DNA of 64,000 bases from Gracilaria domingensis. Lineage: Eukaryota; Rhodophyta; Florideophyceae; Gracilariales; Gracilariaceae. The DNA lies in assembly GCA_022539475.1 (NCBI GenBank), contig VCMS01000049.1:62001-126000 (forward strand), written 5' to 3'. Below are positions 1 to 64,000 of this stretch, in pieces; position 1 is the first letter of the stretch; each line of letters starts with the position of its first letter. The translations under genes were made by a program, and so were the position numbers. A model generated the notes under the pieces. It had not been told where the DNA came from and did no database searches. It saw only the letters and a program-made list of their open reading frames with translations.

Positions 1-1885
1 TCATTTCTTCCCTTTCGGGCTTTTGTGATCCGTCGCGGGTCATTTGGTTTCGCCGCTCCGTCGCTTTTTCCCTCTAGGGTTTTCTCGAATTTGCCCTCAT
101 TCGGGTTCATTTTGTCGCAAGCCGGACGAAAATTCCCCTCCGCCTACCGGTATGGCCACCCCACCGGGATCTTCTCATGGACACGCCGGTCCTGCTCCAC
201 CCCATAAGGATAACGACACTGACGAAGAGCCGCCTGCTCCCGGTTCAAGGGCTCTGAGCACCCGAAGTACCTATGGAGGGATCCTACCATTCGTGGAGAA
301 CCCGGAGCGCATACTCCGTTAGTCCTCCCCGACCGACTTTCGGAACCGTCTCAAGTCCATGGGCCAGCATGCCTCGCGGGAAGCGACTCCGCAGCCGCAG
401 ACCCTCAGGGTAGCAGCGCCTGAGACCCTCGTTGGGACTCTGCAAAGACCCGCAGGGAGTGAGGTTGAACCCGTAACGGGAGAGATAATCATTGCCCTGA
501 GGCCACTCGTGGAGTCTATGGCGACACTCGAGGTCGAGCGCCACATTACCCATAGAGTTAATGCTGAAGTGGAAGGCCTGCTGGATATCCTTGTCCAGCG
601 GGTCGCTTCTAAGATGACCGTCACCGGAATTCTGAACGGCGCTGTTGCCACCAGTGTGCACACTGAAGTACAGCGCCGTCTCTAGCTCGCTCTCATCGGG
701 TGCGAGCAAACTGTCAACCGTCAGCCGTCAGTCTCGGTATTGCAAACGACCACTATCCCTGCCCAACATGAAGCAGATTCCAGACCCGGCAGGGACTCCA
801 GTATTGATAGACCCGACTTGGGAACTCTTCCTCTAGGGAAACAGAAGAGTACCGGTTGCGTGGCCCAATTGGAACGCAAAAAAGGGGAAGAAGGAGACGT
901 CCAGGCCGAAGTCGGAACCGGAAGAAGTCATTCCTTTTGGGTCCGAACTTTTCCAACTCTGACGACTCTCACTCGAGCTCAGATATGCCCGAGTGGAGCG
1001 ACTCAGATTGCTCCGAGCCTGAGGGGGACGAATTGCGACTTGCGAAGCATTCTACCCAAACACGGGAACTAATTGAATGCGTTAGCTCTAAGCTCCGCTC
1101 TTCGAAATGCAGAAGCATCAAACGTATGCTTCTGTATCTCCCTTTTAATCTAACTCCTGACAAATCTAACATGACCTAATCAGGACGTTGTCACCATCGT
1201 TCTGGAACATGGATCGGTTCGGACCCCTTATGGGACAAGGACTGGTCCTACACCTCTTAACTCGTCTCGCGCAGGTACCCTCATGTGGGAATCATTTACA
1301 ATCGTTCCACAAGTTAATCGAATCCCCATGTCACTCTAGGATCACCCTGTACGGGATACTCGCCCATCACTAACCGCCTTATCATGTTCCCGACAACCTG
1401 TTCCGGTTGCGAGGACCACCCTTCTCTGTAAACGTGCTTGTCCACTACTTGTTCCTTAAAGGAAAACAATCTCCCCTTGGACAGTTTGTCTTGTTCCTTG
1501 GACAACGTACACGTTTTCAGGGTCTTGATTACCCTAACGGGACTCTTTGTATGCTCCACTCCACTTCTATTGGAGTCTTGCACGATTTTGCGCACTGTGT
1601 CCTTTACGTCGCTTGCGCTCATGCCGTGCGCTCGCACAAGGAGGGGAGGGGTTGATTGAGCATGCGCTACGGTCGTGAAATAACCGAAACGGTTCAAGCC
1701 CCGGTTTGGGAATCGAACTAGTCTCAACCTGTTTTTCGTTGGTTCTTCGCATTAATTTCTGCTTGAGAAGGACACCATTTTGGGATTTAATCTCTTTCCC
1801 TTGACTTTCTTGTCGGGCAACGCGGTTATTCTTTTCCGTTTTCCCTGATGGGCTTTCCTTTCCTTTTATCTATGAGGAACCCTTT

Positions 1886-2455
1886 TTGGGACGCCTCAGG
1901 CATTACGTATCTGAGCACGAGCAAGACTGCGATGATTTCATCCAGCCCTTGGTCTTCGCGTACAACTCATTGGTTCATGGAACCACAGAGACGACACCTT
2001 TTGACTTGGTGCTAACCCGACACCGACCTGGGATCGTCGTGGACGCCCCAACTACCGCTTTCTCCCGACCTGGGTCTGACAATCCGAATTCGATCGCAGC
2101 GAAACGTCGGACACACGCGCGTATTCGGTATCTCCTTTCGAAGGCCAAAGCGACAATGGACCGTGTCCAGCGGAGCTACAAGGTCGACTTTGATTCCCGT
2201 GTACGGGCTCAGTTCTCATTTTCCCCTGGGGACTACGTCTCTTTAGACCGCCCCACGCGGAAAACAACGGAGACTGCAGAAGAAGAAGGCATCTCCCGTA
2301 AGCTCCTTCCTAGGACAACTTGTCCCTCTCGGATTGTCAAAGCTACAGACACAACCGTGACCACCTTGGACGGCGACCTTCACGACACGGTCGCCATCGG
2401 CAGTGTCACAAAAGCCCCACGGGGTCTTGACGCGGTCGGGTCATCGACGACATAG
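1886..2455 (+). mobile_element. integrase C-terminal part of gypsy fossil A
   Basis: The translated frame contains the motif AYNSLVHGTTETTPFDLV, the typical end of a retroviral-type integrase core (AYN-x-x-H-x-(S/T)-x-x-x-(S/T)PF). It is followed by a segment containing SPGDYVSLDRP, which matches the small beta-barrel C-terminal domain of Ty3/gypsy integrases. The catalytic core with the first two Asp residues is not present in this open stretch. It is part of a broken element and has no independent function. Confidence 0.75.
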
Positions 2456-2590
2456 CCGAAGTCGCCTCAGCCCGCATCAGTCCCACAGAAAACGCCGACG
2501 CTGGTTTCCGAGGCGTCTGACCGCACTGGGAACGCTCCTTCTTAGCCACAGTCTACGGGCCCTAAACAGGTCTCGGTCGATCCTACGACC

Positions 2591-2773
2591 TTGCCTGAAA
2601 CCTCTAGGACACTTCTTCCAGACGTCAAATTGCCGCCTGAACTCCTCGAAGACGAAGGCCACGATTCCCGCGAATTAATCGTAGAAAAAGTCCTCGACGA
2701 GGGAGTGGCCACTGATAGTTCCGCTGTGGTCAAGGTCCGGTGGTACGCTTATCCGCCCTCGAGAGACTCCTGA
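2591..2773 (+). mobile_element. chromodomain-like tail of gypsy fossil A
   Basis: The reading contains RELIVEKVLDEG and VVKVRWYAYPPSRDS. This is the (F/L)-x-VE-x-(I/V)-(L/V)-x-(H/D) ... Y-x-V-(K/R)-W-x-G/A-Y pattern of chromodomains that end chromovirus integrases. In such elements the chromodomain is thought to guide integration to marked chromatin. It is a remnant inside a broken element. Confidence 0.55.
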
Positions 2774-3912
2774 GAGCCTCTCAAAAACATTCCTTTTAAC
2801 TTTGTCGCTCGCTTCCGCGCGCGACGCAACCGCGTACGCTCGCGCAACTGAACGCAATCTCTTTCGAGGACTTTGGAGTACTTTTCTCGTTATGGGTAAG
2901 GAAGATTTTGGCATATTCTCCACCCCGCCATGGCGGCCACAATTTTTCCCGACGGGATAGCGCGCTTTCAAAGTCCCTATGGGTCTCGCGAAGGACTTTG
3001 GAAGGCTTCGCAACGTTTTCGGAGAAGTTTGGGCCCCTTTGGAATGATCTAGAACAACTTGGAACACTCGCAGGACCGCGCGGCCGACCTTTCGAGGAAT
3101 GTGGACACCCTGTGCAGCCCACGGCATTGCTGGCACGCACCGTTGCATGTACGGGTTGGCCACGTTGGCCACGAACGCGCCGTTGCACGCTCGCATCACT
3201 CACGTGGGACACTCGCGCGCCATGCACAAGCGCGCGCGCCGCTATGCGCTATTGCAAGCGTGTCAAACGCCACGTGGCCCACGTCTGTGGATAGCTGATT
3301 GGGTATACAGTATTGCCCGTACAGACGCCGCCTTGCTCCATAAAAAATCCTAAGTACTTTGATGTGCCGCGCACCCCAAATCGTGCATTGCCAGCCGCTG
3401 AAACGCCCACGTTTCCGAGCTACGGACAAAACAAATAATCGCGCTTTTGGACCCCATCTAGGAGGGTAATTTCCGGCACGAATTTTTTGATTCGCTTTGC
3501 AAGTAACCCTTTGGGAAATCAGCCGGTTTTGGGCTATTCACCTATCGAGGACATACCTATCTAGCCGCCGCGCGTACTGTGCACCCCGCCGCCTTGCTGG
3601 CACGTGCCGCGCGCGTGCGCGCAGCTTCGTGCACGCGCACGCGTGCCACCAATGTCACCCCGGCTCACCCGGCCCGGAACGCTTGACGCTTCGAGTCCAA
3701 GCGCATTCCAAGAAGTGGAGGGGACCCAAGCAGGGCCCAACGTGCGACAAAAGCGCCGCGCCGCTCGCTGCGCACTCCGCGCAAACCGCCGAAGTGCATG
3801 CGCTGGCCCTTGAAAGGGAAGATCGCACAGCAAACGCGCCGCGAGCACGCGTCCTGAAAAGGGAAATTGGAGAAGCCGAAGCTCTTTATGTACTCAAGCG
3901 AGCTGAAGCGCG

Positions 3913-4569
3913 CTAGGAATTCCCGCCACGGGTACGACGGGGACAACGAACCGCACCGGCGGGAACCTCTGACTCGGAAGACGCCTTAGACGACTCATCC
4001 TCCGCAGGCGCAGGCAACGAGCGAAGCCCATCGGGACCAACACTCACCAAGGAACCTGGAACCTTCTCGAAATGCCCCTCCTCAGGGTTGTACGCGTTAG
4101 GAAGAGTACCCGCTGCGGGATTAACAGTGGTTGAAACGAGCAGACGATACGAACCATCCGGGACCTGTGAGCCATCCTGACGCCAGCGAAGGCGGGTGGT
4201 TGTCGCGCATAAGAAGCTTACCCCAATCGGGTCAATGCGGGCTGAAATTCGAGCCAAAGCGATTCGTTTTGAAGCGCTGCGCGTCCATGGGATGGCATCG
4301 CTTGTTGCGTAGAGAAGATGAACGCCCGTCATTCGGACATGTGTCCCCTTGGGAAAACAACTTCGGAAGATTTTCTCTCTCACGTTGTACCCTCTTGGGG
4401 AGGATATTATACCCATGAGGAAGAAACCTTTGCGTTCTAATGCCAGTGTTTCAGTACAGTGCGTAATTGAAAAGAACCCTACGGACGGACACAGGAGAAA
4501 TCTGAAACGCCTGGAGAGGGATGCCGATAAGTGAAAAGGACCCAGCTGGGAATCACTGTCTCGCTGCAT
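3913..4569 (-). mobile_element. remnant of an antisense frame downstream of the gypsy A chromodomain
   Basis: This minus-strand frame carries the peptide PAAGTLPNAYNPEEGHF. It resembles HPTAGNFLYYNPREGNM in the long antisense frame at 32,785-34,656, and it sits at the equivalent place after the chromodomain. The rest of the frame is not alignable by eye. I treat it as a decayed member of the same element-borne antisense gene. No function is known. Confidence 0.35.
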
Positions 4570-4599
4570 CGGCGCGTCTCTACCATATCGTCAGTGACC

Positions 4600-6665
4600 T
4601 AACAAGAAAGTGCTGCACCTGGTAATGCAGTGTGCGCCTACTCGCTCCTCCTCGGAAGAACAGTCTGCCACCCATCTACGGGCTCTACTCGTTACTCCGT
4701 TCATGGCGCATCACCCTCTCTGGGACTTCTGAGGATGGTTCAAACTTGCTCTTTCGCGCCTGGTGTCGTTGTACTCCGCGTGAGATTCTTCTGTTATGGA
4801 GCGACTGCAAAGGCGGGGTCGGTCGTAGTCTGCCCAAACGAGATCCTGACTGGCTTGGAGCTAGCTTCTGACGACGCTTATCTGACTGTCGACCCAAACG
4901 GGATTTTTCCGTTCTGAGGATCGCCATGGCGCATCGCTCGCTCGCGTTTTGCAGAGATTGTAGAAGTCGAAACTCCAGCACACCCATGTGTCTGCTGCTC
5001 GTTCCGAATCGGTCGGACGACCCGCCATGGGACTGCTGTGATCTCTACCTCGCTGTTTTGCGGTCGCACTCATTTATGACCCTCTCGGGATTTCTTCATT
5101 CGGTAGTTCGTCTCTCGCCGTGTCGATCAGACGCAGCGCTCTGGCGCTCGTATGTCACCCGGCTGGGACTTCGAGCGAGGCAAAACGTGGTTCGCCCTGT
5201 TGACTTCGTGTGCTGGTCTTGTTCTCATCTGGGTACTGCGTGGCGCTCATTCACTAATCTTTTCACTTGTGATATTCACCCGCATGGGATTTTTCGAGAA
5301 CTGCACCGTTGCGAACGGTTTCGTTTCCGTCGCTTCAAACTCTCACGGGATTCTCAACAATTTGAACCCCATCACTTTGCCGTGTCTGTTGACAGGCACT
5401 GAATAATGGAAAAATCTTTGTGTGGGACTCGCGCATTGCTCCCACCGTTGCCGTTTTGGCTCACTGGCTCGTTGCCCCAGTAGGATTGTGCTGGTATGGA
5501 ATTGAGTGTTTCGCCGTGCTACGCCCGCGTTCGCTTTCCGCATGGAACTTGGCCGACCTTGGAGATTGATCCTAAAAAGGAAAGTTGGTAGTGTAATTGG
5601 ATGCACTGCCCTGGGGGGTACCAACAACTGAGCATGGAGAGCAATCTAAGCGACTACTCCCAGGAGCCTACAGCGGACGCGTGCGCAATGGACGGTCACC
5701 CCTTGGGGAAGTGGGTACGTCATCGGCGTGTCGCGTGCTCCCCATTCGAAATTCAAAGATCTCAACTAGGGAGCCTCGTACTTACTGTTGTCTCACTCAC
5801 GCTCGACGTCTACTCAACTGGGAAGGGTCGCAACGCCCTGCCTACGACACTAGCTCGTACGAGCGACAACCCGGTTAGAAATGCAGAGCCTCCACCTTGC
5901 GACTGTTGTGTTACTGTCTGATAAGGCCGTTCGGCGCTATTGGGCGCTACGTGCGTGCTTATTATCGCGCCGGTTGCCCCATCCGAGATTTCATGCTTGG
6001 GAAAGCACTGTGCCTTCTTGGGCTTGATATTTTTGTGCCCGCAGGAGATGCCTCCGCAGTTTGCGCTCCTGTGACCGAGTTTAGTGGTGTTACTTCCCAC
6101 CCTCGGGGTTATGGTCGTGCAACGCACGCGCGCGCTATCTCAGACCCGATTGGGGACATTCGAGTGTTAGAACATGGTTCATCCGCGACGTGTAGCTCGC
6201 TCTGTTCGGTCGACGCTGGGCACGTCAGTGCGACCTTCGCGACACGCATTTGCCGTCGTCGCGTACTGCACAGCAGGAATTTTTCTTATATGTAATTCTT
6301 TCATACGCCGCAGGCTCACTGTTTCACCGGTCATTGGATTATGGCAAAATCGTGAGCTCCGTAACTTCTCGAGCTCACTCTTCGCCCAAATGGGATGGAT
6401 GACAAACGATGCCTCAACGTGTAGGCTGGAAAATGTTGGTTGGCTCGTAACGCAAGTTGCCTGGGAGAAGTGGTCGTTGGAGCATCCCATCGCGCTCTTT
6501 GCTCACCCCAACAGGATCTTGGAGGATTGGAAGTTGGTGCTTCGCTGCGTTTTCGTTCGCGTTTGTTCCCTGCATGGGAAATGTCTGGCCAGCCTTGGGA
6601 CGAGGCTAGGCCCAAGAAGGGAAGTCTGTAGTGCAATGGGATACACCTCCCGATGGGTGCATAAT
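4600..6665. repeat. diverged duplicated block with recurring CCC-N-GGGA motif
   Basis: There is no convincing gene. Two stretches about 1 kb apart align by eye, around 5390-5620 and 6325-6650; for example both carry a CATGG-AA box followed by AAGG(G)AAG...GTAGTG. Superimposed on this is a recurring motif of the type ACCC-N4-GGGA(T/C)TT, near 4722, 4901, 5029, 5087, 5164, 5285, 5346, 5422 and 5482. Many intervals are about 57-65 bp. The same motif is scattered through the gypsy copies in this window, so the block is probably retroelement-derived. Confidence 0.45.
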
Positions 6666-7880
6666 AGTATTTTGTATTAGTTAGTGTGCACAGGGTGCAC
6701 CTCGGGTCCTACATGTGTAGGGTTGTGACAGGTGTCGTGTCGCCCCTCGGGACCCCCCTTATAGGTAGATAGTTTATTATTTGAGAACGAATGCGTCTTT
6801 TAGGGAATGCATTCATCATTCTAGTAAACCTATTGTTGCAGGAATTGACAATGTGGCCCAAGGACACATTGTCGTGCTAAGCAAAGAGCAACTGAGAATA
6901 CTCCACGGCGATCCGATCTACTACCGCAGAACTACCACCGCAGAACTAACACCTCACACACGGGAGGTTGGAACAAGGAACAGAGGACTTCCCTCATGAA
7001 GAGACCCTACAGACGGACGTGGTACATAGAACATAGCCAATGAAAAATATGGCCTTGGGAAACGTGGCGAATTTGTATGGCTGTCTGCTACAGGAATGGA
7101 ATAGCTCATTCAGGCCTCAAGAACCACCGACATTCTCCACCATCTGCTGGAGAAATGGTCGGGCAGGGTAATTTTGGCGAATATCGTGTATAAAGCCTTT
7201 GATTGACGATAACGAGATAAGCTCGAACCAAGGAGAGACCGTACCACAACAAGGTTTCATCCTTGACGTACTTGGATGCTCGCTGTGCTCATGCTCGTTT
7301 TCGGTGGCTCAACGTAGTGATATACAGTTCAGAGTTTCATAGAAGTCATCCAAGGGGTCTGTCACTTCGAAGAAACGAACGAAATCGAGCTCTGATTCAG
7401 AGTTATCTAAGGCCTTGTCCCTCACGCGAAGCAATGCAATTACTTTGCATAACTACGCTGTAGAAAACCTGCAGTTGGGAGAGGGTGTTCCGTGCACGAG
7501 AACCGTGGAGAACTTAGGCAACCTCGAAGGTCCGAAGGAGGTCGTAGCGAAGATGCATTCACATAGTTATACATTGTACTTACTCAGTCTTATGCATCGA
7601 AGATCCCGATCGAAATCATTCAGAGAGATGATTAAGCGGCTAAGAACTTATGCAAAATTAACGACTGTGACCTAGGCAATACTTGTTAAAGTAAAACTAA
7701 AAGGATTTTAACTAGACTTGCAGACAAGATGACTGGTGTAGTAAGGTAATATGACCAACGTCATTGAAAAATAAGTAACTCTTTGTTTCAATGACATTTC
7801 CATGAGTGTGATGTTTTGAAAGAGTTAAATTCCTCGAAAGTGCCCTTACATTTTATTGAAAAGCATCAATTTCATTTACC
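6666..7880. other. no recognised gene
   Basis: This stretch has short open frames only and none resembles a known family. A small local duplication (ACTACCRCAGAACTA, around 6919-6948) is visible. The part before 6790 reads like a retroelement terminus (GGTGCAC boxes, TATA-poor). Beyond 7000 I see nothing I can name. Confidence 0.4.
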
Positions 7881-7889
7881 GCCGCATAA

Positions 7890-10250
7890 TGATTCACTGA
7901 CAATGGGGTTTACTAGGGTGAGTTTGATGTCGTGAGGGTTCTTCAGCTGTTGAATGGTTTCTACACAAAGTGTGCGGAAGCAGGTTAGAGCGTCGCGAGA
8001 TATTTGGTTGATGAACTGCAATATGGTTGTCGAGAAAATTTCTGCCAGATTGAGAAGGAGTTACCGTCGCGAACCGTGTCCGGAAAGCGGTTGATGAAAG
8101 TGCTGCTAGAGTTGGATGAGACATAGAATTTAGTTCTGACCAAAAGGGATTGCAAATAGTCCTGCGACTCTTGAATGGCGTTCACCATTTCCTTATGAGC
8201 TGTAGTTCGCCTTCGAGAAGTTCGAAGATAGTGGCTCTTGAAGAGAAGATGAACATGTTCGTACACGCCTTCATCGTCGAAGTGCAGGCCTCCGTATCGC
8301 CGTATGTCTGGAATGATATGATCACAGGAGGTGGAACTTGAGAGCACGAAAGTTGGAGGCTTGGTACTGGCCGAGAATGGAGAATTTATGAAACTTGAAG
8401 TTCTTGATCATAGTTTCCAATGCATCTTGCGATGCTTCGCCCGTTCTGGATTGGTCTTGTAGCGAAGGACGTTGTTGACGAGGTCAACGTAAGATGTGAA
8501 CACGGTGGTAATAGAGATGGAGGATTCCTCACCACAACAGTGGTCGAAAAAAGCGCTAATGAAAAAGAAGACTATATCAAGGGAACGCTAGTCCTTGTCT
8601 TCTAACATGCTTCTGATGCGGTCTGTCGTGAACAACCCGTTGAGAGATTTTCCTTTTTCGGATGTGGAGAAGTCGATGTGAAGTCCGGGTGCTGGATAGG
8701 AGGGCTCAATGTCGGCGAGAATGGGGTTGGTGTTGCTTAGAATAGAAGTTTAAATGGTCTTGAAAGACCTAGGGTTCTCCTGAGAACCAACAGAAGTGTG
8801 AAGCGATTCGGACTTGAGGCGTTCAACTGAGGCGAGTTTGATAATTTTGGAGATTCCGAGATGAAAGTTATGAAGGGGCTCGAAGGAGAGGATTGAGTAA
8901 GGATTGAGCAGTTCAGAGACATTGAGCATACGGAATTATTCGAGAAAGGACTTGTAAGTGGATAAGGAGGTGGTTTGGAGTTGTTTAACAGCTTGATTTT
9001 TCAGGGTCCTTGACACTCAAAGTCTGCGGGAGAGCAGAGCCTGTTCAGCGCCGGCAAGTAGATCTTACTGTTTCTTTCTCGTTTCTGAAGTGTGAGAAAC
9101 GGCCCGCTCGTTAAGGATGAGTTGCTAGATGTGGAGTTGTGAACGAATGATAAGGCATCTATGAGAGAGGTTGTGTGAGTTTTTGCCGTCGAGGACAACA
9201 AGAATGTCTTTTGCTTCTTGAATGTGAGCGCTATAGCTAGCGATTATGGAATGACACTGACGAGTACTCTATTGGCGTCTCTGAAGGAGAACCCTTTTGC
9301 GCATATGTCGTACAGATGTTTGAGGATAGTTTTCAAAGACTTCTAGACGAGCTCCATGCGCACAGCGCGAGTTATGTTCGACAACAAGCGGCCAATTTCT
9401 AAAGAGTCGGTGTCGGTAGAAGAAAAATCGGAGGAGAAGGATGTGAAGCAAGTGGGAATGTAGGAGACGAGAGTGTGGTGGTGTGTGATACATTTTCTGC
9501 GAAAGGAGTCTTAGAAGTTGAGAAACGTAATATTGACGGAGTACGATGTGACAGAGGAGATTTTTAGCGTGATGAAAGACTTATAGGAGTAGAGTTGAAG
9601 CATGCTGATGAAGGAGTCTATACCAGTAGTAGTATGATTATGCCAGATGACTCCGGGGTTTGAAGAATGTGCGATGTGCTTTATGAAAGCAGAAACGACG
9701 TCATGTACGAGTTTGGAGGCCATGGGATGCACGAATACGTCGGTTCTAGTACGAAAGTCGTTGTCAATTGGGTGAAAGAAGGCGTTTTCAGGGGCTGTAG
9801 CGACGAAACGAGTGCGATTTGGGGTTTTATTGAGTATAGTATAGGGTTCTTTCGTTCATAGAATGGACTAAGGTTCAGCGACTTATGGCAGCCTCGGATG
9901 CAGGGTATCCTACCAGAAGTACAATGTTGCATTTCTTTGAGAACTCGCCGTTGTACGCGTTGTGTGAAGCACTTCTTTCTTTCCAAGTGGAAAAAAATTA
10001 AAAAAGTATTTCCAGCCACTAGTGGCGGTCTCGGATGCTGGTTGTGTTACGGGGAGTACAACGTTGCACTTCTCGAAAAACTCGCCCTCGTACGCGTACT
10101 TTTAAGCATGTATTCTCTCCCAGTGAAAAGAATGACACTAAAGAATTAAAAGTGAACAAGAATGTGAGCAACGATCTTATAACCTTTAAGGCAATCGATA
10201 AAGAGAAGTTAGATATTTTTCCATGGTGAACATTCAATAACATAAAAACA
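7890..10250 (-). pseudogene. decayed Plavaka-type (CMC superfamily) DNA transposase copy
   Basis: Three separate minus-strand frames match the intact transposase at 16,134-19,409 in the right order. Frame 9511-9732 has HPMASKLVHDVVSAF and VIWHN, against HPMSGSLARDATSKL and IVWYS in the intact copy. The 8737-8922 area matches the PYS-(I/L)-(L/F)-SFEPLHN-(F/L)-HLGISK segment. Frame 7985-8347 has IRRYGGLHFDDEGVYEHVH and LLFKSHYLRTSRR, against IRRLGSIKYYDAGIYEHAH and LLFKRHYKKTSRR. Many stops and shifts separate the pieces, so it cannot make a full protein. It lies in opposite orientation about 6 kb from the intact copy and carries no recognisable cargo genes. Confidence 0.8.
9875..10150. repeat. 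internal tandem duplication in the decayed transposase
   Basis: Two adjacent units of about 135 bp (about 9885-10019 and 10022-10150) encode similar peptides on both strands. In the plus reading these are CVKHFFLSKWKK and TFKHVFSPSEKN. Each begins with CTCGGATGC and contains GTACAA(T/C)GTTGCA. The units have diverged, so the duplication is not recent. Confidence 0.55.
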
Positions 10251-10790
10251 TTGTCTTACTAGTATCGATTAGTATTTCAATATTTCTCTTCAGACATTTC
10301 GAGTTTTTAATATTCACTGGTGCATTGAAATCTTTTTGCGTCTTTCGGCCACTAGTTTAATCATAGCAGAACTATTACTTTGCATGTAATAATTTTTTTC
10401 TTTTTCGAAAATGTTGTAATATCTTTACTAGAATTGAAACTATTTCTATTGAGACCTACCATCTCAATATCCATCTCAGTATTTTTCTTTCGGTCCTCAA
10501 AAGCTTTCTGCATCATCTTAATATTTCAAATTCTGGGCAAAATGCACCATCTATTTTAGGTATATATGAGCTACGCAATATGACTGAATCACTTCGCTCT
10601 GAAGAAGAATCGCATGCAATCCTTTTCGGTAGCACATCGGCGCATAAGAAAACTGGCTTCCTTCCGAAACCGCTAAAAACAAAGGAAATAATTTTAAGAA
10701 TCTTCTGTATTCCTGAACTTTATGAGGAAAAGGGAAGGCCTGCACTAACTTACTGGAGGTTTCATTCCGACTGAGGTTATGTCTAGTGCA
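10250..10790. other. AT-rich stretch without a gene
   Basis: This region is strongly AT-rich and has only short frames. It lies just upstream of the 5' end of the decayed minus-strand transposase, so it may hold that element's terminal sequence. I could not pair it with an inverted copy beyond 7890. Confidence 0.35.
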
Positions 10791-10799
10791 ACGCTCACG

Positions 10800-13700
10800 G
10801 TATGAGTAATTTCCCTGAACTTAGTCTTAATTCCTGGTCACGGGTTTGCCTGGTACACATCAGTATATGACTAGTAGTAACTAGTGGTTGCCATCGAAAT
10901 GGTTTAGACACGTGGGACACGGTGGAGCTGACCGGAGGTTGGCCACTACACGTGGACGTTTGCCACAATTGGTGGGATATTTAGTCGATATTATTTATTA
11001 ATTTTAGTGAGGATACTATTTACAGCGACGGCGTGGCCGCCGTCGCACCAATAAAGTTCCCCAACCAGGGTGATCCTATTTCAAGGATCTTGGCTCTAGC
11101 CACGCTCGCCTTCGGCGGTGCACAACTCCTTATCGGAGGGACTCCTCGCTCTCACGGTGCGGCTATTCACCCTGCGTCCCCGCAGAACCCAATTTTAGGA
11201 GTGTCTCACCTTTGTTTTTTGTGTTCGACCATATATAGGGAATACCCCGGCGATACGCCGTACCTCTCTTGTTTCTTTACTTTTCCCTCTCTTTCCCTTT
11301 CCCCAATCTGTGGTTTCGTCCCTCTTTCGAGGCTGCTACACTCACGTGTGAGTCACAATTCTCTGCTCAACTCTCAACGCTCCGTCGTGACGGTTTGGCC
11401 CCGGTCTTACACCCGGCTAGTTCTGCCATTCCAGAGAGGGTCTGTTCTTTGGGTTGCCCTCAGTAGAGGAAGATCCCGAACGTATTCGTTGTGCTTTCCT
11501 GCTTGCAGGCATTGCACTACAAAGTAGTCTCCCGACCTAGAAGGTTGACTCACTATTGTGTACCCTCTTTGAGGTTCTTTTGGAAGTTCCCGTGTAACGG
11601 TTGGTGTGGATACCGATGTCTCGAAAGCCCTTCGATGCGGAGCCTGCGATCACCCGCAGTCGTTCCACCAACGGTGGTAATCCAACGGATGGTCAGCCTC
11701 CTTCGAGGATACCAGTTCGCCCTGGATCGACCGTGGGTAACAGGCCGTCCTCGCGGACGTCTAACCCGCCGGCGCTCCGTACACTTCCGTTTTCGCCGCT
11801 AATCTCTCCCACTGATGGGATTGCTCCGGCATCTGCCGTTGCTGAACCGGCTCCTGCCGGGCAGGTGAAGGCTAACGCCGAGGCGTCTCAGTCCCGTCGG
11901 GAGAGGGTTGACAACCCCCACGGTACAACCCTGAAAGAGCAGGTTCGCAGGCTGCGAGCTGCTCACAATTCCCTTATGGGAGTCCGTGCTTCCCTCACGG
12001 GAGAAGTCCGAACTCTCCTGGTGGAAGTTCGCACATTTCCTGTGAAGGATGTCGCAGAGGATCTCCATATCCTACGGTCCGATGTCAACTCCGTGCTGGA
12101 ATGCATTGGAGGACCCGCTGCCTTCGTGGAAGGAATTGAGACGCGATTCGATCGGATTCGAAGCCGTCTCGAGAGGTTGGAGAAGGCCGCTATCGCGGAA
12201 CTCGCCACTCCGGCGGAGCCGGTTGAAGTGTCGCATCGCGACAAGAACACCGGTCGGAACAAATCTCGCAGCAAGCGGAAGGTCAAGGAGGACAATCAGT
12301 ACTCCGACTCGGACTCGAGTTCGTCAGACGACGCACCGGATGTTCCGGATAGTTCGGATTCATCCGATTCCTGATCCGACAATGGTCGTGCAGGGCACTC
12401 ATCACGCTCTAAGTGGTCATTGGCCACGCAAGGGGTTCTTCGTACCCGGTCGAAGGAACGGAAGCACTCCGGGCTGAAAGAGCTGAAGCCAACGAACCGG
12501 ATGTATCGGAAGTTACTTTCATACCGGTACTACCGTTTGGATGATTCCTCATTGGATCGCACACCCCGTGGGACGGCTAAGGTGAAGGACTGCATCCGCC
12601 GTATGCAGCTCTCACTGCGTAACCAGACCTTTTCTGGAGACGACCCAGTCCTGGTGCTCTATCTTCTCCCCCGTTTCGTGGCGGAGGCCGATGTTCTCGG
12701 GATGAACAAAGGCCAGGCCTACATTGCGTTGCCGTATTTCTTACGGGGAGTGGCCGAAGACCAGTTCAACTCTGTAAGAGGCTCATCTCGTGCCTCCAAA
12801 GGAGGGGTTACGTGCTGGCCGGAAGCGGTATAATACTTGCTGCGCTCGTATGCCACCGACGATGCAATCGGCACGGCCATCCTGGCACTCCGGAACACCC
12901 GGCAGAAGTCTGGAGAGACGGAAACCGATTACTCGGTACGCCTGAATAAGGCTTTCCACCGTTGTGGTAATGTCTACCCGGCAGGGGAACGTTGTACGAT
13001 GCTAGTAGACGGCCTCGACCCGGCCATCAAGACCTTGGTCGCCCGCTACCGCGAGGATAAGCGGAAGATTACCTACCTCGAGTTAGTTCAGTACGCTCAA
13101 GCGGAGGGTGATGCACTTCGTGCACGAGGTCCTGTCCCGAGGTCGAAGTTCGCCAAGGCGTTGATGATGGAGACTGGCTCCGTATCTTTGTCGCTGCTAG
13201 CGAGCGAGGCCTCCCTGAAGGAGTATGACAACGTCCAGTTGGCCCAAAAATGCCTGAGTTCCATTCCAACTACGGAACTACCGACGACGACGGATGCTTC
13301 TTTCGATACCGCTCGAGACGGTACGTTGCTTTACGCAGATTCCAACAGTGTGAACGGGCCAAGAATCCCGTTTGCGAACGAAGCAACCCGTTTTCAACGG
13401 CCTGGATGGGAGGACACACGCCCCAGGGTAGGGTTCACCGATTCTCGGAATGATACCCCGCGTTTGGGAATGGCAACGCCGATCTGTCACCTTTGCTACA
13501 CGCATGGTCACATTTCGCCGCAGTGTCTCCTCTCGATGAGGGATATGCGCATGGTCAGGGTGAACAATGTAGCTTTGACTCCGGAGGAGAAGAAAACCGT
13601 CTCTATGACGTCGTACTTGCGTGCGAAGACGGACTTCTCTCACGCTGTCGCAGCACCACCGCCGCAGCGGAATGTCCAAACATCGCCCGTGCATCCAAAC

Positions 13701-14100
13701 CCTCTGCCTGTTTCCGAACCCCATACCGGTAACGAGGGACCCCGTGGCCAGCGAGCCCAAGCACTCGTCGCCAAGTAACCTGAGCAGGCGCCGCAGGCGG
13801 AAGTTCAGGAAAACTGAAAGAGGGAGTCTCCCTTTCGGGAGAGTCGTCCTCAGAGTTGAGGCTATTGACGCTAGAGGCGTCCTTGCCTCGCTCTCCGGTG
13901 AAAGTCCTCTCGATGAAAAACGCCGCAGACGCGGATTCGGAGCACATCGGTGTCCTGCGTCGACCGTCGATACGGGTAAGGAATAACCGTACCTCGGACC
14001 GAATCATGGTGATGGCCAAGCGAAAATATGAGGTGTACGCTGACTTTGGCCTGAGCCCTCAGTTTATGGTGCGTTACCTGCGTCTGTCTCTTGCAGATGC
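10800..14100 (+). mobile_element. Ty3/gypsy fossil B, 5' part: leader and Gag, broken
   Basis: This is the leader and Gag region of a second gypsy element. The Gag part spans about 11,601-13,778. It starts with a Pro/Ser-rich region and a coiled-coil-like stretch, then an acidic Ser/Asp tract, then a capsid-like region. It ends with a CCHC zinc knuckle (CHLCYTHGHISPQC, C-x2-C-x4-H-x4-C) at about 13,486-13,527, typical of nucleocapsid. Gag carries a few breaks. The sequence then runs into the 14.1-30.7 kb block, and gypsy sequence is seen again only at the integrase tail near 30.75 kb. No paired LTRs were found. Apparent age is moderate. Confidence 0.75.
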
Positions 14101-14113
14101 TAGTTTTTGGCGA

Positions 14114-14213
14114 GGGTCGTCCAGAAATTGGCAAGGGTCGTCCAGTAAATTTTTTGAAAAAATATCGAGATCAATTATTTCAAAATCTGCAGATAATTGC
14201 TTGGGTCGTCCAG
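14114..14213 (+). repeat. three copies of GGGTCGTCCAG
   Basis: The 11-mer GGGTCGTCCAG occurs at 14,114, 14,135 and 14,203, each followed by an A/T-rich segment. It lies exactly where the gypsy Gag reading fades, so it may mark subterminal sequence of the inserted block. No mirrored copy was seen near 30.6 kb. Confidence 0.5.
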
Positions 14214-14511
14214 AATCGCTGTGCAGTAAATACTGGTGGGTTTTCCACTCGTGCTAGTTCTTTAGTCGAGGGCTACCTGAACTGTATTTCGCGAAGTCTA
14301 GGTTCAGTTTCCATTAAGGTGCACATTACACGATACCTTCTACGGAATGATACCCTGCAACGCATGGAATACTGGTGCTAGTACAGATGATGCCCATTAT
14401 GAAATCATACCGTTTTATTCGTATCTATTCTTCTATCGACCGCTTTTGCTAACCACTATTTCGCTATATTACGTGTACCATTTCCCCATGATGGATCGGG
14501 TGTAGGCGCAA

Positions 14512-14531
14512 TCTGCGGCAGATGCCGCAGA
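14512..14531. repeat. short perfect hairpin (9-bp arms)
   Basis: TCTGCGGCA and TGCCGCAGA are separated by two bases. It is the first of three closely spaced hairpins. Confidence 0.7.
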
Positions 14532-14578
14532 CTGCACCTCCACCATAGTGCGGTATCGGTAGAACACATACGCACTCC

Positions 14579-14611
14579 GAGAGGATGAGGCGCGAAGCGC
14601 CTCATCCTCTC
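14579..14611. repeat. perfect hairpin (15-bp arms, GAA loop)
   Basis: The left arm is GAGAGGATGAGGCGC and the right arm is GCGCCTCATCCTCTC, with a 3-base loop. It sits one base before a second long hairpin. There is no T-run after it, so it is not a simple terminator. Confidence 0.8.
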
Positions 14612-14612
14612 C

Positions 14613-14664
14613 GTTCCTCATGTAGGGAACCATGCCCAGATGCATGGTTCCCTACTTGAGGAAC
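14613..14664. repeat. long hairpin (23-24-bp arms, one mismatch)
   Basis: Both outer ends read GTTCCTCA/TGAGGAAC and the inner arms are GTAGGGAACCATGC and GCATGGTTCCCTAC. With the preceding hairpin it forms a cruciform-prone cluster of about 90 bp upstream of the transposase. Confidence 0.8.
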
Positions 14665-14989
14665 CTGCACCTGCAACTCGTGAGCTACGTCCGCATCAAA
14701 AGTCATTTACCTGTATACGCAAGCAGAAAGTATCCATAAGTTAGTCAATGATCCGTTAGATACATTTGAAATGCGATGGAACGTACCATTGATAAAACAA
14801 AACAGAAACGTTGCGCTAGAAAAGTCGAGGGACCTGGTAACTCGCAAACGGAAGAAGAAGCAGGAAAGGGATCGGTTAGATTACCAACCCACCATATCAT
14901 CGTAAACCGCGAAAGGTGTCGAAGCGAGAACTCACAAGCAACGACACCAAGAATACCCATGCAGCAAACATACCGCAAAATGCGATAAA

Positions 14990-15420
14990 CGAGAGAGCAG
15001 CCTATGTCGCAACCAAGTACCAGAATCGACTATCCCGCAAGCCAGTCAACCAAGATCGCCAATACAAGAAGATCAACGTAAGGCGCGAGAAGAGAGGCGA
15101 GTCTATGAGGCAACCAAGTCAAACCATATCGCCAATGCACCAAAAGTAACGCAAGACGCGATAAGAGAGAGACCATCCTATGGCGCAACCTAGTCAACCA
15201 AGATTGCCAATGATGAACCTATCGCCCGAGCCAGTCAACCAATATCAACCAATATCGCCAATACACCAAAAGCAGCGCAAGACGCGAGAAGAGAGAAGAG
15301 TCTATGGCGGAACCAAGATCGCCAACAAACCAAAAGTAGCGCAAGATGCGAGAAGCTAGAGACGCCTATGGCGCAACAAAGTGAACCAAGATCGGCAATA
15401 CCGCGTGATAGGTTACACGA
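14990..15420 (+). repeat. diverged tandem repeats, unit about 60-80 bp
   Basis: Four to five units share, in order, TATGGCGCAAC, AAGTCAACCAAGATCGCCAA, ACACCAAAAG(T/C)A and GCGCAAGACGCGAGAAGAGA. Copies start near 15,000, 15,104, 15,179, 15,303 and 15,366 with variable spacing. Subterminal repeat arrays are common in CMC/EnSpm transposons, where transposase or an accessory protein binds them. That role is inferred from position, about 0.7-1.1 kb upstream of the transposase. Confidence 0.6.
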
Positions 15421-15785
15421 GCAGTCAGAGATCGATCTTGAGAGACGAAATGAAACTGGTTGCGTACTTACAGTCGTTGTGGACGTCGGAAGAAATACAA
15501 AGGACGCACGTCAAATAGTGGTTACCTTCAATCACGTCAATGTTAGTAGCAAGACGTAGAACAAGATGGAACATATCGTAAGCAGAACGTAGTTGAACAA
15601 ATGGAACGAGTTGGAGGCTGAAAACGGGAACCCGGTAACCCAAAGCTTATTTTCTGCCGTTTACATGTCGAATAGCGCGAAAAAACGTGGTGAGGATGGG
15701 TTAGTTTAGAGCAAAGATACATAGAAGAATATGGAAGAGAACCTACGAAAAGACTGCACGGAATACATCCGTGAGATACGGATGA

Positions 15786-15860
15786 CTCCGTCCTACTTTT
15801 TTCCGCCCTCTACTTTAAGGAACCTCCATAAAGTACAGGGAGGAAAAAAGAAGGACGGAG
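15786..15860. repeat. imperfect 75-bp inverted repeat
   Basis: The arms are CTCCGTCCTACTTTTTTCC... and ...GGAAAAAAGAAGGACGGAG. They meet near 15,823 with a handful of mismatches. It lies 270 bp upstream of the transposase start codon. Confidence 0.65.
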
Positions 15861-16133
15861 GGGAGTATAACGCGAGGATGTGGATGGCACGGATCACGAC
15901 GGTAAGGGAAGGTCGGACGTCGGAGGCGCGGCGGCGGCGGCGGAGGGAAGAGATTTATTTTTCTGTGCGAGATTGGACAGGTGTACAGCGTACAACGTTG
16001 CGAAACCACAGGTTTATAACCAGTGGTAGATAATACGAGAAGTACACCCTTTTGTTGAGGTCGACGTGTACCTACGTTCCTTTTTGAACGAAAGCACGTG
16101 ATTTAAACTCAAAATATATTCTCCGTTCTCAGC

Positions 16134-19100
16134 ATGACGTCGATCTTGACTGTCGCTCGACCTCCTTCTCCCTTCGGACGCCCTTCCCTTGCAGTCTTTG
16201 TCGTCGTTTCTCGTTCAGTTCTTCTTCCCATGGTCTACTACTGTACACATAAGAAGCGTGGGTGCCCCTTCGTTACTCGCCGAGGAGTCTTATCCCTTCA
16301 ACAGCATGTCAACCATTGCCCGTTTCGTCTGAAAGCAGCGCTGGAAGACGACAATAGCCGGCCCATTCGGAGAAGCAAGCGTCTCAAGCTTTCCGCACCC
16401 GCGCCCGCATCTTCCGAAACGGTCACTGCCCCTTGTCGCCTTCCCGAGCCTCCAATGTCCGAGGACATCGTCGACCCCACTCCGTGCGCCCCTCCCATTC
16501 CGGACACTTCGCATTGTGTTTCTCCTTCCCCGGCTCCCGCGTCATTAGAGCGAGAACACGGAAGCAGTTCCCGCCCAGTGCCTTCTGAGGAGGCCCTCGG
16601 TGATTTGCATATGGATTATCTCACGGTTTGTCTGGCTTCAGTAGCTTCCAACCTTGGTCATCGTGAGGCGGACGAGCTAATTGGGCTACTTCGGGACCCG
16701 CGATTCTCGCAAAAGCGATTCAACGAGACCATAACAAGTTCCAAGCGCTGTACAGAACTGAAGAAGGCCATTTTCGAACGATACGCCTCAAAGGACGGTT
16801 TCAATCGCAGAACTGTCTCGCCAGAAGGATGTAAGTTCAGCGCCACCCTCTACACGAGAGACCCCGTTCAGACACTTGTGAAACAGCTCCAGTTGGCTAA
16901 CAACGAAAACACATTCTTCCACCCTATACCTCAGACCCACTCCACGAAAATATCTCACCCCATGTCCGGCTCTCTCGCAAGAGACGCCACCTCAAAACTT
17001 AAGGAAATGGTCATGGGCTCTTTGGATAGTAGAATAGTGTGGTACTCCCAAGAAATAAGTTACAGTGAATCTTTCGTAGGTCTTCTGCAGGTATACACCG
17101 ATAAGTCTTCAACAACTCTAAAGCAAACATCGGTTACCGCCTATCCTCTTCACCTCATATTTCTCAACTTCTCCGACCAGCTTCGCCGTAAGTGTATCCG
17201 TGATGACCTCACAGTAGTGGCATACTTCCCTACCACACTGATCGAGGTTTCCGCATCTGAAGCAGACGCAATGCCATTTGTTTCTAGCAAGTCTCTACGC
17301 GAGTCCAGGATGCAAATCCTTCAAGAATCTCTTCGTCAAGTCCTGGAGCCCATTCTAAATCTCACGCAGAAAGGTTTTCAGTTCATCGGCGAAGACAAAC
17401 TAAGTCGAGTGTGCCATCCTCTGCTTGCAAGTTATTGTGCGGATATTCCTGAGGCTAAGGACATTATGTCTATTCTTCATGGCACCAAAACGGAAAGCCC
17501 GTGTCATAGATGCAAAGCCCCTCGCTCATCTTTATGCAGTCCTATTCCCACCTCATTCAACGGACGTTCTCAAAAGCACACGAAAAGCATCCGAAAGACA
17601 TACACAGCTATCTTGCAACATGCACAAAAAGACGAGGCGGAAAGACGTCCACGTCGTGCGAGGGAGAGGAGATCTCAAGCGGATACTCTGATGCGTTCAA
17701 ATTCCATATCTCTCATTCCTTCGTTCCTCGAAACTTCCGTAAGCCTTGGAATGATCCCGGGATTGTCTCCATACAGTCTGTTCTCATTCGAACCATTACA
17801 CAACTTGCATCTCGGCATCTCAAAGTTGATAAAAACGGCCACAGTCGAGAGACTGCAGTCAGACACCCTGTGCACCACATTAGGAACATCTGCATCGCGT
17901 TCATTTCGAACGATACGCACCCAACTCCTCAACCATGCAAACGCAATTATAGCTGCCATAGAACGCGATTCTCCTGCCAAAGGTTTACATATCGATTTCT
18001 CCACGCAGGAGAAAGGCAAATCTTTGAATGGTATCTTCACGAAAGACGGTCTCCGTGGAATGCTGGAGGCCAAAAACTACAAAGCACTTGACATGGTCTT
18101 TCCCTTCATAGGAGCATTCTTTGACATATGCTGTGGAGAACAGGACGTTGCCCCAATCACAACCGTTTTCTCTCAGTACTCGGACTTGCTCTCGACCTTA
18201 TTCAGATACAATCGTGACCCGTATTGGACTGAAAGCTCTCTCCTGTGTCTTAGTTCGGAGATTGAAGCCTTCAAGCGTTCCGCAACAAAGACTCTGGCGG
18301 ATTTTCATCCCTCCAGACTGAGAACTCTGAAGTTTCATCTTCTCGATCATCTCGTGGACGATATTCGCCGTCTGGGAAGTATCAAGTATTACGACGCAGG
18401 CATATACGAACATGCACACCTGCTATTTAAAAGACACTACAAAAAGACGTCCAGAAGAACAGCAACGGCTGTGGAGGAGACTATTCGCTCCATTGAGCAC
18501 GGACATGTTAGAAAGCAATGGAATGGCAATACTCCTTACCAGCGTAATCCAGGTTTACCAGGAACTTCCACACAGCTTCCTCGGTTTGCAATGAGAGGGC
18601 GTTCTTTCACTTTACGAGCTCTTCAACATTGTGTTTCAAGCATGTCCAGTTCAAAAACATGGACTGCTGTTAGAGAAATGTTCTCAAGTACGGACACAAG
18701 GTCGATTCTTGATCAAATTGGTGAACAGGCCCTTCCTCCTTTCCTCAGTCTCGTGAAAGAAACACTGGATGAGCACTCTATTACATACTTCCCAGAAAAG
18801 ACAAGGATAACTCTGGTGAATTCGGCCGTCGTGAAAGGCGGTTTCGTTCCGACTCTTGAACACTTCGATTCGTCTTCTAAGGCACTTAAGCTGGGACGAC
18901 CCAAATACCCCATCATCCAACGTGTCTTCGCTTCTCCAGCATTTAGTCCCAGTAGAAAGCCAAAGTTTTCCACTGTATTGGTAAGCGGAGAAGATTCAGA
19001 GACTTGGGTTGCCCAGGTAGTCGCTCTGATTCGAATATCTCTCCTTGATTCTGCACTTACCGCACCAGAGGTGGCATTCGTCCGGTATTTCGAGGTTTTA

Positions 19101-19409
19101 CCCCCCGCAACAAACATCGACCACATATTGAAATGCATATCTTTACGGTGGGCTACAAACGATGAAAAGAACCACACTCTTCCGTTCCCTCGTCATTCCA
19201 AAGCGGAGACTATCGTAGACTTAACTCCTTGGTACGGGATGGTTCCGGCTTCTGCACTACAGGGAACTGTCCATGTTGTTCGATCAAACTACCCTGCTCC
19301 ACCTTTTTGTCCTCCACTTCAATGGTTCCAACACCGATTCTACATCAATCGATTCTATCATGATTCAGATAAAGGACCAACTGAGCACGTTGATCTTGTA
19401 CAGCCTTAA
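16134..19409 (+). CDS. Plavaka-like (CMC superfamily) DNA transposase, 1091 aa
   Basis: This is an uninterrupted frame of 1091 residues starting at ATG 16,134. A second ATG at 16,230 has a good context (CCCATGG) and may be the true start. Near the N-terminus Cys37, Cys44, His58 and Cys62 form a likely zinc finger. The centre has the Plavaka signature: VYTDKSSTTLKQTSVTAYP (Asp323), then IFLNF and VVAYFP. Further on is SFEPLHNLHLGISK (residues 551-564), where family members usually have Asp-x-x-His; here Glu553 precedes PLH. The C-terminal IYEHAHLLFKRHYKKTSRR carries Glu759, a candidate third catalytic residue. The long open frame suggests recent activity. It would act in the nucleus, excising and inserting an element by a DDE/D mechanism. 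It is tail-to-tail with the next gene. Confidence 0.85.
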   Translation: MTSILTVARPPSPFGRPSLAVFVVVSRSVLLPMVYYCTHKKRGCPFVTRRGVLSLQQHVNHCPFRLKAALEDDNSRPIRRSKRLKLSAPAPASSETVTAPCRLPEPPMSEDIVDPTPCAPPIPDTSHCVSPSPAPASLEREHGSSSRPVPSEEALGDLHMDYLTVCLASVASNLGHREADELIGLLRDPRFSQKRFNETITSSKRCTELKKAIFERYASKDGFNRRTVSPEGCKFSATLYTRDPVQTLVKQLQLANNENTFFHPIPQTHSTKISHPMSGSLARDATSKLKEMVMGSLDSRIVWYSQEISYSESFVGLLQVYTDKSSTTLKQTSVTAYPLHLIFLNFSDQLRRKCIRDDLTVVAYFPTTLIEVSASEADAMPFVSSKSLRESRMQILQESLRQVLEPILNLTQKGFQFIGEDKLSRVCHPLLASYCADIPEAKDIMSILHGTKTESPCHRCKAPRSSLCSPIPTSFNGRSQKHTKSIRKTYTAILQHAQKDEAERRPRRARERRSQADTLMRSNSISLIPSFLETSVSLGMIPGLSPYSLFSFEPLHNLHLGISKLIKTATVERLQSDTLCTTLGTSASRSFRTIRTQLLNHANAIIAAIERDSPAKGLHIDFSTQEKGKSLNGIFTKDGLRGMLEAKNYKALDMVFPFIGAFFDICCGEQDVAPITTVFSQYSDLLSTLFRYNRDPYWTESSLLCLSSEIEAFKRSATKTLADFHPSRLRTLKFHLLDHLVDDIRRLGSIKYYDAGIYEHAHLLFKRHYKKTSRRTATAVEETIRSIEHGHVRKQWNGNTPYQRNPGLPGTSTQLPRFAMRGRSFTLRALQHCVSSMSSSKTWTAVREMFSSTDTRSILDQIGEQALPPFLSLVKETLDEHSITYFPEKTRITLVNSAVVKGGFVPTLEHFDSSSKALKLGRPKYPIIQRVFASPAFSPSRKPKFSTVLVSGEDSETWVAQVVALIRISLLDSALTAPEVAFVRYFEVLPPATNIDHILKCISLRWATNDEKNHTLPFPRHSKAETIVDLTPWYGMVPASALQGTVHVVRSNYPAPPFCPPLQWFQHRFYINRFYHDSDKGPTEHVDLVQP

Positions 19410-21794
19410 ACATTAAGGGCTCCATCTTCTACATGTTCACCTTGTGGTGCCTTTTCTTGTGATCCTGTGTTAATTCCGAAATCGTTCATGTCCATTTCCT
19501 TGAACTCCATATCCCCTTCCTCGCATTCACCAACGAAGGAATCGCTAATAGACCCCAATCTTCGGCTCACACTGTCAATAAAAAATTGTTCTTTCACAGT
19601 GAGGTAAAGTCTTCCGTTCGACGGCATTCGATATCCAAATGTAGCCTCTCTCATGTCATTACCAAGAACCTTAGTCCAATCTTCCGTTGTCGTTCCAAAA
19701 TTATGAAACTCGCTGGAATTGGTCCTCAAGACATGTTGCCTAACATCCCCAGAACATTCTTTAAACACAGAGGTAGCAGTTCAGCAAACTTCTTTGTAAA
19801 CAGTTTCTGTCTCTGGCCACCCCTTGACACATCCGTACTTAGAAGGCTCACAACCGTCAACACCCAAGCGTCCAAACGTGCGAGCAACAGTATTGTGCCG
19901 TCTAAAAAGGTGCCCGTATCCTTGTCTTCCACATCATACCCAATAAACTCCTTCAGCACTTGTACCCCGACACGGTTTCGGAAGAACAAGTCTTGATCTT
20001 CCGTCGGCATATCCTCGACATTGTCCGCATTGGAGTACTTTAGACGAACAAATGGGGCTTTTCTCCACCATGAAGTGTTCGGTACACCATTTTCGTCAAG
20101 ACGCAGTATGTTCTCCTGCGCTTCCTTCAACTGCATTGTGAGTTCGTCAGCATTCTCTTCTACCAGCTTTGTTCTTCTCCAAATCAGATCGTACCCCAGG
20201 AGCAGAAATAGTTTATCCCTCGTATTTCTCTTACGAACGCCCACGACGTCACTCATGGTCTGCCGCATTCTCTGCCTAAGGCACATATCTGCACAAAGTT
20301 CCAGTATACACCTGTCGGTAAGAGATGCTTTTCTAATACCTTCCCAGCTCAACTCCTTCAACTCGCTTTCAACCATTTTCTTCAGCAAAGCATCTGGCCC
20401 CCCTCTACCGACGGTGTGAACATGCCAAAACTGCCCAAGAGCTCCACGGGGTTTTTAGGAACCATGTATGAACCACCTTCCTCCGGCTCAATAAGCCCTT
20501 CCCCACTCTCAGTTGCGTCTTCCACCTTCTCGGCACGGTTACCCCAATTTCGGGTGAGCGACTCACCTTCGAGCCATAGCTCACTTGTTTCTCTCCTTGC
20601 CCACGTCAGCATGTTGTGATACACTGCTCGAGCAACCCTCGAAACTCGTCGCACACCTCAATTTTATGCTTCTTTCGACCTGTCTGCCCAGGTTCACCAG
20701 CACGTGTACTCCTATCTCCCTCCTGTTTCAGTGCCCCTCTTAGCCCTTCAATGACTAGATCCTTCTCTTCAAGCCTCTTTTTAAAGCCGTACTCTGCTCT
20801 TGGGCGACCTTCACTAGAATTCCCCGAACCATCAAGTCCTCTTGTAGCGTCTTAACCTTTTCTTTCAAGCAATTCAGTTCATTTAAAAGATCAGGTCTGT
20901 TCATAGAGCTTGAATTCACACCAGTTTGGATATCTTCCGTTATTTCCCTAGCTTCTTCGGCGACAGGCCCGGTAATGCCGCAGGATTCGGTGTTATTTCG
21001 TTATCGGAACTATCTTCATGTGCCATAGCCTTAGCCACGAGAGGCTGCAGGCGTTCTGTGTCCACCCTTGGCACGGCTCCGAGCTCCAACTCCCGTGTAT
21101 GTCCTCCTCCATGGCATGGTATATCAGATGAATTGGGCCTCGTACGAGCTGCAACGGCCCCCGTTCTGGAAAGAGGGGAAGGTCGAAAAGTAACTCGTCT
21201 ATCAGTTGTCTCTCGATTTCTTATTGTGTTTCTCCCTTGTCCGGACCCATTGCGAGGCATGATACGATTCATAGCGGCCCCAGTTCTAGAAGAGAGGGAT
21301 GGACGTGACGATCTTAATATACTAGGACTCTCACGACTTCTCGTCATTGTCCCTTGTTGTCCAGATCCACTGGGCGGCGTAACCCGCGCCCCAGTAGCTC
21401 CGGTCTTCGATATCGGCGGGGACATGAAGGTTTTGGTGTCATACGAACCTCTTCGGTTCCAGTTGTCATGCCCTCCTGTCCTGACCCGCTGGGCCGAGTT
21501 ACCTCATCTTCTTGAGGAGCAGAGACAGATGCACGATTTGCATTATCGGCAGTTGACGGCACGACATCGTTCGCTGATCCACGAATTCTTGACGCAATCC
21601 GGAAGACGCTCCGCTGCGAGATGGGCGAGAGGGTCTGTAGAAGGACGCCCACTGACTCTCTCCTTCGTCGAGGACGACTTCCGTTTAGGAAGTGCGGTGC
21701 TTGTAGCCTGATTCGTATCATCCGATGCTCTTCTCTTCTTCTGTCCACTCTTGTTCCGCTGCGTACTATTTCGCTTTCTCGGCGTTATACCCAT
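19406..21794 (-). pseudogene. unknown gene of the composite element, frame-interrupted
   Basis: A chain of minus-strand frames (21,794-21,543, 21,748-21,344, 21,425-20,940, 20,654-20,382, 20,388-19,726 and 19,768-19,406) reads like one protein whose frame changes several times. The cause may be decay, sequencing error or tiny introns. The start is ATG 21,794, followed by a Lys/Arg-rich nuclear-type N-terminus (KKRRASDD). Next comes a low-complexity part with repeated P-x-x-GSGQ units (RPSGSGQ, PPSGSGQ, RNGSGQ), then a more regular, charged helical part (19.7-20.4 kb) with Trp-rich and Cys-rich spots. The C-terminus is acidic. Its stop overlaps the transposase stop (shared TTAA). No family was recognised; an accessory DNA-binding protein is possible but unproven. 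Confidence 0.5.
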
Positions 21795-21831
21795 GCTGTG
21801 GAGATAAACAGGGTAATGAAACGAAATTGTT

Positions 21832-21863
21832 GGGGAGGGGGGGAGGGGGTGGGGGGGGGGGTG
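21832..21863 (+). repeat. G-run (quadruplex-capable) upstream of the minus gene
   Basis: About 32 bases are almost pure G on the plus strand, interrupted by single A or T. Four or more G-tracts make a G-quadruplex possible. It starts 38 bp upstream of the ATG at 21,794, so it may influence expression of that gene, or it may be a sequencing-difficult spot. Confidence 0.7.
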
Positions 21864-22153
21864 GCGTGGTTCAGATATTCCGGAAGACTCCGTAGTTCCT
21901 GCTTTTTAGGAATTTGAGGTGCCCAATGGGTCGCAAATATCGCCGTTCAAATAGATGAAGAGCTCCAGTGTACATGTACAACGCGTACTGCAGGCAGCTG
22001 CAACATTCACAAGCATATTTACTTTCCATTCGGTACTGACTCATCTAGTGCTCCAATGTCAGAGCCAGTCCAGGCGTACTGCTCTCCGTAGTTGAAATAC
22101 AACTCTTCGCCCTCTCAATATCTCTTACTGCTCTACAACGAAGTAGAGCATAG

Positions 22154-22625
22154 TTAGAAAGGTCTGACTTGAACTGTATCACGGACTTCGCTTCCACCAC
22201 TGCACATTGGCACTTCGAGTCCTGTTTGACCGGGGCTCCGATAAATCGGGATCCCCGGCATGATATCCGGCGTCGTTAATGTAGCCCCCGATACAAAAGG
22301 CGCCGGGACAATGTAGACTTCGCTCTCCTTTCTATCCTGAGCCTGTCCTGGTCTGTTCCTCAGGTGCAGAAACTCCGTACCAGTCACAGTGACCATCATA
22401 GAAAACAACTTGTACCGCACTGGAGTTGCTCCGAGACAGCCACTTCCATACGTTAAGTGTCTTTCCTTCCGGTTCGTCAGATCCGTGTATACCAAAGTTC
22501 CATAGAAATGACAGATAGTTTCCCCAGCCAATATCTTATGTTCCGTGAACACCCCCATACCAGCACGGGGATGTCGGATCTTAGAAGATGCTATATGTAA
22601 GCGATATCGATTGGCTTCAAACAGT
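22154..22625 (-). pseudogene. SET-domain-like segment downstream of the methyltransferase
   Basis: On the minus strand the open frame reads IASSKIRHPRAGMGVFTEHK, then ILAGETICHFYGTLVY. This matches the beginning of SET domains (S-x-I-x-x-(A/G)G-x-GVF-x-x-x-x-I-x-x-G-E-x-I-x-x-Y-G). The later SET core (NHS-C-x-PN) was not recognised, so the domain is partial or divergent. Its ATG at 22,558 lies inside the motif, and the frame is open about 20 codons further upstream. The segment between 22,640 and 22,890 also reads protein-like in another frame, so this is likely the C-terminal part of the methyltransferase gene separated by frame breaks near an assembly gap. Confidence 0.45.
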
Positions 22626-22802
22626 CAACAGCATATGCATATCCATAAGATTCAGAGCTCCTCGTACTTCTCCTCCCAAAGATCTACAGTACGCTCTCCA
22701 CACTTGTCGACAAAGTCCCAGTCCTTCCAGTATCTTCCTAGGAACTGAGTAATATGTCCAGGCATCACTTGGTACTGGGGGTAACCAAATGGAGCCTCCC
22801 AT

Positions 22803-25228
22803 TCAAGCCGACCTCGGTCCCGATGTGGAAACCCGTTCATAGGTCGTTGAAGCCGCATCCACCACCTCCTGTTCAACCAGGATGTCATTCTTCCCCCCCC
22901 GAATAACTTCGGCCATAAGAGTCGTTAGATGGTGCTTCGCATGGCTGAAACATGGCCTATTCTTCTCGCATCCGAAGAACTTCCTATGCTTTGTCAGCGA
23001 TAGGCACGCATACCCGTAGNCCCCCAAGAACTTCCTATGCTTTGTCAGCGATAGGCACGCCATACCCGTAGAAACGTTCCCGCGAACATGTCCATGACAA
23101 GATCACCCGGTCTTGTGAAGCGACATATCAACTCCTTCATCAACTCCCTCGACTTCTGCTCCGGTCTTATGTACTGCCCACCTGGTACTGAACTACCTGG
23201 CTCATGTACCTTCCATGTCAACCACTCCCCCGCTCTCGGTTTTGGCACCCGGTCAATTACATTCCTGTTAGCCAGGAAAGTAGAAGGAATGAAATTGTTC
23301 TCCTCAAATGGAGTAAGACTGGCTTCCTCGGATGGTCGCAATCCACGCTTCACCCCATGAACGGCGTACCCCGTTACGGGCTGTATCCCAAACTTCCGTG
23401 GATTCCCTCCAACATTACTTCGATCCCGGATGAACACCAGTGGATTCGCATCCACTTTAAACGAAGGCATGAGTTCTGGTTTACCTTCGCTTCCAGCTTC
23501 ATCTTTCGTACTCGCCGTTTCCGAAAGTATCCTGTGCCAAACATGAAACTGTGCCATGGCACAGAATATAATGAAGTGCCCACCTGACCGAAGCGCGGAA
23601 CTTATTAAGTCAGCCGTACGGATCATGTCTTCCTCACTGAAGACATCGTGACCACTATTCTGTTTGTTCCTCTTCCTTCGAGTGTTAAAGGGAGGGTCTG
23701 TTAGGACAAGCTGTGCCTCACCCCATAAAATCTCACTCTGATTCACAAACGTTTCGTGTGTGTGCCTCAGGTCCTTCATGTCACAGTTGTACGCTACAAA
23801 GTGTGACTTTCTCATCCCCTTCCACACCTTGTCCATATTCATTCGAAGGAGACTGGATATCCCCTTCATGGGCGGCTCAATACCAGTCTTTTGGATGTTG
23901 TAACCAGCAACCCGAGATTCATGCTCCGCAAGATTCACCGGCTTCTCGAACTCGTCGCTATCGGAGCTCACGAGGTTCATATACTCTCGACGAGGTGGGG
24001 GTGGGGCAGACTTGGTCGAAGAAGGTTCGGCATTACCGGAAGTTTTAGGGGTTTTCGTCAGTTCAATATCAGGTTTCGCGTGAATGCCGACATGGAACCC
24101 TGCCGCATGACGCATATCCTGTATCGGTTTCCATAGCAACTCCGAAAACTTCTGAAATCGAGCAGGCAACTCACCGGAGTCAGAGCTAGATACGGTATCC
24201 ATCCGTATCTCCGAAAACTCTATCCAGTTCCTCATCTGATCAACCCGTAAGCTATAGAGGCTATCGTGGGTGCATATGGTTTCGAGGTCTGTCAAAAACT
24301 CCTTAGCCAGTATTCGCAGGTTTGTATCGCATTCATCACTCAAGGTCTCCACCGATCCACTAGTACTGCTCTGTGGCACATCCTTTGTGTTGAATCGAGT
24401 ACTCTGGCTCGGCGGGGCATAACCAGACTCCCGTGTCTCTAGCGCTGTATACTTCAACGTCTGCATATTCATGTAAATGTATGGTTTCACCATGTGCTGA
24501 ACGTTCGTGTATCCAAGATGAGCCGCAAAACAACTCCATGCCCATACGACCTCACTGATACCGAATCCCAGTCGATCACAGTTGTCTTTGGAGAACGACG
24601 TAAAAGTGGGTATGTACACAGCTGGTGCATGGTTCACTTTTCGTTTCTTTTTCGGTTGTTTCTTCTTCATCATTCGGATGTTGTCGTTCTCTCCCATTAT
24701 GTGGCCGAGGTATGATAAGTATATAACGACCTCAAATGGGTTCACAGCTGTTGGTGGGATGAACACTGTCGTCTTCAGAACCTGCTTTCTCCTGGTCATG
24801 AAATAACCAACCAGGCATCGCACCGGTAGGTATATACCCATATCCATAGAGAGAAGGAAAAAATCGCGCAGTCTCTGGTCCTCATCCCCGTCCTTCTTGT
24901 CAAGAAGCTTCGTTACAAGATATCGCTGTTCCACAGGTTTGTTATTCACAACACTCTTTCGCAGCTGTTGCAGTGTCAAGTTCTGCAGGTTCTTGGAGTT
25001 AGTGGCCTCCTCAAACATCTTCCTTGCCTCCGGAATATCCTTATAGTTCTCGGCGCAGAACTCTATTAACCCTCTAAACCCCACGTCCCGTGGCCGATCA
25101 GGGCCTCCATCGCTGTTTGCCAAAGCATCGCGAAGAACCAAGAAAAGTCTGACATATGCATGGAACGCCGGAGGCGGAGCACTCATGTCGATAGGATGTA
25201 TCTCCTCTCCAACATCGGTGGAATCCAT
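22803..25228 (-). CDS. beta-class DNA methyltransferase (DPPF), probably adenine-N6, with long N-terminal extension
   Basis: The start is ATG 25,228 and the frame is open to 23,045. Residues 1-480 are an extension with a Pro/Ser-rich linker and no recognised domain. Motif IV, LVLTDPPFNTRRK, has DPPF at 511-514. The AdoMet-binding motif VMDMFAG is at 711-717, near the C-terminus, after KSRELMKELICRFTRPGDL. The order DPPF then FxG is that of the beta class, and DPP(F/Y) usually goes with N6-adenine rather than cytosine methylation. After FAGTF the protein should continue TGMACLSLTKHRKFFGCEK, which is found in another frame at 22,803-23,063, across a duplicated sequence and an N. I therefore take it as one gene disturbed by the assembly. 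It diverges from the ParB-like gene and shares a mirrored promoter with it. Confidence 0.8.
22980..23064. other. assembly join: one N inside a duplicated ~45-bp sequence
   Basis: The string CTTCCTATGCTTTGTCAGCG continues to ATAGGCACGC in two copies, about 22,981-23,019 and 23,031-23,070, with the single N (near 23,020) and a short C-run between them. The copies differ by one base in the stretch GGCACGC(C)ATACCCG. This looks like two contig ends joined without merging their overlap. It duplicates and breaks the methyltransferase reading frame here. Confidence 0.75.
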
Positions 25229-25240
25229 CGCTTCAGCGCA

Positions 25241-25345
25241 AACAACGGAGGCGAGCCTTTAAATGGCGACTTACGCTGGGCACCCCCGCTTTCGGCAGCT
25301 CCTCCCAGCGCACTGCCAGTCTCGTCCGTGTCCGTGTCCGCTCGG
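25241..25345 (-). promoter_or_regulatory. promoter arm for the methyltransferase gene
   Basis: A TATA-like TTTAAA (25,258-25,263) lies 30 bp from the methyltransferase ATG. It is set in the ~105-bp sequence that recurs in mirror image before the ParB gene. The identity of the two arms implies that both genes respond to the same factors. That it is a promoter is inferred from position and the TATA-like box. Confidence 0.55.
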
Positions 25346-25570
25346 AGCGATAGCGTCGCGTGTCGGCCACGTCGCGATTCGGAGCTATTGCAACGGTCCC
25401 GTATTGTGCTAAAAGTCGCGGATCAAGTGGGTGTGAAGCGCTAGTTTTCTCTAGTTTGATATATGTGTACGGCGTGTGCAGCGAAATCACTGCCGGAAGT
25501 GCCGGGAGGAGTGTTTTGGGAGGTCTCCGGAAGGCGCCGGAATGTGACCAGAACGTGCCCGCGGGCGCGG

Positions 25571-25614
25571 GGGTCCGGTCGTGTTAGGGTAGGTACCCTA
25601 ACACGACCGGACCC
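25571..25614. repeat. palindrome P1 (21-bp perfect arms)
   Basis: The left arm ends CGGTCGTGTTAGGGTA, then GG, then TACCCTAACACGACCG begins the right arm; the outer bases GGGTC/GACCC also pair. The core contains TTAGGG and its complement. A GC-rich box, CCCGCCCGCGGGC, follows. Confidence 0.9.
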
Positions 25615-25680
25615 CCCCGCCCGCGGGCATAAAATCGCACATTTTTCAAAAAATCGTCCAAAATGTGCCCGCGGGCGGGG

Positions 25681-25724
25681 GGGTCCAGTCGTGTTAGGGT
25701 ACCTACCCTAACACGACCGGACCC
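25681..25724. repeat. palindrome P2 (21-bp arms, one mismatch)
   Basis: It has the same arms as P1 with a CC centre and a single A/G mismatch in the left arm (GTCCAGTCGTG). It is flanked on both sides by CCCGCGGGC boxes. Confidence 0.9.
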
Positions 25725-25814
25725 CCCCGCCCGCGGGCACGTTTTCGACGATTTTTTGGCACCCTCCGGAGACCTCCCAAAACACTCCTCCCGGCACTTC
25801 CGGCAGTGATTTCG

Positions 25815-25936
25815 TCACCTCAGTGAACCATCCCGGAAATTAGGGAGTGTCTGGAGGGTGGAGAAGACGGGATGGTCACCTCAGTGCACCATCCCGGAAA
25901 TTAGGGAGTGTCTGGAGGGTTAAGATGACGGGATGG
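25815..25936. repeat. two 61-bp tandem units at the centre of the inverted repeat
   Basis: Units 25,815-25,875 and 25,876-25,936 each start TCACCTCAGTG and end GACGGGATGG, with few differences. The second unit can also fold: GTGCACCATCCCG pairs exactly with CGGGATGGTGCAC. Confidence 0.85.
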
Positions 25937-26040
25937 TGCACTAAGGTGACGCAGTGGGTACAAGAAGTGCCGGGAGGAGTGTTTTGGGAGGTCTCCGGAG
26001 GGTGCCAGAATGTGGCCAGAACGTGCCGGCGGGCGGGGGG

Positions 26041-26080
26041 GGTCGGTCGTGTTAGGGTACCTACCCTAACACGACCGACC
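26041..26080. repeat. palindrome P3 (19-bp perfect arms)
   Basis: GGTCGGTCGTGTTAGGGTA, CC, then the exact complement. It is the mirror partner of P2 in the large inverted repeat. Confidence 0.9.
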
Positions 26081-26152
26081 CCCCACGCCCGCGGGCACGT
26101 TTTGGGCGATTTTTTGAAAAATGTGCGATTTTATGCCCGCGGGCGGGGGGTC

Positions 26153-26186
26153 CGGTCGTGTTAGGGTAGGTACCCTAACACGACCG
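26153..26186. repeat. palindrome P4 (16-bp perfect arms)
   Basis: CGGTCGTGTTAGGGTA, GG, TACCCTAACACGACCG. It is the mirror partner of P1. The flanks diverge from pairing after these 16 bases. Confidence 0.9.
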
Positions 26187-26465
26187 ACCCCCCCCCGCCC
26201 GCGGGCATAAAATCGCAACATTCCGGTGCCTTCCCGGGACCTGCCAAAACACGCCGCCGCGCAGTGATTTCGCTACACCCGGCCGCCGGTACGTTGGCGC
26301 CGCTGTCCACGTGTATTGGCGGGAGTAGGCTGTACATGGAAGTGAATGAGTGTACTCTTGACTACTATGCAAAGCATTTGAAGAGCATGATTAGAGAACG
26401 CGACCATTGCTCGCGTGAGTCATCATTGCGCGAACTCCACGACTCTAAAGCGTACAATCAGCGTG

Positions 26466-26574
26466 CGAGCGGCCACGGACAGGACACGGACGAGACTGGC
26501 AGTGCGCTGGGAGGAGCTGCCGAAAGCGGGGGTGCCCAGCGTAAGTCGCCTTTTAAAGGCTCGCCTCCGTTGTT
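26466..26574 (+). promoter_or_regulatory. promoter arm for the ParB-like gene
   Basis: This is the mirror copy of the methyltransferase promoter arm. TTTAAA at 26,552-26,557 lies 77 bp before the ParB-like ATG, inside CGCCTTTTAAAGGCTCGCC. Only a few bases differ from the other arm, which suggests selection or recent gene-conversion-like copying. Confidence 0.55.
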
Positions 26575-26633
26575 GTATCGTCCAGAGCGAGCGTATTGTT
26601 GATATACACCTTTCACTGCAATAGCTGTTCAAC

Positions 26634-29267
26634 ATGAAGCCAACTCGTGTTCGAAAGCGTACGCAAAGCGTGACTCCTCGCACTCGGCGGAGCACTCGAT
26701 TATTGCAAGGTGGAATGCGGGTTTCTCTGCAGATGGATATTGAGGATGAAGGAAAGGTGATAGTCGGGGAAGCGTTGTTGCACGGAATTGGAAGTGTTCT
26801 ACGCCGCGAGTTGCACGGGAAGCAATTGGACCCAGGTCTTGTGGTAGTTCATAATATTCTCATCAGTCGAAGCGGTCAGACGTTCTACCCTTACCGGGCG
26901 GAGGGCCTGGATCTTCCACAATATATCCAGGATCTCCGGACGGCCGCTCCTTGGGATGAGAAAATGATGGAACCGGTGGCAGCCAGCATTCCGGCGTCGA
27001 AGCGAGGAACGGTGAGCGCTATGAGTGAGGTGATGACGCCGACAAGCCGCACGGAGCCAATTCGAAGTTCATCAACACCGAGAGGTAGCGCATCAGTAGC
27101 ACCTCCGCGGGCAGGTCCGTCGTCTATTACGAAGCGGTCTATGGAGACGAGAGCATCCCCAGCTACGAAGCGGACAGGTCAAACAAAGTCTACCTCCGCT
27201 ACGAAGCCCACTGCGTCGAAAAGGGCTTCTCCTGCGATGAATCAGACCGTCGACACAAGGGGAACTTCTGCGTCGAAACAGACGGTTCAGCAGGGGACGG
27301 CTGTGCAAGAGGAGGAAGATGAGATCATGAAAGGTCCCCTTCCAGACGCGGATGCGCAATCCGCGCAAGGAGCTGGTCCATCTGTACCCCAAACTGCACT
27401 AGAAACTGCGGAGCAGCAGGACGATGACGTTGTGCTTCTGTCCGCAAGAATGGCACGTTCAAGTGTTTCTGGCGAGCGGTCTGGAACACAAGGGACACCT
27501 ACTCGGAGCAAGACGTACAGACGAATTCGTCAGAAGGTACCAAAGGTGAACCTCAATCAGTACCGGATGGTTGTTGTTACTGTTGACATCACTCTGGTGG
27601 ACACTCCGCCCAATTTACTACGTGGAGTAAGTAAACGCCACGTTGAAGCCCTTGTGAAGAGTATAGAGGAGCGGGGGATATTGCAGTCGATGGGTTCTCC
27701 AGTGGTGGCCTTACAAGATGCTACTACGGGAGAGAGGGATACTGACAAGGGACGCCTAACGAAGAAGTGCTTCATTGTAGATGGTTTGCATCGTCTGAAA
27801 GCTATACAATATTTGGCAGCGACTGATGCACCGAAGTGGAAGCGATTAGCCAAGTTTTGGCGTTGCAATCTGCTGATACGAAGAGATGGGAGGCCCATTG
27901 GGATGAAGGAATTGTTATGTGTTGCTTCGTACCTCAATGAGTCGACGAGTACCATGCGAAGGATGATGTTTGCAGACAAGATACACTCTATAGTTAGTGT
28001 GGTCGCCATTCTAATTGAAGATGTTGAGGGGGTGACGCCGGCAGACGTGGATCCTGCAGAAGTGACAGAAGTGTTGAAGGAGAGCCAACTGATTGGGACT
28101 GTGCAAGAGCGTCAGTACCTGAGATATGCCAATGTCGCCCTGCAACTCATGTCTCGTGAGAGAATGCTGGCCCATTTCGAGGATATATGTGAGACTGTGA
28201 GTGACATAGGTCTCACACATCTGTCCCATACTCCGCTATATGTTTTGGATGCCGAGGAGTTTTCCTTCATTCTTGATTGTCTTCAGATGTTTCTATTGAA
28301 GGGCAAGTCGACGAAGACAAAGCAATGGAAAAGCTTTGAGGAGGTTCGAGGTTTCTTTTATGATAGAGCAGTGTCTCTGTTCCGCGCGGCTCGAGCAGTG
28401 AGGAATGAACTGAACGAGGAAGAGTCGATGGAAGTGTTCTTGAAACGCGAAATCAGTCTGTCTGCTCCATCGAGTGAAGATGACGTTGAGGACCCAGACA
28501 ACAACGCAGCTGTGAATCAGTTCCTTTTGGGACACGTTGTGAACTTCAATACATTGCCGCGTGTTCGGAGCAGGATGAACTCAATTAGAACTGCCACGAA
28601 TTCCGTTCAGAATCGATTGCGGACGATGCTCAAGGTAATTCCGCCCCCCGCACCAGTGAAGCAGTCCGTGACAAAGAGGAGGACTCCCGCTGCTGCTGCT
28701 GCAACATCTGACAGTGAAGAAGGGGAGCCGCGAAGAAGTGCACGAGAACGGGCGCAGGTGAGTTATAGGGAAATCGAACACGGCCGAAATCGAGGTGCCA
28801 TAGAAGTTCTGGATAGCTCTGAAGAAGAACAGCGGGCTCCGCCGAGGAAGAAACGGAGAAAGACTTTCACACAACAGATGAGATCTACTCTGAACAGCAT
28901 GACACCGGATGACCTGATGTCTCAACTAAATGAACATGTGCTGAGAGGAAGGTCGATGAAGGTTCAGTTCGTGGCATTGGGAGAGGGAGCGAATGCAGAG
29001 AACGCAGGCAGTTCTGCATTTGTGGATGACGAAGAGCTTCTTTCTGTGACAGTTCCACGGGTTGTCACCGTCGAGAAAGATGCTGCGCCAGACGATCAGC
29101 AAGAGACAGGTGGGGGGTCATTTGATGACGAGTTACCTACAGCTCTTCCGGAATCTGAGGAGCACGGACTTGTTCGAGGTGACCCATATGATGGCCCACC
29201 GAACCCATCATGGTGCGGGTATGCCAGGCTGAGGCCGCAGGAATGGCAAGGGAAGAACGTTAATTGA
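26634..29267 (+). CDS. ParB/sulfiredoxin-fold protein, 877 aa, nuclear-type
   Basis: The start is ATG 26,634. Residues 1-110 are a small basic-to-mixed globular part. Residues about 120-300 are a Ser/Thr/Lys/Pro-rich linker with repeated SATK/ASKR-type words. The ParB N-terminal domain is about 301-420: VSKRHVEALVKSIEERGIL (about 331-349) and then FIVDGLHRLKA (380-390), which corresponds to the (V/I)-x-DG-x-HR-x-x-A box of ParB/Srx proteins. A helical region follows, about 430-600. The C-terminal third is acidic and charged, with a likely nuclear localisation signal PRKKRRK. Bacterial ParB binds palindromic parS and CTP; some eukaryotic relatives occur with DNA methyltransferases on mobile elements. 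Here it faces a set of palindromes, making DNA binding or chromatin reading a fair guess. The following dioxygenase frame overlaps its 3' end. Confidence 0.8.
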   Translation: MKPTRVRKRTQSVTPRTRRSTRLLQGGMRVSLQMDIEDEGKVIVGEALLHGIGSVLRRELHGKQLDPGLVVVHNILISRSGQTFYPYRAEGLDLPQYIQDLRTAAPWDEKMMEPVAASIPASKRGTVSAMSEVMTPTSRTEPIRSSSTPRGSASVAPPRAGPSSITKRSMETRASPATKRTGQTKSTSATKPTASKRASPAMNQTVDTRGTSASKQTVQQGTAVQEEEDEIMKGPLPDADAQSAQGAGPSVPQTALETAEQQDDDVVLLSARMARSSVSGERSGTQGTPTRSKTYRRIRQKVPKVNLNQYRMVVVTVDITLVDTPPNLLRGVSKRHVEALVKSIEERGILQSMGSPVVALQDATTGERDTDKGRLTKKCFIVDGLHRLKAIQYLAATDAPKWKRLAKFWRCNLLIRRDGRPIGMKELLCVASYLNESTSTMRRMMFADKIHSIVSVVAILIEDVEGVTPADVDPAEVTEVLKESQLIGTVQERQYLRYANVALQLMSRERMLAHFEDICETVSDIGLTHLSHTPLYVLDAEEFSFILDCLQMFLLKGKSTKTKQWKSFEEVRGFFYDRAVSLFRAARAVRNELNEEESMEVFLKREISLSAPSSEDDVEDPDNNAAVNQFLLGHVVNFNTLPRVRSRMNSIRTATNSVQNRLRTMLKVIPPPAPVKQSVTKRRTPAAAAATSDSEEGEPRRSARERAQVSYREIEHGRNRGAIEVLDSSEEEQRAPPRKKRRKTFTQQMRSTLNSMTPDDLMSQLNEHVLRGRSMKVQFVALGEGANAENAGSSAFVDDEELLSVTVPRVVTVEKDAAPDDQQETGGGSFDDELPTALPESEEHGLVRGDPYDGPPNPSWCGYARLRPQEWQGKNVN

Positions 29268-29415
29268 GCACAAGGACCCCTGGCTCAGAGTCATTCACTT
29301 GCCGAAGGGACATAGGTCGGAGCTGCTAAGTGTCTCGAATCTCAGAGATGTACACCATCTTGTCTTTTGGCACGCTGCAAGGGCTGAACATCGCCTACGG
29401 GCGGAGACATTTGGT

Positions 29416-30552
29416 ATGCAGTATCCCCGTACTCGACCGACAGGTATGGATGATGAAGAGGTGCTGTGGGTTGCTGCGAAGGAGCATGACGAATTTGGGC
29501 AAATGTTCTTCGCCCGAATGCAAGCTGAGCTAAGGCAGAATGGATATTGCGTGCTTGATGGCTTTGCGACGGATAATGGTGTCCCTAAATGGGAGGAGTT
29601 GGAAGAAGTTCGGGAGTTCGGAGATGTGTCGGGGAAGTTGGTGGACTTCTTCGAGAATGAGTATGGAGCGATGCCGGATATACGGAAAGGAGAGGAACAG
29701 AAGTCGTTTGTTCAAATAATCAACGATGATGAAGGATGGAAGGACGGTAGCGATGGACCATTTGAGGGGAGAGTGATGTCGACACGTTGGGGTACGGTGG
29801 AGAAGCCGGAGGATAATGAGGAGCTCAGGTGGGTTGTAAGGTTGCGTGCTTTACTTGATGTTCGAATGGGTACAATTGCTGCGGCTTTGGGACTATGGGA
29901 CAATGAAAGGGAAGCTGTGAAGATGTACACTCCGAAAACTGGTGGTCGATTTCTGGGGACGACGAGAAAGTGCAAGCGCCAGACGCTGCACACCGACTTC
30001 AGTGGTCTGGTTACGAAGGAAACAATGAATACTGGCAACCCCGGATACTTTGTAATGGCCTCTGGGAAAGAGGGCTTTCCTCTCTGGGTGAGCGCTGGAA
30101 GCCATCAACTGGTGGGGATGAACAACCAACAGTTGCGAGTGATGTCGGAGGTGTATCCAGCGAAGAAGATAATCATCCCACCGTACTCTGTATTCGTGGG
30201 CCGTGGTGATGTGACACATGCTGGAGCAAGTGGGAAGGACAAGGTGGATAGGCCCGAGTCTATGGATTTGCTGGTTAGATACCACATGTACATGGTACCA
30301 GAGGGCTACGCACTACCTGATGCTGTTCATCGGGTGCGGGATTTCCGACCCACGTTTGTCAATGGTGACGAGGAGGAGGAGGCGGAGGATGAACTGTTGT
30401 CCGATAAGGAGGGTGGGGCGGTTGACATGGACGAAGACCAAGTGGTCGTGGAGATTGGTGTGGAAGCGGACGCCGGTAGAACCGAAGTGCTCGAGAGTAG
30501 TAGTGATGACGATTTGCCAATAATGAGGCTGCGAGCGCCTCGAAGTGGATGA
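29416..30552 (+). CDS. 2-oxoglutarate/Fe(II)-dependent dioxygenase-like protein
   Basis: Counting from ATG 29,416, the protein has 378 residues. RQTLHTDFSG gives the iron ligands His192 and Asp194, GRGDVTHAG gives His268, and LLVRYHMYM gives Arg288, the usual 2OG-binding position 10-20 residues later. Between them lies a double-stranded beta-helix pattern (PGYFVMASG, PLWVSAGSHQL, IIIPPYSVFVG). The tail is very acidic. The frame is open from 29,233 and reads protein-like upstream of the ATG (KDPWLRVIHLPKGHRSE), overlapping the ParB-like 3' end in another frame. Therefore the true start may lie upstream through splicing, or the two genes may be expressed together. Substrate is unknown; in this neighbourhood a modified base, possibly N6-methyladenine, is attractive but unproven. 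It could also be a phytanoyl-type hydroxylase. Confidence 0.7.
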   Translation: MQYPRTRPTGMDDEEVLWVAAKEHDEFGQMFFARMQAELRQNGYCVLDGFATDNGVPKWEELEEVREFGDVSGKLVDFFENEYGAMPDIRKGEEQKSFVQIINDDEGWKDGSDGPFEGRVMSTRWGTVEKPEDNEELRWVVRLRALLDVRMGTIAAALGLWDNEREAVKMYTPKTGGRFLGTTRKCKRQTLHTDFSGLVTKETMNTGNPGYFVMASGKEGFPLWVSAGSHQLVGMNNQQLRVMSEVYPAKKIIIPPYSVFVGRGDVTHAGASGKDKVDRPESMDLLVRYHMYMVPEGYALPDAVHRVRDFRPTFVNGDEEEEAEDELLSDKEGGAVDMDEDQVVVEIGVEADAGRTEVLESSSDDDLPIMRLRAPRSG

Positions 30553-30750
30553 GAATGAGATGATTAGTAAATTATGTGTGTCTTGCGAGTATTAAGAGTA
30601 GTATACTATTACAAGGCTATACATATGAACATAGAAAAGGTGCGGCAGGCTGGTAATTGAACAAATGTCAAACGTCTTTGGTCCAGTTGCGTCTAATTGC
30701 AACATGCCAAATGCTCGGTATCGTTAACATCATTGGTGGCACCATTCAAT
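30553..30750. other. right-hand junction of the inserted block
   Basis: About 200 AT-rich bases lie between the dioxygenase stop and the first recognisable gypsy integrase sequence. A small inverted repeat, GTTGC...GCAAC, is present near 30,685-30,705. I found no clear mirror copy of the left end (14.1-14.2 kb). Confidence 0.35.
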
Positions 30751-32500
30751 TCGCAATTGAAAAGGAATGGCGGCATAAACTGTCTCCCATTGCAAGCGGA
30801 CCCTACCGGGTGGTATCTCTTACGCCAGACACCGTTGTGTTGGACATCGATAATGCCCACGAACGGGTATCACGCGATGGCGTCAGCAAAGCCCCCATGC
30901 GTACACAGGCTCTCCCGCCTGTTGCGGCAACCTCTGCAGGTGATCAACCTTCGGACGTATCGCGTCCGGCGGTACTTCCTCACCCGGAACTGCGGTTTAT
31001 CCGAACTACCGGACATATCGAACACTGTGCCCACTGGGTCAGCTCTCTCAGGCCCAGTCCGCGGACTCACTACGAGTTCAAACCGTCACCCCCCCACCCG
31101 ACGTGGTATCACCACCCCAGGCGGCAACGCCTAAGGAGGGGGAGGACACTGCTGGTACCGCTGGTAACACCGCTTTGGTTTTATCGGCGTTGCCGCATTC
31201 TCCACAACTTGGAGCCACCACCGTTTGTGAGACGTCGCCACTGACCGCGACCGGCACTCCCGCCGTAGAGACGCAATCTATGAACACCGAGAATGGTCAG
31301 AAGCACGTCAGTAACGCTAGAGAACTCCCAACACGGGAGACAACCCAGAAGAACAGAGATACTCCGTCACGGAGGCCGCTCGAGGAGCCCGGCTCGCAGG
31401 CGCGTACAGAACGCTCGCTCCGAGCTCGCACACCTGAAAAGCAGGTCTCTGCAGACCCTTTGGGTAGCCACGGGCAAGCTGAGAATGACGTCGAAGTGTC
31501 GCAGTAACCCCTTCTCGGGTGATGATGTAGGAAGAACCAGAACACAGGACGTGTGGAAAGCACCCCTCCCATGAGGGAACGCTAAGTATGGTACCCACTC
31601 AGGTTGACCGTCGCGAGCTCGCGCTTGCAACATTACACCCAAAAGCATGGGTGGAGCGCGGAACCAGCACATGGGGAAAATATCCAAATTTTTGGAGAGC
31701 CCGCGCGCCGCCGCCGCCCGAAGGGAGCAATTTGAGATGCCAGTGCGTTGGCGACCGTTGCGCAAAGGCTCACCACTGCTGGTGCCCCGTGGCACGCGCC
31801 ACGCGCGCACCCCGGCCGCCAACCAATGGCGTACCCCGATCTTGGGCGTTCCGCCTCCCCCCTGCACAGGAAGTGCAGTGTGCAACGTTCACCGCCGTGC
31901 GCGTTCTCCCTTGGAAGCGGGAATGAAAGAGGGAAAGAGGAAGCAACCGTTGCCCGGCGTGACCATTTGGGAACACGCTGGACGGTCTATAGTAATACGG
32001 GCACCCCAGGCGTTGCAAGGAACCCACTTGGGTAGAATTTGGCCGCCAAAATGCGAAGTTAGGACTAACCCGACACGACGGGTAGAGTGCTACTGCAACC
32101 GGCTAAGGGTGAAGGTTTGAAGCCTCTTCGCCGGCCAAAACCCATCGCTGGGACATTTATCTTGTACTCCCATGGAGGGAAAGTCTCAGAACACCAAGGA
32201 GACCGGTACTTACTCACAGGAGTTTGTGGTGGACCGTATCGTGAGCCACACTTATACTCCGGAAGGGATACTACGGTACCGGCTTCGGTGGTATGGTTAC
32301 GCTCCTGAAGAAGACACGCAGGAACCCATCGAACACCTACCCAGGTCTAAAGTTCTTTCCTACCACCGCAGGACACGCACGGCTCTCTCTCAAACACTTG
32401 ATAACGCCCAGGTGGGCTGACGCGCAGCTAACGCCCTGCCCCGTTGGAGGATTCGTGATGAACCCAAGTATGGGTCTCGCAGGTACAGTCTCGACTAGAG
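30750..32500 (+). mobile_element. gypsy fossil B, 3' part: integrase tail and chromodomain, broken
   Basis: The integrase C-terminal barrel is seen near 30,755-30,900 (KLSPIASGPYRVVSLTPDTV, the GPY motif). A Pro/Ser-rich linker spans about 900 bp. The chromodomain-like tail is at about 32,200-32,400 (EFVVDRIVSHTYTPEG and LRWYGYAPEEDT). The order matches a chromovirus-type Ty3/gypsy pol 3' end. Reverse transcriptase and RNase H are absent from the window, so the copy is incomplete as well as interrupted; there are several breaks. Confidence 0.7.
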
Positions 32501-32784
32501 AAGATTAGAAGTTATAATCACCGGTTTACGGTTTACCAACACTACCGACTTACGGTTACAACGACTCTTATGAGTGATGAAGGAAAATACTCTTATGAGT
32601 GACGAAGGAAGAAGAAGATGAAGATAAAGCTAGGAATCCTGAAATAGGAGATGAAGAGGAAGATCAGGAAGTGATAAAGGTCCCATGGAAGGGAGGGATG
32701 AATCAGAGGATACCACTAATTGGTTTTTACTTTTCTATCTCAAGTTATACTACACTATACCCTGTAGTATGGGTTGGAGCACCG

Positions 32785-34656
32785 CTAGCCACCCGTGGAG
32801 GGTCCAGCACCGCCCGTATTTCCCTGCTGGGAAGGGGCGCTGTTCGCGTACAACGCCGCCATTTGGTGCGGGTCCGTCATCCCAGGGGGAATAGTCGCTC
32901 CTAAGCCCACGAGGGCGTCCTTAAGGGCCTGCACCTGAGGAGGTAGCTGCACACCCTGTGAAGGTATGGCAATCTGCCACCCCGCCGGGGCTGCCTGTCC
33001 ACCATTTGGTCCCGCAGGAGCTTCCTCGCCTACACCAGGCACTACCACCATTGGTTGGGCAGCACTCGCTGGAGTCACGTCCTCAACGTCCAATGCTGGA
33101 TCATCCCACGCCACATCGGGCACGTAATCATCCGTGAATACAAACCCAGTGGGGTGACCAGGCGGAATTGGTCGCTGTGTTCGCGAAAGCACCTCCGCAT
33201 AGTGTCGGGTGATCATGTTACCCTCCCGTGGGTTGTAGTACAGGAAGTTACCCGCTGTGGGATGCTGCCTACCAGGAGATTGGTCGTACTCGCGCACGTT
33301 ACCCTGTCGCTCGGGTTGATTCTCCACCGGCACTAGGTTCCAGTTGATAGACTCAACCGTTCCCAAGAGGGATCTAAGCTCATCAGCGTTGTTCTGTGAC
33401 CCAAGGGGTATCGACAAATCTAAGCCACGCATGGCCATGATCAACCTAGGGGGTAAATACCACAAGCGGTGATGATCATAGACCTCCCGGAGGAAATGCG
33501 CAGCTACGCGCGCCGCCCATTCGGCGAGAACCAATGACCAGTACCCAGAATGCGGGTTCGCAATCAATTTGGACCCGATGTAATGGATACAGGGTGGAAG
33601 CTCGGCATAGAACCCACGGGGTACCTCAACCAGGCTCCACCACGGAGGCAATGGAACATACCGGCCAGACTTGGCGTTGTTGCGAATACGCTCAATCTCC
33701 ACGTTGGAGTATGGAACCAGAAACCCGTGACGGGTGCGTGCCTTGCGCTCGAACTTGACTCGCAGGTCGAACCGCTGCTGGGTGTCATATCGGCTAATGT
33801 ACCGGAACTCCGCTCGGAGGATGGGTCTCTCCCAGCAGAGCATATACTGCTCCCAACGAGCGATTCCTCTAAAGGACTGTTCGGGGAACTCCGCCAATGC
33901 ATCTCCGTATGAGACCTCACCGTATGTTCGGTAAAACGCCGGATCAAACCCATAGGACGCGGGTATCAAATGCTCGTTGCGAGTTCGCTCCGCGCCTTGG
34001 TAGGCCAACTTCGTCAAGCCCGCTCGGGCGCTGTCAAGTGATTCACCGCGAGATCGGTACAGGAGATACGGCGGTATCGCAATACGCCCACGCCAGTTCG
34101 GGCATCGGACGAGTTCCACTGGAATCCCACCAGGGAGCCTGCCATTCTCCACGTAGGAATTGATGAGTGCATCATTCTTCACCGCATCGGGGTGGAACCA
34201 CGGAGCCCGTGAGTAGATCAAACTATCCGTTTTCGGATCGCGCACTTGCAAGGACTCCTTCGAGATCCACCCTTCGGGGGTCGCTGTCAGGAGCATCGCT
34301 TGCTGCGAATTCCACGCCACGGCGCCAGGAGAAGGACCCTGTGTCGGGTGTGCGTGCACCGGAGCGTTCCCCTGAGGGAGCGGGGCCGAAAGGAACCCAC
34401 CAACGTACTGCGAGTGTTGCTGTTGCCCAGCGGGGGCGAGCGCGTTGTTTTGCTGTCCGGTACCGGAGGAAGAAGGAGCTCCCCCGATGGGGTTGGTTGG
34501 AAACGGGTTCATCCCAGACGCGGAGGGAGAGACAACGACGGCTGATGTGTGAGACCTAGGAGGTGTAGTCTCTATGTGAGTTGATATCACCTCGATGGTG
34601 CGCTTTATGCGTGGAACTGGGATTTCGGTGATGTCCATCGCGGGATGCCCGCCCAT
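32785..34656 (-). mobile_element. long intact antisense frame (623 aa) associated with the gypsy element
   Basis: One uninterrupted 623-residue frame starts at ATG 34,656, on the strand opposite to the gypsy genes and downstream of the chromodomain. The N-terminus is Ser/Pro/Gln-rich (about 1-120). The centre (about 150-480) looks globular with many Trp/Tyr (WSLVEVPRGFYAELP, YWSLVLAEWAARVAAHFL). The C-terminus is low-complexity Ala/Pro/Gly. No known domain was recognised. Some large plant gypsy elements carry extra antisense genes in this position. A shorter, decayed frame in the same relative place in fossil A supports an element-borne gene. Alternatives are a Gag-like protein of another element or a captured host gene. 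Confidence 0.6.
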
Positions 34657-34720
34657 TTAAGACCTTTCCGTCTCGGCCTCGCGGCGTCACGACGGCGACT
34701 CCGGACTAAGGAGGGGGATA

Positions 34721-35370
34721 TGTGGAGCAAACCCGATTCTGAGGGTGTTTGACGAAGAAGCTCTTCATACGCGTGTGTAGGAATGGGTGTGTTCACACAT
34801 GTCTTGTTATGATTGTCGGATATTTTACTGGCCGCTGCCGCGGGTTGTCACGTGCACCACGTGTATGGAACTGCTTAGGTGTGCCCTACATTATTTAATT
34901 TAGTTTAACTAATTTATCGGTTACGATATAAGAGGTGACCTCCCGGTGACCTCGAACCAAATTTAAAGCTCGAGAATTACAAAACTGAAAATTTTGCGCT
35001 TTTCTTGCAAACTTAACAGGGTGAGACTTTAAATTTCTTTTACTCCGCAGTTTAAATTTATTACTGTATACAAACAAAACAGTCTCATAGACATATTCTA
35101 GCTTCATTTGAAGTTTAAACCGGAACAGAGTTCCACTTCCATGTTCAAACGAAGTTGACATTAGTTATCAAACCCAACATAACACACATCATGATATGAT
35201 GCATGATGTGTTAATGAAGACAATAATGTCATCAAGTGGTACTGTAATTCAGATATTTGAGATAATGTGTCCCCAACGAAAGGGAGGTGTGCGCCGTTAC
35301 GCTACAAGAGAAATTCTTACTGTGGAGCAAACCCGATTCTGAGGGTCTTTGACGAAGAAGCTCTTCATAC
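34721..35370. repeat. 50-bp direct repeats 600 bp apart
   Basis: TGTGGAGCAAACCCGATTCT and the next 30 bases recur at 34,721-34,770 and 35,321-35,370 with one difference (GTGTTT/GTCTTT). Sequence on either side is unrelated. They flank 550 bp of AT-rich DNA, which may be an insertion or the remains of terminal repeats of a small element. Confidence 0.75.
35184..35211. repeat. hairpin with 10-bp perfect arms
   Basis: ACACATCATG and CATGATGTGT are separated by ATATGATG. It lies between the two 50-bp direct repeats. Confidence 0.65.
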
Positions 35371-35439
35371 ATGAGCGATGCGCCCGTGCACGTGGCACTT
35401 GACATTATGAGGTGCATCCCCTATGGGAGTCTTCAACCG

Positions 35440-36350
35440 TTGGTTAATTTAATCTTAATTAGCACCCGTAGGGGCGTGGATGTGCCAAGGGCCCTGGTCC
35501 GGCGTGGACACGTGGAGGTGGATGGCTAGTGCACAAGTGGAGCAATTTGGGGAACATTTTAGTTTGTCGTTATTTTCTGCACCCTGACAGTGGGGTTGCG
35601 TACGTGTACCACCCGTACGGGTGAGCACTATTGTGATCGGTCAACCGGCCCTGCACCTGGGGTATTTAGAGGTGCAGGGGCGGCTGAACACCACCTGATG
35701 GTAAAGTAACCAAGCCTCTCCTTCGAGAAATGCCACTCGGATCAGAGGGCACTTGAGACTCATCTTGAGTGTGGGCTCTAGGCGCTACTGCCTTTGCCGG
35801 TGTACTACTCCACCCGGAGGGTCGCCTCAAGATGTATAAGTACGCGTACTCCCCTTGGGGCGCCTAAGGAATCTGTATATACCGTGCGGTATTGACGTTC
35901 ACTATTTCTATTAATTCCTGATTGCAGGACAGATCTGCGCCCCAGTATTGGGTTGTTTCTTGCTCTTTTTCCCCGACGTCGGGCCTGTTGCCGGCGTGTG
36001 CACGGCCCGCGTCTCCTCTTTGGAAGTATCTCTTTTTCCCTTTTTTTTCTTGGGCTACGCCTCCTCTCGGAGTGTCTGGCTCACCCCTTTCGGGTATTCT
36101 TCGCTTCTACACCGTTCTTGGCTGGTGATCCTCCTGATATTGGACTTTCTGCATTCACCTCTGTAGGTAATCCTCAGTACACTACTGGTCTTACACCCAG
36201 GTCCCCGGTGTCAACAGAGGCTCGTCCACCGAGTTACCATCCCCTAGGGAGCAGGACTTCGGACATCCTGTGCGTGTTTCACCCGTCCTGGGTTTGCACC
36301 ACATGTGTACATGTGTACCACTATTTGGTTGTTTGGATGGAGTGAATCTT
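35440..36350 (+). mobile_element. gypsy LTR/leader fragment C
   Basis: This has the same character as the leader of fossil B: a pyrimidine-rich TCTTTTTCCC stretch, GGTCTTACACCC at about 36,187, and a recurring CCC-N-GGG motif. Fossil B has CGGTCTTACACCCGGCTAG at about 11,402. There is no coding part beyond it. It is an old, incomplete copy. Confidence 0.5.
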
Positions 36351-36369
36351 TTCATAATTTTTTAGAAAT

Positions 36370-37450
36370 ACCCCGTAGGTTTTGCGCTGCTACTGTCAGG
36401 ACTGCCCGGGACGGGAGGTGCACATGAGATGCTTAGATTAATCTATTATTTAGATATTTTTGATAACCCTCTACATGGCCGCTAATTCTGTAGAGCAAAA
36501 CACTGCGGTGAACGCTATGGGGAATCTCCACTAGGATCTCTGAGTCCTACTCCCTATAAGAGGTAGGCTCAGCGACAGAACCCTCTGTCCGTGCTCGAGT
36601 CGAGTGACAAGCCGGGTGTAAGACCGGAGACGGTGACTGGCTATACCTACAGAGGTGGAATGCAAAGAACGGTTCAGATCCAGAGATTTAGTGGGACCCA
36701 AACCTGAACAAAGGGAAGAGAAAGAGGACCGTGTAAACGGGGGAAAGCTCACGATAGAAACCACCGGAGCGGAGCTACGGACCGTGCCAACTGGCGGGAA
36801 CAGGTCCGACAGCGGAGCGACGCACTCAGAGGCGCCAAAAATAAACCTAATACTTGGGCGGAAGCGATACCTGAGCAAGGTGAACAAATGCAAACAGCAA
36901 GACTCAACAGAGTGGCAACAACAAGAATCAACAACAAAAACAAAACAAGAAGCAACAAAAGACAACCGACACGACTGTAAAGACAATCAAAGATCCAAAG
37001 ATGGCGAGACAAGTACTTCCTTAGTGACCCTGAAGGGTAGTAGTGCCGATACCAGTCGTCGTCACTCTCCGGTTGGAGTCGTAGACCTACGTAGGCAGCA
37101 AGCTACTATGGCCCGATTTTGAACAGGATACGACTTGAGTGTCGACTCAGTTGTCCATTTACTTGGAGGCTCCAGGGTGAGATCACCCCAGCATATATAC
37201 TATTACTACTACGGTAACTACAATGCACACCTCCCGAGGGTCATACACGTGGACGAACCACTGTCAGTGTGCAGGGTATTCCCCAACGGGCGTGGCACAA
37301 ATATCTAACTAGCCAGCTCCACCACGTGGCTTGCTATCCCACCTACTAGCCACTTCCCATGCAGGGTCTACCTGTTAAGGGTCCAACCCAACCATCCCAA
37401 CAATACCCAAAATTAAAGGGAGTTTTCATAACTTAGCCATGTCACCGGTA
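36370..37450 (-). mobile_element. gypsy leader/LTR fragment D, opposite orientation
   Basis: GCCGGGTGTAAGACCGG at about 36,611-36,627 is the reverse complement of the fossil B leader at about 11,401-11,418. It is preceded by GTAGGCTCAGCGACAGAACC, which recurs with small changes at about 62,892. Fragments C and D therefore face each other. There are no intact genes; it is old. Confidence 0.55.
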
Positions 37451-38170
37451 ATCGATACCATCTGATTATGAGCGGCATGATGCATCCGATAGCAGAAAGC
37501 CGTTGCTGCACAAATTCTACTGCTTAGGTGATAGCTCACCGCCATCACCAACCTAGTAAAGGTAACCCGGTGTGCGACTCTAACTATTTCGCCTGCGCGA
37601 CAACTCCAACCCCTCGCGGAGCGAGTTACCGCAGCACGGTCTAGTTATCCCCTGGCTTCAACCCGGAGATTGCACGCAGTGCATGCCATCATTGGTCTTG
37701 TTTTTCTTTTGCTTTTCTTGTGATTTGTGAAGTGCACTCTAATCTGTTTATCGACCGGTACTTTTTCTCTGCTCCCGTAATTGGGTTTGTTTCTGTTCTT
37801 TCTTTTGTTTTTATCATTAGTTTGGTTCACTACTGTTTCTATCATTGGTTTGGTTCACTAAAGCCTATTTCAATTGGGTTCTTTCACCTTTGGATGTCTC
37901 CATTTGGCTACAGATACCGTCATTGGTCAGCTACGATGTACACTATTGTTTCCGCATTTTCCGGCTTCTATTCCGTTTGGGCGTTGTTTTTCAACCCTGT
38001 AGCATAGGCTGATGTCCTCGTGGATTTACACTGACATCGGAGGAGACGATGTGAGCTGTCGCTATGCGATCCTCTCTTGAGAGCTAGGATTCGAACCGCC
38101 TCGGTTGTTTTTCTTTTTTGAAATTGCTACACATCGTGCGAAATTACGCAAACCTGGCTGATATTAAAAA
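37450..38170. other. no recognised gene; hydrophobic frame only
   Basis: A plus frame (37,720-38,007) encodes a very hydrophobic Phe/Ser/Tyr-rich peptide. It arises from T-rich DNA with a local repeat (TTTGGTTCACTA at about 37,822 and 37,849), so I do not call it a gene. A tRNA-like TTCGAA motif near 38,089 was considered and rejected. Confidence 0.4.
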
Positions 38171-39235
38171 TGTTCTTGTCACTCTAATCGAACATCGCCT
38201 GTCGTAGTATTTTTAAGCGGCTCTGTTGGCAACGGAAAAAGATTTGGATATCTTTTTTTGTTCTTTCCTGCGCCTTGGTCATCGTTGCTTTCTGTTCATT
38301 CACTGGCGCATGGTTAGAATTTATGAATATTGCCAATGTTCGGTAGATTTTGTCTACCAAGTAATATTTCAGGCCATATCGAACAGACCTATTGACCTTA
38401 TAGCCTTCCGATATAATCATCCTTCTTTTATTCGAAAGAATGTCTAAAAAAAGTGGACCGTTATCCACAACAGTAAGGTAGTTGTTTGTAACACATTGTC
38501 CGGCAAACCAATGCCAGCAATAAACGTTGTGGTCACAAAGAGCCTCATCACTTATCGATGCAAGCTTCCTATCTTTTGAGTTATGGTATTGTCCTTTCAA
38601 AAACTTTGGACAGTTCTTCCAATGCGGATGCATGCAATTGATGCGACCAATACAGTCGGAAAATCCAAACTCGTTTTATTGCTTTTAAATAGCAGGAGGT
38701 TCTTGCAATGTTGGTTCCTGGTTTTGTTATATAGGCTAAAACCTATTAAAGATATTCTGAAGTACGATTTGGAAATAGAAGCGCTAGCTTTCTGAAGACA
38801 TTTTTACCATGTCGTTCATATGATCAAACAAAAGCATGGTTGCTATTTTCCGTAGTGTGCTAAGAATGTTCTGGTGTGATAAATTGCCAAAAACGCCACT
38901 AACATTTAATCGTTACTGCAATCACGGTTCACAGTGTAGAAGTTTTTTGTGAAGTATCTAATACAGCGCAAGACGTATGCGAAATATTTGGCAGAAGAGA
39001 GATAATGGATACATAAGGTTCGAACACAGATAATTTGAAAGCAAATGGCAATGGCCTCGACGGACTGTTGCAGTCAATGGTTGACGCCCAAAGTATGGTG
39101 TGTGAGAACTAATTGCGATGGTCAGTAGGGCTGTGAGAGCCGCCATACTGCGTGCGGCTCCTTTCTCTTCGATGTCACTGAATGTGATAAACTCGTGGTC
39201 AGAGGAGGTGCTGCTCATTTTCGAAGAAGCGTGGG
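38170..39235 (-). pseudogene. PIF/Harbinger (plant transposon protein type) transposase fossil
   Basis: The minus strand holds pieces of a Harbinger-like DDE transposase. The N-terminal part (about 39,220-38,960) ends with YPLSLFCQIFRIRLALY, matching the Y-P-x-x-(L/F)-F-R-R-x-F-R-M opening of the family. The C-terminal part (38,633-38,184) has CMHPHWKNCPKFLKGQY, then the segment around HWFAGQCVTNNYLTVVDNGPLF. Then comes YYLVDKIYRTLAIFI with KAQERTKKDIQIFFR, all in family order. The usual first catalytic Asp (IDCMHW) is Asn here (GRINCMHPHW). Stops and shifts separate the parts. It abuts the DUF4419 locus and probably inserted into it. Confidence 0.75.
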
Positions 39236-39239
39236 CACA

Positions 39240-40263
39240 AGAACTGCTGGAAAAGAAGCAGAAGAGTGTGCATGATCTCCGCATACTGTTCTTGCAACAC
39301 GTCGACAACACGTTTTGGCCATCCCAGCACTGATAGGGGTGCGTACTGGCGGCTGAACGAAATTTTACACAAATGGGCTGTTTGAAACTTTGCTTTGGGT
39401 TTGTTGATAGAGATGCTCTTATCCTAGGGAAGGAATTCCACACAGTGTAGAAAATTTCAAACTCGAAGTACTTAGCAGAAGCAGCCATCAGAGTAATTTC
39501 TACGGCCGCTCTCTCCGTCTTCGCTGTAGTGCTGAATGAAGACGTGAGAAGCTAATGTATATCGTTACCAATAACATTGGCCCTTACCTGCTCACTGAAA
39601 TGGCGAAAGATATCAGACTCCCATTCATGCACAGGGGTTGTCCCCATAGCGGCATCATCTTTGCGAACCGTCGGTGTCTTCTTCCCCTTAAATATTACAA
39701 AGCGTGTACGAAGTGCCTCTGCATTCATTTCAAGAAACTTGGCAGGCTCCGTACGCAATGGCCAGCAACACATGATCCGGAGAAAGCAGCAGCGGGTAAT
39801 GTTCGGGAAACATGCTGAGGCAGATCTGCATGAAGGACTGCTCGTCGTGCCAAACGAGCGTGTCAGGAGGGGCGCTTTGCTGCTCAACCTTCGGGGATGG
39901 GGATTCAACCCCCCTTCGAGCGAAGGGGCGCACTCTGCCGTTTCCATCAATGGCGATTGAGATTTCTCTTGCACAAGTTGTTACCATTTTCACCGTCTGT
40001 GCGGCGTTCAACAGTTTCAAGGGCTCCCCAAGTGATTGCGTTGGCTGAACGTTAAAGCAAGCACCGTTTTGGAGCACTTGATGGAGTGGGCTGACATTGT
40101 GAGCAGAGATACTGCGGTCTTCCGAGTTGTTTTGCTGTGGTGAAATCGCAAGTGGGACTCCTTCTTCCCTGTTCCCCAAGCGGTTGTGCTCGAATGACTT
40201 GCGCATCGCGCTGGCAACTGTTGTTGTAGACGAGCCGGTGGTGTTGGGTGACACCGAGGGCAT
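39240..40263 (-). pseudogene. DUF4419-family gene, broken
   Basis: Family hallmarks appear in order. LSPDHVLLAIAYG is near 39,760. It is followed, in another frame, by AKFLEMNAEALRTRFVIFKGKK and VRKDD, then WESDIFRHFSEQVRANVIG. After an in-frame TAG (39,552-39,554) come FSTTAKTERAAVEITLM and KYFEFEIF. The likely start is ATG 40,263, preceded by a Ser/Thr-rich N-terminus. A one-base frame change lies near 39,737, the stop follows, and the C-terminal part fades where the PIF/Harbinger fossil begins near 39,235. DUF4419 function is unknown; members are found in fungi, algae and bacteria. It is a host pseudogene, or else the sequence has errors. Confidence 0.7.
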
Positions 40264-40499
40264 GGCAAGAACGGCGGTTGGAAAGTGCAGGTCTATTGCC
40301 AAGATTATTTTAGGTGAGATTTTTGGCGAAAAAGAAACCGTAATTTCAATTACCTTCGGCCACAATTAAAAAGGTACTGGAGAGATTGAGGAAAAGCCAA
40401 TTGTTGCGCACTTTACAGTGAGCGCTAAATATATAATGGTTTCCGAAACCGTTGCATTCAATTTGATGGCTTGTGTATTGCTCTTTTACGTCATTTGTT

Positions 40500-41100
40500 T
40501 ACAGCGCGGCACGAGCGCGGCTTCCCCGCACCGGCCGGACGTGCCGGGCGGGCTGGCGCCCAGCGAGCAGCCGGCCGCGAGCGAGCAGCCCGTGCCGTCG
40601 GACGAGCCCGCTGCGGGAGGAGACGCAGCCGCAGCCGTTGTTGCCGCAGCAGCCCCCTCTCTCTTTACACTCCAACACGCGTCTCGGTCCCACCGCGGCC
40701 GCCCCCACCCGCGCGCCCGCCAACGGATTCCGTTGGCGGCCACCGCCGCCGCGCCGCGCAGCTCCAGCGCTGCGCCCGCCGCGCCGCCGCTCACAACAGC
40801 CAAGACTCACGCGCCGCCGCTCACAACAGCCACAACTCGCGCGCCGCGCCCCCGCACAACAGCCGGCGTCGCGCCGCGCTCGCGCACCACCGCCGCCGCC
40901 GCGCGCCGCCGCCGCGCCGCGCTTGCGCACCGCCGCCGCCTCGCGCCGCCGCCTCGCGCCGCCGCCGCGCCGCCGCCGCGCCGCGGCCCGCCCCGCGCAG
41001 CGCGCGCCCGCGCCGCTTACAGCCGCGGCCGGCCCCGACGACGCGCGGCGCGGCGCGCACGGGCGCGGCGCGGCGCACCTCGCGGCGCGCGGCGCTCCGC
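40500..41100. repeat. extremely GC-rich low-complexity tract
   Basis: About 600 bp are dominated by GCCGCC, GCGCCG and GCCGCGC. They include three diverged units containing GCTCACAACAGCCA (or CGCACAACAGCC) near 40,789, 40,816 and 40,852. All six frames are open here because stop codons are GC-poor, so the long frames across it are not evidence of coding. It lies directly upstream of the secreted protein's TATA box and may act as a CpG-rich promoter region. Confidence 0.75.
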
Positions 41101-41102
41101 CG

Positions 41103-41108
41103 TATATA
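41103..41108 (+). promoter_or_regulatory. TATA box of the secreted-protein gene
   Basis: TATATA in CGTATATAGGCGG lies 58 bp before the ATG at 41,166. It is an isolated AT island in a very GC-rich stretch, which sets both the promoter and the start codon choice. Confidence 0.6.
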
Positions 41109-41165
41109 GGCGGCTGGCGCCCGCCGCCGTTCGCGCCTTCTTGTCGCCGCCACATCGCTTTCGTC

Positions 41166-41742
41166 ATGCCGTTCTCGCCGCTGTGGGTGCTGCCGCTGCT
41201 TCTGTGCGCCGCGGGCGCGCACCGCGTCTCCAAGTCGTGCGCCTCGACGTGCGACTTCCATCTGTGCTCGCCCGAGAAGCTGTCGCTGCTCGCGCCGCCG
41301 TCCACGGCGGTCACGCCGCCCATCTGCCTGGAGGGCCGCCCCGTGCACGTCTCGTCGTGCGGCGAGGCGTTTGTGCGCACGGGCGCGTCGTACTACTCGC
41401 TGATCAGCCGCGCGGCGCCGGCCGGCAGCAAGGCCAAGAGCTGCGCGCCCAACTTCTTCTCGACGTATCCCACCGCGTCCGGCGCTTCCGCCGTCGGCTA
41501 CAAGCCGTCGCGCGGCGCGGACTACTCGTTTCTGGCCGGCAAGTGCGTCGCGCTGCCGCTCAAGGCCGTGCAGCTCGTGTCGATGAGTGGCGAAGTGCTG
41601 CACAACAAGTACATGAAGGGCCGCCCGCTCAAGGACTGCGTTGCGTTTGAGGTGGACGACCAGCTGCCGATGCCGCCCGAGACGAAGGACCCTGTGCAGG
41701 ACGACCCGGATGAGGTCCCTGTACTCGAGACGGTGGAGCCGT

Positions 41743-41773
<31 letters not shown>

Positions 41774-41870
41774 TGTCGACGTCGACGTCGACGACGTCGA
41801 CGTCGACGCCGACGACGACGAGCCGCTCCTCGAGGCCTCCGCGGAGCCGGAGGAGGACGCCGAACCGTAG
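41166..41870 (+). CDS. secreted Cys-containing protein with Asp-rich tail, 234 aa
   Basis: I chose ATG 41,166 because it follows the TATA box and gives a clear signal peptide (MPFSPLWVLPLLLCAAGAHR). The frame is open far upstream only because the DNA is GC-rich. The mature part has about eight cysteines (SCASTCDFHLC, PPICLEG, SSCGEAF, SCAPNFF, KCVALP, DCVAFE), suggesting disulphide bonds outside the cell. The C-terminal 70 residues are highly acidic: a Pro/Glu part, then an (Asp-Ala/Val)n run coded by GACGCC/GACGTC repeats, then Glu/Asp/Pro. Such tails can bind calcium or sulphated wall polymers, but that is speculation. No family was recognised. Confidence 0.65.
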
Positions 41871-41879
41871 GCTTAGCCG

Positions 41880-42530
41880 CTCGACGGCGCGCGCCGTGCG
41901 GTGCTCGGGCGCGCGAGTTAGATAGTGACACGTCGCACGGCGCTCGATGCCGCGTGTAACGCAGTGGAGTGACATCCAAGCTATGATAGATTAGGTCCGG
42001 CGTCACCTTGTCTAAAGGAAGAGGTACGAATGTGCACTGCTCCTGCTGAGCGGCGGAGCACACGCGATCACGGCCTCACATCTCATCACTTTCGACATAG
42101 CTGTATTCCTCCACCTTCGGTATTGCAGCGCGCGGCGCGCGGCGCGCCTGCCGAGGACGCTGCCGTACGGCGTGTGCGCGCTGGCGAGGCGCCCGCTGTT
42201 CTTGTGAGGCGCCCCGCTACCTGTAGTGCCCCTTCTTTGCTACGGATCGAGGCAACTGATTCGCAATCAATTGCTTCTGATAGTTGCTCATACGCAAAAC
42301 TGAGCATCGGACCTCGAACCCTAGCGCGCTACCTTCGTACCTTCGCGAGACAACTGCATGACAGTTATCCGTACGAGAGCGGCGAGAATGTAAGCCAGAA
42401 TGCTGCGAGCTGTCCACGTAACACGTTTGGACAACGTACACAGTTTTTGGGGTCGCCAACCTACCCGCCGAACCGCCGCACCACTACGTGTAACATTTGG
42501 TCCATCATGCGCGCGCCAGGGTGAGAGCAC
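41880..42530. other. intergenic, no recognised gene
   Basis: This lies between the convergent secreted-protein and peroxiredoxin-like genes. It has a small GC-rich patch with GCGCGCGGCGCGC near 42,128-42,148 and otherwise ordinary composition. I see no conserved motif. Confidence 0.4.
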
Positions 42531-42535
42531 TGCTC

Positions 42536-43214
42536 TCACGCAGCAAGCTTCCCAAGCACCTCCATCACCTCCGACCGCTCGGCCCTCTTCGTGTAGTCCA
42601 GGTCGGCAAGTACATACTGAACAACTCCCTTCTTGTCGATCACATACGTAGCAGGAGCCGGCAAACGTGCCTTCCGCTCGCCCTCATTTCCGCTCCTGTT
42701 GTCCAAATCAACCCCGAATCCGGTGCACATTCTCTTGATATCGTCCGGAACAGTAAACATAACACCAAATTTCTCGGCGACCGACAAGCCATCGCCGGAA
42801 AGCACCTCAAACCTCAACTCATTTTTCTCCGCCGTCGAAACGCTCTCATCAGCCGTCTCTGCTGACAGCGCCACCAGCTTGGCTCCCAAGGCCTCGGTCT
42901 CATCTCTTTGCTGCGTGAACACCGCGGAGGGCCAGGTTGCAGTACGGGCACCATCCACCGCGATACCACGTGATCACCACTGCCGGTCGGTCCTTCAGCA
43001 GCTCTGAGAGTGTGACCCTCTCGCCCTTGGCGCTCGGCAACGTGAATTCCGGCTCTTGGTCGCCGACTTGGAGCGGCTTGATCAGCTGCGAGTGCTCGAG
43101 CGTTGCGGATGTCTCCTTTATCGCTGTCACCCTTTCCTTCGGCACAGAGCCGAGGAACGTCTCCGTGACGGCATGCAGCTGCGGCGCGAGGGGCTCTACA
43201 GTAGGGCAAGTCAT
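42536..43214 (-). CDS. peroxiredoxin-like protein (AhpC/TSA family), one frame break
   Basis: The start is ATG 43,214 (MTCPTVEPLAPQL); the frame is open about 34 codons further upstream. A helical N-terminus precedes the thioredoxin fold: VGDQEPEFTLPSAKGERVTL, then VVITWYRGGWCPYCNLALR with the Cys-x-x-Cys active site. After LALR the frame changes near 42,925, apparently by one missing base, and resumes QQRDETEALGAKLVALSAE. It then continues through GLSVAEKFGVMF and APATYVIDKKGVVQYVLADLDYTKR to the stop at 42,536. The two halves together give a normal-length protein, so this is a recent mutation or a sequencing error. Expected role is thiol peroxidase-type reduction of peroxides. The family is widespread in bacteria and fungi, so transfer is possible. 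Confidence 0.75.
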
Positions 43215-43668
43215 TGTTTCAAGTTGATTCTGGAAGATAACGAAGGTTGAATGTATGAGAGCAATCGGAGGACAGTGCAATGGCGCGGAGGAGGATAAGA
43301 TCGTTGGGACGCCCACGTCTGGCCGCCCGTTTGTAACGGCAGCCGCGGACGACGCGGCCGCGATGTCGGGCGTCTAGAGGGCGGAGCGAAAAGGTCACCA
43401 CTTTCATCGAAGGAACGGCGTTTGATCAGGAGCGTCCATCATGAACAACGTATGCCGCACGAGTTGCTCTTGACAACATCTCGCAAGAGTGACCACAACC
43501 AATGGTTGACGGACAAGTTTTTACTATTACACCTTCACACGCATCACACCGCTACAATCTGGACAACGTTGACAACTTCCTTCACGTAGTACAGCTCTGC
43601 ATTGTGTGCCACTTGTTGCCACCGAAATTGTTCAGTATCATTTAAATTATTATTTATTACTATACATC

Positions 43669-44973
43669 TCATTCTTTTCCTCTTTGCGATTCTGACACCT
43701 GAACGACATGCATTCCTCCGTCATAAATCGCTGAGACAACTGGGTCCCCTTTAATATGTTCATCAACGTTGTGCCTTGCAAGCGTTACCCAATGAATTGG
43801 ATTGCTTATATCGTAAAAGATGCTCGCACGAATGAAAAAACTTGAAATGTAAGTCGCGAAGGAAAAAAGCCAGATGATTAACACAACGACAACAAGTGCC
43901 AGTGGAATGCTTGTCGCAGCTCCAAGGTCTAGGTCAAAGGGGCATGAGGTCTGCGCGGAACCCAAAAAAACGCGTCTAACCAGTTCGATCGAATCCTGAA
44001 TTATACGGTTACGTTCTTCAAGCGCACGTTCAGCAAACAGAGGGAGGAGTCCAGAGATGTCGTAGAAAAGTAAAACCTCTACGAATTGGGTAAGAGTCTC
44101 TGATGTGCGAGAACTCTCCAGGTCACTTTCTAGGAAAATTTGCGACATCTTCACTAGCGTACCACTCTGGTTCTTCCCGGAATCCCGTGGAACCGTTTCG
44201 AAAACCACACAGCCACCATTAATGCACTGAAGGAAAGGATTTGGATTCGGTTCCTCGTCTGAGAGTCGTCGAGCTCTGTCCAGAATTTCTCCACTCATAA
44301 CTCTGGGATTGAATTCCGCAAGAACCGAAGTAGAGCATATTACCCTCTTCTCCTCGAAGCTGTAGTTCCCCCCCTTGAACAAGATATTTTCTTCTCGGAA
44401 GTTATTGCATCGCATTGTTACGAAATCCTCTTCGATCTGCAGCCCATTCGGACCCCTGCGACGATCAAGTCCATCGACGGCAACACATCTTTGATTGACA
44501 AAAGTTTTTCTTTCGGCGGGCTCACTGAGATTCGATGTAATGATTTCGAGAGCAAGAAAAGCAAGCAGCGCCAGAATGGAAAATGAACCTACTCGACGTT
44601 GATGATGACAGACGCTCACTTCTTTCCCCTTACGTAATGTTCTGCATTCAAAGTAACGATTGAAGCTGAGGCTGGCTTGGAGTAACGCGAGTTCGGCGAA
44701 GAGAGAGGAAAGGGATATGATAAGGCTAACATATTGAGATCTGAGGGGAATCAGAACCATGCTGTTTCTTCCAAGCCGGTGACAAGAATAGAGCTTCTTT
44801 TGGGAACGACTTTTTGCACCGTCGCAATTCCTAGACAGAGACAAGTACCGCAGCTCGATGCCTGTGACTATAAAGGAGTTGAGACACAGTACAAAGGACC
44901 AGGCAAAAGAGCGTCGGAGTTGCTCAGTTGTTTTCTCAGTGATATTGCCAGACGAGGTGGTGGAAAGACACAT
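43669..44973 (-). CDS. membrane protein with about four transmembrane helices, 434 aa
   Basis: The start is ATG 44,973. Hydrophobic segments are at about 22-41 (FAWSFVLCLNSFIV), 79-101 (YVSLIISLSSLFAELALL), 131-150 (FSILALLAFLALEII) and 356-384 (IPLALVVVVLIIWLFSFATY). A loop of about 200 residues (155-350) with several cysteines and N-x-(S/T) sites (NLSEP, NYSFE, NQSG) is probably extracellular. The short C-terminus follows helix 4. No family was recognised. Decayed loci at 47.9-48.5 kb and 55-57.7 kb have a similar helix/loop/helix plan and may be relatives; that is inference from topology and weak motif likeness. Confidence 0.6.
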   Translation of the reverse strand: MCLSTTSSGNITEKTTEQLRRSFAWSFVLCLNSFIVTGIELRYLSLSRNCDGAKSRSQKKLYSCHRLGRNSMVLIPLRSQYVSLIISLSSLFAELALLQASLSFNRYFECRTLRKGKEVSVCHHQRRVGSFSILALLAFLALEIITSNLSEPAERKTFVNQRCVAVDGLDRRRGPNGLQIEEDFVTMRCNNFREENILFKGGNYSFEEKRVICSTSVLAEFNPRVMSGEILDRARRLSDEEPNPNPFLQCINGGCVVFETVPRDSGKNQSGTLVKMSQIFLESDLESSRTSETLTQFVEVLLFYDISGLLPLFAERALEERNRIIQDSIELVRRVFLGSAQTSCPFDLDLGAATSIPLALVVVVLIIWLFSFATYISSFFIRASIFYDISNPIHWVTLARHNVDEHIKGDPVVSAIYDGGMHVVQVSESQRGKE

Positions 44974-44999
44974 CAGGGCATTGAAGCTGCGTCTTCATA

Positions 45000-45860
45000 A
45001 TCGCTGGGTGTATTCCAATCCGCCCAGGGTTTTGGTTCATCACGGTGTTAGCCGAGGTATGGTATCATATGCTCAATCCTGCACATAAGCCCAGCGATGC
45101 TCTTGTTGTGGAACTCATCGGATTGCGCAAGAACGCAGCGCGCATCGTTTACTCTGTTACTACTATTGACTGCTGTCGATTCTCTATTTGGCACGAACGA
45201 CAGTACGATTATTTATGTAAGTAGCGCAACCACTGTAGGACGTTGACCACCAAGATATGAAATGGCTTTCAGTACACAGAGAAACCAAAGTTTTAACTGA
45301 GTCCTTGTTGTGCAAAACGGTAGCTAGTGTTGAGATTTGTCGAATAAAGCTGTCCTGGTCCCGCCCAGGTTCCGAGAGGGCTAGAGAACTTGGCCCCCCG
45401 CAGCCCGGCGTCGCCACCTAGCATGTAAATGGTGGTCCGTACGAGGAGAACGAGAACAGTGGCTACAAAGCGGAAGGTTGTATATCATCTAGGCAGTAGT
45501 ACGTTAGGGCACAAGGAAGATCATCTAGTTTGAGTAGGAGTGAGTGGATGGCCGGTCTAATAAGTGCCGCCTGCAGTCGTAATGATTGACGATCGTCGTT
45601 GCCATCGCTTTGCCAGAGAATACATGCAGCTTTCCTTTTGTGACTCGACTTTCCGCGCTGTTGTGCATCGCTTTTGGTGTCCTACTCATATTGCGGCAGC
45701 GAGTTCCCCATGTACGCCTCTAGTTGTCCGGGCAATTTAGCAGACTTTTGGGTAAGTGCTACTTGTTGTCTGCGCGTACGCGCAACCATTAGAAATTTCT
45801 ACATGAAGCAAAGCGCGCATGATTCGTAAGGCTCTGAAACGGATTAGAACCGCCATCAGT
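45000..45860. other. intergenic, no recognised gene
   Basis: Only short frames occur and no repeat or family match was noticed. It ends at the long hairpin at 45,860. Confidence 0.4.
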
Positions 45861-45916
45861 CTCACTTCACCATCATTCATGGACCATGATGGTCCATGAG
45901 TGATGGTGAAGTGAGA
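45860..45916. repeat. long near-perfect hairpin (27-bp arms, one mismatch, TGA loop)
   Basis: The left arm begins TCTCACTTCACCATCATTCA and the right arm ends ...TGATGGTGAAGTGAGA. The only mismatch is ATT/AGT. A short plus frame that begins in the right arm is not convincing as a gene. Confidence 0.85.
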
Positions 45917-46471
45917 AGATGTCTAGCTACTCTACTCCGGGGAGCACTTCTTTTTCAACTTACACGCCACGGTAGCCTGCGAAGTCACAAGAAGACAAGA
46001 CGTGACTTCAAAAAATCTGCTTGTAGTAAGAAGGGCCACTTGATACCTTGTAACATGTGCCAGTTACGAATTGTCCAACAAGCTAAAGCTTACCATCGCG
46101 TTTTACACAAGGCAGCCATGATCTGTGAGGTACCTTTGTACAACTTGTCGCCTATAGGTGAATTCAAGCTCGTTCTGACTATCCACGCGTCCTACATCGT
46201 TAAACCGCCGTGAAATTAAACAGTTTGGGTTTTGTTTTGGAGCTAGAATGAAGAGAATTTTTCGGAAACGGGTATCGACAGTAGTGTGCGGTATGACAGA
46301 TCCGCGAGCGCCGGCGCCTGCTGTAAGAAGGGAATGGTTGGATGATGTCTATCCTCCAATGCAGGGGAAGGCCGGCTGATGCTCGCTTTATATTGATCTT
46401 CTAGTAGTCTGGAGAGATCTAGATACGACTATTCTACAAGCTAACCTTCTCTAGATATGTCTTGTTCTGGC

Positions 46472-47365
46472 TCACAGCACGCGAGCTACACGCGACGGAG
46501 AGTGATGAGTCGTCACGATGGTGCGCGGGGTGTCGTCTGTGTTACACCTGTCATACCTTTCGAGTTCAAGTAGCACCAGCTGAGCGCTGCTCCTCTCTGC
46601 TTGGCTCGCGCGTTCTATCTTGCTTCCATTATTCTGCAACCTCCACATCGCTAAGAGCTGAAAGCGTACGGTAGTTGTCGTAGTATAGCACGAGTACAGC
46701 TTTGCTATAAAATGTGCCTCATCTCCATCGTAGACATACCGAACAGCATGCGCAAGCTCATGTTGAGCCATTTCCTCATTCCAAAGGACGATTTTGTTGC
46801 ATCCTACCTCATTGTAGTCGGGAAAGGGTGCACCTGCAAATAGTTCATCTACATGAACTTCTATTCTTGTCGGTAGTTGGTCTCTAACCCTTTCTTTGTA
46901 TCTATCGTCGCCGCATAGAATGCCAGATATGCAGCGCATCGATGGTTACTTTCCATCTCGACGTTGCCCAGCTTGACGTTCGTCTGAAAGCCTTCAATAC
47001 CATGCATATCTGTGTATTGAATACGAAGTAACATCCTACCATTCTGAGGCTCGACGTACTGATACGCAGCATGTACTGCAAGGGAGGAAGAATCCTTTTG
47101 CGGGAAGTCGATTGGGGTGCCCTTCATTTTCAAAGTGTCCGCTAGTACTAGTTGTGCTGCGCCCTAAGAAGAATTCCATGAAACCAATGTTGTACACCAA
47201 ATTCATTCGGGCAAGTGGAACGCCTTGCCCGTTACACGTGAACTGGCCCGAAACGGTAACGCGATCAACTTGCTTGCACCATTCACAGCCAGCGACACAT
47301 TGACGACGAGCATGTCACAAACAGAAACTCATCGAAATGATGATCACCAAGTTTCCTAATGACAT
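46472..47365 (-). pseudogene. decayed secreted protein with HELAH motif
   Basis: ATG 47,365 opens a signal-peptide-like sequence, MSLGNLVIIISMSFCL, followed by an in-frame TGA (47,315-47,317). The same frame continues CVAGCEWCKQVDRVTVSGQF and CNGQGVPL, which resembles the first strands of transthyretin-like or carboxypeptidase-regulatory beta-sandwich domains. Frame changes near 47,130 and 46,920 lead to GTPIDFPQKD...IEGFQTNVKL and then IVLWNEEMAQHELAHAVRYV. HELAH fits the HExxH zinc-protease motif. Because the pieces lie in order but in different frames, I call it a host pseudogene, or an intron-containing gene I cannot splice by eye. Function is uncertain. Confidence 0.4.
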
Positions 47366-47471
47366 GATTATGGTGGTTACGAGAACTAGTAGTTGATTCT
47401 AAGTTTGGGGACAATGCGCAGATGGAGAGAAGTGCAGCGAAAGTCTGGGGAGACACCAGCAGCACTTGAAT

Positions 47472-47507
47472 CTGCGCAGCCCGGTAAATCTTTACCGGGC
47501 TGCGCAG
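47472..47507. repeat. perfect hairpin (17-bp arms, 2-base loop)
   Basis: CTGCGCAGCCCGGTAAA, TC, then its exact reverse complement. It is very GC-rich in the stem and would form a stable cruciform or RNA hairpin. No gene begins or ends next to it. Confidence 0.85.
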
Positions 47508-48048
47508 GGACTGGGGCAAAACCTGAGAAAGTTTTGCGTGGTATAGAACTCCTGTGCCACATCCGACTTACAACCATTGCCGCCAGTCGTACATCGTCGA
47601 ATCCACAACTCAATAGTGTTTCAAAGTACGTGTGCGCATGTCCAACAATATGAGGACGGTACGTGATTTTCTTGCTTTGTTATCGACGTCAAGTCAGAAA
47701 CCAAAGGTGTTTTATAAATCTACCTGTAGATATTCTCAGATAGAATGCTGTAAACCACTAGAGATTATTCAGACGCCAAAGCCTGTCAAAGCCTACAGGT
47801 TCAAGTGAGAGCAGAAAGCCGATGCTCGCATGCTCAGGTGTTCAAATACGAAGGAGTACCCTTGTAGAACAATTCAAAGCTAATGCTCTAAGACCTTGAA
47901 GAAGGATTTCGTTCTTCAGCTGTTTACTAAACTTCATCCCTTTTGTTGTGAATGCAGGCAGACAACCTTCTTGGTTTTCAAACGACGACTGACTTCAAAG
48001 AAGAATAATTCACATCTGTTTCAAAACGTTTCAACGTTTGCTACACTT

Positions 48049-48459
48049 ATGCTTGTTTGTTCTTCTCTCCTGGTCTTGGTTTTTTGGGCATTTTTGGCCT
48101 CGCAAGGTGTTTGTATAACGATCACATGTTTCATTTCGCCCATCTTAACAAGATGCTATACTGAAAACGGAGTAAATGCGGCATGCGATATAGGCAGCTT
48201 AGACCCACCAAGAGATGTTAATCCGACTATTGTCATTTCCGTGGAGGGTAGTGACCCTAGTCGATTGAAAATGGTGCATGGAATATCTGTATGGGAAGCG
48301 GAAAATTCATCATGTGGTGCTGGAATGATGACATCAAAAACACATGTGTTCAATGAGAGGGAACGTTTTTGCAGACTCCGAGGTGCACCAAGAATCACAG
48401 AGCTCGGGTTCTATTCTTTGAACTTCGACAGTGGCTTCTTTGATTCCTCTTTTTGCTAA
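48049..48459 (+). pseudogene. partial membrane protein, possible relative of the 43.7-45.0 kb gene
   Basis: From ATG 48,049 a strong hydrophobic segment (LMLVCSSLLVLVFWAFLA) is followed by a Cys-containing loop of about 115 residues (ITCFISPILTRCYTENG, AACDIGSL). The frame is open about 50 codons upstream with a basic stretch (VFKRRLTSKKN), as between helices 2 and 3 of the 434-residue protein. It ends without a last helix. I take it as a fragment; an independent small gene is possible. Confidence 0.35.
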
Positions 48460-48684
48460 TCTTAAATCTTGTCATGTCAGCATGGATTAGAGCAAATAAG
48501 TCATTACTGTCGTGATCGATTACAGAAGAGAGCGAGAAATTGAACTCTTGTCAGATAATTCTGGAGTTGGTGTCCTGTCCCTGTTAATTTTCAGCTCTTC
48601 GAACAGCCTGATCTTCGAAAAAAAGCGTCGCATCATTAGCTTTTGCGGTCCGTCGCCAATGCCCGCATCTCCCGGCGATTCTGG

Positions 48685-49071
48685 TTAGGTCGTGGCGAGC
48701 AAAAGCTCTAGCGATTCTAACTGGCATGGGTCACCGCCGCTTTTCACGCTCTTCGATGGCTTCAAAACGGCCATGGTCCTCTCAAAGCCTCTGCTGTAGA
48801 AACTCCAAATAATTGGCATGAGGTCAGAGGTAACCCTCTCAGAGCCTCTCGTTGCAGGAGAGGCTCTGAGAGGGTTAAGGGCTACCTCTGCAGGAGCAGT
48901 TCTGCACATTACCGTTACATAAAAGTAGAGGTTCTCCCCTACTTCTTCGCCACCCCTCGCTGTGCGTAGATTCGCCACAGACCAGCTCGCCAGCGCCCTC
49001 GCTCCCGCTTTTCTGTTCTCCGCCATTCTGTTAAGCTCAAGCTCGCCGACAAAAATAAACTTCACTGCCAT
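48685..49071 (-). CDS. small unknown protein, 128 aa
   Basis: ATG 49,071 overlaps by 10 bp the end of the TIR-like membrane protein frame. The sequence (KFIFVGELELN, ENLYFYVTVMCRTAP) has protein-like composition but no recognised family. A perfect 20-bp-arm hairpin lies inside it, which lowers confidence that it is coding. Confidence 0.3.
   Translation of the reverse strand: MAVKFIFVGELELNRMAENRKAGARALASWSVANLRTARGGEEVGENLYFYVTVMCRTAPAEVALNPLRASPATRGSERVTSDLMPIIWSFYSRGFERTMAVLKPSKSVKSGGDPCQLESLELLLATT
48831..48877. repeat. perfect hairpin (20-bp arms, 7-base loop)
   Basis: TAACCCTCTCAGAGCCTCTC, a GTTGCAG loop, then the exact reverse complement. The next bases outward can also pair after a small bulge (CAGAGG ... 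CCTCTG). Confidence 0.85.
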
Positions 49072-50627
49072 TCACAGAGCCACGGAACAGTTACACATCT
49101 CGTCCTTTTCAGGACTAAAAAACTAAACTTCCGCAAAACCTTCCTGACCACCACAATTGGTCCATTCGACGAAAACGGTTTGTTCAAGCCTACCTCCAAA
49201 ACCACAACCTCGCGAAGTTTCTCGTTCGAGATCTTCCAAACATGCAGCCATCGAACGAAATAAACTGTGCACGGATCTTCGACAATGACGCCATACCACT
49301 TACACTCCTCTTCGCCATTCAGAATCGGACATCCTTTCAACAACAGTGGGTTCTGTTTGTTCCAGCTCCATCCGCGCACGATTGGCAGATGTAGCTCCCC
49401 ATATCGTTCAACCACTTCGTCAACCTTTCTCAGAAGACGGATATGACGCAAACTCGGCTCCCCGATCAGCGACAAGCAGTCAATCGTCGGCGACATGTGT
49501 GAGTATGTATCGGGCGCAGACAAACAACACATGGCCCATTTCACGGCTTTCTCGCGGTCCGACTTCCGCACGCCACGCCAGTACGCCGCTCCACCCAGGA
49601 CGATCCACAGAAACCGGTAGTATAACTTGGGCTTGTAGCCATATCGAAGTTCGTAAAACAGCTCATTTTCTTTCAGGAATATTATCCCCTTTCCGGATAC
49701 TGCGAAATGGTACTCATTGCCCACCCAGAACGAGCTGTTTCGTTCTCTTATCGCGCTCGGGCACACGAAAGTGATATATCGTCCATACGGCGTGACGCCA
49801 CGAGCAACCCAACGCTCATAAGAATCATCGCCTGTCCTTGGGAGCTTGGAGTCAATCCAGAACCGTACATGACACCGCCCGGCTTGCCTGAGCAGCAACA
49901 CAAGCGCACGAAGGTCCTCGCGGCAGATTCTATTTCCGTCGTTGATGGCATAATGTTTGTACGATACGCAGATAGTGATCGGATTTCACCAGAATGTTTC
50001 CGCAGTATCGGTGGCGTTGGGAGTTAGAAGCTCTTGTTGCAGTTCGTCCTCGCTCACATGACAACCTCCGCGGAACAAGCGCGTGTATCCATTTTCGCCC
50101 GGTGACAGCGATTCAGGTCCCTTTATGGCAGGCGATGTTGATGTTAACGCGCACAACGCGAGCACTGGGGCACGCAACCCGAGCCACAAGCAGACGCGCA
50201 TGACAGAAGAGATGAGCAGTAGGACTAGTATCAACGGGGGGAGCAGCACCTCCCATAACAAGACAAGTGGCATGAGATGCGTTTGATGCCAGGAGAGACG
50301 AGATACAGCCACAAAACGGTCGCGCAGGCTGCGGTAGGTGCGGCCGGTGAGCGCGTCTCGAAGGTGAGCGAGAAGATCGCGCTGCATCTTGCGGAGGGCT
50401 GCTTGCTGGTCGGTTAGCGAATAGATGCTTACCACCTCGTCAACAGGAGGTAGCGGTAGGGGATAGCTGTCGGGGTTTTTGGAGCGGGGAAGGGAGGCGA
50501 AGAGCGGGGTGTTGGCGTTGATCCATACCCGGAGTTCCATGAACTTTTTCGTCTTGCTGCGCAGGGCGGCCGGGGAGGGGACGAAGCGGTGGCGGCGGGT
50601 AGCGCGCGACGGCGGGGAGGCGGCCAT
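49062..50627 (-). pseudogene. membrane-anchored protein with TIR-like C-terminal domain, interrupted by one TGA
   Basis: A single reading frame runs from ATG 50,627 to 49,062 (521 residues) with only one stop, TGA at 49,986-49,988. The N-terminal part is basic. A strong double-length hydrophobic segment (LVLLWEVLLPPLILVLLLIS) is at about 125-160. After the TGA comes ITICVSYKHYAINDGN, then VRFWIDSKLPRTGDDSYERW, YITFVCPSAI and SSFWVGNEYHF. This is the strand-helix rhythm of TIR-like domains, including a Trp-x-x-x-Glu box where TIR NADases have their Glu. A 60-base GT...AG segment around the TGA would keep the frame if spliced but would delete the first strand. The simplest view is a recent pseudogene. 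Confidence 0.45.
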
Positions 50628-50639
50628 CGTGTCTACCCT

Positions 50640-52480
50640 CTTTCGTGATGGATTCCATCATCAGATGGAGGACGGAGCGGAACTGGTGAGCGATGACCAC
50701 CAAGCCGCGTCTTTACTGGAGATGCTCTCTGTGCCTGACGTCATCTCACGCCAGCTTCGCATGACGTCATTGAATCGCTGACTGTAATTTCACAGCAATT
50801 TCACAGCATGCTTTCTGCGCCAACGAGAAACGAACAAGTACACCTCTGAATCGACGAATCCTTCGACGAGCTATCTGTCCACATGCACACGTATTGCATT
50901 CCGCGTTGACCACCGCCGCCGAGTCTCCAGCCGCGCGTGCTGCCGCCCCAGCAGCTACCGCAGACGCAGCCCCACATCTCCCTTCTCCAAGCGCACGACG
51001 CCGTCTACCACCGTCTGCTGCGGCGCAGTCACCAGTCCCCCGTCGTCCCCATGCGGCCGCGAAAGCGTTGGGAGCCCCGCGTGCCTTCGCCTCACGGCCC
51101 GCCGCTGCGACAAGCCCGACACCAGTTCTTGCGCGAATACACGCACTTGCTACCGATCGCAGCTTCGATGACCTCGCGCGCGAAATCCATCTCGTCTCGC
51201 GTGGCCCCGCGGTGGTGGTGCCGGTTGCCGGAAGACGTGCGCTGTGGCCAAAGCATTGGCGGGCGTGTACGGGTTGGCCGGCCGTGGCACGTTCTGCACC
51301 GCAGACGCCGGCGGTGAGCACATACGCGCCGCTGCTTGAACCTGCTCGCCGTGTGTCGCCGTCGAATGGGGCTCTCTCTTACGTGCGTTGTTTGCGCGGC
51401 TTTATCGATGCACGTGGCGGTTACGCTGACGGCGACACAGTTTTCGCCGGGTGCGGACAGCTCGATGCGACACGCACCTTCTTCGGAGAACCACTGGCAG
51501 CGGCGACAAGCTCAGATCCAACTTGTTCGTGAAGCGGCCGTGCCGTCGCAAGATTGCGAACCGTTCACGTCAAGGCTGGATCGCGCAATCGAACTTGGAG
51601 ACGTTGCCGCTTCTGCGACGGCGACGGCGACGGTGAGCGTGGGCGTGAGGGTGACGAACGGCGAGTGGCGACAAGCGGCAGCGACGATGTGCCACGCTGA
51701 CGCTCGACTTCATCCCCTAGGTCATCGTCACCTTCGCCGTGCAGCATGGCGACAAAGTCTCGGTTATTGATGCGTCGCAACGTTGGCGACGGCACATACC
51801 GCACTCGCGACGCATTTGATAGGTCTGTTTCGCGACTCGTGCAAAGCGTCTGCGGTGGAGTGGACGGCGTGCGCGGCGTGCATTGCACGGTGGGGGCTTC
51901 GTGTTGGGCATGTGGATGCGCCCGCGCGCCGCATGCTGAGATGCTATGGAGGCGCGGTCTGCTGGGGTTGAAGGGGACGAGCGCGACGAGGGAGAAGAAG
52001 AGATGGAGTGGGCCGCGGTTGTGTCGAATGACTGGTGTGGTTAGCTGCGGTGTTCGATGCGCTCGCTCGGAGGCTCGCGCGACGGGGAGGAGGCGGCGGG
52101 GCTGGGGCGAGTGCTGGTGGGGCTGTTCATGGTGGATGAGGAAGGATGGAAGGAAGGTCGAGCGAAGGGGGGAGTATGAGAGAAGCTGAAAGGTTGAGCG
52201 GGTGGGGGGGCCGGGGCGGAGAGGTGAGGCGAGAGCGCTCGGGCTTCGTGGGCGCGGACGGAGCGTGGAACGTCATTGCGGCGGCGACGGATGGAGCGAC
52301 GCGCTCTTCTTTGGGGTCGTCTCTGACGGCCTGTCGAGGCGAAGAGGGCAAGGGAGGAGCTCGCTCCATCGGGGACTGGTTTGGTTGCGTGTGTGTAAAG
52401 GTTTCGGGTGGGTTGAGAGCAATGAAGCACGCGTGGCCACGTTGAACAGCGATTAAAAGTCCAGTTTTCCTAACTTCCGT
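50640..52480. other. GC-rich region without a convincing gene
   Basis: Several overlapping long frames on both strands arise from GC-rich DNA (Ala/Arg/Pro-rich translations). The only frame with protein-like wording that I noticed (VTFAVQHGDKVSVIDASQRW near 51,720-51,780) is short. Composition shifts sharply to AT-rich after 52,500. Confidence 0.4.
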
Positions 52481-52859
52481 CGAATGGCAGGCGCGTCGTG
52501 TCCACGTTATTATCTTCGTAAATACCTCTATTTGTTAGTTGAATTTTCCCCGCCTTCCTCAATATATATGGATAAGTTTAAATGTTTTGTCCTTAATTCA
52601 TATAATCATCAATGTTTTGAGTTCTGCGAAAGAAAAAAAACAAGTTTTATTATTAATAAAATCTCTGAAGTTTTCTCATATTTTCATCGAAAGATCCCCA
52701 AAACCTATGTTCTACGCATTGAAATGTTGCAGAAAGCATGTCAAAAGCACCTTTTCGTCAGGCGTTTACCGTTGGTATTAGTATTTCAACGCACTCAGCG
52801 ATACGCTCTCAAGCACTCTTTCGACCTCTCCAAACTTGCGTTTTAAAAATATAAGTTCA

Positions 52860-53435
52860 ATGGCCAATATTTACTGTTTCGTGGAAAACTGTGTAGAAGA
52901 CCAGTTCTCATTTCGTTTCTGCGATAATAGAGTTTACAAAAGAAGTCTAGATCTCGATAAAGCATCTTTCAATCAGCTCAATGCATTCCGAACCGAAAGG
53001 CGGTTGGATTCTATCCGGTGGTCATCATTCATGAATGGTCTAGCGCTGGATATATCTTCAAAACAACTCCAGGAGGGAAAGTTCATGCTTAAAACGAATG
53101 AGGCAGATTGTTTTGCCACTTCTTTCATCATAAAAGGTGATGATCCTAATGTGATAAAGGACAACGCGATGAAGATGGGTCTGGCAGAGGCAATAAAAAA
53201 GGCATATAAAATGAGATGGCTGGCAAAACTCTCCAACTACAAATTGAAGGGAGGGGTTGCAGTCTTCGTCCTCAAAGATGCAGTTATGGTGACCATGGTT
53301 GTGATGCTGCTGTATCGAATCAGATATTCGATACAGCCGTGTCCATACTGTCCGGGGGGCTCTTGTACATGTTGGAACTACGAAAGAGAGCCGAGTTTAT
53401 TAGGGCCGAGTTTGTTAGAGCCGTACTCGATATAG
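52860..53435 (+). CDS. unknown protein, about 191 aa, possible membrane segment
   Basis: ATG 52,860 opens a frame with even composition (MANIYCFVENCVEDQFSF, RRLDSIRWSSF, AIKKAYKMRW). A hydrophobic stretch follows near the C-terminus (GVAVFVLKDAVMVTMVVMLL), then a Cys-rich end (CPYCPGGSCTCW). It sits in AT-rich DNA unlike the GC-rich DNA before it, so it may have arrived separately. No family was recognised. Confidence 0.4.
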   Translation: MANIYCFVENCVEDQFSFRFCDNRVYKRSLDLDKASFNQLNAFRTERRLDSIRWSSFMNGLALDISSKQLQEGKFMLKTNEADCFATSFIIKGDDPNVIKDNAMKMGLAEAIKKAYKMRWLAKLSNYKLKGGVAVFVLKDAVMVTMVVMLLYRIRYSIQPCPYCPGGSCTCWNYEREPSLLGPSLLEPYSI

Positions 53436-53594
53436 TGCTACGCATATTGGCATGCCATGACTTGTAAAATGCTTAACTTCAAAGTTGTCACTCTATATTG
53501 CCAAGTCCAAAATAGTGCCACCTGACTTGTAATGGCAAGGGGTAGCGCTATATAGCAAATCTGACTGTAACTGACTGATTATTAGTCATCTTAA

Positions 53595-53900
53595 TCATTT
53601 CGAGGTTGCAGAGATTTCTTGCTCGAAGCTCGGTTCTTGTATCAGGCATGATCTGAGTTTGTCCAGTTTTGGTTCGCGTAGTCCCAACGCTGAGCAATCA
53701 TGAATCGTCCCATATCGCGCTTCCCGATCATCGTGCTTCAGGAAATTTTCCGGATTGGTGTAGAAGAGGTTTGGTGGGATACAAGAGCTTAAGTCTTCGA
53801 GTGTACACATCTTCCAAGGAATTTTCGTCGAACGGTACGAACTACTTCGTGGTTCATTTTCGGCCCAAATCTTGTGGACCATTTCGTAAAGCTTGGACAT
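53595..53900 (-). CDS. small unknown protein, 101 aa
   Basis: ATG 53,900. Protein-like and polar (MSKLYEMVHKIWAENEP, CTLEDLSSCIPPNLFY). It lies about 220 bp downstream of the TIR gene on the same strand and could be a small neighbour or a leftover exon of a larger gene. No family was recognised. Confidence 0.3.
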   Translation of the reverse strand: MSKLYEMVHKIWAENEPRSSSYRSTKIPWKMCTLEDLSSCIPPNLFYTNPENFLKHDDREARYGTIHDCSALGLREPKLDKLRSCLIQEPSFEQEISATSK

Positions 53901-54116
53901 CTGTCGGTCATTGAGAGTGTTAAGTTAAGCCATAGTTTGCAAATCCTCGTTCGAGAACAAATCGATTCTACTTTTATCTAAAACGATTCAAGAGGCGTTT
54001 TACACAACCAGAACCGAATCTCCTCGCTACGCTTCGCCAGAAGTGTCAGAGCTATTGCCCGCCATTATTGTGAGCCGCCTTGGTCGCCTAATTGCTCTCG
54101 AACAAAAAATAGGCGC

Positions 54117-54719
54117 CTAATAATGTCTCAAGCGTGCCAAAACTGCACTCTGAGCGTGGTTGAGAAAGATTTCTCTGGCGTCTTGCATGCTCAGGGTGTC
54201 GGAATTGTCTGCACCGCAGTTGTTTTCGACGCCCTGGCGAACAGCAAGTGTGTGCAATGCACGTTTAATCTCGTCAAATGATATAGCTCCGTAATCTGCG
54301 CGCTGGAATAGCTCCCATTCGCGGAAAAGGGCGGCATAGTCGTCGAGAATGTCCTGAGATAAACACTGCTCTCGTGATAGGCGATAAAAGATCGGGATGA
54401 GCAACGGCGGCTTCTCATATTTGGCAAACGATTGTTCGTAATTGCGGACAAGCAAAAGAAGCTCTTGCACGGGCCAGGGCTTTACAAGGAACTCCGGGCT
54501 TAGGACAAAGATGCCGACGGGCGCGTTTCTCAGGTAGTTGCCCACGGAGGTTGGGTGAAATGCAGCGCGATGGTATACCTCCTCGTTGAAAAGGACGGAG
54601 CGAGTGGTGTGTTTCAGGCGCTCGCACAGCGGTCGCGCGATGGTCTCCTTGTCCTCATCAGCGTGGCTGATGAAGACATCAAATCGCGGCAACCGTGAGC
54701 GGGAAGAGCTGTTTGACAT
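54117..54719 (-). CDS. TIR-domain protein, 200 aa
   Basis: ATG 54,719. The TIR domain starts almost at once: RFDVFISHADEDKETIARPL (residues 12-31) gives the first strand and loop. VLFNEEVYHRA, VGNYLRNAPVGIFVLSPEFL and KPWPVQELLLLV follow. Glu86 in the last motif lies where plant and animal TIR NADases have their catalytic Glu (W-C-x-x-E-L). The rest (100-200) is helical with no second domain. TIR domains act in immune signalling or cell-death pathways by self-association and often NAD cleavage; this stand-alone form could be an adaptor or enzyme. The frame is intact. Confidence 0.75.
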   Translation of the reverse strand: MSNSSSRSRLPRFDVFISHADEDKETIARPLCERLKHTTRSVLFNEEVYHRAAFHPTSVGNYLRNAPVGIFVLSPEFLVKPWPVQELLLLVRNYEQSFAKYEKPPLLIPIFYRLSREQCLSQDILDDYAALFREWELFQRADYGAISFDEIKRALHTLAVRQGVENNCGADNSDTLSMQDAREIFLNHAQSAVLARLRHY

Positions 54720-54981
54720 GCAGAAAGGAGGTATGTGGAGGCTTGCCTACGTGCGTTTAGGGAGCGTGGAACCGTAGCAGGTCTCGGCCGACTTGAATGC
54801 GGATGATGGACGCACGAGAGCATTGCTCCTCCGCTTGCTTAGCTCTTGTACGGAGTGCATGGTCGTGGTAGAATCAGGGGTTGCGTCGATACCGGCGGTA
54901 GTGGTCGCAAGGTTGTCGATGGTTGAGCCCGTTTGGACGTCGGCTAAACGGGTGTCACACCGACATGACTTGCAACTGCTG

Positions 54982-57663
54982 CTATTGCTCTGGTTCGGCG
55001 GTTAGAAATTGATGAGCTGTGCGCGCCGGGGCAAAGCCGCGCGCGCCGCGCTCGCTGCGGCGCAGCTTGAGGCGCAGGCTGCTGCACGCCGCGCCAGCGC
55101 CGCCGCCAGCGCCGCCGCCGCCGCCACCACCACCAGCGCCACCTCCGCGAGGCCGACCGCCAACGCGCCCAGCGGCACCTCCGTCCGCGCCAGCCGCCTG
55201 CCCGACGGCGCCGCCACGCTCACATTGCGCGCCAGTGAGTACAGCACCATGCGCGCCACGTCCGGCGATCGTACGGTTTAGTAAAACTCCGGCACCAAGT
55301 TGGCCAGCTGCTTGGCGCCTACGGTCGCCGTGCCGTTGAAGCCCGGGCTGCCGAGGTACCCCATACCGGTTACCGTGGTGGCGCTTCTGTTCTCGAGTTG
55401 GCTGCGCCGTGGCGGTGAGCTGTTCAGCATGGGCACCATGTCCATGTCCAGCCTTAACAGGTACATCGCCATCTGCTTCTGATTTCCCACCTCCTCCACC
55501 CGCTCGCACCATCCGCGCCACTCCGTCAAGTTCCGCTTGCCGTTGGCCGAGAAGGAGGTCCGCGTCTTCAGGCTGTCTGCAAAGTAGCAATCCAGACCGC
55601 TGTCATTCAGCGCCTTGCACCTCAAACACGCAGAACGCTCTTTCACTTGCGTCCGCCATCTGGCCCATTTTGGTTCACCACCAGATCCTGCCGAGACTCC
55701 TCCAGTCGCCCCTGCGTCCACGACACGCGAATGTCTACATAATGCGGTGGAGTGTCCACGAAAAACTCCACAATCTCCTCCAAAAGGAGGTAGATCGCCT
55801 TCTCCGTCCCGCTCACACAACGGATTCGCCATGTTCCCGCATCACTGTCTGTCACGCTTGCAACCTTGGCCCATACCCATCCGTCCTCATCAGTGAACGA
55901 GCACGCGAAGAAAGCTTTTCTACCTCCCTCCCGAAGCAGGCCGATGCGCGTTCCGGTCCTAGTTTGGTAACTCAGCCAATCGTCAGTTGGCTCGGGGATG
56001 AACGCTCGCGCAATCGTTGTGGACCCAACTCGGGCGCATCACGAGAGGTCAGCGTTGTCTACAGATATGCCGGGATAACAATTAACAAGAATCGAACCAC
56101 AAGAATAAATATATGCCACCATTGACCCCTGGTGAGGCCCTCCCTCCACAGAGCAAACTTTGCGTTCTCCACCACGACATCGTTTCCCTTTCGTGCTCTC
56201 CAATACAGAACCAGTGCTGCTAGTTTAGAAGTGCAGTGGAACATACGCGGAAAGACAACTACTTCGAACAATAAGAAGATGAATGCTGCCACTACATTAC
56301 TGCCGAACGAAATCACAATCATGCTCCTCGTTGACATACACACTCTGTGTTTGCCACAAGCGACAGTCTGCTAAAAAGCCTGTATGACCGTACATGAGTA
56401 GCCGCGTGAATGACGCCGTCATATGTTGGAGGTACGGGGAGGCACGGGAAAAAAGGAAAACAGAAATAAAATACATAGCATAGCTTCAAACTGAACAAAC
56501 TAAACATTTAACTTCTGCGCACTGAGAACCAATCGGTAGAGAAATAAGCATGACGGAAACGAAAGGCGTGAGCGCATGCAAAAAGATGCCGAGCAAGCAA
56601 GACGCAAAGCCGATGAGAGACGCGGCGTCCGCAGGCACAGTGGTGTCTTACGTTAAGACGTGGTGCCTGCGGTACACGCTAATCGGCGCTCCAAATAGCA
56701 AGCAGTGCGGCAGGACCGGTTCCTCAATAAGAATGAAGGCCGCGAAAGCGCGACCGAACACCAGAGTTTAGACGCTGGCCGAAGCGCTGCTTCTATTCTG
56801 GAAGAACAGTGCGGCACGATCCGCCCAGCATACCAATGTGCGCCAGTTTACGCCATCGTTCACATTGGCGTTCATGGAGGCGGCGATTTGCACGGCTACG
56901 GACATCAAAATGAAGGGGGAGATAGCGGCGGAAGGTTCGTGAGCTGGCTAAAGATGGCACCGCGCACGCCGCACATTGCGCTAAGCCTGCCACACGCAGC
57001 ACCAACGGCGGGTGTCGCCACAGCGAATATGGTACGCGCCAGCGGGTGGTAGACGTGCGTATACAGTGGCGGCAGCGACGACGGCAGCGTCGGTGACGGA
57101 TTCAGTAGCGCCCAGCGGGACTGGTTTGTCTCACATGTTGGCGCGATGTGGGAGCAATAGCTTGGAGGTGCGTACCGCCACAAGGAACAGAGCGAAGGCG
57201 GCGGCGTCTTTTTGTGGACGTGTGCATCAGGAGAGTGGTCATCTTGTTCGTGCGGTACCGGAGGATGGCGTGTTTCCGGAACTGATGCTGGTAGTGCGGA
57301 GTGTGATTGGCGGGATAAAAGAGTCTGCAGCGACGAAAGCTGTTTTGTTAAGGCATCCATAGAACGTTGTTGCGATCGAAGCGATTCTTGTTGTCCACGA
57401 AGAATTTCTAAGAGCGCAGGGTCAGTGAAAGTTGTAGGCGACACAGGGTTTGTTACATTAATCGAAGAGATGTTTCTCTGCGATGGAGGATTCGATTCGT
57501 CTTCAATTGGCGTCACGGTAGATCGTCGTGCAGAAGACGCGGCTTCTGGTTCTTCGGAACGATGACGATGTTCTCGTGATGTCTGAGACGATTGGGCTCG
57601 CATATATGCTGGCTTACTCTGTTTAGAGCGTGTTCCGAGCAGGGCTTCTGAAGCGAGCGGCAT
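54982..57663 (-). pseudogene. multi-pass membrane protein locus, frames interrupted
   Basis: ATG 57,663 opens a cytosolic Ser/Pro-rich N-terminus with a coiled-coil stretch (LLEILRGQQESLRSQQRSM, LTKQLSSLQTLLS). Further pieces lie in order on the same strand but in changing frames. These are hydrophobic segments near 56.9, 56.6 and 56.3 kb (VVAAFIFLLFEVVVF, WHIFILVVRFLLIVI), a Cys-containing loop at 55.9-55.3 kb (SACLRCKALNDSGLDCYF), and a last hydrophobic Ala/Val segment near 55.1 kb. The layout is like the 434-residue protein at 43.7-45.0 kb. Short introns or decay could explain the frame changes. No family was recognised. Confidence 0.4.
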
Positions 57664-57846
57664 CGTATGCAATAAAGTTGTGTCAAAGGGCCAATTCCAG
57701 GGAGTCGGAATCGACGAAGATGCTACCAAATGTTAATACGATAGGGTGAGATCGAAAACGTCGGCAGTGTCGTGGCGTGGATCTGGCTGGTTTCTGCCAG
57801 ATCCTCTGCTACGATTGTTTATGTAGCAGAACAAAACAACAATAAA

Positions 57847-57943
57847 GCTAACGTTAACACTAAACGGTCCGTATAGATAAAGGGACGCTAACGTCTCGAA
57901 TCCATGCTATAACGTTAGCGCTAACATTGAGGCTATCTATACG
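57847..57943. repeat. interleaved inverted repeats
   Basis: GCTAACGTTA (57,847) pairs with TAACGTTAGC (57,910), and CGTATAGATA (57,870) pairs with TATCTATACG (57,934). The two pairs are interleaved rather than nested, as in a pseudoknot. It lies between the membrane-protein locus and the ankyrin gene. Confidence 0.6.
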
Positions 57944-58187
57944 TTCCATTACATTACTCTCAAGACAGGCTTTTTTGCTTTTCGAGAAAGTAAAACCTCG
58001 TCGAGATGTAAAAATGAGCAAGCACATCCGGTGACAAGGACTCATTAATCTTCCGTCAGTGGTTTAGCGATGACTTTCCTTTATTCGATCCTGGGTTGGA
58101 ACACTATAATGGGCATGATCATCACGATCATACAAAACTATTCATCCGAATGCAGTATCAAAAGTTGTGTGAGAAATACCAAGCTGG

Positions 58188-59762
58188 TTAGGCAAACAAA
58201 ACTTTCATGCCTACAGCAACAAACCCATCCTCAGTGATCCCGTTTTCATCATGGCTTTGTTCCGACAACAAAGAGTCCACGACTGATTCCTTCCACTCTT
58301 TATTGCTTCTTTTGAACGATACTGCTGCATGTGAGCCACCTTCTTCACTGCCAGACGTTTGAAACAATTCAAGCAGCAGACGTTTCGCAAGCTTCGTTTT
58401 CAGAATGCCTTTTGATCGAGTTGCAGTTCTAAACCTCGCACGAAGCTCGGATGGTTCTCGTTGACGTCGGAGATCTGGGTACTGCTTCCGCAGTACGAAA
58501 AACGATTTGGTGACTGCCTCCACGCTAAGCAAGCCATTTCTAGGATCCATTTCTTTCATGACAACCTCTTCAACGACATTCTCGTCAGCAGTCAGTTCAC
58601 TACCAGCATGATCTAGGTGCACTTGTAGTGCGCGTTTCAGCTCTGGAATGGCATCTTGAGCTGTGATCGTTTGTTCCACCAAAAGCGGCCTTGATGCCAG
58701 AAAACTGAGTGTTTGTCGAATCTCCATGTGGGATGGAGACAGATTACATTCCAGACCCGAGCCCACACGAATTTGTTCAGCGATGTGACTGTGTTGCGAC
58801 AGCAACAACAACGGCGTCTCTCCCTTCTTGTTCTCCTTTAACGGGTCGCCGCCTTCATCGCACAGCGCGAGTGCTATGGACTGTTCGTTACATCTTGCAG
58901 CGTGGTGGAGCGGGGTGTTCCCAGAGTTGTCGGTGCGGTGAACATCCGCACCGCTTGACAGCAGCGCTCTCACCACCACTAAGTGTCCTTCCTGTGCCGC
59001 CAAGTGCAACGCGGTGTTACCATATTTGTCAGAGAGGTTGACGTCGGCTCCGTATCTCAGTAGAACTTCAGCTACGACCAAATGCCCTAACCCTGCGGCT
59101 GTGTGCAACGCTGTCTCGCGAAGAAAGTTTGCCTCATTGACTTCGGCGTCAGCAGCCAGCAGTATTTCTGCGATTGTAGAGTTTCCGCTCTCTGCAGCAC
59201 ACATCAACGCAGTGACTCCATTGTCGTCTGCGTACTTGACTTTGGCGCCACGCGTTACGAGTGCTTCCACAGCAGTAGCATGTCCGTCATCAGCCGATAT
59301 CAAAGCGGTTCTTCCATCTTTGTCTGTCTCATTGATATTTGCGCCGCTCGACAGCAGTGCTTGGATCAAGTCTATGTGTCCTCCTTGAGCTGCCCAGTGC
59401 AACGCAGTGTTGTATTCCTCGTCGAAAAGGTTGACGTCCGCGCCATGTCTAAGAAGCTCTTCTGCTACCGCCAAATGTCCTTCGCGGGAGGCAGTATGCA
59501 ACGCTGTCTCACCAAGAAGATTCTTCTGATTTACTTCTGCGCCTCCGCCCATTAGAGCTCTTGCGATCGTGAGATTTCCTCTCTCTGCGGTACACATCAA
59601 CGCAGTGCTGCCGTCTGCGTCCACGCAATTCACTTCGGCTCCACCCTGAATGAGTGCTTCCACGACTTTCACATTTCCTTGGTCAGCGGCGCGTAGCAAT
59701 GCAGTTCCGCCATCTTTGTCAGTGCCATTGATTAGTGCGCCGCTTGATAGTAGCTCGACCAT
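58188..59762 (-). CDS. ankyrin-repeat protein, 524 aa
   Basis: ATG 59,762 (MVELLSSGALINGTDKDGG); an in-frame stop lies just upstream, so this is the first possible Met. About ten ankyrin repeats fill residues 1-310, with consensus words such as GNTALHLAAQEGHLVVVRAL and LLSSGADVHRTDNSG. The first four full repeats are followed by a second, clearly related set of four: INGTDKDG.../NCVDADG.../NQKNLLGETALHTA.../NLFDEEYNTALHWAA against INETDKDG.../KYADDNG.../NEANFLRETALHTA.../NLSDKYGNTALHLAA. The block was therefore duplicated. The last 200 residues are charged and helical with no known domain. The role is probably protein-protein binding; partner unknown. Confidence 0.8.
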   Translation of the reverse strand: MVELLSSGALINGTDKDGGTALLRAADQGNVKVVEALIQGGAEVNCVDADGSTALMCTAERGNLTIARALMGGGAEVNQKNLLGETALHTASREGHLAVAEELLRHGADVNLFDEEYNTALHWAAQGGHIDLIQALLSSGANINETDKDGRTALISADDGHATAVEALVTRGAKVKYADDNGVTALMCAAESGNSTIAEILLAADAEVNEANFLRETALHTAAGLGHLVVAEVLLRYGADVNLSDKYGNTALHLAAQEGHLVVVRALLSSGADVHRTDNSGNTPLHHAARCNEQSIALALCDEGGDPLKENKKGETPLLLLSQHSHIAEQIRVGSGLECNLSPSHMEIRQTLSFLASRPLLVEQTITAQDAIPELKRALQVHLDHAGSELTADENVVEEVVMKEMDPRNGLLSVEAVTKSFFVLRKQYPDLRRQREPSELRARFRTATRSKGILKTKLAKRLLLELFQTSGSEEGGSHAAVSFKRSNKEWKESVVDSLLSEQSHDENGITEDGFVAVGMKVLFA

Positions 59763-59779
59763 GGTTGTTAACAACTGTT

Positions 59780-62700
59780 CTCAACAGCGACACGAGCTTG
59801 ACAGGGCTTAGCATCCGAGACGGACGTCGCGCCGCTTTTTATCTCCAGCCGTCGCAGCCACGTGTCCGTTGCTGGCGCGCACACGAACGTGCGTACCTTG
59901 TGGTGTATTCGTTACGTCTTTGTTGTGACGGTTCCTTGTTTCGTTCAGTTTTTGGCGCCAAAAAGCTTCCACACCCACGCAAAGGAGTGCATTCATTCAT
60001 TCCTTTCGTGCAGTGGCGTCTGTCTCTTGGAAGATGCACTGCATCTGTCTTAAGAGACAGATCTACAGGCTAGCTACACGTAGTGTATCTCACGTATTGA
60101 CTACAAGCCGATTTTAACAATTGGGCATGACACGGCTTGTACGTGTAGCTCCATGTTCGGTTATATGTGGCGTAACGCTTGTGACGTGGACATGGAATGG
60201 CAATCAAAGTGCGCCAAAATTCAAATACAAATTTAAGTAGAATTTTTATTTGAATTTTGAAATCAATTAATTATCAAATCGCAAACCGAATACATGTGTG
60301 GGAGACCACTTTGGAGCTGCTTTCTGTTCAAATGAGAAATCTGTGAGTTTAGTTAGAAGACTGTCCTAAGCCTTCATATAATTACAGAAAACATGCTGTA
60401 AAGCCAAAAATTGACTGAAATTGGAAGTTCTTCCGACAAAATACTTCAAAAACAATGGTATTCTCGGGGAGATGCGGGTTCGAACCCACACAATGTGTAA
60501 TATAGTTATGTAGCGCCGTACCGTAAAATTAAGTGTTGAATTCAAGCAAAACATTTTTGGAACATATTTCAAAATTTGTAATTTCAAATATAATTCAGAA
60601 CATGCTAGCAACGTTAATCTTACTGCCTAATCTGTAAGGCCACGTATGCTATGGTTTGGCGTGGAAGATCTTCTTTTTCTTTCTTCGACTGTTTTTGACC
60701 ACGAAGTTTCACTTCTTGCTTAGATTAGATTACGTATAACTTTATGAAATCATTGGTTCTCTAAAAGTCTTTTTCTGGGAACAACAGAAGTGCAGCAAAT
60801 CTTTCCAGTAGACACATTACTTTTTCTAACCATCGATTTGTTTTCTTATTTTCGATCAAGAAATGAACGATGTATTCTCTCTAAAACGGTATATCTCCCA
60901 CAAAGAAGCTTGCGTAATAAATAACCCATTGTTTCGCGAAACGTTTTACTTTGCGGGAATGTTTTGTAGTTTACAAACCGATTTCGTTGCTACGTATGGC
61001 CTTTATATCATTTGTAGTACAGAAAATATGGCAGTTTTAATTTAGTGAGTGCGGCGTACTTTTTGAGGTATCTCTCTTTAGAAACAGACACATTATGCAC
61101 TACATAGTGCATATTTTAGGCACACTGCGTCGTAATTAAAACACAAATCGAATTTCTTAAGCCGTGGCACCAACCATGTCAAGGCAACAATGTTCTACTG
61201 GGAGATGCGGAAAATAGCGCGTCATTGTTACAATCAATGAAAACGGTTTATTAGGAAATGGTGCAGTACACGTCATAGCTTACAAAATAGTGCGTCAATT
61301 ACAGTGCTACATGTTTCTTAAGGCAAAATGTTTTCTATCCCTAATTGAATTAAACATCTGTCTGATTTAAGCACAGTGTAAGGTCTTGATGATAATGATT
61401 CCTCCATACACTACCTTTCAAGGAAGAAAAACTTCGCGAGAAGTACCTCGCCATCACTAAACTATAGTATCCAAATCTTGTTCAGTATTCAAGAAACGTC
61501 TATATAAGATAGCAGACGTTTTAGATAATCACGCGGATGAAGCAATTTTTCACTCAAATTACAAAAACATAGACAAGTGCTGGTATATTTGTTTGCTTAC
61601 TACACGAGATATATCGTTTTAAAGCATATATACCGCTCTTTTGCTTCTCGAAATTAAAAAAACAGCATCTTTAGTTTGTAGAACAGTTTTCGTAGGTTTA
61701 AAGAAATAACTATTCCCCTACAAATGACGAAGAATGTTTAGGAGATTCTCATATCTTAAGGGAGATAGGAACTTTTGATATCCAGCCATGTGAAGAAGTT
61801 TTTGCACAACAACCAGTGATGGTGCTGACTTTTTCATTCCCGTTCATACAGAAATGTGTGCGAAAAGCAACACGCAGAAGTAAGGCAAATCGTGCACAAA
61901 TTATTTAAAAATATCTTTTAATATATCTATGCAAAATATTTCGTTTCATTGCACTCTTGAATAGTTCCTCCAACTGGAGCCAGCGGTAATTTCCGTACGC
62001 AGTTAGATTTTCGGATTACAGAAACGTGATAAACAGCGGTCGTATGTGGTGTCAGACTGCAATTTAATTGTAGGCCTTGCGCTCCAGTAACTGTCATTCG
62101 CATCACGCTACGCCAAAATTTAGTAAAAAAGGTTTTCTATCTGCTTCGAACATCGCGCGAATGTTCGCGAATATTCGCGAACAATTAAGATGTTCGCGAA
62201 TATTCGCGAACGCGAATGTTTGGAGACGAACAAACTTCCAAAGCCGAATTTTTGTATATGCTTTATGACATAAGATGTAATCTCTTGTGTACATATAGTC
62301 CTTTTAATAACCTTTCCAAGGAAATTAAAAGTTTGTCGATCGGGTTGCGCAGATAGGTAAATTCGCGGGGCAAACGTTGCGAATTTTCGCGAATTTAGCG
62401 GTTTTTAATGAAATCAAAAGTGCGAATACTCTATTAGTAGAGGTTTTCATGGCAAATGAAAATAGGGGTACGAAGAAGACCTAAAGTAGATTAGAATAAT
62501 AAAACTATCTTGTAGACTGAAGGCTTGTTTTGGTAAAAAATGGTACTTCTTAGTCGATATGTTCACAAACATTTGAATGTTCGTTGGAAGAAAATGTAAA
62601 GATTGAAGATGCGGTCAAGTTATCGGGCTTTTAGCGAAAACTTTTGAACGTATCTTGGCTGTGTGACCATAGTTGCCGAACAACATGCCATCTTACAAGT

Positions 62701-62800
62701 GTTCAAAATTTTAGTTAAAATTGCTGAAAACTGTTGAGATGCTTGTGGCAAGTATTGCGACGTCGCAAGAGTAATTGCAAGAATTTTATCTTGCTGCGAG
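59780..62800. other. AT-rich intergenic region
   Basis: About 3 kb hold only short frames. Composition is AT-rich from about 60,200 on. A tRNA-like GGGTTCGAACCC lies at about 60,479-60,490, but no cloverleaf could be drawn. The region contains the duplicated CGCGAATATTCGCG palindromes at 62.16-62.21 kb. Nothing else was recognised. Confidence 0.45.
62162..62211. repeat. 20-bp perfect palindrome present twice
   Basis: GTTCGCGAATATTCGCGAAC occurs at 62,163-62,182 and again at 62,192-62,211, with only 9 bases between. Further GTTCGCG/CGCGAA words occur just before and after, and TTGCGAATTTTCGCGAATTT follows near 62,378. It resembles a dimeric protein-binding site or the terminus of a small inverted-repeat element. 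Confidence 0.8.
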
Positions 62801-62819
62801 CCCTGGGTGGTGCAAACCC

Positions 62820-63560
62820 GGTGACGGGAAAACAACAGCCGCGTCGCGGAAGAGCACCGACAGGGGTGTTCGAACCTTGCTCCCTACAGGGGTAGGCGCA
62901 GCGACAGAACCCTTCGATAGGGCCAACAAGAGCCGGGTGTATATCCGGGTGACCTCGATCTAAGCGTGCAGTCGGAGGTAAAAGGGGTTGAATCGGCGTA
63001 GATATCCGGATGGTTCGGGCAAGCCACAGCGAGTAGGGGAGGAGTATCTAGCCCAACGGTATGGGACGTCAAAAGATTAGCAAACAAGCCGCACTGCGGG
63101 GCACTGACTCGCGATAAGCGGGAAAACTTCCGAGACAAATGGGAAAAACCTACAATGTAGAGCACAGTAGCGAAAGCCGTAACACGGAAATGAAAACGAT
63201 AAAATAGATAAGACAAGTGCCGTGACGACGGATTAGTACTCCTCAGGAACGGAGGTTGGTTGAGCAGCCCAGAATTGCGGCGGTATGCCCCAGGGTGGGG
63301 CTTGTGACCGTGCGCAAGCGGCAAGAAGATCAGAGCCAAAGGCCTCGTTGAGGTTTACTTTCCGTATAGTGGCGCCAAGTGCTGCCACTTATATACGGCA
63401 CTTGAAAATATCAATTAAAATATCTAACTAACCGGCGCTGCCGGCCAATACACTACAGGTGTGCCCCCCTGGCACGCTTGCCACCGCGCCCGCGCGATCG
63501 GGCCAACTTGGCACACGTGTGCAGAAATACTACCCTTCCTAGGCATACCCCAAAATAGGG
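62820..63560 (-). mobile_element. gypsy leader/LTR fragment E, minus orientation
   Basis: GTAGGCGCAGCGACAGAACC and AGCCGGGTGTATATCCGG (about 62,890-62,950) match the minus-oriented leader fragment D near 36,562-36,627 with small differences. The part toward 63,560 is probably LTR. No coding part lies within it. It is old and incomplete. Confidence 0.5.
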
Positions 63561-63685
63561 CCACTATCACAGTACCCTCTCATAACCTGAGGTGTCGAAG
63601 CCGGTAACGGATCAACAAACTATGAGAAGCACCTCGGTGCATCCCCACAAAAGGGCGTTTTGCTCTACACTCTGTTCTTGCTGCA

Positions 63686-64000
63686 GGTGCAGATGATCAG
63701 CAGACCGCCGAGGAGCCCACAGATGTAGACGCAGAGATGCAGAGTGAGGTTCAGGAACGAAGGCTTTCCAATGCTGCACACGCTCTGGTAGACTGGTGTG
63801 CCGCATTCCCAGTACCAAACGGCCTCATGTCGGATGGAACCACGCATTTTAGAAACGAAACCATCCGTATACTGTCCCACTCATTACGTGTTCCGCACCA
63901 CTTCACACTACTGTACTCTCCGTGGAGCACTGGAGCCGTCGAACGTCTGGGTCGAGAAGTACTGCGAACATTTAGAGCGCTGATGCTCGAACTGCAAATG
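63686..64000 (+). mobile_element. Ty3/gypsy integrase core fragment, runs off the window
   Basis: The plus frame reads ALVDWCAAFPVPNGLMSDGT, then THFRNETIRILSHSLRVPHH and LLYSPWSTGAVERLGREVLR. These are the second Asp (SDGTTHF) and the Glu (GAVERLGRE) of the DDE integrase core. The first Asp region lies upstream and was not recognised. The element continues beyond 64,000; whether it is whole cannot be judged. It may belong to a copy separate from fragment E, which faces the other way. Confidence 0.75.

Follow-up and report, generated by a model that had tools for sequence, protein, structure and literature searches.

We analysed a window of 64,000 nucleotides (positions 62,001 to 126,000 of contig VCMS01000049.1) from the genome of Gracilaria domingensis, so that the host of the element described here is a red alga rather than a fungus. 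The window holds a right-truncated copy of a large cut-and-paste DNA transposon of the Plavaka type (Table 1). The genes between 14.1 and 30.7 kb are parts of a single mobile unit, in which a DNA methyltransferase-SET gene and a ParB-like/dioxygenase gene diverge from a region holding four 34-bp palindromes. The transposase matches the Pfam Plavaka profile (PF18759) with 68.6 bits against a cut-off of 26.3 and contains HNLH at 17799 with H(2)H spacing; judged by its sequence it is a Plavaka transposase of the CMC group (CMC/CMCT DNA transposons), in agreement with the original prediction of an intact CMC-type transposase. Pieces scanned from the neighbouring coiled-coil-like gene gave no Pfam match. 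We could not confirm that the surroundings are a gypsy fossil, as had been proposed, the two flanking frames scanned having no Pfam match.

Table 1 Features of the transposon copy in the window
Feature	Position	Strand	Remarks
22.8-kb element, copy truncated at right	14081..30761	+	Left end common to copies C20, C359 and C60
Left terminal sequence CGTCTGTCTCTTGCAGATGCTAG	14081..14103	+	Partner is right end TTTGCAGAACACAGACG, outside window
Three subterminal GGGTCGTCCAG repeats (family D5)	14107..14216	+	Candidate transposase-binding sites
Plavaka transposase, intact ORF	16134..19409	+	CHRC motif at 17502-17513
Coiled-coil-like gene (by eye), several frames	19432..21905	-	Borders approximate
DNA methyltransferase-SET fusion gene	22154..25228	-	Broken in window copy near 23.0-23.1 kb
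SET-domain part of fusion	22154..22624	-	Window copy 14.4 bits, below cut-off 22.4
Methyltransferase motif TDPPFN	23684..23701	-	N-terminal to FAGTF (23072-23086) in protein
93-bp inverted repeat arm	25241..25333		Partner arm 26482..26574, 99%
34-bp palindrome 1	25576..25609		16-bp arms, 2-bp middle
34-bp palindrome 2	25686..25719		One mismatch in one arm
34-bp palindrome 3	26044..26077		Four-palindrome array
34-bp palindrome 4	26153..26186		Four-palindrome array
ParB-like/2OG-dioxygenase-like fusion gene	26634..30552	+	Split in window copy near 29.26 kb
ParB-like box FIVDGLHR	27771..27794	+	Within window ORF 26634-29267
Putative Fe/2OG site: HTD, distal H in HAGAS, R in RYHMY	29986..30291	+	Identical in relative P0003

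Extent, copies and termini of the element

Comparison of copies places the left end of a full-length element of ~22.8 kb at window position 14081, to which the terminal sequence match at C49:76081 corresponds. Similarity of the window copy to all 11 of the 11 other copies stops at 30761, beyond which those 11 run on together; 30.7 kb was rejected as an element end and is a truncation. The element is larger than the 16.6 kb originally predicted and contains two gene fusions and more genes, the full copies including, further right, a Rossmann-like and a coiled-coil-like gene besides two genes resembling HAD phosphatases. Transposase, methyltransferase, ParB-like and dioxygenase genes are each multicopy in the genome among the matches listed. 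Methyltransferase and ParB-like genes lay at the window's own offset in 17 of 61 methyltransferase matches listed, methyltransferase and transposase in 12 of the same 61, and ParB-like and dioxygenase genes in 22 of 52 ParB matches listed (window included in each count), while the Rossmann-like gene was at its expected offset in 29 of 96 dioxygenase matches listed. Because the genes are multicopy, and their order and orientation recur between copies in this offset comparison of the matches listed, the cluster exceeds what chance would give. The opposite pattern, in which the transposase would have termini of its own ahead of 19.4 kb and the other genes would never accompany it, was not seen.

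The element begins with CGTCTGT and ends with ACAGACG, forming short imperfect inverted termini that differ from those of PlavakaA and PlavakaB (TGT..ACA or CATCA..TGATG); repeat and end comparisons found no long terminal inverted repeats within it. The subterminal GGGTCGTCCAG repeats are possible transposase-binding sites. Comparison of the filled site C63 with the empty site C95 revealed a 2-bp target duplication, GG, in the 2- to 3-bp range of Plavaka elements; absence of a target duplication, suspected at first, was ruled out for C63 by this empty site. Flanks match over 2 bp at C57 (CA) and C20 (CT) and share no 2 bp in 9 of the 11 copies with both ends read, C63 being counted apart. These 11 pairs leave out C168, in which neither end was located, C255 and C60, in which the right end was not located, C6, which lacks a left end, C51 and C2, which lack a right end, and the single ends of C385, C252, C13, C22 and C169. 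We assume that the non-matching flanks of the nine copies reflect misassembly or recombination, shown solely for C359 against C63. Shared ends, imperfect inverted termini, a duplication at one empty/filled pair and recurrent gene order at the window's own offset among the matches listed together bear out the prediction of one Plavaka-type transposon carrying methyltransferase, ParB-like and dioxygenase genes.

Two fusion genes and the palindromes between them

The methyltransferase, first taken for a stand-alone gene, is fused to SET in a single frame of 1055 amino acids in three intact copies (L014, L015 and L017); the break in the window copy coincides with a local duplication (seen by eye) and one N at 23020. 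The L015 protein matches PF01555 (57.0 bits) and PF00856 (32.3 bits, profile positions 1-105 of 105), the SET profile being matched in full in intact copies, and the window ORF 23045-25228 (minus strand) matches PF01555 with 36.1 bits against a cut-off of 26.7. This match agrees with the motif order, DPP then FxGT, which is that of beta-class N6/N4 enzymes, and upholds the predicted beta-class DPPF DNA methyltransferase. All 8 PDB sequences matching it at E ≤ 0.01 are adenine-specific by name. The structure model is partial (mean pLDDT 48.2, with blocks of 70-82 mainly in the methyltransferase) and was used for the methyltransferase fold alone, for which matches are led by N6-adenine enzymes and also include N4-cytosine methyltransferases, making 4mC a possible product. 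The fusion recurs in P0004 (42 % identity) and P0006 (28 %).

ParB-like and dioxygenase genes, predicted as separate, likewise form a single frame in intact copies (1298 amino acids in L022, 1240 in L026), with open frames to 1308 amino acids and beyond in other copies listed. The predicted ParB domain with a DGLHR box retains the box itself, and the L026 protein gives a weak match to the phage ParB profile phrog_3264 (E 0.0018, 44 of 337 positions); the N-terminal part has no Pfam match and its assignment to ParB is a weak one. In the C-terminal part the motifs LHTDF, THAGAS and VRYHMY supply the HxD...H...R of Fe(II)/2OG dioxygenases, and H253, D255, H329 and R349 are identical in one relative (P0003, 41 % identity). 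The predicted dioxygenase thus stands on its motifs as a putative enzyme, the protein having no Pfam match at E ≤ 10, Tet_JBP included, so that profile matching offers no TET/JBP assignment. Its structure model, built from two sequences, was of no use (pLDDT 30.6).

Protein searches that required shared 5-residue words and similar length found 5 relatives of the methyltransferase-SET protein and 3 of the ParB-dioxygenase, 2 of the latter from G. domingensis. Viral contigs, searched with short patterns and then tblastn, yielded 3 short or partial methyltransferase matches to the former (36-47 %) and no match for the dioxygenase or the transposase. The dioxygenase pattern matched 42 stretches of bacterial and archaeal genomes, with no relative among them.

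The palindromes between the two genes provide 8 half-sites against 0.04 expected, and their core occurs at 907 places genome-wide against none for the reversed control. Eight of the 19 palindrome clusters listed are found no more than 12 kb from a listed element gene, compared with 7.5 % of random places, rising to 10 of 19 when element ends within 20 kb are also counted. Two copies (L030 and L032) have no half-site in the 1.5 kb upstream of ParB.

Possible functions of the element genes

From these features we infer write, read and erase roles for the element genes, with which the element may control its own chromatin state. We see an even chance that this Plavaka-type element sets that state through writing by the methyltransferase-SET protein and oxidation by a palindrome-bound ParB-dioxygenase. 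The former would methylate adenine in element DNA and a histone lysine; the latter would bind the palindromes as ParB binds parS, spread over the element and oxidise the methyl mark, which would be removed or converted. How the two divergent genes are balanced would then determine the chromatin state and thereby expression or excision. That the element possesses its own epigenetic memory, with a joint DNA-adenine/histone writer, ParB loading at parS-like palindromes and spreading, and the fused dioxygenase resetting the mark in a host with no recognisable C5-methyltransferase, is a tentative and rather unlikely reading.

Alternatively, the dioxygenase might erase host 5mC in the manner of TET, a role proposed for the dioxygenase of fungal TET-bearing transposons, with the methyltransferase-SET protein secondary. 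Plavaka elements with TET have been published in fungi (PMC12730594), and according to a review (PMC8566409) cytosine is methylated in the related red alga Gracilariopsis chorda, which conflicts with a host lacking C5-methyltransferase. However the C5-cytosine methyltransferase profile PF00145 had no match in the assembly at E ≤ 0.001 (control matched in 10 of 14 genomes), and Tet_JBP had none in the genome at E ≤ 10, as in the protein, although this genome control was weak (1 of 14 genomes, below cut-off). MT-A70 had 0 matches in the host, a result without weight as its control matched nowhere. Nor do changes between copies show a strong CpG excess or a clear signature of CpG decay: transitions per 1000 sites were 1.94 at CpG vs 1.74 at other C/G in the methyltransferase and 10.45 vs 7.83 in ParB, where transversions were also higher at CpG (7.60 vs 4.25), the dioxygenase comparison comprised 2 and 0 changes, and CpG o/e was 0.90-0.95. 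As the copies are few and young this result carries little weight. We consider the TET-like reading unlikely; because the methyltransferase is N6-adenine-like and the assembly has no detected C5-cytosine methyltransferase, a self-made adenine mark is likelier than erasure of 5mC.

Hypermodification, for which there are precedents in phages, would have the methyl group added, oxidised and processed by the HAD phosphatase-like and Rossmann-like enzymes into a bulky protective base. Two HAD genes, matching Pfam Hydrolase_3 with 45.3 and 23.6 bits (cut-off 20.9), and a Rossmann-like gene do share the element, but the NCBIfam matches of the HAD genes are to small-molecule phosphatases and all below cut-offs, one gene has SVDGT in place of DVDGT and has thereby lost the nucleophile, and the element frames scanned showed no recognisable glycosyltransferase or gene of that sort, leaving this reading very doubtful. 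It is distinctly unlikely that the additional genes have no part in transposon life, whether as passengers or as host genes picked up by chance. Copies missing parts do exist, one (C16) without the segment that starts at the transposase end and takes in the methyltransferase and another (C63) of 8.9 kb; against this, the methyltransferase-SET protein is kept elsewhere at 28-42 % identity, long open frames persist in many copies listed, and silent changes are in excess, with pN/pS of 0.16 for the methyltransferase, 0.44 for ParB and 0.28, from only 22 changes, for the dioxygenase (12 copies each, window's own included). A chance nest of unrelated elements is scarcely credible given that gene order and spacing recur elsewhere and that the outer ends are common, even though nested insertions do occur, for example in L012.

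Relation to known systems

DIRS retrotransposons, which are tyrosine-recombinase retroelements, encode a Dam-like methylase, a putative adenine methylase of a eukaryotic mobile element, whose family differs from that of the red-algal methyltransferase. N4CMT of bdelloid rotifers is a host gene with a chromodomain. It too is a eukaryotic DNA methyltransferase of the same fold (PDB 8s9m, structural match E 1.0e-6), but it writes 4mC, whereas the red-algal enzyme is transposon-borne and fused to SET.

TET-bearing Plavaka elements and SET-bearing transposons have already been published. The former, described from Agaricus bisporus and Gymnopus confluens (Kojima 2025, PMC12730594), resemble the red-algal element in combining a Plavaka transposase with a dioxygenase gene and in their short target duplication. 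Their dioxygenase is however TET/JBP by structure and their termini are CATCA..TGATG, whereas the red-algal element has no TET match, carries the methyltransferase-SET and ParB fusions and ends in CGTCTGT..ACAGACG. HarbingerS and MuDR elements of Phytophthora also encode a SET histone methyltransferase but belong to other transposase superfamilies, and the passages of PMC12730594 that name them mention no fusion of SET with a DNA methyltransferase. Many genes of the Plavaka giant repeats of Amoebidium appalachense are tyrosine recombinases, and "ParB" is absent from the text describing them (PMC11244446). The combination of Plavaka transposase, methyltransferase-SET and ParB-dioxygenase was not found in the literature searched.

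Relatives of both fusions are few at the protein search sensitivity used, and the ParB-dioxygenase would be a naturally occurring fusion of a ParB-type reader with a DNA-modifying enzyme, both parts being predicted. If the enzymes act as proposed, a transposon of a eukaryote would encode the means both to write and to remove its own DNA mark, and one of its proteins would write on histones as well as on DNA; if the memory reading were true, a bacterial-style partition reader would have been converted, within a eukaryotic element, into a targeted eraser. Whether transposons write their own chromatin would become directly testable in a seaweed.

Structure and termini of the element

The anatomy of the element, a giant Plavaka-type transposon with a DNA- and histone-modification gene set, is in our judgement almost certain. 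The left parts of three copies start at window position 14080-14081 and the right parts of three copies share one end point, with the terminal sequences CGTCTGTCTCTTGCAG on the left and TTTGCAGAACACAGACG on the right (AAACG in the C20 copy) displaying, by eye, an imperfect inverted similarity of about 15 bp. The original prediction of a transposon at 14100-30700 holds in that shared ends were found on both sides, but 30.7 kb is not the end of the element. All 11 other dioxygenase copies run on, losing similarity to the window at 30761 and staying alike among themselves beyond it (with runs of N in two), and the window copy is therefore truncated at that point.

Features of the full-length copy on contig C20, in order, and of the window
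Feature	Location	Strand	Remarks
Full-length copy	C20, 34726-57565		22,840 bp, including 356 N
1 Transposase	C20 copy	+	frame broken in C20
2 Coiled-coil-like gene	C20 copy	-	
3 MTase-SET	C20 copy	-	MTase frame broken in C20
4 Palindrome region	C20 copy		between MTase-SET and ParB-dioxygenase
5 ParB-dioxygenase	C20 copy	+	ParB frame broken in C20
6 HAD-like gene	C20 copy	+	
7 HAD-like gene	C20 copy	-	48% identity to first HAD-like gene, 214 residues
8 Rossmann-like gene	C20 copy	-	assigned by eye
9 Coiled-coil-like gene	C20 copy	+	
Window copy	window, 14081-30761	+	right-truncated
Left-hand repeat, outside the element	window, 12261-12410		94% match to right flank of C238 copy
G+C-rich region	window, 40001-43000		G+C up to 0.64-0.68; long frames overlap on both strands
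528-codon ORF	window, 58188-59774	-	rich in ankyrin repeats (Pfam Ank, E 1.9e-64)

The copy on C63, internally deleted as it measures only 8.9 kb by coordinates, lies between CTCTACGG on its left and GGCCCGGCAGTG on its right, while C95 contains the empty site CTCTACGGCCCGGCAGTG without the element, crossed by one open frame which we take to be a strictosidine-synthase-like host gene. Comparison of the filled and empty sites indicates that GG was duplicated. The claim of a 2-bp target duplication rests mainly on C63 however; among the 11 copies with both ends read the flanks agree over 2 bp on C57 (CA) and C20 (CT) and in none of the other nine, with 0.7 agreements expected by chance. The copy on C359 has the left flank common to C63 and C95 and a different right flank, and long copies can therefore be misjoined in assembly or recombined. 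The left flanks of some copies can be traced to another place where their right flanks are missing (C359 compared with C63 and C95; C89 compared with C174), presumably owing to misassembly or to recombination involving the 22.8-kb repeat.

Gene content and co-location across copies

The G. domingensis protein P0001 aligns at 100% identity with locus L039 on C22 in three stretches covering residues 439-1170. Searching the 77.9 Mb assembly (680 contigs) of G. domingensis, the red alga hosting the element, identified at least 123 Plavaka, 61 MTase, 52 ParB-like and 96 dioxygenase matches, the Plavaka matches probably comprising several families as judged by profile ranges. Among the matches listed, the MTase has at the offset and orientation seen in the window a ParB (17 of 61), a dioxygenase (15 of 61) or a transposase (12 of 61), ParB has a dioxygenase (22 of 52) or a transposase (6 of 52), the dioxygenase has a transposase in 11 of 96 and Plavaka an MTase in 12 of 123, all being lower bounds that score only the best candidates and include the window itself as one in each. 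The four genes occur together at C49 (the window, positions 62001-126000), C89 and C168 among these matches, bearing out the expectation that the modification genes recur with the transposase. The near-identity of the copies indicates that the element was recently active.

Two HAD-like genes and the Rossmann-like gene lie in the right-hand portion that the window lacks (L045, L046 and L047). The Rossmann-like gene had no match in Pfam or NCBIfam, nor any in PDB under E 0.2; it is present in at least 132 copies at ≥98% among the matches listed and lies at the expected offset from 29 of the 96 dioxygenase matches listed. The methyltransferase fused to a SET domain (MTase-SET) forms a single 1055-aa frame in three copies (L014, L015 and L017), and the ParB-dioxygenase fusion a single frame of 1298 aa in L022 (last residues out of frame), 1240 aa in L026 and 1308 aa in several further copies among the matches listed. 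A second DNA transposon, pogo-like by eye, lies inside the SET part of the C564 copy (L012) with in-frame read-through. Changes in 12 copies of each gene, scored against the window copy, give pN/pS values of 0.16 for MTase (85 silent and 47 non-silent), 0.44 for ParB (220 silent and 308 non-silent, with 3 stops) and 0.28 for dioxygenase (11 of either kind), or 0.28, 0.62 and 0.28 respectively from unique changes, in sets which count the window's own place as one of the 12 and were chosen as best-scoring, favouring intact copies. This excess of silent changes lends mild support to function.

Published work already describes TET-bearing Plavaka elements and SET-bearing transposons (Kojima 2025, PMC12730594) and giant Plavaka repeats in Amoebidium (PMC11244446). 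An element with the present gene set did not appear among the titles and opening lines of abstracts listed on fungal transposons with ParB, adenine methyltransferase and dioxygenase, nor in literature on Plavaka in red algae, or on red algal transposable elements, DNA methyltransferase and N6-methyladenine, and the gene combination seems new within the literature searched.

Predicted DNA modification and the palindrome array

The MTase-SET of L015 scored 57.0 bits with the MTase profile PF01555 and 32.3 bits with PF00856 (SET). The eight PDB sequences matching the MTase at E ≤ 0.01 are M1.HpyAVI (named DpnA), MboIIA, CcrM, RsrI and M.BceJIV entries, and Foldseek, using a structure model that is fair in the MTase part only, placed N6-adenine enzymes top and N4-cytosine enzymes lower (rotifer N4CMT rank 28, PvuII rank 30). 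We consider it somewhat likely that the element carries an adenine mark. Among related proteins both MTase and SET matches are present in P0004 (42% identity) and P0006 (28%); P0005 (28%) and P0007 (31%) have the MTase plus a tail aligning to SET, with no SET match among precomputed domains, and P0008 (28% identity) stops ahead of SET. Profile searches with the dioxygenase part gave no match. The H, D, H and R of its putative site are conserved in P0003, whose alignment also takes in the part of the fusion lying between ParB box and dioxygenase; as P0003 starts after the ParB box it does not show the ParB fusion.

PF00145 (C5-cytosine methyltransferase) had no match at E ≤ 0.001 in the assembly, in which a gene split by introns or lost in a gap could escape detection, and its control was positive in 10 of 14 genomes, all prokaryotes. 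PF12851 (Tet_JBP) matched nothing in the assembly at E ≤ 10, and its control was positive in one of 14 genomes, under the cut-off. The PF00145 result is at odds with the ~8% methylation, mostly non-CG, cited in a review (PMC8566409) for the related red alga Gracilariopsis chorda; the two agree only if the signal there arises in another way or a gene was missed here.

Four 34-bp palindromes of the form CGGTCGTGTTAGGGTA-NN-TACCCTAACACGACCG, one with a single mismatch, form two pairs, 109-110 bp start to start, within the 1.4 kb separating the divergent start codons of MTase-SET and ParB-dioxygenase. A genome-wide search found 907 occurrences of their 30-bp core pattern and 0 of its reversed form. 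The 50 sites listed fall in 19 clusters, 8 of which lie within 12 kb of an element gene and 10 once element ends up to 20 kb away are included, scored by listed genes and ends only; the random-place control gave 7.5% (genes, 12 kb) on six contigs, with the length of C9 assumed. The sequence pieces retrieved hold up to 12 half-sites each, and those of L030 and L032 none. An array survives in the C16 copy, which has lost the stretch running from the transposase end up to the palindrome region. Between constant arms the central dinucleotide differs among sites (GG, CC, GC, GA, TC). As the search pattern itself fixed the arms, this contrast does no more than hint at a site recognised by a dimeric protein. 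ParB-guided erasure of the mark appears unlikely, and the array is a candidate target of the ParB-like protein.
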